This document shows, piece after piece, positions 1-49,709 of a stretch of 49,709 bases of DNA. A program made the position numbers and the translations under genes. Below the pieces are notes generated by a model. It was not told where the DNA came from and did not search any database. It saw nothing but the letters and a program-made list of their open reading frames with translations. Each line of letters begins with the position of its first letter. Within the stretch, counting starts at the first letter, position 1. Origin of the DNA: Clostridiaceae bacterium (GTDB lineage: Bacteria; Bacillota; Clostridia; Lachnospirales; Lachnospiraceae); assembly GCA_021200535.1 (NCBI GenBank), contig JAJQGL010000006.1, forward strand, positions 1-49,709, given 5' to 3'.

Positions 1-1232
1 ATCTTAACCAGATCAATGCTGCTCTGGAACCGACAGACACCGTACAATCTCCGATCACGGAAAACTATGTCAAAAATATAGTTACCCTGCAGGAAAACCA
101 GACAGAAGCAGGCGCTGCAGATACTGCCGGGGAAAGCCAGACAAATCCGCAAAGTGCGCAGCCTGACATACTTTCGGAACAGGAGGCAGCAGAACAGACT
201 GGCGAAAAAAATTCCGGCCGCTTTGCGTTTGCCGGAAAATTTCTGCAGTCTATTTCAGAAAATGCCAAAAACACGCTGTCTGATACGTTTAACGTACTAA
301 ACGACGCACTGAAAAGCAATAGCGCTTCCGCGCAGGAAAGCTCCCTAAAAACCCCGGAAGGCACGCTCGATACCCTGCTTAACGCATATACAAAATGCGC
401 AAGAAACCAGGATTTTGTAAGCAGCTACCTAACAGAAGACGAACGCGCACAATTAGTCCGGCATCTGCAGAATATGCCGGTGAGTAACTCCCTGCTGCAA
501 AGAATTATCTCCGGAAGTGCTGCAACCAAAGATATCCTGACCGTAATCCAGAATACCATTCCTCTTACGGACAGTGAAAACATCAAAAACCTGTTTCAGT
601 CTGATGTATTTCAAAAGCTGTTTTCCAGAATGCTGCAGAGCAGCTGGACGCTTACGCCGGAGCAATTAAGTGACGGCAAGCTTTCTGATTTTTATACCAA
701 AATGCAGAACCAGCTTTCCCAACTGCGCACACTCATCCAGAATACACTCTCTGGCGCTGATTCCGAACAGCTTGGGCACGCTGCGCAGGATATGGAAAAT
801 AATTTGTCTTTTATGAAAACATTAAATGAGACATTTTCGTTTTTCCAGATGCCGCTAAAGCTGCAAAGCCAGGATGCACACGGCGACCTCTACGTATACT
901 CACAAAAGGAAAAACTTCGCCAGCACCCTGAGAAAGCCAGCGTCCTGCTTCATCTGGATATGGAAAATCTCGGAAAAACAGATATTCGGATTGAAAAAAA
1001 CAACAATGACCTGATCGCTGATTTTTCGTTAAATGACAATGAGACAGTTGAACTCTTCCGTATCAATGCAGCTATGCTTGAAAGCGCACTGCAGGAACAG
1101 GGCTATTCCTGCCGGCTGCAATTTAAGGAACGGGAACAGCCATCTCCTTCCGTTGATGATTTTATTAACAGCAAAGTCAACACACACGCTACGACAGAAA
1201 TGAAACGCTTCTCCTTTGATATCCGGGCATAG
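1..1232 (+). CDS. FliK-like flagellar hook-length control protein, C-terminal part (5' end outside window)
   Basis: The reading frame is open from base 3, so this is the last 409 or so residues of a longer protein. The first 110 visible residues are rich in Gln, Ala, Ser and Glu, with low complexity typical of a secreted linker. The middle is helical. The region at about bases 930-1130 resembles the FliK C-terminal fold: a Leu-rich strand, then ENLGKTDIRIE, then ADFSLNDNETVELFR and a helix ending LQEQGY. FliK measures hook length and switches flagellar export specificity; the C-terminal domain contacts FlhB. The next gene is a convergent PilZ protein, which fits a motility context, but no other flagellar gene is visible. 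It could instead be an uncharacterised FliK-fold protein without a role in hooks. The fold match is weak in sequence, hence moderate confidence. Confidence 0.5.
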   Translation, partial: LNQINAALEPTDTVQSPITENYVKNIVTLQENQTEAGAADTAGESQTNPQSAQPDILSEQEAAEQTGEKNSGRFAFAGKFLQSISENAKNTLSDTFNVLNDALKSNSASAQESSLKTPEGTLDTLLNAYTKCARNQDFVSSYLTEDERAQLVRHLQNMPVSNSLLQRIISGSAATKDILTVIQNTIPLTDSENIKNLFQSDVFQKLFSRMLQSSWTLTPEQLSDGKLSDFYTKMQNQLSQLRTLIQNTLSGADSEQLGHAAQDMENNLSFMKTLNETFSFFQMPLKLQSQDAHGDLYVYSQKEKLRQHPEKASVLLHLDMENLGKTDIRIEKNNNDLIADFSLNDNETVELFRINAAMLESALQEQGYSCRLQFKEREQPSPSVDDFINSKVNTHATTEMKRFSFDIRA

Positions 1233-1255
1233 CCGCTGCAAGAGCATGCCCGGAT
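1221..1255 (+). terminator. Hairpin overlapping the stop codon of the FliK-like gene
   Basis: ATCCGGGCAT (1221-1230) is perfectly complementary to ATGCCCGGAT (1246-1255), giving a 10-bp GC-rich stem with a 15-nt loop. The stop codon lies in the start of the structure. No T-run follows on either strand, so it may be a 3'-end stabiliser or a weak terminator between the convergent genes. Confidence 0.4.
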
Positions 1256-1277
1256 CTGCCCATATCTGCCTGTATAA

Positions 1278-1631
1278 TTATTCCAATGGCTCTTCGATTT
1301 CTTCAAAAATATAGTCAAATACAGATGGCATGCCGATAAACTCACAGCCATAAAAAAACTTGCCATCATCCATGGCAGACTGACGGAGAATACGCACAAC
1401 GCAGTTGAGCGCATTGTTTTTCTGTCCCCCAAATTCAAGCCTTGCATTAAAGTAATAACCAATCGGCAAAACGCTTTCTGTGGTAAAACCAATTCCGGTC
1501 TTTGATACATCCTGTACCTCAATCGGGGCATTGATGTTATCCACCTTTACATTCTCCTGTTTAAACAGGGAAGAAACCTCCAGCTGCATCACCAAAGGTA
1601 TTCTTTTTGCTTTGCGCTGTTCACTATTCAT
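1278..1631 (-). CDS. PilZ domain protein (cyclic di-GMP receptor)
   Basis: A 117-residue protein that is essentially one PilZ domain. Both c-di-GMP-binding motifs are visible: RxxxR as R6-K-A-K-R10 near the N-terminus, and DxSxxG as D41-V-S-K-T-G46. Stand-alone PilZ proteins bind the second messenger and alter the activity of a partner, often in flagella or exopolysaccharide synthesis. The start is set at the ATG at 1631 because GGGGG lies about 8 nt upstream; the longer frame beginning at 1667 has no ribosome-binding site. The gene follows gatB after 42 bp on the same strand, so it may be the last gene of that transcript, and it converges on the FliK-like gene. The partner is unknown. Confidence 0.85.
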   Translation of the reverse strand: MNSEQRKAKRIPLVMQLEVSSLFKQENVKVDNINAPIEVQDVSKTGIGFTTESVLPIGYYFNARLEFGGQKNNALNCVVRILRQSAMDDGKFFYGCEFIGMPSVFDYIFEEIEEPLE

Positions 1632-1673
1632 ACACAATTCCCCCTTTTTATCCCAAAATGACGGCATCCGGAA

Positions 1674-3104
1674 TTATTGTAATAATTCTGTCAGGATTTT
1701 ATTTACACTGCCCGGATCTGCTTTCCCCTGCATTGCTTTCATCGTCTGTCCGACTAAAAAGCCGATCGCCTTCTTTTTACCGCTTTTATAATCTGCAACT
1801 GACTGCGGATTCTGTGCGATTACCTTCTCAATAACCTCCCGGAGGGCGCCGTCATCTGAAACCGTCTTTAATCCATGCTCTTCGACATATTGCTCCGGAT
1901 CTATATCGCTTTCAAAAACTTTTTCAAACACTTCTTTTGCCACTGTGCTGTTGATGGCACCGTCATCCGTCAACTGGATCAGCTTTGCCAGATTTTCCGG
2001 CGAAAACGGAATCTGTTCCAGATCCAGGTCATGCTCCTTTAAAAGACGCATTGTCTCAACCATCAGCCAGTTCGAAACTTTTTTAGGATTGCTGCAGATC
2101 GCTGTTGTCGTCTCAAAAAAATCAGCAAGCTTTTTATTGGAAGTGATAATTCCTGCATCATATTCCGGAATATTAAATTCTTTTTTATAACGCTCCAGCT
2201 TCTCTGTGCGAAGCTCCGGCTGACGCTTCCGGATCTGCTCCAGCCACTCATCACTGATTTGCACCGGCACAAGGTCCGGTTCCGGAAAATAGCGGTAATC
2301 CTGTGCGTCTTCTTTGGAACGCATTGCATAAGAGTATTCCTTTGCATCATCCCATCTTCTAGTCTCCTGTATAACCGGTTTGCCCGCCTCTATCAAATCA
2401 ATCTGGCGCTCCCGTTCTCCCTCAATCGCTCTGCGGATTGCCTTAAACGAATTCAGGTTCTTCATTTCTGTCCGGGTGCCAAACTCACTGGAACCAGCTT
2501 CCCTGACAGACAAATTCACATCTGCGCGCATAGAGCCCTCCTGAAGCTTGCAGTCAGATGCACCCAGATACTGTATGATCAGACGAAGCTTCTCCAGATA
2601 GGCAATCACCTCGTCTGCCGAACGCATATCCGGTTCTGACACAATCTCAATCAACGGCACGCCTGAACGGTTAAAATCAACTAAAGAATTTTCTCCCCAT
2701 TCATCATGGACAAGCTTTCCGGCATCTTCTTCCATATGAATTTCATGGATTCCGACTGCCTTAACGCCTTCCTCTGTCTCAATTTCAATTTTTCCATCCC
2801 GGCAAATCGGAAGATACAGCTGGGAAATCTGGTAATTCTGCGGATTGTCCGGATAAAAATAATTTTTTCGGTCAAATTTACAGTTCTGTGTAATGCTGCA
2901 ATTTGTCGCAAGACCTACCGCAATGGCATATTCAACTACCTGTTTATTTAATACCGGAAGAGAGCCCGGCATCCCGGTACACACCGGACAGGTATGGGAA
3001 TTAGGCGCTCCGCCAAACTCAGTAGAGCAGGAGCAGAAGATTTTTGTTTTTGTTGCCAGCTCAACATGTACTTCAAGTCCAATGACCGTTTCAAACTGTT
3101 TCAT
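1674..3104 (-). CDS. gatB: Aspartyl/glutamyl-tRNA(Asn/Gln) amidotransferase subunit B
   Basis: 476 residues, the normal length for GatB. It opens with FETVIGLEVHVEL, the family signature, and has Cys-rich positions around residues 32-49 (FCSCST, CPVCTG) that bind zinc in known GatB structures. The C-terminal tail domain ends KAIGFLVGQTMKAM. GatB holds the kinase site that activates misacylated Glu-tRNA(Gln) or Asp-tRNA(Asn), and it receives ammonia from GatA. The start at 3104 has GGAGG 6 nt upstream. Only two bases separate it from the gatA stop, so its ribosome-binding site lies inside gatA and translation is probably coupled. Confidence 0.97.
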   Translation of the reverse strand: MKQFETVIGLEVHVELATKTKIFCSCSTEFGGAPNSHTCPVCTGMPGSLPVLNKQVVEYAIAVGLATNCSITQNCKFDRKNYFYPDNPQNYQISQLYLPICRDGKIEIETEEGVKAVGIHEIHMEEDAGKLVHDEWGENSLVDFNRSGVPLIEIVSEPDMRSADEVIAYLEKLRLIIQYLGASDCKLQEGSMRADVNLSVREAGSSEFGTRTEMKNLNSFKAIRRAIEGERERQIDLIEAGKPVIQETRRWDDAKEYSYAMRSKEDAQDYRYFPEPDLVPVQISDEWLEQIRKRQPELRTEKLERYKKEFNIPEYDAGIITSNKKLADFFETTTAICSNPKKVSNWLMVETMRLLKEHDLDLEQIPFSPENLAKLIQLTDDGAINSTVAKEVFEKVFESDIDPEQYVEEHGLKTVSDDGALREVIEKVIAQNPQSVADYKSGKKKAIGFLVGQTMKAMQGKADPGSVNKILTELLQ

Positions 3105-3106
3105 AG

Positions 3107-4573
3107 CTACCTCCATTCTGCAATCGGGCAATGCCTGTAACCTCTCGTCTGTTCATACGCATATGCTGCCCGAATCAGCTTCTTCTCTTCAAAACAATCT
3201 CCGATTAGCTGCATCCCGATCGGCAGACCGTTGGAATCTGTTCCACATGGCACAGAGATTCCCGGCAGCCCTGCCAGATTAACTGAAATTGTATAGATAT
3301 CACCCAGATACATTTTGATCGGATCACTGAGGCTTTCTCCAATGCGGGGCGCGCTCGTCGGCGCCGCTGGTCCCAATATCAGGTCATATTTTTCAAACGC
3401 TTTGTCAAACGCCTGCTTAATCAAGGCTTTCGTGCGCAGTGCTTTCAGATAATAAGCATCATAATAGCCGGAGCTCAAGACAAAAGACCCCAGCATAATC
3501 CGCCGTTTTACCTCTGCGCCAAAACCTTCTGAACGTGTCTTTTTATACATATTGTGAAGTCCCTGATAATCCTGCGTGCGGTAACCATACTTGACACCGT
3601 CAAAACGGGCAAGGTTTGAGCTTGCTTCCGCACAGGCAATGACATAATAGGCTGGAATCGCATACTCCACCAGGCTCAGATCAAACTCTTCCACGATGGC
3701 GCCTTTGTTTTCCAACTCTTTTGCCGCTGACAAAACAGCTTCCTTTACCTCCGAATCCAGGCCTTCCCCAAAATAATCTCTTGGAATGCCAATCTTCATC
3801 CCCTTTACGTCATCCACCAAAGCGGCGGTAAAATCATATGCATCCCTTTTGACAGAAGTAGAATCTTTACTGTCATAAGAAGCAATCGCCTCCAAAACCG
3901 CCGCACAGTCTGTCACATCCTTTGCAATCGGACCGATCTGATCCAGAGAAGAACCATATGCAATCAACCCGTACCGCGATACGGTGCCATATGTCGGTTT
4001 GATTCCCGTCACACCGCAAAAAGAACTTGGCTGGCGAATGGAGCCGCCGGTATCAGAACCAAGCGCGTAAAAGCACTCTTCCGCTGCCACTGCAGCACAG
4101 GAACCACCGGAAGAACCACCCGGAACATGTTCTGTATTCCATGGATTTTTCGTCACGCCATACGCCGACGTCTCCGTTGTGCTTCCCATGGCAAATTCAT
4201 CCATATTGGTTTTTCCAAGAATAACTGCCCCGGCACGCTCCAGGTTTAAAACAGCCTCTGCCGTATATTCCGGGACAAAATTGCCCAGTATTTTCGAACT
4301 GCAGGTTGTGAGCATCCCTTTTGTACACATATTGTCCTTGATCGCAACAGGAACACCTGCCAATGGACCCGTATAGGTTCCATCTTCGATTCCTTTCTGC
4401 ACCTGTTCTGCTCTGTCCAGTGCCTTTTTCTCATCTACCGTCACAAAGCTGTGAACCTGCTGCTCACGCATACGGATCGCATCCAGCGCAGCATTTGCCG
4501 CCTCCACAGCAGTAATCTCTTTTGCCTTTATCTTCTTGCCTAATTCAACAGCGGTAAAATTCATCAAAGACAT
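3107..4573 (-). CDS. gatA: Aspartyl/glutamyl-tRNA(Asn/Gln) amidotransferase subunit A
   Basis: 488 residues, full length for this amidase-signature enzyme. The Ser-cisSer-Lys triad is visible: K79 in VAIKDN, S154 in the PGGSSGGS loop and S178 in GSDTGGSIRQ. GatA hydrolyses glutamine and channels ammonia to GatB. The start at 4573 is preceded by AGGAGG 7 nt upstream; a longer in-frame extension to 4621 has no such site. It sits 72 bp after gatC and directly before gatB. Confidence 0.97.
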   Translation of the reverse strand: MSLMNFTAVELGKKIKAKEITAVEAANAALDAIRMREQQVHSFVTVDEKKALDRAEQVQKGIEDGTYTGPLAGVPVAIKDNMCTKGMLTTCSSKILGNFVPEYTAEAVLNLERAGAVILGKTNMDEFAMGSTTETSAYGVTKNPWNTEHVPGGSSGGSCAAVAAEECFYALGSDTGGSIRQPSSFCGVTGIKPTYGTVSRYGLIAYGSSLDQIGPIAKDVTDCAAVLEAIASYDSKDSTSVKRDAYDFTAALVDDVKGMKIGIPRDYFGEGLDSEVKEAVLSAAKELENKGAIVEEFDLSLVEYAIPAYYVIACAEASSNLARFDGVKYGYRTQDYQGLHNMYKKTRSEGFGAEVKRRIMLGSFVLSSGYYDAYYLKALRTKALIKQAFDKAFEKYDLILGPAAPTSAPRIGESLSDPIKMYLGDIYTISVNLAGLPGISVPCGTDSNGLPIGMQLIGDCFEEKKLIRAAYAYEQTRGYRHCPIAEWR

Positions 4574-4645
4574 AAACTTTCCTCCTAATTTCTTTTCCTG
4601 ACCCAGTACATCGAATATCAAGTAATTGGCAGTTTGACTGCGCTG

Positions 4646-4936
4646 TCAGATCGTTTTTGGTACAACAAAGCTGTCCTCTTTCCGCTCCGGTGCATTGGCA
4701 AGCGTCTGTTCCCTGCCATCCTCACAGGACGGTACATCCTCCCGAAATACATTGTGAACCGGAAAAACATGGGACATCGGCTCTACTCCTGACGTATCAA
4801 GTTCATTGAGTTTGTCAATATAGTCTAACATTTCCCCCATATCCTTTTTTGCCTGTTCTTTTTCTTCCCGGCTAAGCTCCAGCTTTGCCAAAATACCTAC
4901 ATAGTCGATCGTTTCATCTGATATATGATTTGCCAT
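4646..4936 (-). CDS. gatC: Aspartyl/glutamyl-tRNA(Asn/Gln) amidotransferase subunit C
   Basis: 96 residues, typical of GatC. The sequence starts ANHISDETIDYVGILAKLEL and contains the conserved MLDYIDKLNELDTSGVEPMSH-type region that wraps around the GatA-GatB interface. GatC has no catalytic role; it stabilises the complex. The ATG at 4936 has GGAGG 8 nt upstream. The frame is open to 5143, but that extension overlaps the DUF1002 gene and looks non-coding. The gene follows the DUF1002 gene after 22 bp. Confidence 0.95.
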   Translation of the reverse strand: MANHISDETIDYVGILAKLELSREEKEQAKKDMGEMLDYIDKLNELDTSGVEPMSHVFPVHNVFREDVPSCEDGREQTLANAPERKEDSFVVPKTI

Positions 4937-4958
4937 TGCGCTTGCCTCCATTCCATGC

Positions 4959-5891
4959 CTATCCAAACAATCCGGTAAAGAAATCTGCGATTGCCTCAAA
5001 AATGCCGGCAAAAAAATCTCCAACCTTCTCAAGCAGCCCGCTGGTATCCACCTCGCTGAAATCAATACCCGCCTCACTGAGCTTATCGTATATTTCCTTT
5101 GCCTGTTCTGTGATTGCATCAACGTCAATATCTTCTTGAGCAACCTTTTCCATCATATCGACAATACTGTCCACATCCTCTTCAGACAGGCTGATTCCCA
5201 ATGCATTTGCAGAAGCATCAACCGCATCGCGGATATCCGAGCTTGAAGTCAGTCCATCCGAAAAAACCTTCTGCTTCACTGCGGCAATCAACTCCGCCGC
5301 CTGCTCCTGATCACCAATGCTGTCTCCCAAATCCGCTGTTGTCACCAGCTCATCTGTTGCCGTATCCATTGTGCTCTCTGAAATTTCTTCCCCCGTCATG
5401 GATTCGTATGCTTTCATTGCGCCGACCAGTGCAGAAGTGCCTGAAATATTAAACGGCCCTGCCACAGTCACCTGTGCATCCGTCAGCCCTGCCGTCACCA
5501 GCGCATTGCAATACATGCCGGATGTACAATAATTAATATTGTGCGTTGTCACACCTACGCCGCTGTCCTCTTCTGTCTTGACTACCATAACAGAGGACAG
5601 CGCCCTTGTTCCAATCACAGAAGAGGAAATATAATCTCCGAGATACTCATGCTCCTGCTCATTGGTAATTTCAATGACTTTGTAGTCTGAAAGATCATCC
5701 TCGGTAATGCCAAATGCCTCCAATACCATTTCCTTTTCCGCAGCTGTCAGGTCTTCACCAAAAGCAATGTAGCGGTCATAGCTTGTATCTTCTGACTCCA
5801 CAACCGCATCTGCGGATGCCTGCACCGGATACAGCAGCATAGAAGCAGAAAGCAGGCAGGCTGCTGCCAGTGTATTCCAACGTTTTTTCAT
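4959..5891 (-). CDS. Secreted DUF1002 protein (YpuA-like)
   Basis: 310 residues with a clear signal peptide: KKR, a hydrophobic stretch to about residue 22, then an ASA cleavage site near residue 27. The mature part matches DUF1002 by eye: YIAFGEDLTAAEK near the start, the VTTHNINYCTSGMY block around residue 115, and the AGPFNISGTSALVGAMKAYE block around residue 145. The last 60 residues are a helical region ending in a Phe-rich amphipathic tail. Bacillus subtilis YpuA is the best-known relative and its function is not established. Here it lies between dapL (22 bp upstream) and gatC (22 bp downstream), so it is probably co-transcribed with them. The ATG at 5891 has GAGGTG upstream. Confidence 0.85.
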   Translation of the reverse strand: MKKRWNTLAAACLLSASMLLYPVQASADAVVESEDTSYDRYIAFGEDLTAAEKEMVLEAFGITEDDLSDYKVIEITNEQEHEYLGDYISSSVIGTRALSSVMVVKTEEDSGVGVTTHNINYCTSGMYCNALVTAGLTDAQVTVAGPFNISGTSALVGAMKAYESMTGEEISESTMDTATDELVTTADLGDSIGDQEQAAELIAAVKQKVFSDGLTSSSDIRDAVDASANALGISLSEEDVDSIVDMMEKVAQEDIDVDAITEQAKEIYDKLSEAGIDFSEVDTSGLLEKVGDFFAGIFEAIADFFTGLFG

Positions 5892-5913
5892 ATTTCACCT
5901 CATGTCTTGCAAT

Positions 5914-7146
5914 TTATTTATTTACTTTTCCCGACTGAATGCGTTCCATTGCCCGGATGGTATTTTCCTGGCTGCCAAACGCCGTCAGCCGGAAATATCC
6001 CTCTCCGCTCGGTCCAAATCCACTGCCCGGTGTTCCCACCACATGCAGCTCTTCTAACAGATAATCAAAGAAATCCCATGACTTCATATTGTCTGGCGTT
6101 TTTAACCAGATATACGGCGCATCCACTCCGCCAAACACTTCATATCCTGCCGCAAGCAGACCCTCACGGATTAGCTTTGCATTGTTCATATAGTATGCAA
6201 TCTGCTCTCCTGTCTGCTTCTTTCCTTCATCGGAATATACCGCAGCCCCTGCCGCCTGAATGATATATGGCGCACCGTTAAACTTTGTCCCATGGCGGCG
6301 CGCCCACAGAGAATGCAAAGAGACATCCCCGCACTTAAGCGCTTTCGGAACCACTGTAAAGCCAAGCCTTGTCCCGGTAAAGCCGGCATTTTTTGAAAAA
6401 CTGCGAATCTCGATTGCACAGCCCTCTGCACCGCTGCACTCATAGATAGAATGCGGCACGTCAGCAGAAGAAATATAAGCCTCATACGCCGCATCATAAA
6501 TGATAACAGCGCCAACTTTTAACGCATAGTCAACCCATACCTGAAGCTGATCTTTTGTAATCGTCGTTCCGGTCGGATTGTTCGGAAAACAAAGATAAAT
6601 CAAATCCGGTGTCTCCTTTGGAAGCTCCGGGCAAAAATTATTTTCCTTTGTGCACGGCATATAGATGACATCCGACCACATCTCTGTCTCTGTATTGTAT
6701 ACACCTGTACGCCCTGACATTGCATTGGTATCAATGTAAACCGGATAGACCGGATCACAGACTGCAATTTTATTATCCTGCGCAAAAATATCGCCAATAT
6801 TTCCCGAATCGCTCTTTGCGCCGTCACTGACAAAGATCTCATCTGCACAAATTGCACATCCTCTTGCCTTATAGTCATTGTCAGCAATCGCCGTTCTCAG
6901 AAATTCATATCCCAGATCCGGTGCATATCCCTTAAAGGTGCTTTGATCTGCCATCTCGTCTACTGCGCTGTGCAGCCTCGAAACAACTGCCGGCGCTAAC
7001 GGCAGCGTCACATCACCAATCCCAAGACGGATAATCTGATCCGCTTTGTCCGGATGTGCTTCTGAAAAAGAGGCTACCTTTTTTGCGATGGTTGAAAAAA
7101 GATAACTTCCCGGTAATTTCAAATAATTGTCATTGATCTTAAACAT
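5914..7146 (-). CDS. dapL: LL-diaminopimelate aminotransferase
   Basis: 410 residues, the usual length for DapL. This PLP-dependent class I/II aminotransferase converts tetrahydrodipicolinate directly to LL-diaminopimelate for lysine and peptidoglycan synthesis, bypassing the acylated intermediates. Visible features are the N-terminal NDNYLKLPGSYLF segment, the FVSDGAKSD loop, the CFPNNPTGT motif and the PLP lysine in SFSKNAGFTGTRLGF. The ATG at 7146 is preceded by AGGAAAGGTGG. It is the first gene of a same-strand run (dapL, DUF1002, gatC, gatA, gatB, PilZ). A TTGACA sequence lies about 60 bp upstream. Confidence 0.95.
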   Translation of the reverse strand: MFKINDNYLKLPGSYLFSTIAKKVASFSEAHPDKADQIIRLGIGDVTLPLAPAVVSRLHSAVDEMADQSTFKGYAPDLGYEFLRTAIADNDYKARGCAICADEIFVSDGAKSDSGNIGDIFAQDNKIAVCDPVYPVYIDTNAMSGRTGVYNTETEMWSDVIYMPCTKENNFCPELPKETPDLIYLCFPNNPTGTTITKDQLQVWVDYALKVGAVIIYDAAYEAYISSADVPHSIYECSGAEGCAIEIRSFSKNAGFTGTRLGFTVVPKALKCGDVSLHSLWARRHGTKFNGAPYIIQAAGAAVYSDEGKKQTGEQIAYYMNNAKLIREGLLAAGYEVFGGVDAPYIWLKTPDNMKSWDFFDYLLEELHVVGTPGSGFGPSGEGYFRLTAFGSQENTIRAMERIQSGKVNK

Positions 7147-7179
7147 CTGTGATCCACCTTTCCTAATATATATTCTAAA

Positions 7180-7208
7180 TCATCTGCATGCTGCAAAAGA
7201 AATGTCAA
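7180..7208 (-). promoter_or_regulatory. Possible dapL promoter
   Basis: On the minus strand, a consensus TTGACA (7203-7208) is followed at 18-bp spacing by GATGAT, a 4/6 match to the -10 consensus. It is the only good -35 in the gap between the sulfotransferase gene and dapL. The weak -10 keeps confidence low. Confidence 0.35.
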
Positions 7209-7280
7209 ACGCACATTTTTTGCCAATATTTATTTTACACGAAAGCATATTGTTATGCAAGACTTTCCGCTTCGCCCCGT

Positions 7281-8510
7281 CTAACCAAAATCCTTCCAGT
7301 ATTCCCCAAGCTTTCTGCCGCAAAGATGCTCTAGCGCGCGCACACTGTCTGCAAAAAATTCCCTTAGTTCTGCACGGCTTTCCTGAGACATTTTCTCACT
7401 GTTGTCAACGTATGTATATTTGTGCCAGAATTTTGCGCGTCTGCGATAGCGCTCCATCTCCTTTTCAGATGAGGCTTTCAGGCTGAGCTTCTTTTGATAG
7501 AGCCTGCAGTTAATGGCTGCCCCCAGCAGATTTTTGGATACTTTTTTTCCCTCGTTGGACTTTGGCAGTGCAGGATACTTCTTTTTCTTTACCCCAATAA
7601 AATCCTGAATCTGATTCATCACCCGCTCCGGCTCTGCAATCAGCTCTTCAAAGATTACCAGCAGCACATTTTCCCTGCCAAAACAATCTATGTACTCCTG
7701 TACATATTTTTCATAGTGATAGCGGTCTACCGGCCCCTCGTTTTTATAATCTTGAAAATAGGCGTCAAACATATCCGCGTGAAACCGATTGTGTCTGCGA
7801 AAATACATTACCTGCTTTTTTTCTTTTGGATTTTTCATCAGCATCTTAAAATTGGAATACACAGCATCAATCGGGTTTCGCATCATCAGTATAACCTTTA
7901 AATCCGGGCCAAAGCATTCACGGGCATCCCTTGCTTTCTTGTGATAGGACGGCTCAATATCCCCAAGTACCAGTCCCTGTCCCGGCTCACCATAATATTT
8001 TTTTACAAAACGCTCCGGCGCATCATCATAGCGCTTTCGCCAGTGAAGATAATAGGATTCCTTATTTTGGGCCAGTTGAATCTGTGTATGCTTTTTTAAT
8101 GCAGTCTGCAGGGAAGTTGTCCCGCATTTTGAAAAGCCGGCACACAGAAAATCCAGATGCATATTTTCTGCCGCCGAAAGGCTGCAGTATAAAGTATAAT
8201 CGATCTGCAAAATTTCAGAAAACCCCGTCCGTTCTGCCTCTGCACAAAGCTGTTTCAGATTCTGCCCATAACCGCAGACAAGAAGCGGACAGCTGTCTTT
8301 CGACGTTTTGTATAACGCTTTCAGAGTCTTTGTTTTTTGTCCAAACATGCTTTCGCCGCCATCCGAAACCGGTGCAATCCCCAAAACCAGAATCTGATTC
8401 TTCCGAAGCCAGCGCACGATTGTCCGGATTGGAACCCCATCTCCATACACAAGGACTCCCTCTCTGTTGCTGACTGCCTGCAGCAGCTGCTTTTCTGTCG
8501 ATATCTGCAT
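7281..8510 (-). CDS. Sulfotransferase with N-terminal Rossmann-like domain (copy 2)
   Basis: 409 residues. Residues 1 to about 110 look like a small Rossmann-type domain (VLVYGDGVPIRTIVRWL, then strand-helix repeats). From about 115 onward it is a PAPS-dependent sulfotransferase: the 5'-phosphosulfate loop GFSKCGTTSL at 125-134, and the 3'-phosphate motif RNPIDAVYSNFK near 211. The C-terminal part is rich in basic and aromatic residues. The family moves sulfate from PAPS to a hydroxyl or amino group; the two-loop arrangement resembles carbohydrate sulfotransferases. No transmembrane segment is evident. It is a close paralogue of the preceding gene (33 identical residues over the 44 starting at AENMHLD) and starts 25 bp after it. 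The ATG at 8510 has GAGGTGG upstream. The acceptor is unknown. Confidence 0.8.
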   Translation of the reverse strand: MQISTEKQLLQAVSNREGVLVYGDGVPIRTIVRWLRKNQILVLGIAPVSDGGESMFGQKTKTLKALYKTSKDSCPLLVCGYGQNLKQLCAEAERTGFSEILQIDYTLYCSLSAAENMHLDFLCAGFSKCGTTSLQTALKKHTQIQLAQNKESYYLHWRKRYDDAPERFVKKYYGEPGQGLVLGDIEPSYHKKARDARECFGPDLKVILMMRNPIDAVYSNFKMLMKNPKEKKQVMYFRRHNRFHADMFDAYFQDYKNEGPVDRYHYEKYVQEYIDCFGRENVLLVIFEELIAEPERVMNQIQDFIGVKKKKYPALPKSNEGKKVSKNLLGAAINCRLYQKKLSLKASSEKEMERYRRRAKFWHKYTYVDNSEKMSQESRAELREFFADSVRALEHLCGRKLGEYWKDFG

Positions 8511-8535
8511 CCGTCACCACCTCATTCCATGCAGT

Positions 8536-9762
8536 TTATTTGAAATCTTTCCACCATTGGCTAAAATCCCTCTGTGCAAGCACAGAAAGCTCCGATACAC
8601 TGCTGCGGTAAAAATCCCGCAGCGCATTGCGGCTGTCCTCCGTCATTTTCCCATCACTCTCAACTAATGTTTTCTGATGCCACGCATCGTATTTTTTCCC
8701 AAATTTTTTTCTCTGCTCCTGAGAAGCGGATTTTAATTTAAGCCGTTTTCGGTATAGCAAAAAATTAATCCCCATACAGAAAAAGTTTTTAGAAACCTTT
8801 CCACCGGTATTTGACTTTGGGAATTTGCTGTATTTTTTCCGCGGCACTCCGATAAATTCCTGAATCTCATCCATAACCCGCGTGGTATCTGAAATCAGCT
8901 CTTCAAAAATCACAAGCTTTACATTTTCGCTGCCAAATACATCAATAAATTGTCTGACATACGCACTATACTGATAACGGGTATCCTTTCCGCTGTAAAT
9001 ATAATCCCGGAGATAATTGTCAAACATATCAGCATGGTATTTATTATGTCTTATATAATAAAAAATCTGCCGAATCTCGGTCGGATTTTTCATCAGCATC
9101 TTAAAATTCGAAAAGGTAGCGTCAATCGGATTGCGCATCATCAAAATAATTTTTAAATCCGTGCCAAAACATTCCCCGATCTCACTCGCAATGCGATGAT
9201 AGGATGGCTCTATGTCGCCTGCAAGCATCCCTTCCGGAACTACCCCAAAATATTTTTCAAAAAAGCGCTCCGGCGCATTGTCATACTGTTCCCGCCAGTG
9301 CATATAATAGGATTCTTTTGTCTTTGGGAGAACAACCGATGGATGCTTTTTTAAAGCGGTATGCAGCGAAGTCGTACCGGACTTGGAAAACCCGGCACAC
9401 ATAAAATCCAAATGCATGTTTTCTGCTACGGAAAGCTCCACATATAGATTATAATCAACAGAAGCTACCGACGGAAAACCAGATTGCTCTGCCTGTAAAC
9501 GATATTCATCCAGCACGTCACTTCTTTCACAGAGCAAAACAAGCGCTTTCTCTGCCTGATCGGAAAAATCCCGCAGATGCCTGACCGTAAAGCCAAACAT
9601 TGTCTTATCCCGGCCAGACATTCCGGCAATTCCCGCAACTGAAATTTCCTGCTTCTGCAAAAAACGAATAACGGTTCTGGCGACCAGCCCTGTACCAAAA
9701 ATGATCACCGACTGCTGTTTATTTGCTTCCGCAAGCAACTGCTCCGTTGTTGTCAAAAGCAT
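8536..9762 (-). CDS. Sulfotransferase with N-terminal Rossmann-like domain (copy 1)
   Basis: 408 residues with the same two-part layout as its neighbour. The N-terminal domain starts SVIIFGTGLVARTVIRFL, a nucleotide-binding-like glycine loop. The sulfotransferase domain has GFSKSGTTSL at 124-133 and RNPIDATFSNFK from 210. I chose the ATG at 9762: GGAGG lies 8 nt upstream, whereas a TTG at 9777 overlaps that site and has none of its own. The gene begins 15 bp after the proS stop, so it is probably co-transcribed with proS although functionally unrelated. No PAPS synthesis genes are in the window, so the donor must be made elsewhere. The substrate cannot be told from sequence; a glycan or surface polymer is an inference from family resemblance. 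Confidence 0.8.
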   Translation of the reverse strand: MLLTTTEQLLAEANKQQSVIIFGTGLVARTVIRFLQKQEISVAGIAGMSGRDKTMFGFTVRHLRDFSDQAEKALVLLCERSDVLDEYRLQAEQSGFPSVASVDYNLYVELSVAENMHLDFMCAGFSKSGTTSLHTALKKHPSVVLPKTKESYYMHWREQYDNAPERFFEKYFGVVPEGMLAGDIEPSYHRIASEIGECFGTDLKIILMMRNPIDATFSNFKMLMKNPTEIRQIFYYIRHNKYHADMFDNYLRDYIYSGKDTRYQYSAYVRQFIDVFGSENVKLVIFEELISDTTRVMDEIQEFIGVPRKKYSKFPKSNTGGKVSKNFFCMGINFLLYRKRLKLKSASQEQRKKFGKKYDAWHQKTLVESDGKMTEDSRNALRDFYRSSVSELSVLAQRDFSQWWKDFK

Positions 9763-9777
9763 CCGCTCATCCTCCAA

Positions 9778-11529
9778 TCATCCTTCTTCGTATGGTTCTA
9801 CCTTTTGTGCAATCTGTGCATATAATTTTTCCTTTATTTCCTGAATGGAACGAACTGCCTGTTCCACAGCAACCAGTTCTTTGACTGACTTGTCCCTTGT
9901 TGTGATCTCAACGCACCCCTCTTTCAGGTTTCTCGGACTGACCACAACACGCACCGGCACGCCAAACAAATCCGCATCAGAAAACATTGCGCCCGGGCGC
10001 ACGCCTTCTCTGTCATCGTAGAGTACCTCTGTTCCTGCATTCTGCAAATCGCAATACAGGCTGTCCGCAACCGCTTTTGTCTCTGCATCATCTGCCCGCA
10101 GACAACAGATCTGAACCTCCCACGGTGCAATCGTAATCGGCCAGACAGGCCCATATTCATCATGGTATGCCTCGCAGATTGACGCTGCAAGGCGCCCTAC
10201 TCCGATTCCATAGCACCCCATAACCGGATACTGCTGTTTCCCATTTTCATCGGTATAAGTCATTCCCATTGTTTTTGTATACTTTGTACCCAGCTGGAAA
10301 ATATTGCCCACCTCAATGCCGCGCCGGATGGTGATGGTTTTTCTGCCGCAGCACGGACAGATGCTGCCCTGCTGAATCTTAGATATATCAACATACCGGG
10401 CATTTTCCAGATCACGTTCCAAATTCAGCCCTTTATAGTGGCATCCCTCTTTATTTGCACCTGCCACCAGATTTGGAATGCCCCTTAATGTCACATCCAG
10501 ATAATATTCTGCCCGGTCAGAAATCCCATACGGTCCAATATAGCCTGCAACTAATATAGAAGCATCCGTAATCTCCGCCGTGTGAATTTCCTCCCCCACC
10601 AGATTGCGCAGCTTCGTCTCATTTACCTCGTAATCTCCGCGCACAAACGCGACAACGAAGGTATCGTCAGAATTTTTCTGATATACAACCGCCTTACAGG
10701 AAGATTGGATATCCGCGCCCAAAAAACGGCAGACATCTTCAATCGTCTTACAGTCAGGTGTCTCAACACATTCAAGGGAAACAGGCTCACCGGAAACGTC
10801 ATTTTGCATTTTATTTTCTGCCGCCTCCATGTTGGCGCGGTAATCACAGGACTCACACAAAACAATCGAATCCTCGCCAACCGGCGTTAAAAGCATATAT
10901 TCATGAGAGATGCTGCCTCCCATCATACCGGAATCAGAAGCCACCGTAACCACATCAGGAATGCCGGCTCTCTGGAAAATACGGTTATATGCCTTATAGC
11001 ATTTCCTGTAATACTGCTCCAAATCCTCTTGTGAAGTATGGAACGAATACGCATCTTTCATTGTAAATTCGCGGACGCGAATCATTCCTGCACGCGGTCT
11101 TGCCTCATCACGGAACTTTCTCTGCAGCTGATAGATCATAAACGGATACTTTGTATAGGACTGTGCATACTCCCGCACCAGATGGACAGCCGCCTCCTCA
11201 TGCGTCATGGCCAATACCATCCTCGAATCGCTGCGGTCTGTAAAACGCAAAAGCTCACTGCCTACCGAATCATATCTTCCGGATTCATCCCAGAGCTCTG
11301 CCGGCAGCACAACCGGAAAAAGCACTTCCTGTCCGTCGATTGCATCCATCTCCTGCCGGATAATATTTTCGATTTTTGCAGTAATCCGTTTTAACAAAGG
11401 AAATTCAGAATATATTCCATTTCCGACATTTTTCATATAACCGCCGCGCACCATCAGTGCATGGCTGTCAATCACACAATCTGCCGGCCTTTCTTTAAAT
11501 CTTGATCCAACTAATTTTGCTACTTTCAT
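9778..11529 (-). CDS. proS: Prolyl-tRNA synthetase (bacterial type)
   Basis: 583 residues, the length expected for the bacterial form with an inserted editing domain. Class II motifs are visible: motif 2 around FRDEARPRAGMIRVREFTMKD and motif 3 around GCYGIGVGRLAAS. The editing insertion lies between them (about residues 220-400), and the C-terminal anticodon-binding domain starts near ITIAPWEVQI. It charges tRNA(Pro) and clears Ala-tRNA(Pro). The start at 11529 has GGAGG 9 nt upstream; a second ATG seven codons earlier has no ribosome-binding site. It has its own strong promoter right at the end of folP and is followed closely by the two sulfotransferase genes. Confidence 0.97.
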   Translation of the reverse strand: MKVAKLVGSRFKERPADCVIDSHALMVRGGYMKNVGNGIYSEFPLLKRITAKIENIIRQEMDAIDGQEVLFPVVLPAELWDESGRYDSVGSELLRFTDRSDSRMVLAMTHEEAAVHLVREYAQSYTKYPFMIYQLQRKFRDEARPRAGMIRVREFTMKDAYSFHTSQEDLEQYYRKCYKAYNRIFQRAGIPDVVTVASDSGMMGGSISHEYMLLTPVGEDSIVLCESCDYRANMEAAENKMQNDVSGEPVSLECVETPDCKTIEDVCRFLGADIQSSCKAVVYQKNSDDTFVVAFVRGDYEVNETKLRNLVGEEIHTAEITDASILVAGYIGPYGISDRAEYYLDVTLRGIPNLVAGANKEGCHYKGLNLERDLENARYVDISKIQQGSICPCCGRKTITIRRGIEVGNIFQLGTKYTKTMGMTYTDENGKQQYPVMGCYGIGVGRLAASICEAYHDEYGPVWPITIAPWEVQICCLRADDAETKAVADSLYCDLQNAGTEVLYDDREGVRPGAMFSDADLFGVPVRVVVSPRNLKEGCVEITTRDKSVKELVAVEQAVRSIQEIKEKLYAQIAQKVEPYEEG

Positions 11530-11601
11530 CTCATTTGCCTCCAATGCCATTTTCTTATCAACTGTCCGCTGTGCGACCTCTTGATTTTCTTCTGATATGT
11601 T

Positions 11602-11630
11602 ATACTAACAATTTCTGGGCATCCTGTCAA
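11602..11630 (-). promoter_or_regulatory. Sigma-70-type promoter for proS
   Basis: On the minus strand, consensus TTGACA (11625-11630) and TAGTAT (11602-11607) are separated by exactly 17 bp. The -35 begins directly after the folP stop codon, so proS and the sulfotransferases can be transcribed separately from the folate and serine genes. Confidence 0.65.
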
Positions 11631-12494
11631 TTAATCAGCATCCCGATATTCCCATATTTTTTCCAGCATACGGATTGCCCGGACGCTTTTTTTTACATCA
11701 TGGACACGAACCATGTCCCAATGTGCATCTGCAGCAAGAAAGGTTGTTGCCAGCGTTCCTTCCTCCCTCTGTCCTGCGGGAAGCCCAAGGGTCAGCCCAA
11801 TCACTGATTTGCGGGATGCCGCAAGCAAAAGAGGAAGCTTTAATGACCGGAAACGGTCAAGCTTTGCCAACACCTCCAAATTATGCTCATAGGTTTTTCC
11901 GAACCCGATTCCGGGATCCAGGATGATCTGCTCCTTAGATATTCCTGCCGCCCCGGCAATCCGTACGCTCTCCTGCAAATCTGCAAGCATATCGTCAATC
12001 AGATTGTTATAGACAGCTTCTTTTCTGTTCTGCATGATACATACCGGCTTGCCATGCCTGGCAACGACTTCTGCCATCGTTTCACCGTCCCGGAAAGACT
12101 TTTGTCCAGTCTGTGCAACTAAGGAATCATAGCGCAGACCCCAAATGTCATTTGCCATATCTGCGCCTGCCATCAAAGCAGCGTCCATCACCGGCGCTTT
12201 ATATGTATCAACGGATATGGGAACATCAAAATGTTTCTGAATCTGTTCAATTACTGCCGTCACCCGGGAAATTTCTTCTTCAATGGATATTTTTGTGTAT
12301 CCGGGTCGGGTTGATTCTCCCCCTACATCAATTATATCCGCTCCCTGCGCCACCATTTCCTCCACATGTTTCAGCGCCTTATCAGGGTTATTGTATTTTC
12401 CTCCATCGGAAAAAGAATCGGGCGTTACATTCAAAATTCCCATGACATATGTGTGACTGCCGTTAAACAAAAACTCTTTCCTGCCAATCTGCAT
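11631..12494 (-). CDS. folP: Dihydropteroate synthase
   Basis: 287 residues, a full TIM-barrel DHPS. Signature motifs are GILNVTPDSFSDGG near residue 19 and DIIDVGGESTRPG near residue 55, with DPGIGFGKT and ASRKS further on. It condenses p-aminobenzoate with the pterin pyrophosphate in folate synthesis and is the sulfonamide target. GGAGGAG lies upstream of the ATG at 12494. It follows folC by 62 bp, so the two folate genes are probably one transcript. Confidence 0.96.
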   Translation of the reverse strand: MQIGRKEFLFNGSHTYVMGILNVTPDSFSDGGKYNNPDKALKHVEEMVAQGADIIDVGGESTRPGYTKISIEEEISRVTAVIEQIQKHFDVPISVDTYKAPVMDAALMAGADMANDIWGLRYDSLVAQTGQKSFRDGETMAEVVARHGKPVCIMQNRKEAVYNNLIDDMLADLQESVRIAGAAGISKEQIILDPGIGFGKTYEHNLEVLAKLDRFRSLKLPLLLAASRKSVIGLTLGLPAGQREEGTLATTFLAADAHWDMVRVHDVKKSVRAIRMLEKIWEYRDAD

Positions 12495-12556
12495 CCTGCT
12501 CCTCCTTTTTTACCGTCCATTTCAAAAACCTCTGGTACAGCGAAAAACTGCCCTGA

Positions 12557-13933
12557 CTATCCTGCATAAGAATAGACATCCCGAATAATCGAAAGCGATC
12601 CAAAAACCACCGTGCGTTTTCCGCTCTCTAATGCCCTGTCCAGCGCATCCTTCATTGTTTCACACGCACAGACATCCATCCCTTCTTCCAATGTTCCAGC
12701 CTGACATCCCTGCAAAACCAGCCTTTCTGCTTCTGCCTTCAGCTGTTCTGCAGAAAGTCCCCTGTCCCCGGATGTGCTGACAGTATAAACAGTCTCCGCC
12801 AAAGGAAGCAGCGGAGCCATCACCTGACCATATTCCTTATCCCGGAACGCTCCGATAATAAAACGGAATTTTTCTCCGGGGTAACAGGCCGATAAGGAAA
12901 GACTGAGCTTTCGCGCCGCATCCGGATTGTGCGCACCATCGGCCAGTAAAAACGGATTTTGGGAAACGACATCAAACCGCCCTTTCCAGCGGCTGTTTGC
13001 CAAACCATTTTTTATGCTTTCCGGCGATATGTGAAATAACCCTGTTCCCTGCAGGGCAAACGCTGCTTCGACTGCCAGCCTGGCATTTTCAATCTGGTAA
13101 ATGCCGCCTTGCGTCAGGCGGTATATCTCCCCCCGATACGAAAAGCAAAGCCCGTCCCCCCTGCAGGCGGTCTCCTCTTTTGCATACTGCCCATCCTGCA
13201 TCGTTTCTGTCTGGCTGCTCTTTTCCTCCTGCACCCAGAAAAGCCTTGCCTGCTTCTGTCCGCATACCTTCTTTAAAAGCGTTTCACATTCTTTTTGCCT
13301 TGCCGAAACAACAATAGCATTCTCTTTTATTATTCCATATTTTTCTGCGGCAATTTCCTGCACAGAATTTCCTAAAATTGCCATATGATCTCTGCTGATA
13401 GAAGAAAAGACACACAAAAGCGGCTTTTCTATAATATTGGTCGCATCCAGCCTGCCTCCCATACCGCACTCAACCACTGCCACATCTACATTCCAGCGCT
13501 GAAACATCACAAACGCCATAACGGTTTCCATTTCAAATGCAGTCGGCTGGGAAAAACCTTCCCCCTGCATTTCTTCTGATTCTTTTTTTAATTCCGTAAG
13601 AATGCGTGCCGTATCTGTTCGGGAAATCCATTCCGGGGAAGAAACAAAATCAGCAGATTTTTCTGTCTGAAAAATCTGCTGAATCCGTTCTCTGTAGCTA
13701 AATACCGCAGGAGAGACATAACGGCCTACCCGATAACCGGAAGCAGCAAGCACATTGGCAATAAAGGTTCCCACAGATCCCTTACCGTTCGTTCCGGCAA
13801 TATGGATAACCGCAATCCCCCGGTCCGGCCTCCCCGCGCGCCTGCAAAGCTCTCTCACATCGCGCAGGGAGTAATCACTTCCAAGCCCTGCCTGAATCTG
13901 TGCAATATATGCTCTCGCTTCCTGATAATCCAT
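12557..13933 (-). CDS. folC: Bifunctional folylpolyglutamate/dihydrofolate synthase
   Basis: 458 residues, slightly long for FolC. It is a Mur-ligase-family ATP enzyme that adds glutamate to dihydropteroate and to folates. The P-loop HIAGTNGKGSVG is near residues 44-55, followed by RVGRYVSPAVFSYRERIQ and GMGGRLDATN. The C-terminal domain has LLADGAHNPDAA. The ATG at 13933 is preceded by GGGAG. It follows serA by 36 bp. A variable insertion between about residues 230 and 260 (KSSQTETMQDGQYAKEE) accounts for the extra length. Confidence 0.94.
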   Translation of the reverse strand: MDYQEARAYIAQIQAGLGSDYSLRDVRELCRRAGRPDRGIAVIHIAGTNGKGSVGTFIANVLAASGYRVGRYVSPAVFSYRERIQQIFQTEKSADFVSSPEWISRTDTARILTELKKESEEMQGEGFSQPTAFEMETVMAFVMFQRWNVDVAVVECGMGGRLDATNIIEKPLLCVFSSISRDHMAILGNSVQEIAAEKYGIIKENAIVVSARQKECETLLKKVCGQKQARLFWVQEEKSSQTETMQDGQYAKEETACRGDGLCFSYRGEIYRLTQGGIYQIENARLAVEAAFALQGTGLFHISPESIKNGLANSRWKGRFDVVSQNPFLLADGAHNPDAARKLSLSLSACYPGEKFRFIIGAFRDKEYGQVMAPLLPLAETVYTVSTSGDRGLSAEQLKAEAERLVLQGCQAGTLEEGMDVCACETMKDALDRALESGKRTVVFGSLSIIRDVYSYAG

Positions 13934-13969
13934 TGCTGTCTCCCTTTTCGCACATAGCTGCCATCTGTT

Positions 13970-15133
13970 TTATCTGATAATCCGAACCTTTAACACACCG
14001 TCAATCCCGCTTAATTTATCTGCAATTTCCTGCGAAGAAGCCGCATCAATATCAAATACACAGTAAGAATAGTCCCCACGGCTCTTATTCGTCATGTGGT
14101 CAATATTAATGCCAAGCTCAGAAAATACATTAGTAAACTGCGTCAGCATCTTTGGCATATTTTTGTGTGCAACCGTAATGCGTCCCTGCGTGCTGCACTC
14201 ACCTGCATCACAATTTGGATAATTCACGGAATTAATAATGTTTCCGTTCTCCAGATATTCCCGCAATTCGCTGACTGCCATAACCGCACAGTTATCCTCT
14301 GACTCTGCAGTAGATGCGCCAAGGTGCGGAATCGCAATGACATTTTTCATCTTAAGGACTGCAGGATTCGGAAAATCAGTTACGTATTTTGCAACCTTTC
14401 CGGAATCCAGCGCTGCCTTCATATCATCATCATTGACCAGAAGGTCCCTCGCAAAATTCAGAATAACAACGCCATCCTTCATCTGGTCAAACGCTGCTTT
14501 GTTTAACATACCTTTCGTATCCGGAATATATGGCACATGAACGGTAATATAATCACAGATCTGGTACAGCTCATCATAAGACTTTAACACAGTAACATCC
14601 CTGGAAAGTGACAATGCATTTTTCACAGAGAGAAATGGATCAACGCCATATATATCCATCCCGAAATGCCTTGCAACATTGGCAACCAGCACACCGATCG
14701 CACCCAGTCCGATAATGCCAAGCTTTTTGCCCTTTAACTCCGTTCCGGCAAAATTTTTCTTTGCCTTCTCCATTGACTTGCTGATGTTTTCATCAGAAGC
14801 ATTTTCCCTGACCCAGTCAATTCCGCCCGCAATGTCTCTGGCAGCCAAAAGCATTCCGGCAACAACAAGCTCTTTTACACCATTTGCATTGGCGCCCGGC
14901 GTATTAAATACTACAATTCCCTTTTCCGCACATTTATCCAACGGAATATTGTTGACTCCCGCACCGGCTCTCGCAACAGCGCAAAGAGAATCAGAAAGCT
15001 CCATGTCATGCATTGCCGCACTGCGTACAAGCACTGCATCTGCCGCATTCACATCCTCTGTTTTCTGATACGCATCAGTAAATCCATCCAGACCAATCTG
15101 CGCGATTGGGTTTAAACATGTATATTGAAACAT
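13970..15133 (-). CDS. serA: D-3-phosphoglycerate dehydrogenase
   Basis: 387 residues: substrate and NAD domains plus a C-terminal ACT domain, the short SerA type. The NAD loop is GIIGLGAIGVLVAN. The catalytic region includes NFARDLLVND and the histidine in PHLGASTAES. The ACT domain covers about the last 75 residues, where serine feedback normally acts. It catalyses the first step of serine synthesis. The ATG at 15133 shares its first base with the end of the serC stop (TAATG), with GGAGGAG just upstream inside serC, so serC and serA are translationally coupled. Confidence 0.95.
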   Translation of the reverse strand: MFQYTCLNPIAQIGLDGFTDAYQKTEDVNAADAVLVRSAAMHDMELSDSLCAVARAGAGVNNIPLDKCAEKGIVVFNTPGANANGVKELVVAGMLLAARDIAGGIDWVRENASDENISKSMEKAKKNFAGTELKGKKLGIIGLGAIGVLVANVARHFGMDIYGVDPFLSVKNALSLSRDVTVLKSYDELYQICDYITVHVPYIPDTKGMLNKAAFDQMKDGVVILNFARDLLVNDDDMKAALDSGKVAKYVTDFPNPAVLKMKNVIAIPHLGASTAESEDNCAVMAVSELREYLENGNIINSVNYPNCDAGECSTQGRITVAHKNMPKMLTQFTNVFSELGINIDHMTNKSRGDYSYCVFDIDAASSQEIADKLSGIDGVLKVRIIR

Positions 15134-16215
15134 TACGCATTCTCCTCCTCAAATTTTTTCATAAAGCTGACCAGCTTCTCTACGCCTTCTTTCGGCATTG
15201 CATTGTAAATGCTGGCTCTCATGCCGCCAACGGTGCGGTGTCCCTTTAAATTAACAAAGCCTGCATCCGCTGCCTCTTTTACAAATTTTGCATCCAGCTC
15301 GTCGTTTCCTGTCACAAACGGAACATTCATCAGAGAGCGGTCTTTTGCCACAACGGTACCTTTAAACAGCTTGCTCGAATCCAGAAAATCATAAAGGATT
15401 TTTGCTTTTTCTTCGTTTCTCTGCTTCATGACTTCCAGGCCGCCCATCTTTTTCAGCCACTGAAATACCTTGCCGCAGATATAAATTCCATATGCAGGAG
15501 GTGTATTATAGAGGGAATCCGCATCTGCATGCGTCTTGTACTGAAGCATGGTCGGTGTTCCAGGAAGCACATCCTCTGTGATCAGATCCTCTCGGATAAT
15601 CACGATCACCACGCCTGCCGGACCGATATTTTTCTGTACACCGCCATAGATAATTCCGTATTTTGATACGTCAACCGGTTCAGACAAAAAGCAGGAGGAA
15701 ACATCTGCTACCAGTGTTTTTCCCTTTGTATTTGGAAGCTCTTTGTATTTTGTGCCGTAGATGGTATTGTTTTCACAGATATATACATAATCTGCATCCT
15801 CAGAAATCGGAAGGTCAGAGCAATCCGGAATATAAGAAAATGTCTTATCCTCAGAGGAAGCAATTTTATTTGCCTTACCATATTTAGAAGCTTCCTGCCA
15901 TGCTTTCTTCGCCCACTGCCCTGTTACAATATAATCTGCAACGCCATTTTTCATCAGATTCATTGGAATCATTGCAAATTGCTGTGAAGCGCCGCCCTGC
16001 AGGAATAACACCTTATAGTTATCCGGGATATTCATCAATTCCCGCAAATCCTTTTCCGCTGTCTTGATGATATTGTCATACACCTTCGACCGGTGGCTCA
16101 TCTCCATCACAGACATACCGGAACCCTGATAGTCTAACATTTCATCTGCTGCTTCCTGTAACACTTCCTCCGGCAATACGGCCGGACCTGCTGAAAAATT
16201 ATACACTCTGCTCAT
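15133..16215 (-). CDS. serC: Phosphoserine aminotransferase
   Basis: 360 residues, full length for SerC. It begins with the family signature VYNFSAGPAVLPEEVL and has the PLP lysine in YGGVQKNIGPAGV. It transaminates 3-phosphohydroxypyruvate to phosphoserine, the step after SerA. The start at 16215 has GGAGAG about 6 nt upstream; the in-frame extension to 16293 runs into a GC-rich hairpin and is unlikely to be coding. It is the first gene of serC-serA-folC-folP. Confidence 0.96.
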   Translation of the reverse strand: MSRVYNFSAGPAVLPEEVLQEAADEMLDYQGSGMSVMEMSHRSKVYDNIIKTAEKDLRELMNIPDNYKVLFLQGGASQQFAMIPMNLMKNGVADYIVTGQWAKKAWQEASKYGKANKIASSEDKTFSYIPDCSDLPISEDADYVYICENNTIYGTKYKELPNTKGKTLVADVSSCFLSEPVDVSKYGIIYGGVQKNIGPAGVVIVIIREDLITEDVLPGTPTMLQYKTHADADSLYNTPPAYGIYICGKVFQWLKKMGGLEVMKQRNEEKAKILYDFLDSSKLFKGTVVAKDRSLMNVPFVTGNDELDAKFVKEAADAGFVNLKGHRTVGGMRASIYNAMPKEGVEKLVSFMKKFEEENA

Positions 16216-16241
16216 TTTTTCTCTCCATTTCCCACGCACTG

Positions 16242-16291
16242 TATAAAACAGGCAGCGTCCCGGTGCGCATACGGGAAACCGCCCGGCTGCC
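16242..16291 (-). terminator. Probable terminator of the leuB-ilvD-ilvB transcript
   Basis: On the minus strand, GGCAGC pairs with GCTGCC around an inner TCCCG/CGGGA helix, followed by TGTTTTATA. It lies 48 bp past the ilvB stop and upstream of serC. The stem is imperfect, with an interior loop on one side. Confidence 0.45.
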
Positions 16292-16339
16292 ATTTCCGGA
16301 ATACAAATGATATGTATTTGTACCTGCCGGACGGACAGC

Positions 16340-18028
16340 CTATTTTTGCTCCTGTTTCTCTAAGTCCTTCTCATCGAAAGCATCATCCAGATTTTTTCCT
16401 GGCGCTACCATAGGAAAGACCTTATCATCACTGTCAATAATACAGTCGATTAATACCGGTTCATTTAAACGAATCGCTTCCCTTAAAGCCGGCTCTACCT
16501 CTTCCTTTTTCGTAATACGGCAGGCTTTTGCCCCCATTGCCTCTGCCAGTTTGACAAAATCAACCCCATCATTTAATACGGTATGAGAATACCTCCTGCC
16601 GTAGAACAGGGTTTGCCATTGCCTTACCATGCCAAGCACATGATTGTTAAAAACCAGCTCAATGACCGGCACCTTACTCCTGACCGCAGTCGCAATCTCA
16701 TTCATATTCATGCGGAAGCATCCGTCTCCCGCAATGTTTACAACCGTCTTATCCGGGTTTCCAACCTTAGCGCCAATCGCAGCGCCCAGACCGTAACCCA
16801 TTGTCCCAAGCCCCCCGGAAGTAATAAGTGAACGGGGATGTTTATAGGAATAATACTGTGCCGCCCACATCTGATGCTGTCCAACCTCGGTTGCTACAAT
16901 CGCCTCATTGTCAGTAAGCTCTGCAAGCTTCTCTATGATATAAGGTCCGGTCAGCCCCTCATGGTTATAATCTAACGGAAGCGCATCCTTTCTTGCCAGC
17001 ACTTTATCCATCCATTCTTTGTGGTACTGCTGCGTCAGTTTTCGGTTAAAGCATTTTAACACTTCCCGGATATCGCCAATCACACTGACATCCACCGATA
17101 TATTTTTATTGATTTCCGCCTCGTCAACATCAATCTGAATAATTTTTGCATTTTTGGCAAAAGTTGCCGTATTTCCGGTAACGCGATCTGAGAAACGGGA
17201 ACCGACCACAACCAGAACATCACTTTCCGACAAACTCAGGTTTGCCGTTTTTGTCCCGTGCATCCCCAGCATGCCGATATAATTGTTCTCCAGCCCGGAG
17301 TAAGCTCCTTTGCCCATCAGCGTATCGGTAACCGGTGCATGCAGCTTATCCACAAATTCCTTTAATTCCTCTGACGCTCCGGAAATAACAGCGCCGCCGC
17401 CCACAAACACAATCGGCTTCCTCGCTTTTTCAAGCAGCTTCAGTGCCGCATCAATATCCTTTTGTTTTATCTTATCTGTCTGTGGCAGAACCGGTTCTGG
17501 CACCATTCTCTCATACTCCGCCTGATCGCTGGTCGCATTTTTTACAATGTCCACAAGCACCGGGCCAGGGCGTCCTGTCTGCGCCACACGGAATGCACGC
17601 CGCAGCGTCGGCGCCAAATCTTTTACATCCTTCACAATAAAGCTGTATTTTGTAATCGGCGTGGTCACACCGGCAATATCAATTTCCTGAAAGGAATCCT
17701 TTCCGAGAAGCGGCAGACCAACATTTGCGGTGATCGCTACCATTGGGACAGAATCCATATATGCGGTTGCAATCCCTGTCACCAGATTGGTTGCCCCCGG
17801 TCCGCTGGTCGCCATGCATACGCCAACCTTCCCGGTAGAACGTGCATAGCCGTCCGCCGCATGCGCAGCTCCCTGTTCATGCGAGGTCAGGATATGCCGG
17901 ATCTCATCCTGATGGCGATACAGTTCGTCGTAGATATTCAAAATCGCACCGCCGGGATAACCAAACACCGTATCCACTCCCTGCTCTTTTAAGCATTCTA
18001 TTACAATCTCTGAACCTGTTAATTGCAT
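16340..18028 (-). CDS. ilvB: Acetolactate synthase, large (catalytic) subunit
   Basis: 562 residues, a thiamine-diphosphate enzyme making acetolactate or acetohydroxybutyrate, the first common step to valine, leucine and isoleucine. The catalytic glutamate is E51 in SHEQGA, and the ThDP/Mg motif begins GDGCFRMNMNE and ends in VFNN. The start at 18028 has GAGG 6 nt upstream. An ATG in frame at 18061 exists but has no ribosome-binding site. No small regulatory subunit (ilvN/ilvH) is in the window. The 17 bases GCAGCGCAGAAATGAGG just before the start recur before the hydratase gene at 43761. Confidence 0.95.
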   Translation of the reverse strand: MQLTGSEIVIECLKEQGVDTVFGYPGGAILNIYDELYRHQDEIRHILTSHEQGAAHAADGYARSTGKVGVCMATSGPGATNLVTGIATAYMDSVPMVAITANVGLPLLGKDSFQEIDIAGVTTPITKYSFIVKDVKDLAPTLRRAFRVAQTGRPGPVLVDIVKNATSDQAEYERMVPEPVLPQTDKIKQKDIDAALKLLEKARKPIVFVGGGAVISGASEELKEFVDKLHAPVTDTLMGKGAYSGLENNYIGMLGMHGTKTANLSLSESDVLVVVGSRFSDRVTGNTATFAKNAKIIQIDVDEAEINKNISVDVSVIGDIREVLKCFNRKLTQQYHKEWMDKVLARKDALPLDYNHEGLTGPYIIEKLAELTDNEAIVATEVGQHQMWAAQYYSYKHPRSLITSGGLGTMGYGLGAAIGAKVGNPDKTVVNIAGDGCFRMNMNEIATAVRSKVPVIELVFNNHVLGMVRQWQTLFYGRRYSHTVLNDGVDFVKLAEAMGAKACRITKKEEVEPALREAIRLNEPVLIDCIIDSDDKVFPMVAPGKNLDDAFDEKDLEKQEQK

Positions 18029-18033
18029 TTTAT

Positions 18034-18050
18034 CCTCATTTCTGCGCTGC
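18034..18050 (-). promoter_or_regulatory. Recurrent leader motif before ilvB
   Basis: On the minus strand, GCAGCGCAGAAATGAGG directly precedes the ilvB start and includes its Shine-Dalgarno sequence. All 17 bases recur before the hydratase gene and 14 before leuB. A second GCGCAGA copy lies 12 bp further upstream. The complementary 5' box seen at the other two genes is absent here. Confidence 0.6.
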
Positions 18051-18077
18051 TCTCTGCGCATAATTAATCTGGGTTAA

Positions 18078-19742
18078 TTATCTGATCTCTAAAATGGCGC
18101 CCTTGTCTGCGGATGTTACCATGGAAGCATAACGCGCAAGATAACCGGTTTTTACCTTCGGCTCTTTCGGGGTCCATGCCGCCTTCCTCCGTGCCATCTC
18201 CTCATCAGAAACCTTTGCGTTGATTGTATTTTCCGGAATGTTAATCGAAATGATGTCGCCCTCTTCAATCAATGCAATCGGCCCTCCAACCGCAGCCTCC
18301 GGCGATACATGCCCAATGGATGCGCCGCGGGATGCGCCGGAAAAACGCCCGTCGGTAATCAGCGCTACACTGGAGCCAAGTCCCATCCCGGCAATCGCCG
18401 AAGTCGGATTGAGCATCTCACGCATACCGGGACCGCCCTTTGGTCCTTCATAGCGGATAACAACAACATCCCCTGCAGCAATACTGCCATTTTTGATGGC
18501 AGCAATCGCGTCTTCCTCACAGTCAAACACGCGTGCCGGTCCCTCATGTACCATCATTTCCGGTACAACTGCGGAACGCTTCACCACACAGCTGTCCGGT
18601 GCAATATTTCCGCGAAGTACAGCAATTCCGCCTGTCTCACTGTACGGATTGTCAATCGGACGGATAATCTCCGGATTCCGGTTGACGCATCCTTTGATAT
18701 TTTCGCCAACTGTCTTTCCGGTCGCTGTAATCAGATCGGTATGCAGCAGGCCTTTTTTATCCAGCTCATTCATCACCGCATAAATGCCGCCTGCCTCATT
18801 TAATTCCTCCATATAATGATGTCCTGCCGGAGCAAGATGGCACAGGTTCGGCGTCTTTGAACTGATCTGGTTTGCAATGTCAAGATTGATTTTGACTCCT
18901 GCCTCATGCGCAATCGCCGGCAGATGAAGCATTGTGTTTGTAGAACAGCCCAGTGCCATATCAATAGTCAGCGCATTCATAAATGCCTTCTCTGTCATAA
19001 TGTCTCTCGGACGAATATTCTTTTCCAGCAGTTCCATAACTTTCATGCCAGCATGCTTCGCTAACTTCAGCCTCTGAGAATAAACTGCCGGGATGGTTCC
19101 ATTTCCCTGTAATCCCATACCGATCGCCTCTGTCAGACAGTTCATGCTGTTTGCCGTATACATCCCGGAACAGGAACCGCAGGTCGGACATGCATTACAG
19201 ACATAATCGTCCACTTCCTCTTCTGTCATCTTTCCTGCCGCATGTGCCCCAACCGCTTCAAACATTGTGGAAAGACTTGTTTTTTCTCCTTTGACATGAC
19301 CGGCGAGCATTGGACCGCCGCTGACAAATACCGTCGGCACGTTCACCCTTGCCGCCGCCATTAAAAGCCCCGGCACATTTTTATCACAGTTCGGCACCAT
19401 CACAAGCGCATCAAACTGATGTGCTATCGCCATACACTCCGTAGAATCTGCAATCAAATCCCTGGTCACCAGCGAGTATTTCATCCCGACATGTCCCATT
19501 GCAATACCGTCACAGACTGCAATCGCAGGAAAAACAATCGGGGTTCCCCCAGCCATTGCCACGCCAAGCTTCACAGCCTCAACAATTTTATCTATATTCA
19601 TATGTCCCGGCACAATCTCGTTATACGAACTGACAATGCCTACCAGCGGCTTTTTCAGTTCTTCCTCCGTCAGGCCAAGCGCGTTAAACAGAGAACGCTG
19701 CGGGGCGGCCTGTATCCCCTTTGTCACTACATCACTTTTCAT
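18078..19742 (-). CDS. ilvD: Dihydroxy-acid dehydratase
   Basis: 554 residues, full length. An iron-sulfur enzyme that dehydrates dihydroxy acids to the keto acids of valine and isoleucine. Cluster-binding cysteines are visible in NCDKNVPG and in the [14 protein letters not shown] motif near residue 190; C-terminal SDGRFSG-type sequence is present as [11 protein letters not shown]. The ATG at 19742 is preceded by GGAGG at 6 nt. It lies between leuB (110 bp upstream) and ilvB (49 bp downstream) on one strand. Confidence 0.96.
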
Positions 19743-19852
19743 GATTTCCTCCATTCTGCTGCCTCCCTCTGGCAGCATGTTCACTCTGAAAAATTGTCGT
19801 TTCTTCTATCACGGCAATGGTATCAGTCACAACAGCACTCACAAAACAGCAC

Positions 19853-20941
19853 TCAGGATGAAATGCGCTCTGCGATCAGATCACCCATCTGCACCGTTCC
19901 AACCTGTGTCTTTCCGTCCGACATGATATCCACCGTGCGGAATCCTTCTTTCAACACCTGCTTCACCGCATTTTCCACGGCATCTGCCTCTTTTTCCAAA
20001 TCAAAGGAATACCGCAGCATCATAGCAGCCGAAAGAATCGTCGCAATCGGATTTGCCTTGTCCTGCCCGGCAATATCCGGCGCAGAACCATGGCTTGGCT
20101 CATACAGCCCCGCCTTTGTCGCACCAAGACTTGCGGATGCCAGCATTCCGATTGAACCAGTTACCATGCTCGCCTCATCCGATAAAATATCGCCAAACAT
20201 GTTCTCTGTCAAAATGACATCAAACTGCTTCGGGTCGCGAACCAGCTGCATTGCACAGTTATCGACAAGCATATCTGTCAGCTCAACCTCCGGATATTCA
20301 GCCGCCACTTCCCGGACAACCGCTCTCCACAGCCTGGAGGAATCCAGAACATTCGCCTTGTCAACGCTGCATACCTTTTTGTTTCTCTTCCTTGCCACAT
20401 CAAAGCCCCACCTGGCAATGCGCCGAATTTCATTTTCATTATATGTAAGGGTGTCGAACGCTGTTTTGACACCGTTTTCTTCCACCGTTTTTCTCTCACC
20501 AAAATAAAGCCCCCCGGTCAGCTCGCGCATTACCACGAAATCAAAACCGCCTTCTGTCAGCTCCGGCTTTAACGGACAGGCGCCGCTCAGCTCTTCAAAA
20601 AGAATCGCAGGGCGGATATTCGCATACAGCTCCAGACCCTTGCGGATTTTTAACAGGCCTGCCTCCGGACGTTTCTCCGGCGCAATCTGATACCAGTTTG
20701 ACTGTCCCACATTGCCGCCAACCGCACCGAGAAGCACACTGTCGCACGCCTTTGCTCTTTCCAGTGTCTCATCGGTCAGGGATTCCCCATAGACATCAAT
20801 CGAACAGCCACCCATCAAAAGATCTTCATATGCAAATGTGTGCCCAAACTCCTGACCCACCTTTTCCAATACTTTTCTTGCCTCTCTCACAATCTCAGGA
20901 CCAATGCCATCTCCTGAAATGGATGCTATCTTATAATTCAT
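19853..20941 (-). CDS. leuB: 3-isopropylmalate dehydrogenase
   Basis: 362 residues, full length. An NAD-dependent beta-decarboxylating dehydrogenase of leucine synthesis. Motifs visible are [10 protein letters not shown] at the N-terminus, [16 protein letters not shown], the tyrosine in [13 protein letters not shown], and the NAD loop [18 protein letters not shown]. The ATG at 20941 has GAGG 7 nt upstream. It is the first gene of leuB-ilvD-ilvB. Its leader of about 140 nt has a strong promoter and several inverted repeats. leuA and leuCD are not in the window. Confidence 0.96.
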
Positions 20942-20942
20942 G

Positions 20943-21044
20943 CTAATCCTCATTTCTGCGCACACTCTTTGTACAAGCGAATGATATTCGCTTTAACGAG
21001 GTTTGTGTCAAGTGCGCGCAGACACAAATCCCGCGTGTGATCAT
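20943..21044 (-). promoter_or_regulatory. Structured leader of leuB, with possible leader ORF
   Basis: The untranslated region holds three dyads: TTTGTGTC with GACACAAA (8 bp), AAGCGAAT-gat-ATTCGCTT (8 bp), and a longer-range pairing of TCTGCGCGCAC with GTGTGCGCAGA (11 bp, one G-U) that ends right before AATGAGG, the ribosome-binding site. The last overlaps the first dyad, so they are mutually exclusive. A 33-codon ATG frame runs from 21044 to a stop 1 base before the leuB ATG. A second, overlapping frame is richer in Leu, Ile and Val and ends in GCG CAG AAA TGA. Neither has a clear Shine-Dalgarno sequence. Confidence 0.5.
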
Positions 21045-21086
21045 TTATCTGTCACACTGTCTTTCTTTCTAAAAGCACTATTTTAT

Positions 21087-21115
21087 AGTGTATACAGAAA
21101 TTCAATTTGTGTCAA
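21087..21115 (-). promoter_or_regulatory. Sigma-70-type promoter for leuB-ilvD-ilvB
   Basis: On the minus strand, consensus TTGACA (21110-21115), a 17-bp spacer and TACACT (21087-21092). Transcription would start near 21080, leaving a leader of about 140 nt. Confidence 0.65.
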
Positions 21116-21165
21116 GTCACTTGCCTGCGAGTATACAATCTCCCATTTTTTTACGAAATTTTATT

Positions 21166-21247
21166 GCAGGCGCAGCCCCTGACGCAGACTGCATTATTGT
21201 TTCCCTGCAGCCGCAGTCCCTGCCGCAGGCTGCACTATTGTTTCCCT
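21166..21247 (-). repeat. Two tandem 41-bp repeats across the 3' end of dut
   Basis: 21166-21206 and 21207-21247 match at 36 of 41 positions. The gene-proximal copy contains the last few dut codons and the TAG stop, so the gene end appears duplicated: the second copy carries a TAA in the same place. On the minus strand each copy can form a hairpin between TGCAG and CTGCA arms, the first with a 7-bp TGCAGCC/GGCTGCA stem. They may act as tandem 3'-end structures. Confidence 0.75.
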
Positions 21248-21669
21248 GTAGTCCCAAATCCGCCTCTGTCTTCCCCTTCCAAATGACGCACTTCTTCAAA
21301 TTGGATCACCGGCTGGTTCCGCATAATCCGAAACTGGCAGATTCTGTCGTTGACATGGATCACGGTATCACGCATCGCAATCACCGGCATGCGCCACATA
21401 TCATTATCCCCGCAGTAAGAGCCGTCCACCACTCCAACTGAATTCGGCTGGATTATTCCAAAGTTTTTATAGGTGCTGCTGCGCGGTGCAATATGTGCTT
21501 CATAACCTTCCGGAAGCTGCATGGCAACCCCAAGCGGAATCAGACAAAACTCTCCTTTCTTTAAAGCTACTTCCTCCGAAGCCCGCAGGTCAATCCAGTC
21601 TGATTTGCCATCAATATAAGTCAGTTTGTCAATTTCATCCGTAAAATACTTTATTTTGATCTGTTCCAT
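21235..21669 (-). CDS. dut: dUTP diphosphatase (trimeric dUTPase)
   Basis: 144 residues, typical of the trimeric family. Conserved motifs are [25 protein letters not shown], the RICQFRI segment and the C-terminal GGFGTTG loop that closes over the active site. It hydrolyses dUTP to dUMP, keeping uracil out of DNA. The start at 21669 has GGGGAG 5 nt upstream; the frame extends further but the extension is not conserved-looking. The gene has its own promoter candidate and ends inside a tandem repeat. Confidence 0.93.
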
Positions 21670-22006
21670 TTGTCTCCCCTTTTTTACAGGCCGGCAAAAA
21701 CAATGTACCGGTCTTGCCAGCCTTTGTGTATTTCTGGTACAGCGTTTCCTCCGCATCTGTTTTCTGTACTAACTTTTTGTGCCAAAAGCAGTATAACATA
21801 ACTGAAAACAGGATGGCAAATGCCGCAATCTGTTTTCCTGACTGGAAAGTCCTGTCACTGGATGCACACTTTTCCTTCTGCTGCATAAAATGAAAAGAAG
21901 GCTTCTATAATGAGAGGACTGGTACAGCATTTCCGAAGCGCCTGTACAAACTTGCACAAGGGGTTTCGATATGAGGTAGTAAATCATTTCTCAGGAAAGG
22001 AATACT
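21670..22006. other. Intergenic region between divergent dut and sleC
   Basis: 337 bp. It holds the dut promoter candidate on the minus strand and, just before 22007, AGGAAAGG as the sleC ribosome-binding site. A sporulation-type promoter for sleC is expected here, but I cannot place one with confidence. Short minus-strand frames across it look like chance. Confidence 0.5.
21790..21819 (-). promoter_or_regulatory. Promoter candidate for dut
   Basis: On the minus strand, TTGCCA (21814-21819), an 18-bp spacer ending in TGT, and TATACT (21790-21795). Both hexamers match 5 of 6 consensus bases and an extended -10 TG is present. Confidence 0.5.
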
Positions 22007-23272
22007 ATGCCAAGCTTAAAAGCAATGCAGGATCTGCCTGACACCGGATATTTTCAGGCAAACATTACATCACAGATTGACTCCTACCCAATCCGTGACG
22101 CACGGATACAAATTACGGATAGCAGCAATCCGGAAAAAATCATTGCCGACCTTGCCACAGACAGCAACGGCCAGACCGAGATTGTCCCGCTTCCGGCACC
22201 GCCGCTGGAATACAGCATGCAGCCGGAAGCAAATCAGCCCTATTCGGAATACAATATCCATATTCAGGCTGCCGGTTTTGAATCTCAGGACATCAACGGG
22301 GCTGAGATTCTGTCTGGAGAAACCGCACTTCAAAATACATCCCTGCTCCCTCTGGAGGACACAGGCGACAGCGGCACAACAGAGCTTTTTGTCATACCGC
22401 CCCACACTTTATACGCCCAGTATCCGCCTAAAATACCAGAAGAAGAAATCAAAGACACCACGCAGACCGGCGAAATTGTCTTAAGCCGTGTTGTAATCCC
22501 GGAATATGTTGTGGTGCATGACGGGCCGCCATCTGATAATTCAGCACAAAATTACTATGTCAAATACAAAGATTATATCAAAAACGTAGCCTCCAGCGAA
22601 ATTTATGCCACATGGCCGGAAGCTACAATCTTTGCCAATATACTGGCAATCCAGTCCTTTACCCTGAACCGCGTCTACACCGAATGGTACCGGAATAAAG
22701 GAAAAGATTTTACCATTACCAACTCGACTGCGTATGACCAGAAATGGATAGCCGGAAGAAATGTCTATGACAGCATCTCGGAGGCTGTCGATACCATTTT
22801 CTCAAATTATCTGTCAAGGCCGAATGTCCTGCAGCCAATTTTCACGCAATACTGCGACGGCCAGCGTGTCTCCTGCCCGAACTGGCTGCGGCAATGGGAA
22901 TCCAAAACATTAGGGGATCAGGGATATTCCGCTATCGAAATCATTCGCTATTTCTACGGAGATACCATGTTTATCAACACAGCACAGGAGATTTCCGGCG
23001 TGCCTGCCTCCTGGCCCGGAAGCGACCTCACGATTGGAAGCACCGGAAGTAAAGTGCAGCAGATGCAGGAGCAGCTAAATGTGATTTCCAATGCCTATCC
23101 GCTCATCCCCAAAATCAGCGCTGACGGTGTATATGGCAGCCAGACGGCGGAGGCAGTAAAAGTTTTCCAGAAGGTTTTTAATCTTCCTCAGACCGGTGTC
23201 GTTGACTTTACGACATGGTATAAAATCAGTGAAATCTATGTCGGCGTCAGCCGGATTGCTGAGCTGGCATAG
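22007..23272 (+). CDS. sleC: SleC-like spore cortex-lytic enzyme with peptidoglycan-binding domain
   Basis: 421 residues. Residues about 13-100 look like a carboxypeptidase-regulatory-type beta domain (prodomain region). The middle, from VVIPEYVVVHDGPPSD, contains IKNVASSEIYATWP and FTLNRVYTEWYRNKG, the SleC/SpoIID-like lytic domain. The last 75 residues are a PG_binding_1 domain (STGSKVQQMQEQL, ISADGVYGSQTAEAVKVFQ). In clostridia SleC is made as a zymogen, activated by Csp proteases, and degrades cortex peptidoglycan during germination. No csp gene or Ser-protease is nearby. No classic signal peptide is seen, as expected for a spore protein. AGGAAAGG precedes the ATG. Confidence is high for the family and lower for the exact role. 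Confidence 0.8.
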   Translation: MPSLKAMQDLPDTGYFQANITSQIDSYPIRDARIQITDSSNPEKIIADLATDSNGQTEIVPLPAPPLEYSMQPEANQPYSEYNIHIQAAGFESQDINGAEILSGETALQNTSLLPLEDTGDSGTTELFVIPPHTLYAQYPPKIPEEEIKDTTQTGEIVLSRVVIPEYVVVHDGPPSDNSAQNYYVKYKDYIKNVASSEIYATWPEATIFANILAIQSFTLNRVYTEWYRNKGKDFTITNSTAYDQKWIAGRNVYDSISEAVDTIFSNYLSRPNVLQPIFTQYCDGQRVSCPNWLRQWESKTLGDQGYSAIEIIRYFYGDTMFINTAQEISGVPASWPGSDLTIGSTGSKVQQMQEQLNVISNAYPLIPKISADGVYGSQTAEAVKVFQKVFNLPQTGVVDFTTWYKISEIYVGVSRIAELA

Positions 23273-23299
23273 ATACGTATTCTGTGAACAATGTTTTCC

Positions 23300-23341
23300 A
23301 AAAAGGGAATGCAGCTCCATCTTCTACTGCATTCCCTTTTT
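23300..23341. terminator. Bidirectional terminator between sleC and the esterase gene
   Basis: AAAAAGGGAATGCAG (23300-23314) pairs perfectly with CTGCATTCCCTTTTT (23327-23341) around a 12-nt loop, with T-runs in both directions. The stop codon of the minus-strand esterase lies in the loop, so its last codons are part of the terminator stem. Confidence 0.75.
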
Positions 23342-24277
23342 TTCCGGTATTTCCTGTTCACAAGAGGAAGAAAAAATTTCTTCCGTAAATTCCAGTGCCT
23401 CTTCCCATGCTTTTTCCGACTCCGGAAGCCGTTCCAGCGCCGTTTGAAACACATGAAACATGCCTTCATAAACAGACAGCCTGACTTGACAGCCTGACTC
23501 CCTTGCTTTCTTTGCCGCATCGACAGAATCACTCAGAAGCATTTCTTCACTCCCCACCTGAAAAAGCATGGGCGGCAGTCCTTCAAAGCTGCCAAAAAGC
23601 GGCGAAATATAAGGTTCCGACGGATCATGCCCCTGATAATATTGTCCGCTGTAAATCATGCTTTCCTTCGTTCCCCCAAACAGCGGATCCGTATAAAAAT
23701 TTTTCTCATAGGATTCACCGGAAGCAGTCAGGTCAGTCCACGGAGACATCAAAACCATTGCTGCCGGGAGTTCCTTCCCCTGATCTCTCAGGTAAGCGGC
23801 TAATGCAAGGCAAAGTCCCCCTCCTGCCGAATCCCCGGCAAGAACAAGCTCTTTTCCCCTGTAGCCCAGATTTAACAGCATACAATACGCAGAATATGCA
23901 TCCTGCAGCGCCGCAGGATATGGATGCTTCGGTGCAACCCGGTAATCTGCAGAAAACACCTTGATGCCTCCCATCGCATCACTATAGCGCTTTGCAAAAT
24001 TGCGGTGCCTGTTTTTCATTCTGCCGATATAGCCGCCTCCATGCAGCTGCAACACGGCCTTCTCTCCGGCAACCTGAGGCGGTGTAAGTATCTCCACATC
24101 ACATCCCCCGGCTTTTACCCGCAAAAGGGAATACCCATCAGGCGGATGCCACGGCGCTTCATGCACCTTTTTGGAAAGCATTCCATTTTTTATCTGAGGA
24201 CCTAAAAGCCGCTCTGATGTTGCAAGCCGGAGCAACTCACGCACAACCTTTGCCCTGACGCTGATTTCCTTTTTCAA
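23324..24277 (-). CDS. Alpha/beta hydrolase, hormone-sensitive-lipase-type esterase
   Basis: 317 residues, normal for the HSL family. The oxyanion motif HGGG is at 79-82, the nucleophile is S150 in GDSAGGG, and the acid/histidine are probably in the SDSVDAA and GMFHVF regions near the C-terminus. No signal peptide is seen, so it is likely cytoplasmic. It would hydrolyse an acyl ester; the substrate is unknown. The start is a TTG at 24277 with GAGG 8 nt upstream; the first in-frame ATG is 33 codons later. It is the third gene of a same-strand trio with the DUF6320 and acyltransferase genes (35 bp after DUF6320), which suggests it acts on their product. Confidence 0.82.
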   Translation of the reverse strand: MKKEISVRAKVVRELLRLATSERLLGPQIKNGMLSKKVHEAPWHPPDGYSLLRVKAGGCDVEILTPPQVAGEKAVLQLHGGGYIGRMKNRHRNFAKRYSDAMGGIKVFSADYRVAPKHPYPAALQDAYSAYCMLLNLGYRGKELVLAGDSAGGGLCLALAAYLRDQGKELPAAMVLMSPWTDLTASGESYEKNFYTDPLFGGTKESMIYSGQYYQGHDPSEPYISPLFGSFEGLPPMLFQVGSEEMLLSDSVDAAKKARESGCQVRLSVYEGMFHVFQTALERLPESEKAWEEALEFTEEIFSSSCEQEIPEKKGMQ

Positions 24278-24312
24278 AACCAGTACCTCATCTTTCTTTT
24301 ATTATGATTCAT

Positions 24313-24978
24313 TTAGATATAAAATCGCTTTTTTAACTCATTTTTTGCCGTCCTGTTCCCTATACAGAAACAAAGAGAAAATAAAATTGCAGACACTAAA
24401 AAAGCAGTCCATGGAAGCGCCGGCTTTGCCGTCACACCAAACAAAAATAACGCAAGCAGTATAGCGCTGACCAGCAAAACAAACAGCTGTACCAAAAGGT
24501 AGCTCTGCCAGTCCCGCCGGTTAAAAAGCATGCACACGGCAAGCACAGCATCCAGAAAAAGCACCGCACATGGCATCGCATATACCACGGACCAGCCGGA
24601 TGAACCGGTAACACGGTCTAACAGCAGCAAAAAAAACATCCCTGCCAGTGTCTGCCAGTACATTTTCCGAATATGGCTGTTACGCCGGTTAAAAGAATAA
24701 TATATTGTAAAAATGGCATACAAAAAACATACCCCCGTGATCAGAGACCAGGAAAAACGGTCATCCGAATAGTAATCAGCAACAAGAAATATCATCTCCA
24801 AAACAACAAGAACAAAGACAAAGAGCTTAAGCAGGAGCCGAAAAATCTTTGTCTGGCTCCGCACATCCGGATAAGTATCCGTCTGCCCGTCCCCATCTGT
24901 TGTAAGAATAGTCTCACACAAGGGACACACGGCAGTGTCATCCACAATCTCGACACCGCATCGTTTGCATTGATTCAC
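24313..24978 (-). CDS. DUF6320 membrane protein with N-terminal zinc ribbon
   Basis: 221 residues. The first 21 carry two CxxC pairs (C4/C7 and C18/C21), a zinc-ribbon pattern. After a polar linker come about six hydrophobic segments, between residues 45 and 210, so it is an integral membrane protein. I recognise it as the DUF6320 type, for which I know no experimental function. The start is taken as the GTG at 24978, with GGGGG 8 nt upstream; a GTG three codons earlier overlaps that site. It sits between the condensation-fold acyltransferase (48 bp) and the esterase (35 bp). Confidence 0.72.
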   Translation of the reverse strand: MNQCKRCGVEIVDDTAVCPLCETILTTDGDGQTDTYPDVRSQTKIFRLLLKLFVFVLVVLEMIFLVADYYSDDRFSWSLITGVCFLYAIFTIYYSFNRRNSHIRKMYWQTLAGMFFLLLLDRVTGSSGWSVVYAMPCAVLFLDAVLAVCMLFNRRDWQSYLLVQLFVLLVSAILLALFLFGVTAKPALPWTAFLVSAILFSLCFCIGNRTAKNELKKRFYI

Positions 24979-25026
24979 AAAACACACCCCCTCTTCTTTT
25001 TCCGGCGCTGCAAAGCAAGTACAGCA

Positions 25027-26325
25027 TCAGTATGTCACTCCGTTACTCTCAACAATTACCCGGATACCCTGTTCAGACAAGGTCTTAAAAAAACGCCTTT
25101 GGATGGAAACATCTGTAAATACAGATGTAATTGTAAAGCTCAGCAAGTCATTGTAGGAACAGATTGCTCCTTTTATGTTCTGCCCGACCGACCGTGAAAT
25201 CATCACACTAAAATTCCGGATAAACGGGCGGTATTTTTCACCGACCTGAATCTTGCCAATATTGGTCACTGTTGTTGTATTAGCCTTCGCCGACGAACGG
25301 TAAACCATCCGCATCGCAACCAGCTTGACAAAAATCGGAACAGAACGTAAAAAAATGTTTTTCTGATTGGCAACATTATAGGAAAACAGCTCCTCCAGAT
25401 GCTCTTTATTGATCTGCCCGCGAAGGCTTTGCTTTACAAGATCTACCACATCCTGCAGCGGCATATCCTCTCTCTCCGGCAAAAAGACAGCGCTGACCAT
25501 CACAAAGAAATTTCTTGTTGTCAAAGAGTCAAAAAACGGCCTTAAATCAACTGGTATGCACGCAGCCAGCGGTTTATCAGACGGCTGGCCATGCAGATAT
25601 TCTTTGTATATGCTATACAAAAAAACAGCAGTCAGATACTCATTGATACTTGCCTCTGCTTTTCGGCAAACCTCTTTTAGCTCTGTCAGAGGCATGTAAC
25701 CGTGGAAAACGCTAATCTCCCCGCCGCCAAATTTCTCTCCCTTTACCTCCACTGCGCGCTTTGTCTGATACCCTTTTTTATGGCTTTTTTTGTAGTGCTT
25801 CAGATAGCTGTCCTCTGTGTTAAGAGACGTCTCATCAGAAAAACCGGTCTGATCTGCCCCGGAAAGGCTTTCCTGCGTCAGACGCAGATACTGGTATGTG
25901 ATTTCCTTTAAAAAATTTACGCTTCCCATCCCATCAGCCAGCACATGAAAAACCTCCAGATTAATTCTTTTTTTGTAATACGTAACGCGGAACAGATAAT
26001 TATTATTGGCATAAGGTTCTATATACGAGCAGGGATAATTTGCCTCCTCCAGCACATTTGGGGCGGGCTTGTCATTTGTCTCAAAATAATGCCAGAAAAT
26101 CCCTCTGCGCATGCGCACGCGGAACGTATCATACCGCGGCAATACCATGTCAAGCGCCTGCTGCAGCCGCATTGCATCCACATTTTCCCGCAGGACAACA
26201 CTGATACGATAGACATTTGTCCTGTTGTGGCCTGCAATCGCCGGGAACAGGTTTGCCGTATTGTCAAGCTTTTCCCAGTGTATTCTCTGCCTCCTGTTTT
26301 TCTTTCCTTTACCCTGATTGTTCAA
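25027..26325 (-). CDS. Condensation-domain-like acyltransferase (alcohol acetyltransferase/PapA type)
   Basis: 432 residues resembling the chloramphenicol-acetyltransferase/condensation fold. The N-terminal part (IHWEKLDNTANLFPAIA, then LQQALDMVLPRYDTFRVRM) is typical of these enzymes. The active-site motif appears as HVLADG at 127-132; the first histidine of the usual HHxxxDG is Phe here, while the catalytic second one is kept. A DFGWG-like motif is not evident. Such enzymes transfer an acyl group to an alcohol or amine. The start is a TTG at 26325 with AGAGG 7 nt upstream and no ATG near; the fold needs this N-terminus. It heads the trio with DUF6320 and the esterase. Product unknown. Confidence 0.72.
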   Translation of the reverse strand: MNNQGKGKKNRRQRIHWEKLDNTANLFPAIAGHNRTNVYRISVVLRENVDAMRLQQALDMVLPRYDTFRVRMRRGIFWHYFETNDKPAPNVLEEANYPCSYIEPYANNNYLFRVTYYKKRINLEVFHVLADGMGSVNFLKEITYQYLRLTQESLSGADQTGFSDETSLNTEDSYLKHYKKSHKKGYQTKRAVEVKGEKFGGGEISVFHGYMPLTELKEVCRKAEASINEYLTAVFLYSIYKEYLHGQPSDKPLAACIPVDLRPFFDSLTTRNFFVMVSAVFLPEREDMPLQDVVDLVKQSLRGQINKEHLEELFSYNVANQKNIFLRSVPIFVKLVAMRMVYRSSAKANTTTVTNIGKIQVGEKYRPFIRNFSVMISRSVGQNIKGAICSYNDLLSFTITSVFTDVSIQRRFFKTLSEQGIRVIVESNGVTY

Positions 26326-26424
26326 TCGTTTCCTCTCTCCTTTGCCCGGTGATCCAAAACAGAATGGGGTTTGCCCCTATGCGTTTTTTATTTGCCCGCC
26401 ATGCTGTCGGCAAAAAAAGCAGCT

Positions 26425-28899
26425 CTACTCTCCCACCGCCAGAGTATATGTTTCATTCTTTTCTGTCTCAAAAGATAAAATGCCATCCTCATAAGAAGTT
26501 TCCACCTCATTGCCGGAAGAATCCGTAACCCTGCACGCATCTATCTGTATTTTACATTCCTTCGCTGCCGTTGATAATACCGAAAGCTCTGTCAGCGTTT
26601 TATTGCTCCATTTTGCCTGCAGCTCAAATCCGTTTCTCGCACACAGTCCGTCAAATTCTCCATCCTTCCAGGCATCCGGCAGTGCCGGCAATACCTGAAT
26701 ATATCCCATGTGGCTCTGCAGCAGCATCTCTGAGATTCCTGCCGTGCCGCCAAAGTTTCCGTCAATCTGGAACGGAGGGTGCGTATCCCACAAATTTTCA
26801 TAGGTAGAATCCGCCAAAAGACCATGCAGAATCTGGTAGGAGCGGTCACCGTCGCCGGTGCGGGACCAGAGGCAAACCTTCATGGCCCGCGCCCAACCGG
26901 TGGATTCATCTCCCCTGTCATTCAGCGATGCCTTCGCTGCTTCTAACAGATCTGTTGTGTCATAATTGATTTCATTGCCAGGATACAGTCCCAGCAAATG
27001 AGAAGTGTGGCGGTGCGCTTTTTCCACGCTACTGTCATCAAAATCTTCATCATCCTCCTCATACCACTCCTTTAACAGCCCCGTCTCTTCACTAATCTGA
27101 TACGGATCCATTTTGGAAGCCATTTCGCGCGCTGTCTCACGCAGTTCTTCATCCTTGCCTAACAGCTCAGATGCCGTCACAAAGTTTTGCAGCAGATCCT
27201 GAATCAACGATTGCTCGTATGTATTTCCAATCGTGACCGGACCATGCTCTGGCGAATAAGTCGGAGAAGATACATACCTTCCCTGCTCCTCATCATAAAT
27301 CAGAAATTGTGTATAAAACAACGCACTCTCTTTCATAATCGGATAAATCTTTTCTTCCAGATATTGCGTATCTGCAGTAAACTGATAATAATCCCACAGA
27401 TTTTGGTCGAGCCATGCGGTTGCCGCACTAGACCATCCCCATGTATATTCCCAGCCCGGGCAGGTCCATCCGAACGGCGTGCTCTGCGTGTGTGCCACCC
27501 AGCCATTCTCCGGATTTTCCTCATCCGACTCAATTCCATAATAAATTCCTGCCGTCTCACGCCCCGGTTCCCGCAGGCTGTCTACATACTCTACAAAAGG
27601 AATCATGGTTTCTGACAGATTTGCCACGGTCGCCGCCCAATAATTCATCTGAAGATTGACATTGATATGATAATCACTTGCCCAGGTAGGACTGTTGCTG
27701 TTATTCCATACTCCCTGCAGATTGGCCGGAAGGCTTCCCTCTCTGGAAGATGAAATCAGCAGATATCTTCCATACTGGTAATACAGCTCTTCCAGATACA
27801 GATCATCCGTTGTCGGCTCTGAAGAATCATTCTTCTGATACTGTTTTAGCAGGTCGTCCGTGCATGTTTCCGTATATTCACCCCCAAAACTGACAGATGC
27901 CTTTCCAAACAGTGCCTGATAATCCTCCTGATGTTCTTTCAAAAGCGCATCATAGCCTTTGTCTGCTGCCGCCTCGATCGCACTGTCAACCCGGTCCTTC
28001 GGATCCTCTGCGCTTCGGTAGGATGGATACACGTTACTGTAGTCGGTCGCTGCCGTAAACAGGACAATGACTTCTGTCGCATCGCTAATCACAACAGATT
28101 TTTTCCCTGCTTTTGCCGTCCCATCCTTCAATATAAAATGAAAACGGCTCTCATAGCGGAGCTGGTTATCGGTAAGCTCACCGTAATACAAAAGATCCGT
28201 GTCAGACGCCTCAATCTTTGCACCATACTGTGTTGTATTGATATTCATCTTTGCTTTAAAATTTAACTTTTCCTCCCCCTGCGCCGAAAAACGCATGACG
28301 ATTACATTGCTCGGATAATTTGCAAAATATTCTCTTGTATAAGTGGTATTGCCGCAGTCAAAGCTGACACCGGCAACCGACTGGTTCAGATCAAGATACC
28401 GCTGATAATTCTCTGTCTTTTTACTGCTGACCTGGTCAAAGGAAAACAATACGCTCCCAAGTGTCTGATACGCGCCGTATCCTTCCGTATCCCCCACCAG
28501 CTGGCTCATCAGGCTGTCAACCTGATCTGTATCTCCATCGGCAAGCGCCTTTTGCACTTTTTCCAGTGCGCCGGAAGCAGATTCCAGATTTCCGCCATTG
28601 TAGTCAGACCGCTCTTCGGAAGGCCCGCCGGTCCAAAGCGTTTTTTCATTCAGGCAGATCGATTCTTCCTCAATTCCGCCCATGATACTTGCACCCATAT
28701 AGCCATTGCCAATCGGCAGGGAATTGGTTTCCCAAAATTCTGCCGGTTCATCATAGGACAGCTTTAAGGTATCTTTTACTTTATTTTCCCTTACAAGTTC
28801 TTTTTCTTCTTTCTGTTCTGTGTCTCCCCCAAAGCTGCAGGAAGTAACCAGCAAGGATAGCATCACCAGCAGCGACGCAGCAATTCTTCTCTTTTTCAT
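26425..28899 (-). CDS. GH95 family glycoside hydrolase, lipoprotein (alpha-L-fucosidase-like)
   Basis: 824 residues. An N-terminal lipobox (VTSC, Cys21) follows a basic, hydrophobic signal, so it is anchored outside the cell. The rest matches GH95 end to end: N-terminal beta domain with SLPIGNGYMGASIMGG and LNEKTLWTGG, then the (alpha/alpha)6 barrel. Likely catalytic positions are the two Asn in YHINVNLQMNYW, the Glu in TYSPEHGP and the Asp in IDGNFGGTAG. Characterised members are inverting 1,2-alpha-L-fucosidases or alpha-L-galactosidases, acting on host mucin or plant glycans. The start at 28899 has GGAGG upstream. No sugar transporter or fucose genes flank it. The previous gene on the strand is eno, separated by a terminator. 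Confidence 0.92.
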   Translation of the reverse strand: MKKRRIAASLLVMLSLLVTSCSFGGDTEQKEEKELVRENKVKDTLKLSYDEPAEFWETNSLPIGNGYMGASIMGGIEEESICLNEKTLWTGGPSEERSDYNGGNLESASGALEKVQKALADGDTDQVDSLMSQLVGDTEGYGAYQTLGSVLFSFDQVSSKKTENYQRYLDLNQSVAGVSFDCGNTTYTREYFANYPSNVIVMRFSAQGEEKLNFKAKMNINTTQYGAKIEASDTDLLYYGELTDNQLRYESRFHFILKDGTAKAGKKSVVISDATEVIVLFTAATDYSNVYPSYRSAEDPKDRVDSAIEAAADKGYDALLKEHQEDYQALFGKASVSFGGEYTETCTDDLLKQYQKNDSSEPTTDDLYLEELYYQYGRYLLISSSREGSLPANLQGVWNNSNSPTWASDYHINVNLQMNYWAATVANLSETMIPFVEYVDSLREPGRETAGIYYGIESDEENPENGWVAHTQSTPFGWTCPGWEYTWGWSSAATAWLDQNLWDYYQFTADTQYLEEKIYPIMKESALFYTQFLIYDEEQGRYVSSPTYSPEHGPVTIGNTYEQSLIQDLLQNFVTASELLGKDEELRETAREMASKMDPYQISEETGLLKEWYEEDDEDFDDSSVEKAHRHTSHLLGLYPGNEINYDTTDLLEAAKASLNDRGDESTGWARAMKVCLWSRTGDGDRSYQILHGLLADSTYENLWDTHPPFQIDGNFGGTAGISEMLLQSHMGYIQVLPALPDAWKDGEFDGLCARNGFELQAKWSNKTLTELSVLSTAAKECKIQIDACRVTDSSGNEVETSYEDGILSFETEKNETYTLAVGE

Positions 28900-28931
28900 A
28901 AAGCTCCTCCGTTTTTTGTTCTGATTAAAAA

Positions 28932-28998
28932 TACCCAAAGCCATTTTTTCGGAATTCCGCAGTTATGCGGCGTTTTGACCCGAAAACAGCTTTGGGTA
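28932..28998 (-). terminator. Long branched terminator after enolase
   Basis: On the minus strand, TACCCAAAGC pairs with GCTTTGGGTA (10 bp) and is followed by TTTTT. Inside are a TTTTCGG/CCGAAAA helix and a small CCGC/GCGG hairpin, so the 67-nt structure is much larger than a usual terminator. It lies 20 bp after the eno stop and 32 bp before the GH95 start. Confidence 0.65.
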
Positions 28999-29018
28999 AC
29001 AGTATAGCAGATAACACG

Positions 29019-30314
29019 TTATTTGGCAAAACTTGCATAGTGATAATTTCCGCAAAAACCAAGCTCTTCCTCAATCCGAAGAAGGCGGTTATATTTTGCC
29101 ACACGCTCACTTCTGGCCGGCGCTCCTGTTTTGATCTGCCCTGCATTTAATGCAACGGCAAGGTCAGCAATCGTCGTATCCTCTGTCTCTCCGGAGCGGT
29201 GTGAAATAACAGAAGTATATCCACATTTCTTAGCCAGCTTGATGGCTTCTATGGTCTCCGAAATCGTTCCAATCTGGTTTAGCTTAATCAGTATAGAATT
29301 GGCGCATCCCTTATCAATTCCCTTTCGCAGACGGCTTGTGTTGGTGACAAAAAGATCATCTCCAACCAGCTGCACCTTGTTGCCCAGCTCCATTGTAATC
29401 TCCTTCCATCCCTGCCAGTCTTCCTCATCCAGCGGATCCTCAATGGATGCAATCGGGTACTCTTCACACAGCTTTTTCCAGTGATGAATCAACTCCTCCG
29501 TCGTCATCTTCTGCTGCCGCTTTGGCAGATGGTAAATGCCGCTGTGCTCCGTTTTCCATTCACTGGAGGCTGCATCCAGCGCAAGCAAAAAATCCTTTCC
29601 GGGCTGATAGCCTGCTTCTTCAACTGCGCGTAAAATCAGTTCAATCGTTTCACGGTCTCCCGCCAGGTCAGGCGCAAACCCGCCTTCATCCCCCACGGCC
29701 GTTGTCAGCTTCTGCGTCTTTAAAATCCCCTGCAGCGTATGATAAACCTCACAGCACCAGCGAAGCCCTTCCGAAAAACAGGAGGCTCCGGCAGGCATAA
29801 TCATAAATTCCTGCGTGTCCACGGTATTGGCAGCATGGGCGCCTCCATTTAAAATATTCATCATGGGTACCGGAAGAACAGTAGCGCTGATCCCGCCCAG
29901 ATAACGGTACAGCGCCATCCCCTGTGCCTTCGCCGCCGCTTTCGCCACAGCGATGGAAACTGCAAGAATGCTGTTTGCACCAAAATTGCTTTTATTATCT
30001 GTTCCATCCTTTTCGATCATCAGGCGGTCAATCGCATAGCTCTCCCTGACATCAATCCCGGTAAGCAGCGGAGCAATATCCCGGCATATATGCCCCGCCG
30101 CTTTTTTTACTCCCTTCCCTCCATATTCTGCCTCTTCATCCCGCAGCTCATGCGCCTCAAAAATACCGGTCGACGCACCGCTGGGGCTGGCTCCTCTGGC
30201 ACGTATGCCTGATTTTAAAATCACCTCTGCCTCCACGGTAGGATTTCCTCTGGAATCAATAATCTGTCTGCCTTTTACCTCCTGAATCTGATACATACCT
30301 GTAGATTTACTCAT
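29019..30314 (-). CDS. eno: Enolase
   Basis: 431 residues, standard length. It interconverts 2-phosphoglycerate and phosphoenolpyruvate. Clear motifs are [41 protein letters not shown] with the catalytic Glu, DDLFVTN, the catalytic Lys in LIKLNQIGT and the [10 protein letters not shown] loop. AAGGAAG precedes the ATG at 30314; a second Met six codons in is also possible. The gene appears monocistronic, with a terminator at its end and a divergent Ppx-like gene upstream. Protein motifs are ordinary, so I see no sign of a specialised paralogue. Confidence 0.96.
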
Positions 30315-30645
30315 TGATTTTCTTCCTTTCTTTTTCCCTGTTGGGCAATTCTGTTTTCCTGATAGCGCATAAAGCTCAGTTATTTACGAAACACTGTACT
30401 AGTATGATTCCATTTTCCATATTTTATACCATGGCTTTCCATTGATTATGTCTTGTATCGATATTTTAGATAAATACTTTGTATCGATGCTTCGCAATAA
30501 ATGCTTCGCAATAGATGTTTTGTAAATAGGATCTGTAAAAAATGGAAAATCTATGTAAAAAATCTTCTTTTCGCGTAAAAACGCTGGTTTTTTTTTTCTA
30601 AATGACGTAGAATGACAACAAATTCAGTAATAGGAGGAATACATT
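30315..30645. other. Intergenic region between divergent eno and the ppx-like gene
   Basis: 331 bp, AT-rich. It should carry promoters in both directions, but I find no pair of hexamers good enough to call. It contains a run of decaying short repeats at 30453-30529 (listed separately), and a GCGT-aaaa-ACGC mini-hairpin plus a T9 run near 30575-30600. TAGGAGG before 30646 is the ribosome-binding site of the ppx-like gene. Confidence 0.5.
30453..30529. repeat. Short degenerate tandem repeats
   Basis: TTGTATCGAT occurs at 30453 and 30479. ATGCTTCGCAATA occurs at 30487 and 30501 (period 14), followed by a diverged copy, ATGTTTTGTAAATAG. The pattern suggests a slippage-prone repeat that has decayed. 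Confidence 0.6.
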
Positions 30646-32217
30646 ATGGCTGTTATCACATTTGCAGCAATCGACGTTGGGTCCCATCAGACCTCGCTTC
30701 GCATATATGAAATTTCAAAACAAATCGGCACGCGCGAGCTGGACTATGTGTATCACACGTCACGGCTGGGATATGAGACGTATTCGACCAATCATATCAG
30801 CTCACAGTCGATCAATACGCTGTGTACGATTTTAAATGGGTTTTCTGATAAAATGAAAGAATACAGCGTTGCAGACTATATGATTACCGCAACCAGCGCA
30901 TTGCGGGAAGCCGACAACAACCTGATTGTCTTAGACCAGGTTAAGCAGCGCACCGGTTTTCAGATTAAAATATTAAGTAATTCCGAACAGCGTTTTCTTT
31001 TTTACAAAGCGATTGCATTAAAGGAAAATACCTTTCACCGGCTGATTCAAAAAGGAACCCTGCTCATCGACATCGGAGGCGGGAGCCTGCAGCTCTCCCT
31101 TTTTGACAAAAGCGCGATGATTGCAACGCAAAATATTCTTCTTGGGCCGCTCCGTATCAATGAAACACTGGAATTTATCAAAAACAGCACGGACAATTAC
31201 CTCAACCTGATCTACGAATATATTTCCCATGACCTGCATGCCTATCGGAAAATGTTTTTGAAAAACATAAAGGTGAAAAATATTATTGTAATCGGAAACC
31301 AGCTGCCAAGCTTTATACAGTATCTGTCTACCCATAACTTTGACCGGCTTCTCCCTGTAGATGCCAGAGGAAGCAAAAAGGATTCCGTAAACCGCAGTGA
31401 ATACGAAGAATTTTACCGTTCTATGATTGCCCAAAAGCCGGAAGAGCTGGGTCAGGAGCTAAACATCAGCCTGGAACAGGCGTCTCTTTTGATTCCGACC
31501 GCCATGATCTGCCACAATATTTTTGAAAAAACCCAGGCAGAGCAGATGTGGCTTTCCGACATTACCATCTGCGACGGTATAGCAGCCGATTTTGCAGAGC
31601 GCAAAATAAAACTTGTCCCTGCACATAATTTTACAAACGATATCCTCTCTGCCGCAAGACGCATTGCTGAGCGGTACCAGTACAGCGTCAAACACACGGC
31701 GGCGGTTGAAAGCACTGCACTGAAAATATTTGACGCCGTAAAAAAACAGAATCATCTGACAAAGCAGGACCGTCTTATGCTGCAGATTGCGGCAATCCTG
31801 CACACCTGCGGCGCCTTTATCAACGTGAATGATATCGGCGAGAATACTTATAAAATTGTGACCTCCACAGAGATCATAGGAATTTCACATAAACAGCGTA
31901 TGATGGTTGCAACAGTTGTACGGTATCTCAAAACAAAATTTCCGCAATACAGCCATCTGTCCGATTCCTTTGAGCGCGAAGAATATATTAAAATCACAAA
32001 ATTAAACGCCATACTGTGTCTTGCTGACGCCATGGACCGCAGCCATCTCCAGAAATTTAAAAAAATCACTGTGGTGCTCCGGCGGAACATATTATATGTC
32101 ACCGGACACAGCCTGTATGACATTGCCCTGGAACAGGGTATATTTTCCCATCACGGTGATTTCTTTGCAGAGGTGTTTGGCATCACACCACTGCTAAAAC
32201 AGAAAAAAGATTTTTAA
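30646..32217 (+). CDS. Ppx/GppA-family protein with degenerate HD domain
   Basis: 523 residues. Residues 1-300 are an ASKHA-fold Ppx/GppA domain: AAIDVGSHQTSLRIYE, TATSALREADN and IDIGGGSLQL. Residues from about 330 are an HD-type helical domain. In active members the third motif reads GGGSTE; here it is GGGS-L148-Q149, and the upstream SGxEE-type motif is S-N-S-E114-Q115, so acidic catalytic residues are changed to Gln. In the HD part LHD is replaced by L-H386-T387 and the following His cluster is missing. It lies 125 bp upstream of ppk1 on the same strand. It may be a polyphosphate or (p)ppGpp-binding regulator rather than an efficient exopolyphosphatase. Family assignment is firm; activity is uncertain. 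Confidence 0.85.
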   Translation: MAVITFAAIDVGSHQTSLRIYEISKQIGTRELDYVYHTSRLGYETYSTNHISSQSINTLCTILNGFSDKMKEYSVADYMITATSALREADNNLIVLDQVKQRTGFQIKILSNSEQRFLFYKAIALKENTFHRLIQKGTLLIDIGGGSLQLSLFDKSAMIATQNILLGPLRINETLEFIKNSTDNYLNLIYEYISHDLHAYRKMFLKNIKVKNIIVIGNQLPSFIQYLSTHNFDRLLPVDARGSKKDSVNRSEYEEFYRSMIAQKPEELGQELNISLEQASLLIPTAMICHNIFEKTQAEQMWLSDITICDGIAADFAERKIKLVPAHNFTNDILSAARRIAERYQYSVKHTAAVESTALKIFDAVKKQNHLTKQDRLMLQIAAILHTCGAFINVNDIGENTYKIVTSTEIIGISHKQRMMVATVVRYLKTKFPQYSHLSDSFEREEYIKITKLNAILCLADAMDRSHLQKFKKITVVLRRNILYVTGHSLYDIALEQGIFSHHGDFFAEVFGITPLLKQKKDF

Positions 32218-32253
32218 GTTTTTTATTTTAAAAGAGCGCAGCTGCATCAGAAA

Positions 32254-32281
32254 TTGCAGCCTAAAAATCAAAATGTATAAA
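32254..32281 (+). promoter_or_regulatory. Possible promoter for ppk1
   Basis: TTGCAG (32254-32259), a 16-bp spacer and TATAAA (32276-32281). It would let ppk1 be transcribed independently of the upstream ppx-like gene. Confidence 0.35.
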
Positions 32282-32298
32282 AAAGACCAATTAAATTG

Positions 32299-32326
32299 AC
32301 AAAGCCAGTTCTTCATCCGGCTTTGT
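32299..32326 (+). promoter_or_regulatory. Hairpin in the ppk1 leader
   Basis: ACAAAGCC and GGCTTTGT form a perfect 8-bp stem with a 12-nt loop, ending 6 nt before the GAGG of the ppk1 ribosome-binding site. No T-run follows, so it is more likely to affect translation or mRNA stability than termination. Confidence 0.4.
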
Positions 32327-32342
32327 GGAAACGAGGTAAACT

Positions 32343-34553
32343 ATGAGTGAAAAAACCAATTATTCCAAACCAGAATATTTTTATAACAGAGAACTCAGCT
32401 GGATTTTATTTAATTACCGTGTTCTGGAGGAGGCACAGGACAAATCTCTTCCACTGCTTGACCGGCTAAAATTCTTGAGCATAACCGCATCCAACCTGGA
32501 TGAATTTTTCATGATCCGTGTCGCTTCTTTAAAAGATATGGTCCATGTCAATTATACCAAAAAGGACATTGCCGGCATGACCCCTGCCAGGCAGCTGGAA
32601 GCCATTAACCAGGAAACACACAGACTGGTAAAGGATCAGTATGAAACCTACAACAAAATGCTGATTCCGGCACTAAAAAAAGAACATATCATTATCATTG
32701 ACCACCATGAAAAGCTCAATACCGAACAGTCTGATTATGTCGATAATTATTTCCATTCAGAGGTTTATCCGGTATTGACTCCAATGGCAGTAGACTCCTC
32801 CCGCCCATTCCCGCTGATCCGGAACAAGTCGCTTAACATTGGCGCACTGTTAAAAACAAAGCAGCACAGCGGTGATGATGCCGGCAAGGGGCAATTCCAT
32901 GAACTTTATATGTCACACAGCGGCAAAAAGAAAAAACAGCGCAGCGATATTGAATTTGCCACAGTACAGGTTCCTTCCGGCCTGCCGCGTTTTGTAGAAA
33001 TCCCTTCTGCCGAGGAAGAGGATAAAACATTTATTTTGCTGGAACAGATTATCGAGAAAAATATTGACAAATTATTTTTGAACTATGAAATCCTCTCCGT
33101 ATTTCCTTACCGCGTCATGCGCAATGCCGATCTGACGATTGAAGAGGACGAAGCTGCCGATCTTCTGATGGAAATCGAACGTCAGCTCAAAAAGCGCCAG
33201 TGGGGCGAAGTAATCCGCCTTGAGGTAGAAAAAAGCATTGATAACAATCTTTTGCAGACCTTAAAGGATGAGCTGTGCATCAAAGAAGCGGATATCTTTC
33301 AGATTAACGGTCCTCTTGACCTGACCTTTTTAATGAAATTGTCCGGGCTGGAGGGATATGAACATCTTCGCAGCCAAAAATATACCCCGCAGCCGGCAAA
33401 ATGGCTAAACGGAAACCATAATCTATTTGAACAGATTAAGGCACATGATATCCTCTTACACCATCCATATGAAACCTTTGACCCGGTTGTTGACTTTGTC
33501 AGACAGGCCGCAAAAGATCCTGACGTTCTCGCAATCAAACAAACCCTGTACCGCGTCAGCAGCAATTCCCCAATTATCGCTTCCCTGGCCGAAGCGGCAG
33601 AAAACGGAAAACAGGTCACTGTCCTGGTGGAACTAAAGGCCCGCTTCGATGAGGAAAACAATATTATCTGGGCAAGAAAACTGGAAAAAGCAGGCTGCCA
33701 TGTAATTTATGGATTGGTTGGCCTAAAAACACACAGTAAGATCACTCTCGTCGTGCGAAAGGAAGAAGACGGCATCATCCGCTATGTACATCTGGGCACC
33801 GGTAACTACAATGACAGCACGGCAAAGCTATATACCGATATGGGACTGCTGACACACCAAAAGGCAATCGGCGAGGATGCCACCGCTGTCTTTAATATGC
33901 TCTCCGGCTATTCTGAGCCAGCAGTATGGAATAAACTGGCCGTAGCGCCAATCTGGCTCCGCGACCGCTTTATGCAGATGATTTCCAGGGAAACCGAATT
34001 TGCCAAAGCCGGGAAAAAAGCCTTTATTAAAGCAAAAATGAATTCCCTTTGCGATGCCGGAATCATCTCTGCACTGTATGAAGCTTCTGCTGCCGGCGTA
34101 CAGATTGAACTGGTTGTCCGCGGCATCTGCTGCCTGAAGGTAGGAATTCCAGGAATCAGTGAGAATATCTCTGTACGTTCACTGGTTGGTGATTTTCTGG
34201 AACACAGCCGCATCTTTTACTTCCACAACAACGGCTTCGAAGAAGTCTATATGGGAAGTGCTGACTGGATGCCGCGAAATCTGGATAAACGTGTAGAAAT
34301 CCTGTTTCCGGTAGAAGATAATACATTAAAAGAAGAAGTAATCCACATTCTGAATATCCAGCTGCAGGATACATTAAAGGCAAGAGAACTGCAGCCGGAC
34401 GGAAGCTACAAACGAGTCAGCCGGCGAGGCAGGGAAAAACTCTGTGCACAGGATTATTTTAAAGAAGAAGCCATAAAAGCTGCACAGAACCGGAAACTTG
34501 CCGACCATCCGGTACGCACCTTTGAACCGATGATGCACGAAGAAAACAATTAA
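32343..34553 (+). CDS. ppk: Polyphosphate kinase 1
   Basis: 736 residues, somewhat longer than most PPK1. It reversibly builds inorganic polyphosphate from ATP. The N-terminal block YFNRELSW-type sequence is YFYNRELSWILFNYRVLEEA, followed by FLSITASNLDEFFMIR. The autophosphorylated histidine is H464 in GLKTHSK, with a second conserved His in LEHSRIFYFHNNG. A Lys-rich insertion at about 170-205 (including SGKKKKQRS) accounts for extra length. Met at 32343 has GAGG 6 nt upstream. A strong terminator follows, and the convergent lon gene ends just beyond it. Confidence 0.96.
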   Translation: MSEKTNYSKPEYFYNRELSWILFNYRVLEEAQDKSLPLLDRLKFLSITASNLDEFFMIRVASLKDMVHVNYTKKDIAGMTPARQLEAINQETHRLVKDQYETYNKMLIPALKKEHIIIIDHHEKLNTEQSDYVDNYFHSEVYPVLTPMAVDSSRPFPLIRNKSLNIGALLKTKQHSGDDAGKGQFHELYMSHSGKKKKQRSDIEFATVQVPSGLPRFVEIPSAEEEDKTFILLEQIIEKNIDKLFLNYEILSVFPYRVMRNADLTIEEDEAADLLMEIERQLKKRQWGEVIRLEVEKSIDNNLLQTLKDELCIKEADIFQINGPLDLTFLMKLSGLEGYEHLRSQKYTPQPAKWLNGNHNLFEQIKAHDILLHHPYETFDPVVDFVRQAAKDPDVLAIKQTLYRVSSNSPIIASLAEAAENGKQVTVLVELKARFDEENNIIWARKLEKAGCHVIYGLVGLKTHSKITLVVRKEEDGIIRYVHLGTGNYNDSTAKLYTDMGLLTHQKAIGEDATAVFNMLSGYSEPAVWNKLAVAPIWLRDRFMQMISRETEFAKAGKKAFIKAKMNSLCDAGIISALYEASAAGVQIELVVRGICCLKVGIPGISENISVRSLVGDFLEHSRIFYFHNNGFEEVYMGSADWMPRNLDKRVEILFPVEDNTLKEEVIHILNIQLQDTLKARELQPDGSYKRVSRRGREKLCAQDYFKEEAIKAAQNRKLADHPVRTFEPMMHEENN

Positions 34554-34560
34554 ACGATTG

Positions 34561-34592
34561 ACAGGGACTGCCATAACAGTCCCTGTTTTTTT
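34561..34592 (+). terminator. Intrinsic terminator of ppk1
   Basis: ACAGGGACTG pairs perfectly with CAGTCCCTGT around a 6-nt loop, followed directly by a T-run. It ends 6 bp before the lon stop codon, which lies on the other strand. Confidence 0.82.
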
Positions 34593-34597
34593 ATACA

Positions 34598-36886
34598 TTA
34601 TGGCAGTTCCACGCCTAAGCTTTCCCTGGCAACCTCTTGGATTTTCCCCACCGGAATAATGGTTAATTTTTTTCGGATTTCTTCCGGTATTTCCTCCAGA
34701 TCTTCTACATTTTTTTGTGGAATCAGCACCGTTTTCACACCGGCACGCTGTGCCGCCATCAGCTTTTCCGGAAGCCCTCCGATCGGAAGCACTTCACCGC
34801 GCAGAGAAAGCTCTCCGGTCATTGCAAGCTGTTTTTTGACCGGTTTTTCCAAAATCAGAGAGGAAAGTGCCGTAAATAAAGTAATTCCGGCGGATGGACC
34901 ATCCTTGGGCGTCGCCCCCTCTGGTACATGAATGTGGATATCTGTCTTATCAAAATCTTTTTTCTGATTCGCATAGACTGCCTTCGCAAGCGTAAAGGCA
35001 ATCTCTGCCGATTCCTTCATCACATCTCCCAGCTGTCCGGTAATCTGGATTTTTCCGCTCCCCTTTGTAAATAATGTCTCAATAAAAAGAATTTCACCGC
35101 CTGCCTGTGTCCACGCAAGCCCGGTTGCCACACCCGGCATTGTCTTTTTCAATGCTTCATCATGGTGCAGGTGCTTTTTTCCAAGAATATCATGCAAATT
35201 TTGTTCCGTAACCACTACCTTTTCCTGTTCCTGCTCCAAAAGCTGTACCGCCGCATAACGGCATATTTTATCCAACTGCTTTTTTAAACCTCTGACACCG
35301 GCTTCCATTGTATATTCATCAATAATGGTTTTCAGCGCTTTCTGCTGAATGGCCACCTGCCCCTTTTTCAGCCCTGCGTCTTTCACTGCCTTCGGAAGCA
35401 AATGTTTTCTGGCAATGTGATATTTTTCAACCGGCGTATAGCCAGACAGGCTGATTACCTCCATACGGTCCATGAGCGGTTTTGGTATGCTCTCTGTCGA
35501 ATTGGCCGTACAGATAAAAAACACCTTGGAGAGATCATACGGCACATTCAGATAATGGTCGACAAACGACACATTCTGCTCCGGATCCAGAACCTCCAGC
35601 AGGGCACTGGCAGGATCACCGTGAATTTCACTTGCCAGCTTATCAATCTCGTCCAAAACCATAACCGGATTGCTGACTCCTGCGCGCCGAATGCCTTCCA
35701 TGATGCGTCCGGCCATTGCACCGACATAGGTTCTCCTGTGTCCACGGATTTCAGCTTCATCCCGGATGCCTCCCAGACTGATACGCACATATTTTCTGCC
35801 CATAGCCTCAGCAATACTGTGCCCCATACTGGTTTTTCCAGTTCCCGGCGCACCTGTAAACAAAAGAATTGAACCGGTCTGCCTGCCCTTCAGGCTGGTG
35901 ACTGCCAGCTGCTCCAACACCCTCTTTTTTACCTTATCCAGCCCGTAATGCTCCTTATCCAGCACCTTTCTTGCTTTCGCAAGATCAAGCGGCATTTCCG
36001 GCTCCTCTTTCCATGACAGCGTTGTCACAAAGTCCAGATAATCATATAACGTGCCATATTCATGCCCGCTGCTTCCCTCCATCTCAAAGCGGTGCAGCAC
36101 TCTGTCCGCCTCCCGGCGCGCCTCTTCCGGCATTCCGGCAGCCTCAATCTTTTTGGCAAAAAGCTCTGCCTCAGAAAGATTCTCATCATCTAATTCCTGC
36201 AGCTCCTCTTCCAGATATTTCATCTGTTTACGGATGGCCGCAACCTTATATGCATCCTGCTGTTCCTTTGTCATTTTATTCTTGATCTCTTCATTGACAG
36301 AACGAATGCTAAGCATCTGACGAATGCTTTCTAACAAGAGATGGTAACGCTTTTTGAGCGAATTTTCAGCAAGAATGGCAAAACGCTCCTCCGCGTCTAA
36401 TGCCAGATATCCGCCAATATTTGTCGCCGCCTCATGCATGGTTTTCCAACGCCTGATATAACTGCGTATTACCGCATTTCCCGGCACATCTTTCACCAGT
36501 GCCTCCGCATATTGCTTAAATTCCCGCAGACAGCTTTCCGCCTCTTCCGGCGACAGATCATTTTCATCAACTACAATTTCATAGGATGCGTCTACCCGAT
36601 CCTCCTGAACGAAAACATCCTGAATCCGGACGCGCTCTCCCGTTTCTACCTGAAAAAGAAGGTTTCCATCTGCGTTTGTCACAGATGACGCCTGCGCCAG
36701 AATACCAATCTCATAAAAATCATCTGCACAAAGCGAGCCTCGTTCCTTCTGCTCCCTGATTGGAACAATCAAAAACGTATCTTCATTTTTTATATTTTCA
36801 ATCTCTGCAGCGGAAAACACTTCTTCCTGGACATGAATCTGCACATTCGATAAAATTAACGTATCATATACCGGTATCACTAACAT
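34598..36886 (-). CDS. lon: ATP-dependent protease Lon (LonA)
   Basis: 762 residues with the full LonA layout. Residues 1 to about 190 are the N-terminal substrate-binding domain. Then comes a coiled region and the AAA+ module with Walker A GAPGTGKT at 345-352 and Walker B MVLDEIDK near 409. The protease domain has catalytic S665 in PKDGPSAG and K708 in LPEKLM. Lon degrades damaged and regulatory proteins. AGGAAGG precedes the ATG at 36886. Upstream are a consensus promoter and a CIRCE operator, so HrcA-controlled heat-shock regulation is likely. It converges on ppk1; in E. coli polyphosphate is known to stimulate Lon. Confidence 0.97.
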   Translation of the reverse strand: MLVIPVYDTLILSNVQIHVQEEVFSAAEIENIKNEDTFLIVPIREQKERGSLCADDFYEIGILAQASSVTNADGNLLFQVETGERVRIQDVFVQEDRVDASYEIVVDENDLSPEEAESCLREFKQYAEALVKDVPGNAVIRSYIRRWKTMHEAATNIGGYLALDAEERFAILAENSLKKRYHLLLESIRQMLSIRSVNEEIKNKMTKEQQDAYKVAAIRKQMKYLEEELQELDDENLSEAELFAKKIEAAGMPEEARREADRVLHRFEMEGSSGHEYGTLYDYLDFVTTLSWKEEPEMPLDLAKARKVLDKEHYGLDKVKKRVLEQLAVTSLKGRQTGSILLFTGAPGTGKTSMGHSIAEAMGRKYVRISLGGIRDEAEIRGHRRTYVGAMAGRIMEGIRRAGVSNPVMVLDEIDKLASEIHGDPASALLEVLDPEQNVSFVDHYLNVPYDLSKVFFICTANSTESIPKPLMDRMEVISLSGYTPVEKYHIARKHLLPKAVKDAGLKKGQVAIQQKALKTIIDEYTMEAGVRGLKKQLDKICRYAAVQLLEQEQEKVVVTEQNLHDILGKKHLHHDEALKKTMPGVATGLAWTQAGGEILFIETLFTKGSGKIQITGQLGDVMKESAEIAFTLAKAVYANQKKDFDKTDIHIHVPEGATPKDGPSAGITLFTALSSLILEKPVKKQLAMTGELSLRGEVLPIGGLPEKLMAAQRAGVKTVLIPQKNVEDLEEIPEEIRKKLTIIPVGKIQEVARESLGVELP

Positions 36887-36938
36887 AACTCTATCCTTCC
36901 TTTCCTCAACTGCTCTTCCTGTTGCAGTGCTTTATTTG

Positions 36939-36965
36939 TTAGCACTTTATGTAAACGAGTGCTAA
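36939..36965 (-). promoter_or_regulatory. CIRCE operator (HrcA site) upstream of lon
   Basis: TTAGCACTT, nine bases, then GAGTGCTAA. The consensus is TTAGCACTC-N9-GAGTGCTAA, so only one base differs and the spacing is exact. It lies between the lon promoter and the start codon, where HrcA binding would block transcription. Confidence 0.9.
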
Positions 36966-37027
36966 CAGTTTTTTAAAAAGAAAACGCAAACCATGTAGTC
37001 TGCGCATACCATATTCTCATAAAAAGA

Positions 37028-37056
37028 ATAGTAGCATTATCCTGCTTTCTTGTCAA
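37028..37056 (-). promoter_or_regulatory. Sigma-70-type promoter for lon
   Basis: On the minus strand, consensus TTGACA (37051-37056), a 17-bp spacer and TACTAT (37028-37033). The start would be near 37021, placing CIRCE in the 5' untranslated region. Confidence 0.7.
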
Positions 37057-37141
37057 GCCATTTTCCTGCTTTCTCTTTGCATATTTTCTGCAGCTGCGCC
37101 GTATACTTCACTAAGGAATTTTCCATGGAAAGGATTTTCCC

Positions 37142-38380
37142 ATGAAAACATCAGCTTTCAAAAAGCATTTATACCGCCTGTGTTCATCTATTCTTCTGTT
37201 CTGCCTTCTGCTGTACCCGCCTGGCCAGTCTTGCTCTGTACAGGCTGAAAATGAGGCAGATTCCTCATCAGAGAGCGCCAATGAGGATCTTGACATCACC
37301 GCCAAATCAGCTGTGCTAATCGAAAATAACAGCGGGCGGATTTTGTATCAAAAAAATAAAGACAAGGAGCTGGTTCCTGCCAGCATTACAAAAATCATGA
37401 CACTGCTTCTGATTTTTGATGCAATTAACGCCGGCAAAATCACTTTAGAGGATTCTGTAACCGTCAGTGAATATGCATCTGAAATGGGAGGCTCTCAGGT
37501 TTATCTGGAAGCCGGGGAAACACAGACAGTCAATGACATGATCAAATGCATCAGTATCGCCAGCGCCAATGATGCCGCCGTCGCCATGGCCGAATACATA
37601 GGCGGCTCAGAAACAGCCTTTGTTAAGCTTATGAACGAAAAAGCAGAGGCGCTGGGAATGCAGCATACTCATTTTAAAAACTGCAACGGTCTTGATGATA
37701 CGATCGAAAGCGGACACTACAGCAGCGCCTATGACGTTGCGCTGATGTCCCGTGCGCTGATCACCAATTATCCGCAAATTTCAAATTATTCAACCATCTG
37801 GATGGATGAAATCACACATACAACTAAAAAAGGCGAAACAAAATTCGGTTTAACCAATACCAACAAATTAATTCGCACTTACGAGGGGATTACCGGGCTA
37901 AAAACCGGTTCTACCTCAAAAGCAAAATATTGCCTTTCTGCTACCGCAAAACGAAACGGAATCAGTTTAACTGCTGTTGTGATGGCGGCTCCAGACCCAA
38001 AAATACGTTTTACCCAGGCTGCAAGCCTGCTTGACTATGGGTTTGCCAACTGCACAAGCTATGAAGAAAAGGCTGATGATATCCCACTGACAGACAGGCG
38101 TCTGGCCCACGGCACAAAAGCAACCATTACCCCGCGGGTAGAAACCTCTTTTTCCTATACCCTGACAAACCAGGAAAACGCTGAAATGATAAAACGCAGC
38201 ATCCAATATGACAAAAACCTCACCGCCCCCATCCGGGAGGGTGATACAATCGGATCCGTTGTGTATACGCTGAATGGGGAAGAAATCGGTTCCCTGCCAA
38301 TCCTTGCTGCCGAAACCATAGAGAAAGCAACCTTACTGGACTATTTAAAAAACACATGGGAACGGTTTGTCTTTTCCTAA
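37142..38380 (+). CDS. D-alanyl-D-alanine carboxypeptidase (low-molecular-mass PBP, DacA type)
   Basis: 412 residues. A signal peptide covers the first 35 or so. The serine peptidase S11 domain has all three motifs: SxxK as S81-I-T-K84, SxN as S141-A-N143, and KTG as K254-T-G256. The C-terminal part after about 300 is the beta-rich PBP5-C domain, and the last residues form an amphipathic helix (LLDYLKNTWERFVF) that would tether it to the membrane. It trims the terminal D-alanine of peptidoglycan stem peptides; in spore-formers relatives also act on cortex. AAGGA lies 9 nt before the ATG. A TTGCAT/TATACT pair at 37077-37107 has a rather long 19-bp spacer and is only a weak promoter candidate. 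Confidence 0.92.
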   Translation: MKTSAFKKHLYRLCSSILLFCLLLYPPGQSCSVQAENEADSSSESANEDLDITAKSAVLIENNSGRILYQKNKDKELVPASITKIMTLLLIFDAINAGKITLEDSVTVSEYASEMGGSQVYLEAGETQTVNDMIKCISIASANDAAVAMAEYIGGSETAFVKLMNEKAEALGMQHTHFKNCNGLDDTIESGHYSSAYDVALMSRALITNYPQISNYSTIWMDEITHTTKKGETKFGLTNTNKLIRTYEGITGLKTGSTSKAKYCLSATAKRNGISLTAVVMAAPDPKIRFTQAASLLDYGFANCTSYEEKADDIPLTDRRLAHGTKATITPRVETSFSYTLTNQENAEMIKRSIQYDKNLTAPIREGDTIGSVVYTLNGEEIGSLPILAAETIEKATLLDYLKNTWERFVFS

Positions 38381-38386
38381 CCCAAA

Positions 38387-38415
38387 GACACCGCAGGCAG
38401 TCTGCCTGCGGTGTC
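38387..38415 (+). terminator. Hairpin after the carboxypeptidase gene
   Basis: GACACCGCAGGCA and TGCCTGCGGTGTC form a perfect 13-bp stem with a 3-nt loop, 6 bp past the stop codon. No T-run follows in either direction, so termination may be weak or the hairpin may protect the mRNA end. Confidence 0.45.
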
Positions 38416-38456
38416 CCTGATAAAACCTTTTCGAATGAACCGGACTAAATACTGAT

Positions 38457-39500
38457 TTATTCTTCTTCGTTTTCAAACGTTCCGTAAGTAAAATTATTTT
38501 TTCCGTTGTAGTCAAAGATAAATGAATTGAGCGCCTCCGCATTCGCTGAAGTATCCAGTGTAGAGTTAACGCCATCTGTCATTACCAGGCAGGAGCCTAC
38601 GCTAAATTCATCCTTTCCCCCGCTGCGGTAATATCCACTGATTGGGATCTGCAGCTGGTGTATGGTTGTCGTTCCCATGGAAACCACATCCATAATATAC
38701 GAAATAATTTTATCATTGGATAAATCTGTCGTTACATTTTTCAAAAGCTTATTGGCAATCTGAATCCATTCGGTTTTCGGCAATGCCTTTACTTTGTCAA
38801 ACACCGCATTAATTACTGTCCGCTGACGCCAAGTACGCCCGTAATCGTCACGCAGTCCGTTGACCGTAGTCCCGCTTTTTCGGATACGGCAATATCCGAG
38901 TGCCTGCGCACCATTCAGCGTCTGTTTTCCAACTTTAACATTCCGGTATTTTTTCGGCTTAATATAATTTGTTGTGTTCAGGTATTCTGCTTCTGACTCC
39001 GTCACCTCTACCTCAACGCCTCCAACTGCGTCAACTACATCGACAAATGCATCAAATCCGATCTCCACATAACCGTCCAGCTCAATATTAAAATTTGTGG
39101 CAATCGTCTTGTATAAAAGTTCAATTCCGCCATAGGAATTGGCAGCATTCAGTTTACTGTACCCATAGCCCGGAATCTCTACATATAAATCCCTCATTAA
39201 CGAAGTTGTTTTTAATGTATTATGCTTTAAATCCATTGTCGCTATAATCATTGTGTCAGTCAGACCGGCGGCACTATAATTCGATTCCTCTCGGTAATCA
39301 TTTCCGATAACCAGAATATTTACAATGTCACTGTCCGAATTGACCTTTATGCCGCTTAGATCAACATTTTCCAATACCGTGTCATAGTCGCGGTTTACCT
39401 GATTAAGCGTATCAAAGAAAACAGTCTGTGCCTTTGCCACAAAAAAACCGGCCGTGGCGCTGATCACCAAAAGTAAACTAAATACAATTTTTTTCCACAT
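38457..39500 (-). CDS. LytR-CpsA-Psr (LCP) family protein, copy 1
   Basis: 347 residues. A short cytoplasmic start (MWKK), one transmembrane helix, then an extracellular LCP domain. Conserved features are NILVIGNDYRE, TTSLMRDLYVEIPG with the phosphate-binding Arg, KLNAANSYGG, ALGYCRIRKSG and DDYGRTWRQRTV. LCP enzymes attach teichoic-acid-like or capsular polymers to peptidoglycan; no polymer genes are nearby. The start at 39500 has AAAGGG upstream. The frame is open to 39632, but that part consists of 38-bp repeats whose length is not a multiple of three. It is a paralogue of the next upstream gene and has its own promoter and a long repeat-bearing leader. Confidence 0.9.
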   Translation of the reverse strand: MWKKIVFSLLLVISATAGFFVAKAQTVFFDTLNQVNRDYDTVLENVDLSGIKVNSDSDIVNILVIGNDYREESNYSAAGLTDTMIIATMDLKHNTLKTTSLMRDLYVEIPGYGYSKLNAANSYGGIELLYKTIATNFNIELDGYVEIGFDAFVDVVDAVGGVEVEVTESEAEYLNTTNYIKPKKYRNVKVGKQTLNGAQALGYCRIRKSGTTVNGLRDDYGRTWRQRTVINAVFDKVKALPKTEWIQIANKLLKNVTTDLSNDKIISYIMDVVSMGTTTIHQLQIPISGYYRSGGKDEFSVGSCLVMTDGVNSTLDTSANAEALNSFIFDYNGKNNFTYGTFENEEE

Positions 39501-39545
39501 AGATCGTACCCTTTCTCTCTTATCGTATCCTAAAAGCTTTTTTTC

Positions 39546-39569
39546 ATGCAGCATTCCGAAATGCTGCAT
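39546..39569 (-). promoter_or_regulatory. Perfect hairpin in the leader of LCP copy 1
   Basis: ATGCAGCATT and AATGCTGCAT form a 10-bp stem with a 4-nt loop, 46 nt upstream of the start codon and overlapping the last of the 38-bp repeats. No T-run follows on the transcribed strand, so it is not a terminator for this gene. Confidence 0.55.
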
Positions 39570-39674
39570 ACACACTATGCCGCTGTAAATGCACTGCAAT
39601 GCTGTATACACGTTATGCCGCTGTAAATGCACTGCAATGCTGTATACACGCTATGCCGCTGTAGATGCACTGCA
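39561..39674 (-). repeat. Three tandem 38-bp repeats in the leader of LCP copy 1
   Basis: Units are 39561-39598, 39599-39636 and 39637-39674, each ATGCTG[CT]ATACAC then [AG][CT]TATGCCGCTGTA and [AG]ATGCACTGCA. They differ at only a few positions, with a partial fourth copy after 39674. They lie between the promoter and the start codon, so they would be transcribed. Confidence 0.85.
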
Positions 39675-39735
39675 GCGCTGCATGCTCTCTAAGATGCAGT
39701 ATACAAACAGCAGAGCGCACTTTTACGCCATGCTT

Positions 39736-39764
39736 ATTTTACATGATAAGAAACATTTATGCAA
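39736..39764 (-). promoter_or_regulatory. Promoter candidate for LCP copy 1
   Basis: On the minus strand, TTGCAT (39759-39764), a 17-bp spacer and TAAAAT (39736-39741), just after the stop of LCP copy 2. The leader would be about 230 nt. Confidence 0.5.
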
Positions 39765-39766
39765 TC

Positions 39767-40810
39767 CTATTCCGCAGAAAACTCATCCTGTCCATCATAT
39801 TTTAAAATAAATTTTTTCAAAATACGCGCATTTTCTGAAACATCATACTCACTAGTCGTTCCGTTTGTCGGAACAAGAGAATATTTCGGGTACAGCGAAG
39901 TATATGCTTCGTCTGAATTGCTAAAATAATACCCCTCATACGGAATCTGCAGCTGGTGTACCTGAAGCGTCCCCATGCTGATTACATCTTTCATATAGCT
40001 CATAATCGTATCATTGTCCAAATCTGTGCTGATTGACTTAAATACCTTGTTTGCAATATCAATCCACTCAGAGCTGGACATTCCTTTTACCTTGTCAAAC
40101 AAGGCGCTGAGCACCGTGCGCTGGCGCCATGTACGCCCGTAATCATCTGTCAGCCCATTCACGGTAACCGTACCGCCTTTGCGAATCCGGCAGTACCCCA
40201 ATGCCTGTGCTCCGTTTAGTGTCTGCTTGCCCACCTTAACGGTCCGGTATTTTTTCGGCTTAATGTAATTCGTTGTATTCAGGTAATCTGCTTCCGACTG
40301 GGTCAGCTCCACCTCAACGCCGCCGACCGCATTAATCACTTTTACAAACGCATTAAAATTTACTTTCAGATAACCGTCCAATTTTATATTAAAATTTTGG
40401 GCAATCGTTTTATAAAGGTTTTTCACACCGCCCTCTCCATAGGAAAATGAATGGTTCAACCGGTTTACTTCACCATCTGTCGTCATGTCAACCAGCATGT
40501 CTCTCATCAGGGAAGTCAGCTTTAACGTGTTGTGTTTTTTATCGATTGTGGCAATCATCATAACATCCGGTAATCCGCTCGCCGTATAATTGTCCTCTTT
40601 CCGATAATCATCCCCTACCAGAAGAAGATTGATAATCTCATCATCGGACTCCACATCAATTCCGCTCAAATCGACATCCTTTAATATGGAATCGGTATCC
40701 CTGGTCACCTGATTGAGCGTGTGATTCAACGTGCTCTGCACCTTTGCCATTCCAAAGCCAACGCCTGCACTGAGCAAAATCAACACTCCCAACACAATTT
40801 TCTTCCACAT
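39767..40810 (-). CDS. LytR-CpsA-Psr (LCP) family protein, copy 2
   Basis: 347 residues, exactly the same length as copy 1 and similar throughout. One N-terminal transmembrane helix, then the LCP domain with NLLLVGDDYRK, LTSLMRDMLVDM, RLNHSFSYGEGG, YCRIRKGG and DDYGRTWRQRTVL. The strongest shared block is TNYIKPKKYR followed by VKVGKQTLNGAQALGY. The start at 40810 has GGGAGGGG 8 nt upstream. As for copy 1, the likely role is attaching an envelope polymer to the wall; the two may differ in substrate. The gene order, copy 2 then copy 1, with separate promoters suggests duplication followed by separate regulation. Confidence 0.9.
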   Translation of the reverse strand: MWKKIVLGVLILLSAGVGFGMAKVQSTLNHTLNQVTRDTDSILKDVDLSGIDVESDDEIINLLLVGDDYRKEDNYTASGLPDVMMIATIDKKHNTLKLTSLMRDMLVDMTTDGEVNRLNHSFSYGEGGVKNLYKTIAQNFNIKLDGYLKVNFNAFVKVINAVGGVEVELTQSEADYLNTTNYIKPKKYRTVKVGKQTLNGAQALGYCRIRKGGTVTVNGLTDDYGRTWRQRTVLSALFDKVKGMSSSEWIDIANKVFKSISTDLDNDTIMSYMKDVISMGTLQVHQLQIPYEGYYFSNSDEAYTSLYPKYSLVPTNGTTSEYDVSENARILKKFILKYDGQDEFSAE

Positions 40811-40908
40811 AACACAACCCCTCCCACATATGTATTGCTTCGGCTGCCTGATGGCAAACATACCTCATCAGCCTCCGAAATAACTGTTAATCTGGATATA
40901 CGTTATCC

Positions 40909-40937
40909 ATTGTAGCATGCGGCCTATAAAAAAACAA
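40909..40937 (-). promoter_or_regulatory. Promoter candidate for LCP copy 2
   Basis: On the minus strand, TTGTTT (40932-40937), a 17-bp spacer ending in TGC, and TACAAT (40909-40914): an extended -10 promoter. Confidence 0.45.
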
Positions 40938-41055
40938 GCAAGAGTTTTCCCGCAAAAACAGCGCTGTTGTGGTGCAGCCTGCATGCTTCTTCCTTATCGT
41001 TACTATTCACAGTCCTCCGCCGATATGCGTAAAAGTGACAATCTTCTGCGAACAT

Positions 41056-41084
41056 TTGTATGTATTTACAAAATATGCTATAAT
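41056..41084 (+). promoter_or_regulatory. Extended -10 promoter for the DUF4321 gene
   Basis: TTGTAT (41056-41061), a 17-bp spacer ending in TGC, and a consensus TATAAT (41079-41084), 40 bp upstream of the start codon. Confidence 0.6.
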
Positions 41085-41124
41085 TCGGGGGCAGAATTAA
41101 AAAAATATAACTGGAGGTACCTAT

Positions 41125-41385
41125 ATGGCAAGAGGAGCAGGAAAAAACAACTGGGCATTATTTTTATTATTACTGGCAGGAATTGTACTGGGAAGTTTTA
41201 TTGCACAGGCAGCTTCCGGAATATCCGCGCTTTCATGGCTGAATTACGGAAAAAGCTTTGGGATCACGTCACCCCTGAAGCTGGATCTCGGAATACTGGT
41301 CCTGACATTTGCCCTGTCCATCAAAATTACGATCGGAAGCATTGTCGGTGTGATCATTGGTATCATTATCTATCACTTTATCTGA
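41125..41385 (+). CDS. Small membrane protein, DUF4321
   Basis: 86 residues with two hydrophobic helices (about 10-30 and 57-84) separated by a short polar loop containing YGKSFGITSPLKLDLGILVL. The pattern and length match DUF4321, a widespread clostridial family without assigned function. TGGAGG lies 7 nt before the ATG at 41125. It stands alone with its own extended -10 promoter and a following hairpin, and is divergent from the LCP genes. Confidence 0.8.
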   Translation: MARGAGKNNWALFLLLLAGIVLGSFIAQAASGISALSWLNYGKSFGITSPLKLDLGILVLTFALSIKITIGSIVGVIIGIIIYHFI

Positions 41386-41400
41386 AACGAAAACGCCCAA

Positions 41401-41446
41401 AAAGCCCCCATAGGCCAGATCATTCCATCCGGCTTATGGGGGCTTT
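41401..41446. terminator. Terminator between the DUF4321 and hydratase genes
   Basis: AAAGCCCCCATA (41401-41412) pairs with TATGGGGGCTTT (41435-41446). On the minus strand the stem is followed by a run of five Ts, so it should stop transcription from the hydratase gene best; on the plus strand only three Ts follow. Confidence 0.65.
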
Positions 41447-41472
41447 CCGCAAAATACCTGTCTTAATTTATT

Positions 41473-43761
41473 TTACATCTGTGACTTATAATAATTAATC
41501 AGACATCCCTTAGCAATGATATCTCTTTCATCATCGGTCAGATCGCCGAGACGAAGATCAAATTCTTTCATATCATCCCCGACAACATACGCCTTAATCA
41601 CATCCGTCTTTTCTGTCACTGCTTTCCTGATATCACGGATAAAGATATAGTCTCCATTTTTAAACGGAATCTCATCCGGATAGAGAAATGGAAGCATTCC
41701 CCAGTTGATCAGGTTTGAGCGGTAACGCTTTGTCGCATATTCCTTTGCGATATTTGCCATACCGCCTAAGACCTTCTGACAGGATGCTGCCTGCTCGCGC
41801 GCTGAACCGTCCCCAGGCTTGACCGCATAAATCATGCTGCCAATCTGCGTTTCTTCCGGCTTAACCGTAAATTTCCCGTTGATTTTATCAAATACATCCT
41901 GAATCTCCGGAAGCGCTGCAAAGATATCTTCGCCTGCCACACGCGCTTTTTCCCCTGCCTGCACTGCCTTTGCCTTTCCGACATATTCCGGATCCTTACG
42001 GGACAATGTAAATTCAGCAAGTCCCAGCGGATTAGAACGGAACGAAGAAGTTTCTCCGGAAGGGATCAGTTCATCTGTCGTGGTAACCGGGTCATGGATC
42101 TCAGAAACTACCTTTAAAACCATATTGTCCGTGAGCGCTGTCATTTCCGGCCAGTCTTTAATATTCGGACCAAACTTGATCTGGACAGACGGATCTGCTT
42201 TACCGATGCCATTATAGACACGGTTTTCATAAATTGTGCTGTCAAAGAAATATTTTGGCTTCCTGTAGTCGGCGTCTATGTCCGTAGCAGCTGTCAGATA
42301 GCCCTGGTTTGCCGCTGTTGCCGCAATCGAGCGGGCGTCCATCAGCGCAACAGATGCAATCTGTCCGTTTGTGATCTTAGAGCCTTCCCGATTCGGGAAA
42401 TTACGTGTCGAATGCCGGATAGACAAACCGTTATTCGGAGGCACATCCCCTGCTCCAAAGCAAGGACCGCAGAAAGCAGAACGCACCGTTGCGCCGGTTT
42501 TCATCAGATCAGTAATGGTTCCGTTTTTCACAAGCTCCATAAATACCGGCTGACTGGACGGATAGACACTCAGTGAAAATTCATCTGCTCCAATGTAGCT
42601 GCCCCTGAGAATATCTGCTGCATCACAGATATTTTCAAAACCGCCGCCGGCACATCCGGCAATCACACCCTGCTCCACATAAAGCCTGCCATTCCTTACC
42701 TTATCCTTTAATGTGTATTGGATTTTGCTGTTGTCCAGACTAACCAGCGCTTTCTTTTCCACATCATCTAAAATATCCAGCAGATTCGCATTTAACTCGT
42801 CAATCGTATAGACATTGCTCGGATGGAACGGCATTGCAATCATCGGCTTAATCTCAGACAGATCCACATAAACCATGCCATCATAATACGCAACAGCAGC
42901 CGGCTTTAACTCTTTGTAATCCTCCGGCCGTTTGTGAATCTCATAAAATTCCCTGATCTGATCATCCGTCGTCCAAATAGATGACAGACAGGTTGTCTCT
43001 GTCGTCATGACATCTACACCGATTCGGAAATCTGCTGACAAATTCGCTACACCGTCACCTACAAATTCCATTACTTTATTTTTGACATAGCCATTGCTAA
43101 ATACTGCGCCGATAATCGCCAATGCAATATCCTGCGGACCGACTCCTTTCTGCGGCTTTCCTGTCAGATAAATCGCAACGACACCCGGTTTTGCAATGTC
43201 GTATGTACGGTTCAGAAGCTGCTTTACAAGCTCCGGTCCGCCTTCGCCCATTGCCATTGTCCCCAGCGCCCCATAGCGGGTATGGGAATCGGAACCCAGC
43301 ACCATTTTTCCACCGCCGGCAAGCATTTCCCTTGCAAACTGGTGAATGACTGCCTGATGCGGCGGCACATACATTCCGCCATATTTTTTTGCACAGGATA
43401 AGCCAAACATATGGTCATCCTCATTGATGGTACCGCCTACTGCACAAAGACTGTTATGGCAGTTCGTCAGTACATAGGGAACCGGAAATTTTTCCAATCC
43501 GGAAGCTCTTGCTGTCTGAATGATTCCGACAAACGTAATATCATGTGAGGTCAGCTTATCAAACTTAATCTGGAGATTTTCCATATTGCCTGAAGTATTA
43601 TGAGACTCTAAAATGCCATAAGCCATAGTTCCCTTTGCTGCCTCGTCCTTTGATGGTATACTGCCGCACTTCTGCTGCAAAACAGCCGCGCTGTCTGCAT
43701 TGTCCTCTACAATGTCTTTTCCGTTGACCAGATACACACCGTTGTCATATAACTTAATCAT
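41473..43761 (-). CDS. Aconitase-superfamily hydratase (YbhJ-like)
   Basis: 762 residues. The N-terminal two thirds is the aconitase catalytic region, with [33 protein letters not shown] and the cluster-binding [16 protein letters not shown], followed by [14 protein letters not shown]. The C-terminal swivel part has [13 protein letters not shown] and the closing IFIRDIRKA region. Length and layout resemble E. coli YbhJ more than AcnA, AcnB or LeuCD, and the substrate of that group is not established to my knowledge. The ATG at 43761 has GAGG 6 nt upstream. The leader carries an 18-bp palindrome and an element shared with leuB, hinting at joint control with branched-chain amino acid or 2-oxo-acid metabolism. 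Citrate synthase and isocitrate dehydrogenase are absent here. Confidence 0.82.
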
Positions 43762-43767
43762 ATCTTA

Positions 43768-43835
43768 CCTCATTTCTGCGCTGCCCTTACCTTGTAACCG
43801 GAATCCGCGCCAGACAGCGCACAGACGCAGAGCCC
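43768..43835 (-). promoter_or_regulatory. Leader element of the hydratase gene shared with leuB and ilvB
   Basis: A 5' box at 43817-43835 (GGGCTCTGCGTCTGTGCGC) matches the leuB leader box at 21014-21032 at 15 of 19 positions. The 3' box GCGCAGAAATGAGG (43768-43781) is identical to that of leuB and ilvB. TCTGtgCGCTGTC can pair with GGCAGCGCAGA with a 2-nt bulge, ending just before the ribosome-binding site. A 16-codon ATG frame starting at 43838 lies inside. Confidence 0.55.
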
Positions 43836-43857
43836 ATTACTGAATCATGTTGCTGTT

Positions 43858-43875
43858 TTCTGTATTGATACAGAA
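43858..43875. promoter_or_regulatory. Palindromic operator candidate upstream of the hydratase gene
   Basis: TTCTGTATTGATACAGAA: two perfect 8-bp arms around a 2-bp centre. The centre is too short for an RNA hairpin loop of this arm length, so a dimeric DNA-binding regulator is the likelier explanation. I cannot assign the regulator. Confidence 0.5.
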
Positions 43876-43905
43876 TTTTCCTCAGACAAAGCTTCGGAAT
43901 TTTTA

Positions 43906-44826
43906 TTACCGGTTTGCCAGGCTGCAAAGCTCCTCAAGCATCTTTGGCAAATCCTGATCCATATTTTCATCTGCAAACTGGCAGGTTCCAACCGCCCGGT
44001 GGCCTCCACCGCCGTATTTTAACATCAGACTTCCGACATTGACATCAGACGTTTTGTTCAAAATACTGTAACCAACCGCTGCAGAACACCCCTTTCCTCC
44101 CTTTCCGCTGACAATCCAGCAGGAAATATTCTGCTCCGGATACATACTGTAAATCATGAACCTGTTTCCGGAATAAATCGGATCCACATTCCGCAGGTCA
44201 GAAATAATGACATTTCCATCAACTCTGGTATTTGCCTTTACCATCTCCTGAAATTTTTCCGCCTGCTCATTGTATATTTCAATGCGTTCAATCACATCCG
44301 GCATAGCAAGGATTTCCTCTGTAGTTTTCTCCCGGCAGGCATCAATCAGCACTTCCATCAGCTGATAATTCGAGATACGGAAGTTTCGCCAGCGCCCAAG
44401 CCCGGTACGCGGATCCATAATAAAGCCAACCAGCACCCAGCCTGTCGGATGCAGGATTTCATCAATCGTCAGATTGGCAGAATCAACCTTATCAACAGCT
44501 TCCATCATGTCGTCAAACTGCGGGAATTTTTCCCTGCCTCCATAATATTCATAAATAATTCTGGCACAGGACGGCGTAATCCGGCTCTCCCCTTTATATT
44601 TTCCGGCAAGTTTTTGTCGCTCATGTTCACTGGAGTGGTGGTCAAACCAAAGCCCGCAGCCCTCTACATACGGCACATTGGCAAGACAGTCATCCTCTGT
44701 AATCTCTACCAGCCCATCCTGCAGGTCTTTGGGATGCGCAAATTTCCAGTGATCAATGATTCCCGCTTCCTTTAACAGGGCTGCACATGCCAGCCCGTCA
44801 AAATCAGATCTTGTAACTAATCTCAT
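43906..44826 (-). CDS. DHH-family phosphoesterase (exopolyphosphatase/nanoRNase-like)
   Basis: 306 residues. DHH motifs are in order: TRSDFDGLACAALL at 5-18, WFDHHSSE with DHH at 62-64, and a central Asp-rich helix (DDMMEAVDKVDSANLT). The C-terminal DHHA1-type domain has GKGGKGCSAAVGYSIL and the RNA/nucleotide-binding GGGGHRAVGTCQF. Relatives hydrolyse phosphodiesters such as nanoRNA, pAp, cyclic dinucleotides or polyphosphate; I cannot choose among these by eye. The start at 44826 has GGAGAG upstream; the frame extends to 44892 through a hairpin and is not coding there. The gene is preceded by an elaborate leader. Confidence 0.85.
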   Translation of the reverse strand: MRLVTRSDFDGLACAALLKEAGIIDHWKFAHPKDLQDGLVEITEDDCLANVPYVEGCGLWFDHHSSEHERQKLAGKYKGESRITPSCARIIYEYYGGREKFPQFDDMMEAVDKVDSANLTIDEILHPTGWVLVGFIMDPRTGLGRWRNFRISNYQLMEVLIDACREKTTEEILAMPDVIERIEIYNEQAEKFQEMVKANTRVDGNVIISDLRNVDPIYSGNRFMIYSMYPEQNISCWIVSGKGGKGCSAAVGYSILNKTSDVNVGSLMLKYGGGGHRAVGTCQFADENMDQDLPKMLEELCSLANR

Positions 44827-44839
44827 AATACTCTCCATT

Positions 44840-44934
44840 CCGGAGCGTTTTACGCGATGGGCGATGAGAAATTTGCGAAGGCAATTTCTCATCTGCCATC
44901 AGGGCTAATTTGTGACGCTCCGGCACAAATAGCC
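44840..44934 (-). promoter_or_regulatory. Structured leader of the DHH gene with loop-to-ribosome-binding-site complementarity
   Basis: In transcript order: hairpin A, GGCTATTTGTG (44924-44934) with CACAAATTAGCC (44903-44914), enclosing the 9-nt loop CCGGAGCGT. Then hairpin B, 18-nt arms at 44883-44900 and 44856-44873 with 16 of 18 pairs and a 9-nt loop. Then ACGCTCCGG (44840-44848), the exact complement of loop A, ending 3 nt before GGAGAG. A-loop/ACGCTCCGG pairing would make a pseudoknot or an alternative long-range stem around hairpin B. Confidence 0.65.
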
Positions 44935-45014
44935 GTTTGAATAATCAGCACATCAGTGTGATTTTTCAAACTACTCTCCTTCCATGTCGGAATCTCCCGA
45001 CCACGATATAGTTT

Positions 45015-45043
45015 AGTATACTATAAACCGAATTTATCGGCAA
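45015..45043 (-). promoter_or_regulatory. Promoter candidate for the DHH gene
   Basis: On the minus strand, TTGCCG (45038-45043), a 17-bp spacer and TATACT (45015-45020). Transcription would start near 45008, giving a leader of about 180 nt that includes the whole structured element. Confidence 0.5.
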
Positions 45044-45071
45044 TATTTTATTTTAATGCATCGTTTTGTCA

Positions 45072-45100
45072 TTGCATAGTTTTACGCCTTGTAGTAAAAT
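45072..45100 (+). promoter_or_regulatory. Promoter candidate for pyrBI
   Basis: TTGCAT (45072-45077), a 17-bp spacer and TAAAAT (45095-45100). The leader would be only about 22 nt, leaving no room for a PyrR-type attenuator or an E. coli-style leader peptide. Confidence 0.5.
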
Positions 45101-45129
45101 ATTTAATAAAAATATCGAGGAGGCAAGCT

Positions 45130-46068
45130 ATGAGACATTTGATCAGTCCGCTTGATTTATCTGTTGAAGAATTAGACCATATCCTGACACTCGGTCAGGC
45201 AATTATGAAACATCCTGAAAAATATACGCATATTTGTGACGGAAAAAAGCTGGCTACCTTATTTTATGAACCAAGCACCCGCACCCGTCTCAGTTTTGAA
45301 GCAGCAATGCTCAATCTGGGCGGCCAGGTACTTGGTTTTTCTTCGGCTGATTCCAGCTCTGCCGCAAAAGGAGAAAGTGTTGCCGATACCATCCGTGTCA
45401 TTTCCTCCTACGCAGATATCTGTGCAATGCGCCATCCAAAGGAAGGCGCACCTACCGTAGCGGCCATGCACTCCGAAATTCCGGTGATCAATGCAGGCGA
45501 TGGAGGACACAATCATCCCACCCAGACACTGACTGACCTGATCACAATCCAGACACTGACTGGCCGTCTGGATAATCTGACCATTGGCATGTGCGGGGAT
45601 TTAAAATTCGGACGTACTGTTCACTCCCTGATTAACGCAATGGTTCGCTATCCAAACGTAAAATTTGTTTTAATTTCACCAAAAGAGCTGATGATCCCAG
45701 ACTATCTTCGCAAAGAGGTTCTTGATAACGGCAGGATTGACTATATCGAAACAGACCAGCTGGAACAGCACATGCCGGATCTGGATATTTTGTATATGAC
45801 ACGGGTACAGAGAGAACGTTTTTTTAACGAAGAAGATTATATCCGTCTAAAGGACAGTTTTATATTGGATGTCTCAAAGCTGCAGAATGCAAAAAAGGAT
45901 ATGTATATCCTGCATCCGCTTCCCCGTGTAAATGAGATATCCACCGAAGTAGACAATGATCCCCGCGCCGTTTACTTTAAACAGGCAAAATACGGCGTTT
46001 ATGTGCGCATGGCATTGATCATCAACCTGCTTGGACTGGGCGGTGAACATAATATCCGTCTTTCTTAA
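45130..46068 (+). CDS. pyrB: Aspartate carbamoyltransferase, catalytic subunit
   Basis: 312 residues, full length. It joins carbamoyl phosphate and aspartate in the committed step of pyrimidine synthesis. Carbamoyl-phosphate binding residues are in [13 protein letters not shown]; later motifs are [24 protein letters not shown] and [14 protein letters not shown] lies 7 nt before the ATG. It is followed by pyrI after 65 bp, so the enzyme is the allosteric catalytic/regulatory type. Confidence 0.96.
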
Positions 46069-46133
46069 CGCATCGCTTATAAAGCAAAACTGCTGTTTTC
46101 TAATGAAGCAGCACACCAGAAAGGAGATTTTTC

Positions 46134-46559
46134 ATGTTAAATATTGGCGGTTTAAACGAAGGTGTTGTCATCGACCACATTCAGGCCGGCGGCGCAATGA
46201 AAATATATGAATATCTGAATTTGGAAAAGCTTGACTGTTCAGTTGCGATCATAAAAAACGCAAGAAGCAATAAAATGGGAAAGAAAGATATTATTAAGAT
46301 TGAAGGCCCGTTTGATATTGATTTAAACGTCCTTGGCGTGCTCGACCACAAAATTACAATAAATATCATAAAAGACAATGAAATCGTTGAAAAACATACT
46401 CTTTCACTGCCCGATACGGTTACCAACATCATCCGGTGCAAAAATCCGCGCTGCATTACCTCCATTGAGCAGGAGCTTCCGCACACCTTTAAGCTGACAG
46501 ACCGTACAAACCGGATTTATCGCTGCATTTACTGTGAATCAAAATTCAAGGGGAATTAA
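46134..46559 (+). CDS. pyrI: Aspartate carbamoyltransferase, regulatory subunit
   Basis: 141 residues, slightly shorter than the E. coli subunit. The N-terminal allosteric domain begins VIDHIQAGGAMKIYEYLNL, where nucleotides bind. The C-terminal zinc domain has the four ligands C102, C107, C131 and C134 (CKNPRC and CIYC), which mediate contact with PyrB. AAAGGAG precedes the ATG. The operon ends with a strong terminator. Confidence 0.96.
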   Translation: MLNIGGLNEGVVIDHIQAGGAMKIYEYLNLEKLDCSVAIIKNARSNKMGKKDIIKIEGPFDIDLNVLGVLDHKITINIIKDNEIVEKHTLSLPDTVTNIIRCKNPRCITSIEQELPHTFKLTDRTNRIYRCIYCESKFKGN

Positions 46560-46562
46560 TTT

Positions 46563-46605
46563 ACAAGGGGAATTCCGTTTTAAAAGGAATTCCCCTGTAT
46601 TTTTT
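46563..46605 (+). terminator. Intrinsic terminator of pyrBI
   Basis: GGGGAATTCC pairs with GGAATTCCCC (10 bp, extended by ACA/TGT with a bulge) and is followed by T6. The sequence CAAGGGGAATT occurs both at the last pyrI codons and at the start of this stem, so part of the gene end seems to have been duplicated into the terminator. Confidence 0.8.
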
Positions 46606-46627
46606 GCTATTCCAAAAATCAATGCGC

Positions 46628-48298
46628 TTAAGACAGTCCAATAATCTTTCCGTTGTCATCCACGTCAATATGCTCTGCAGCCGGAGAAGAAGGCAGTCCC
46701 GGCATCGTCATCACTGTACCGGTAATCGCTACAACGAAACCCGCTCCCGCTGACACATACACTTCCCGGATATTTATGGAAAAATCCGCTGGACGTCCCA
46801 ATTTGGCAGGATCATCCGATAGAGAATACTGATTTTTTGCCATACAGACAGGAGTCTGACCATATCCCAGCTTTTCGAGGCGCCGAATCGCCTGCTCTGC
46901 AGCCGGGGAATAGGTTACCTCCGCGGCGCCATAAATTTCTTTTGCAATCTTTTCGATTTTTGCGGAAATCGGCTGTTTTTCATCATACACCGGCTCAAAA
47001 CAGCTTTCTTTCGTCTCCAGCGTTGTAAGTAATTTTTCGGCAAGTGCAATGCCGCCCTCTCCGCCTTTTTCCCATACTTCGGAAAGCGCAAATTCGCAGC
47101 CGTGTTCCTCACAGAAATCCTTAACATAAGCAAGCTCTGCCTCTGTATCTGTCACAAAACGATTCAGCGTAACAACACAAGGCACCTTGTATTTCGCAAT
47201 ATTTTCAATATGCTTCTCCAGATTGACAATTCCTTTTTTTAAAGCGGCAAGATTTTCCAGATTTAACTCTTCCTTTGACACGCCGCCGTTGTATTTTAAA
47301 GCACGGACTGTCGCCACCAGCACAACCGCATCCGGTTTCAGTCCCGCCATGCGGCATTTGATATCAAAAAACTTTTCTGCGCCCAGATCTGCGCCAAAGC
47401 CCGCTTCTGTAATTGCATAATCAGCCAGCTTTAATGCTGTTTTGGTCGCACGGACACTGTTGCAGCCATGTGCAATATTTGCGAATGGCCCTCCATGCAC
47501 AAGCACCGGCGTATTTTCCAATGTCTGAATCAGGTTCGGCTTAATCGCATCGTTTAACAGCGCCGCCATTGCGCCGACAGCGTTAAGCTGGCCTGCTGTC
47601 ACCGGCCTGCCGTCGTAATCATACGCCACAATAATCCGGGAAAGCCGTTCTTTCAAGTCTCTCCGGTTTTCTGCCAGACAAAGAATCGCCATAATTTCAG
47701 ACGCCACCGATATAATAAAATGGTCCTCGCGCACCACACCGTCCGTCGGTCTGCCCATGCCAACCACAATATTGCGCAGGACACGGTCATTCATATCAAC
47801 ACAGCGCTTCCAGACCACCTGATTCGTGTCAATCCGGAGGGCATTCCCCTGCTGGATATGATTGTCAAGCATGGCGGCAAGCAGATTGTTCGCAGATGTG
47901 ATTGCATGAAAATCACCAGTAAAATGCAGATTCAAATCTTCCATCGGAACTGCCTGTGCATATCCGCCGCCTGCCGCTCCGCCCTTAATTCCAAAGCAAG
48001 GGCCAAGGGACGGTTCCCGCAGCGCAATCGCCGCCTTTTTTCCAAGCTTTCCCATCGCCTGGCCAAGACCGACTGTCGTTGTGGTCTTTCCCTCACCTGC
48101 CGGCGTCGGATTGATTGCTGTCACCAGAACGAGCTTTCCGTCCGGATTTTCTTTGATCTGTTCCCAGAGATCATCTGACAGCTTCGCTTTATATTTGCCG
48201 TAATACTCTAAATTTTCCTCATCAATGTCCAGCTGCTTCGCTATCTCACGGATCGGAATCATTTTGGCTTCCTGTGCAATTTCAATGTCTGATTTCAT
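46628..48298 (-). CDS. fhs: Formate-tetrahydrofolate ligase
   Basis: 556 residues, standard length. It makes 10-formyl-tetrahydrofolate from formate, ATP and tetrahydrofolate, feeding purine synthesis and, in acetogens, the Wood-Ljungdahl methyl branch. The P-loop-like motif [14 protein letters not shown] is near residues 65-78, followed by [22 protein letters not shown] and [16 protein letters not shown] lies about 10 nt before the ATG at 48298. No other Wood-Ljungdahl gene is in the window, so an acetogenic lifestyle cannot be inferred. Confidence 0.97.
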
Positions 48299-48341
48299 GT
48301 CTACCGCCTTTCTGCCCGCCGGGCACTATTTGATAATTCTT

Positions 48342-48371
48342 ATCATATATCATAACCTTATCGGATGACAA
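48342..48371 (-). promoter_or_regulatory. Promoter candidate for fhs
   Basis: On the minus strand, TTGTCA (48366-48371), an 18-bp spacer and TATGAT (48342-48347), each 5/6 to consensus. The -35 lies inside the last codons of the upstream ATP-grasp gene and is part of the 14-bp palindrome ATGACACTTGTCAT. Confidence 0.4.
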
Positions 48372-49222
48372 GTGTCATTTTCCACAAAATTTACCAGCCA
48401 GACTAAAAAATCTCTGACAATATTCAAATCGGTGCACTGATACAGCATACGACAGCCGACCATCTCCTCCAGCTCGTTAAAAACCAGCCGGTTATCTCTT
48501 GTCAAAATAAAATCCAGTCCGGCAATCCCTAATACATCCTCTGCAAATGCATCTGCAAAGCCCTGTACAAATTTTCTCTCCTCTTCCGACAGCCAATACG
48601 GTGACGCCGTTCCCCCTAAAGAAAAATTAGAGCGAAAATCCTTTGCCCCCTGTCTTAACATCGCCTGATAAATCTGTCCTCCTACAATATAGACACGGAT
48701 ATCTTTTCCATCGCTTGCAATTTTTTCCTGCAAAATGCACGTCCTGCCATAAAATTTTTGCTGCAGGCTTCGAATGCTGTCCTTTGTACCGGCAAGATCG
48801 TAAACCTCATTTCCCCCATGCCCGTCTACTGTTTTTAAAATTTGAAAAAAAGAGAGGTCCCGGACGGACACCCCTGAAAGCGCTTCCGCCGGTACACGAA
48901 TCGTCTCCGGCGCCCATTTCTGTCTGGAAATCCAAGCCGGCAAACGGCTTTCCAGATATTGTAATGTCTTTCCTTTGTCATTTCCAATCTCCGTAATCCG
49001 GGAACTGTGAAGCGTCAGTACCCCTCTCTGTTCATACCAGCGGCTGATTTGAACAGAGCGCGTGCGGTTTAACACCAGCTCCGGCAGCGGTTTTTGCTGA
49101 TATTCTTCACTGTCTGCAAGCTCAAAAACAATTCCCAGTCTCTTTCCTTCCTCCTGAAAAAGCCTGATAAATGCCTTATTTTTCTCCGCCTCATCCCGAT
49201 GATAAATCAAGTATCCAAGCAT
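48350..49222 (-). CDS. RimK-like ATP-grasp protein
   Basis: 290 residues. The first 95 form a pre-ATP-grasp domain (LGYLIYHRDEAEKNKAF, LVLNRTRSVQISRWYEQRG). The ATP-grasp part has FFQILKTVDGHGGNEVYDL, the LQEKIASDGKDIRVYIVGGQ strand pair, the FRSNFSLGG loop and the metal-binding LDFILTRDNRLVFNELEE. RimK-type enzymes ligate an amino acid to a carboxylate. The last motif, usually followed by an Asn such as NxNP, reads NELEE here, which is atypical. The ATG at 49222 has GGAGG upstream. It lies 87 bp after a second ATP-grasp gene. Substrate unknown; cofactor, peptide or amino-acid modification are all possible. Confidence 0.72.
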   Translation of the reverse strand: MLGYLIYHRDEAEKNKAFIRLFQEEGKRLGIVFELADSEEYQQKPLPELVLNRTRSVQISRWYEQRGVLTLHSSRITEIGNDKGKTLQYLESRLPAWISRQKWAPETIRVPAEALSGVSVRDLSFFQILKTVDGHGGNEVYDLAGTKDSIRSLQQKFYGRTCILQEKIASDGKDIRVYIVGGQIYQAMLRQGAKDFRSNFSLGGTASPYWLSEEERKFVQGFADAFAEDVLGIAGLDFILTRDNRLVFNELEEMVGCRMLYQCTDLNIVRDFLVWLVNFVENDTCHPIRL

Positions 49223-49309
49223 TTTCTTCCTCCGTGCCGTATAAACGCTATATTTGCATGTAACGCAGTATAGAAAGATTTAGACAAGTCAGATATAAAG
49301 ATTAATTCT

Positions 49310-49709
49310 TTAACAGTTCCTTAATATATAATCCATAATATAATCTGCCGTATTAACGCCGGTACAGGTATAAATATTTTTAAAATGGGCATTGGAATTG
49401 ACCTCACATAGTATATCCGCTTCGTTTGTTTCACCGGAAAAAAGAAGATCAACACCGCAAAAATCCAGCTTTAATGCCTTTGCCACCCGAACCGCCTGCG
49501 CCTGCTCCCGCACAGATGCCTGATACGGCTTCATACTGCCTCCATTTGTCAGATTTGCCCGAAAATCGTTTTCCGACCAGCGGTACATGGCAGCAATAAC
49601 CTGACTGCCCACTACCTGCAGCCGCACATCCCTTCCGCAGCTCTCTTCTATAAACTTCTGATACAGAAATGGCTGCCCCGCCAGTTTACTGTCGCTGATA
49701 AACATCTCA
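49310..49709 (-). CDS. RimK-like ATP-grasp protein, C-terminal part (5' end outside window)
   Basis: The frame is open to the window edge, so only the last 133 or so residues are seen. They cover the ATP-grasp core: FLYQKFIEESCGRDVRLQVVG, FRANLTNGG, LDFCGVDLLFS and the metal-binding ILCEVNSNAHFK, which keeps the usual E-x-N pattern. It is related to the next gene on the strand but has the more canonical final motif. The two are probably co-transcribed. No precursor peptide is visible between or after them. Confidence 0.75.
   Translation of the reverse strand, partial: EMFISDSKLAGQPFLYQKFIEESCGRDVRLQVVGSQVIAAMYRWSENDFRANLTNGGSMKPYQASVREQAQAVRVAKALKLDFCGVDLLFSGETNEADILCEVNSNAHFKNIYTCTGVNTADYIMDYILRNC

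Follow-up and report, generated by a model that had tools for sequence, protein, structure and literature searches.

Leaders related in letters or in architecture precede four genes on the minus strand of the window, the 49,709-nt stretch of Clostridiaceae DNA analysed here: leuB, ilvB, a hydratase (NCBIfam PRK11413 family) and an ORF of 306 aa. The full form of the element consists, in 5'-to-3' order, of P0 (an A/T-rich hairpin), S1 (a hairpin with a loop segment that takes part in the helix S2), an extended Shine-Dalgarno (SD) block, AGAAATGAGG, about 6 nt and the start codon. S2 is formed when the S1 loop pairs with the 6-10 bases directly 5' of the SD, giving an H-type pseudoknot. The features are as follows.

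20942..21057, minus strand: leuB leader, whole element (P0, S1, S2, loop 3, Shine-Dalgarno block, spacer); model R1 53.8 bits, E 8.1e-14; leuB ATG at 20941-20939
21035..21057, minus strand: leuB P0 hairpin GTGTGACAGATAAATGATCACAC; equivalent hairpins in 45 leaders, leuB being outside those 45
21021..21028, minus strand: leuB S1 5' strand TTTGTGTC, partner 21009-21002
21012..21020, minus strand: leuB S2 5' strand TGCGCGCAC, within the S1 loop, partner 20965-20957 with one G.U
21002..21009, minus strand: leuB S1 3' strand GACACAAA
20957..20965, minus strand: leuB S2 3' strand GTGTGCGCA
20948..20957, minus strand: leuB extended Shine-Dalgarno block AGAAATGAGG, its first A common to S2
43762..43835, minus strand: hydratase leader, pseudoknot element; 67.6 bits, E 6.1e-18; ATG at 43761-43759
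43824..43831, minus strand: hydratase S1 5' strand TCTGCGTC, partner 43811-43804
43812..43821, minus strand: hydratase S2 5' strand TGCGCTGTCT, partner 43786-43777 with two G.U
43804..43811, minus strand: hydratase S1 3' strand GGCGCGGA
43777..43786, minus strand: hydratase S2 3' strand GGGCAGCGCA
43768..43777, minus strand: hydratase extended Shine-Dalgarno block AGAAATGAGG
18029..18060, minus strand: ilvB leader with local hairpin P3 (TGCGC 18060-18056 with GCGCA 18047-18043), Shine-Dalgarno block 18043-18034 and spacer; 29.3 bits, E 2e-6; ATG at 18028-18026
44827..44932, minus strand: second-class pseudoknot leader before the 306-aa ORF (ATG 44826), same architecture in other letters
44930-44924 with 44914-44908, minus strand: second-class S1
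44923-44915 (CCGGAGCGT) with 44848-44840 (ACGCTCCGG), minus strand: second-class S2

An earlier note, made from the sequence of the window, had placed a common 14-mer just before leuB (20948-20961), ilvB (18034-18047) and the hydratase (43768-43781), and all three copies are exact, there and on the minus strand. The agreement it saw between ilvB and the hydratase does extend over 17 bases (GCAGCGCAGAAATGAGG), and the 19-nt upstream boxes of leuB and the hydratase (21032-21014 and 43835-43817) are identical at 15 of 19 positions. Its pairing of TCTG..GCGC with GCGCAGA is present as the S2 helix, possibly lengthened by TCT:AGA. The S1 hairpin enclosing it (21028-21021 with 21009-21002; 43831-43824 with 43811-43804) had been missed; S2 pairing together with an enclosing S1 makes a pseudoknot of the leuB and hydratase leaders, with the common 14-mer at its 3' end. 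The ilvB copy had been described as a 3' half. It matches as such in sequence, but it is more than a fragment, with TGCGC-N8-GCGCA folding into a separate hairpin immediately 5' of the Shine-Dalgarno (z -2.65). This P3 hairpin stands in for S2 in the ilvB leader, where no S1 hairpin was seen. In the second-class leader, an SD-like AAGGAG and a P0-like hairpin lie directly 5' of the element.

A genome-wide scan of the 2.89-Mb genome to which the window belongs found 28 exact copies of the motif GCGCAGAAATGAGG and 43 with one mismatch, compared to none for the same pattern read backwards. Chance is thus ruled out at the whole-genome scale; in the window alone, shuffles gave at least three matches (up to two mismatches allowed) in 2 of 100. 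Sixty of the 71 copies lie 3-10 nt upstream of an ORF of at least 60 codons, with a spacer of 6 nt in 43 of these 60. This own-genome list is unbiased for spacing; the contig scan demanded N6 before ATG, which biases the spacing count among the instances listed. The exact copies that do not precede such an ORF are L008, L018 and L019. Matches to the covariance model behave similarly: an ORF follows 18 of the 20 with E <= 0.001 in 449.7 kb of the own genome, and 22 of 23 in sequence from G014, G025 and G235 that was partly chosen around known matches. Copies are thus neither limited to the loci of the earlier note nor at random positions; they stand before start codons. The SD block AGAAATGAGG is complementary at 9 of 10 positions to the 16S 3' tail (CCTCCTTTCT, taken from the relative G014). 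The exact tail was not found in 13 genus genomes, probably because rRNA is missing from those assemblies, and among 15 genomes in a further search G014 alone had it. Because the main queries prescribed the T in AAATGAGG, its choice can be judged only from the non-T letters at that position (A 15, C 4, G 0).

Compensatory change, which the earlier note had proposed as a check, is found in both helices: judged from the aligned copies, S1 and S2 covary. The S1 score across 28 distinct copies was 15.9 (permuted 10.7-10.8, maximum 13.0). An upstream GCGC is present in 108 of the 179 listed instances, and in 48 of these the loop is complementary to the three bases adjoining the GCGC core (permuted 20.5, maximum 29); where the core is not GCGC, an exact 6-nt partner exists for 23 of 72 (permuted 4.0, maximum 10). 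Column counts also bear on this covariation in two alignments whose rows were selected by the parser, that is, chosen for pairing; 57 copies fell within limits and 53 were left without near-duplicates; A1 comprises 47 of these, and A2 in turn 21 of those in A1. Parser scores of at least 34 were reached by 67 of the 178 instances listed, compared to 0.7 in shuffles. The S2 rule was passed by only 64 of the 179 listed instances, and the parser found no strong pseudoknot in most one-mismatch own copies and several exact ones. The leader of the hbd orthologue in G020 keeps the pseudoknot architecture with wholly different S1 and S2 letters.

Many copies carry P3, either added to S2 or replacing it. 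It was present in 64 of the 179 listed instances (shuffled 22.5, maximum 31), its partner start peaking at -14 to -12. Both S2 and P3 use the same SD-proximal strand, which therefore has two mutually exclusive partners, and with either one the helix ends flush at the SD block. Of 401 predicted genes, the 389 with 110 nt or more of upstream sequence were scored for a helix flush to the SD: the AGRAR[TAC]GAGG class reached 14.5 against 10.0 in its own shuffles (n=18, including the window's own three leaders); the other four classes were 0.1-1.5 above theirs. Nested folding of the hydratase leader was no better than shuffles (z -0.14), by a method that cannot show a pseudoknot. An RNA thermometer or an SD-sequestering hairpin would have the SD core paired in its closed state. 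GAGG is free in both the pseudoknot and the P3 model, whose helix stops at AGAAATGAGG or just short of it; nested minimum-energy folds of the leuB and hydratase leaders pair part of this block. At the two S1 pairs not used for selection, G.U was seen 33 times and A.C 12 times, and over all nine pairs 66 and 36 times, 24 of the A.C falling at one pair. With cells that are not independent, this excess only hints that selection acts on the RNA of the sense strand; structure at the DNA level or in an antisense transcript was among the readings set aside. A promoter reading of TTGACACAAA was dropped for the own-genome copies, where by eye it is the S1 3' strand.

The search of related genomes with a covariance model, also proposed in the earlier note, gave 89 matches in the own genome (E <= 0.01) and 2-125 copies in each of 28 genus genomes. 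These counts are lower bounds because 150 candidates were scored per genome; element-rich genomes include G025 (125) and G000 (89), element-poor ones G009 (3) and G016 (2). Sister species differ in their copies: for the genes tested, the element is present at a gene in one species and absent from most others. Leaders keeping both the pseudoknot and the SD block were found at 1 of 24 leuB orthologues, 2 of 23 for the hydratase, 1 of 27 for metA, 1 of 10 for phoU and, by eye, 1 of 21 for an alcohol dehydrogenase; such low numbers are odd for an important regulator. In part of these comparisons the parser guessed the SD, and some leaders scored differently than in the main run. In a separate set of orthologous pairs the loci had been fetched by the motif, and a common SD block is there by selection. 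Two leaders (L237 and L278) gave weak parser scores (32.5 and 28.9) without an SD block. Copies in the own genome are no more alike (median identity 0.58) than copies from different genomes (0.58-0.61). Identity within a genome is raised clearly in G014 (0.82) and less so in G001 (0.73) and UBA5912 (0.70).

No common pathway links the genes downstream of the element, as judged from NCBIfam searches with 40 of the 60 proteins that have 60 aa or more. The threshold was E <= 1e-8 for 30 of these proteins and E <= 1e-60 for the other 10, and 10 of the 40 gave no family at their threshold. The relatives include dCMP deaminase, Mrp, hbd, pstB, phoU, lysC, metA, leuB, ruvA and fliG, further proA, fabG, pyrF, clpB, cbiM, dapA, mutS2, prfC, cysD and gyrB/parE, and others. 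The earlier note could name no known family, and Rfam 15 likewise has no match on the element at the gathering score: there were none in the window and four at 18 loci, all away from it. Thirteen loci searched at E <= 0.5 gave a single microRNA hit, below threshold; it lies at 134-191 of L371, apart from the element (979-1052). Literature searches found no description of it. Large bacterial surveys have reported structured-RNA candidates (PMC2864571, PMC8632094, PMC11109978, PMC8040213), likewise found by comparative genomics, among them the pnuC motif, a pseudoknot at the ribosome-binding site (PMC8632094); the passages of these four surveys that were searched out by term describe no Lachnospiraceae motif of this kind.

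We consider it fairly probable that these leaders form a family of dispersed, structured, SD-carrying mRNA leaders that would act in cis on translation initiation. Of the two possibilities named in the earlier note, cis-regulatory RNA and dispersed leader repeat, our results fit both at once: a covarying RNA with a putative regulatory effect that stands in many copies at the start codons of unrelated genes. Neither the pseudoknot nor P3 as its alternative was part of that note, and it lacked the scale and the differences between sister species. The leader appears to have been copied between genes with its knotted shape kept. Ten copies at unrelated genes, picked by their S1 5' arm and loop letters, are alike between the P0 3' arm and GAGGATT, and the likeness stops there. 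The flush helix would set the ease with which the 30S subunit takes up the SD, and translation of each gene would be controlled by the state that forms, be it pseudoknot, hairpin or open. The family may spread as a unit landing between an existing SD and the start codon. More tentatively, we suggest that the ribosome-binding site may itself be mobile: a pseudoknotted RNA element would enter between the gene's own SD and the start codon, bring a replacement SD under a flush, switchable helix and so might put dozens of unrelated genes per species under shared initiation control, turning over between sister species. If this is true, a group of gut Lachnospiraceae rewires the translation of housekeeping genes by moving an SD-bearing pseudoknot from gene to gene, and both the spread of cis-regulatory RNAs to unrelated genes and the effect on initiation of a helix flush against the SD-16S duplex become testable. 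The covariance model can be used to annotate leaders in poorly studied genomes.

As a possible, though doubtful, alternative, the leader could be a selfish mobile element that is non-autonomous. Such an element would insert between SD and start codon and survive by supplying a new SD, its fold being kept for mobility as single-stranded DNA or RNA and any effect on the host gene being incidental. Presence in one species and absence from most sisters, as well as the near-identical copies in G014, would fit. So would the landing site, on which the spread proposed above also rests: an SD-like motif lies in the 13 nt directly 5' of P0 in 29 of 45 leaders, compared to 5, 1 and 2 of 45 in windows further up, and in the stacked copies (L008, L036, L038, L043, L170) the element sits where the start codon of the earlier SD would be. 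By eye, L036 lies between perfect 19-nt direct repeats, GCAGGAATGAGGAAAGAGT, the 5' one of which overlaps the stop codon of the preceding ORF. However, clear flanking repeats were seen in only 1-3 of 33 copies and the group signal is weak (mean 6.42; permuted 5.74, maximum 6.18), so that target-site duplication is at most weakly indicated as a general rule. Moreover, inspection by eye revealed no terminal inverted repeats, the position of most copies at start codons is unexpected for random landing, and the G.U excess at S1 hints at selection on the sense-strand RNA.

Control of all these genes by one ligand or trans-acting factor, be it through a riboswitch-like pseudoknot, an RNA-binding protein or a small RNA, is improbable. 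An H-type pseudoknot with the SD just 3' is the architecture of several translational riboswitches (preQ1-I, SAM-II, SAM-V and others), and the SD block is common to many genes. However, the invariant columns of the 47 copies aligned in A1 all fall within S2 or the SD block, so that no invariant unpaired pocket was seen there, and 25 of the 28 exact copies precede ORFs of at least 60 codons. The lack of a common pathway among the 40 proteins searched led us to set aside a riboswitch or single-pathway regulon. The S2 letters, including the core, vary by species, and a small RNA reading GCGC is therefore unlikely.

Still harder to sustain is a translated leader ORF that starts at a GTG or TTG in P0 after the upstream SD, crosses the pseudoknot, stops at the TGA in AAATGAGG and re-initiates at the main start. 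An SD and a start codon are present at P0 in 18 of 32 leaders examined, and in L168, L184, L192 and L108 the frame ends exactly at this TGA, 11 nt before the main ATG. However, the frames of the 18 are mixed: 10 terminate at varying sites in frame 2, 3 terminate in frame 0 and 1 in frame 1, and the remaining 4 continue in frame into the gene. The TGA is missing from copies with AAAAGAGG or AAACGAGG, and many copies, including ilvB, have no visible P0; a leader peptide was rejected on the mixed frames. Chance likeness of strong SDs in a genus with a preferred ribosome-binding site would account for the complementarity of the SD block to the 16S tail, but is refuted by the zero count of the backwards control, by the covariation of S1 and S2 and by an order-wide sample in which 13 of 246 genomes had model matches and 233 had none (E <= 0.001, stricter filters).

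The family of dispersed leaders that we favour resembles two kinds of known system. Like the preQ1-I, SAM-II and SAM-V riboswitches, these leaders have a hairpin loop that pairs downstream to form a covarying H-type pseudoknot directly at the SD. Unlike in them, neither an invariant unpaired pocket nor a single pathway was seen, the leaders occur in dozens of copies in most genus genomes and their pairing letters vary by species. ERIC/IRU, BOX and Correia elements and MITEs are dispersed palindromic repeats in bacterial leaders, with which our element shares hairpins, many copies at unrelated genes and differences between related species. As in MITEs, many similar copies are found at unrelated sites, with identity clearly raised in G014 but not in the own genome overall. 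In contrast to these repeats, the leader is positioned to a few bases relative to the start codon, includes the SD of the gene and has a pseudoknot that is kept by compensatory change.

The 14-mer shared by the leuB, ilvB and hydratase leaders stood where the earlier note had placed it: all three copies are exact, lie on the minus strand and are 5 or 6 nt 5' of the start codon. NCBIfam matches identified leuB (TIGR00169) and the hydratase (NF008503), while ilvB is a putative name from the first reading of the sequence. The 14-mer forms part of an mRNA leader composed of a hairpin P0, a hairpin S1, a helix S2, an extended Shine-Dalgarno (SD) block, AGAAATGAGG, and the start codon. Bases of the S1 loop pair (S2) with bases immediately 5' of AGAAATGAGG, giving an H-type pseudoknot; the ilvB leader has only P3, an alternative local hairpin. 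A fourth leader, beyond those of the earlier note, was found in the window:

44932-44827, leader of the same architecture in other letters, before a 306-aa ORF

This copy, which has P0-like and SD-like sequence on its 5' side too, belongs to a second pseudoknot class, CTATTTGTGCCGGAGCGTCACAAATTAG ... ACGCTCCGGAATGGAG, seen also in the own genome (loci L008, L010, L023, L031, L038, L043, L229, L234 and L235) and in the relative G012 (L270). Upstream of leuB, TTGACA ... TTTCTGTATACACTATAAAATAGTG (21116-21076) resembles in sequence a promoter containing an operator-like palindrome; by eye, this region is kept in several species of the genus despite a differing downstream leader.

The suggestion that the shared sequence might be dispersed was borne out on a genome-wide scale. 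The own genome (2,894,690 bases, 118 contigs) holds 28 exact and 43 one-mismatch copies of the 14-mer, compared to none for the control, the 14-mer read backwards. Sixty of the 71 copies (25 of 28 exact, 35 of 43 one-mismatch) lie 3-10 nt 5' of ORFs with 60 or more codons, and the spacer is 6 nt in 43 of these 60. The exact 14-mer occurred in 29 of 61 genomes (own plus 60 relatives) and 5 of 34 genera. In a one-genome-per-species scan (at least 118 stretches), the 80 matches listed were mostly from records named Lachnospiraceae or its genera, among them Lachnospira, Acetatifactor and Roseburia, with a few records from others. A covariance model, R1 (75 positions, 10 base pairs), matched all 28 genus genomes at E <= 0.01, from at least 2 to at least 125 times each (own genome, at least 89). 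Order-wide, 13 of 246 genomes, including the own, and 11 of 117 genera carried a match at E <= 0.001. The relative G014 has at least 88 R1 matches and no exact 14-mer; the pairing letters of the G014 copies read differ from those of the own genome. At L390 (G235:C16:48300-57800), four near-identical elements precede adjacent genes, at least two of which begin alike; these copies may have been duplicated together with the genes.

Covariation was seen in both S1 and S2, the latter being the pairing proposed in the earlier note. A pseudoknot parser blind to helix letters scored 67 of 178 instances at 34 or more and 90 at 30 or more, compared to 0.7 and 7 in dinucleotide shuffles. In tests with the partner set by rule rather than picked, 108 of 179 instances had an upstream GCGC, and in 48 of these the three bases adjoining the GCGC core complemented the loop (permuted mean 20.5, maximum 29). 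The S1 score was 15.9 in 28 mutually distinct copies against 10.7-10.8 when permuted (maximum 13.0); here the partner was never picked because each copy offers at most one. Among the 72 of 280 instances with another core, 23 had an exact 6-nt partner (permuted 4.0, maximum 10). In alignments whose rows were parser-selected, both-side changes affected 9 of 10 S1 pairs in A1 (50 cells, shuffled 14.2) and 8 of 18 pairs in A2 (26 cells, shuffled 8.9), and 93.2% of A2 cells were paired (shuffled 86.8; slid controls 26-48%). Matched core sets include GCGC/GCGC, GCAC/GTGC, GAGC/GCTC and GTAC/GTAC, with TGCACAC/GTGTGCA in most G014 copies read. At the hbd orthologue of the relative G020 (96% identical over the match to the first 200 aa searched), the letters of S1 and S2 are entirely different and the pseudoknot is intact. 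The element is thus structured, covarying and positioned against start codons.

P3 and S2 are mutually exclusive, P3 being a local hairpin on the SD-proximal strand, which therefore has two competing partners. TGCGC (or TGCGT/TGTGC) lies 3-32 nt upstream of that strand in 64 of 179 instances (shuffles 22.5, maximum 31), with a sharp peak of partner starts at -14 to -12 (48 of 64). With either partner, the helix ends flush with the SD block. Among 389 of the 401 genes predicted in 449.7 kb of own-genome sequence, the flush helix of the AGRAR[TAC]GAGG class was clearly stronger than in its own shuffles (14.5 against 10.0; n=18, including the three window leaders), compared to 10.4 against 9.8 for GGAGG genes (n=135) and 9.7-11.4 against 9.4-9.8 for the other three SD classes. 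In Bacillus the mature 16S end is CCUCCUUUCU-3', and the G014 tail reads ...CACCTCCTTTCTAAG. Assuming the Bacillus end, 9 of the 10 positions of AGAAATGAGG are complementary to the 16S tail, and the helix on its 5' side starts where the tail ends. At the mismatch position, copies without T have A (15), C (4) or G (0); a perfect SD seems to be avoided. Short ORFs from P0 at L168, L184, L192 and L108 stop exactly at the TGA within AAATGAGG (for example, ...YAQKAAQK*); with a 6-nt spacer, the ATG within AAATGAGG shares the frame of the main start.

Sister species differ in the presence of the element. Among genus leaders, pseudoknot and SD block together were found at leuB in 1 of 24, the hydratase in 2 of 23 (own genome and G010, whose S2 reads GCAC/GTGC), metA in 1 of 27, phoU in 1 of 10 and, by eye, alcohol dehydrogenase in 1 of 21; the SD block was present at pstB in 2 of 5 (own and G027). 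One hydratase leader (L273) has AGAAAAGAGG without the pseudoknot. Variants like GCGCAGAATGGAGG, GCGCAGGATGGAGG or GCGCAGATTGGAGG occur in sister-species alcohol dehydrogenase and leuB leaders (L342, L343, L346, L238, L239). Folds upstream of the motif differ within orthologous pairs such as rph (L078/L123), leuD (L150/L154) and gatB (L075/L203), loci fetched by the motif, so that sharing it is by selection, and named by eye. The targets are many and unrelated. NCBIfam, run on 40 of the 60 downstream proteins, gave lysC, metA, dapA, proA, leuB, pstB, phoU, fabG, pyrF, cysD, ruvA, mutS2, fliG and cbiM above cut-off, and relatives of hbd, dCMP deaminase, Mrp, prfC, gyrB/parE, clpB and transporters below it or on cut proteins; 10 of the 40 matched none at the threshold applied, and the spread showed no common pathway.

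Ten own-genome copies at unrelated genes, selected for their S1 5' arm and loop letters, share sequence between the P0 3' arm and GAGGATT, inclusive, but not outside these limits. The copies within G014 resemble one another (median identity 0.82; 0.60-0.69 to those of other genomes), unlike those of the own genome taken together (0.58), where several subfamilies are present. An SD-like motif lies 2-15 nt 5' of P0 in 29 of 45 leaders, compared to 5, 1 and 2 of 45 in windows farther upstream, and at L008, L036, L038, L043 and L170 an element occupies the expected start-codon place of an earlier SD. These are signs, at the level of sequence, of insertion after an existing SD. We infer that the element would act in cis on translation initiation and would spread as a unit. 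As the main rival reading, the element could be selfish, with a fold that serves to move the element itself; this could hold together with the cis-acting reading.

The earlier note could name no known family, and Rfam, run on the window and 18 loci, likewise gave no match to the element at the gathering score; at E <= 0.5 the sole match over 13 loci was a sub-threshold microRNA away from it. Rfam also placed three copies of TwoAYGGAY and one of Clostridiales-1, all off the elements:

L108, 5805-5972
L108, 6268-6433
L133, 5748-5913
L102, 1131-1296

Literature searches found no description of the element, and the term-matched passages from the main texts of four surveys (PMC2864571, PMC8632094, PMC11109978, PMC8040213) showed nothing similar. 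With its H-type pseudoknot at the SD the element resembles translational riboswitches, but it shows neither the conserved ligand pocket nor the single-pathway association that define them. As to the target-site duplication expected of a MITE, L036 is flanked by a perfect 19-nt direct repeat, the 5' copy of which by eye overlaps the upstream ORF stop codon; over a group of 33 copies the repeat signal is weak (group mean 6.42, permuted 5.74). In its proposed mode of spread, the element resembles dispersed repeats.
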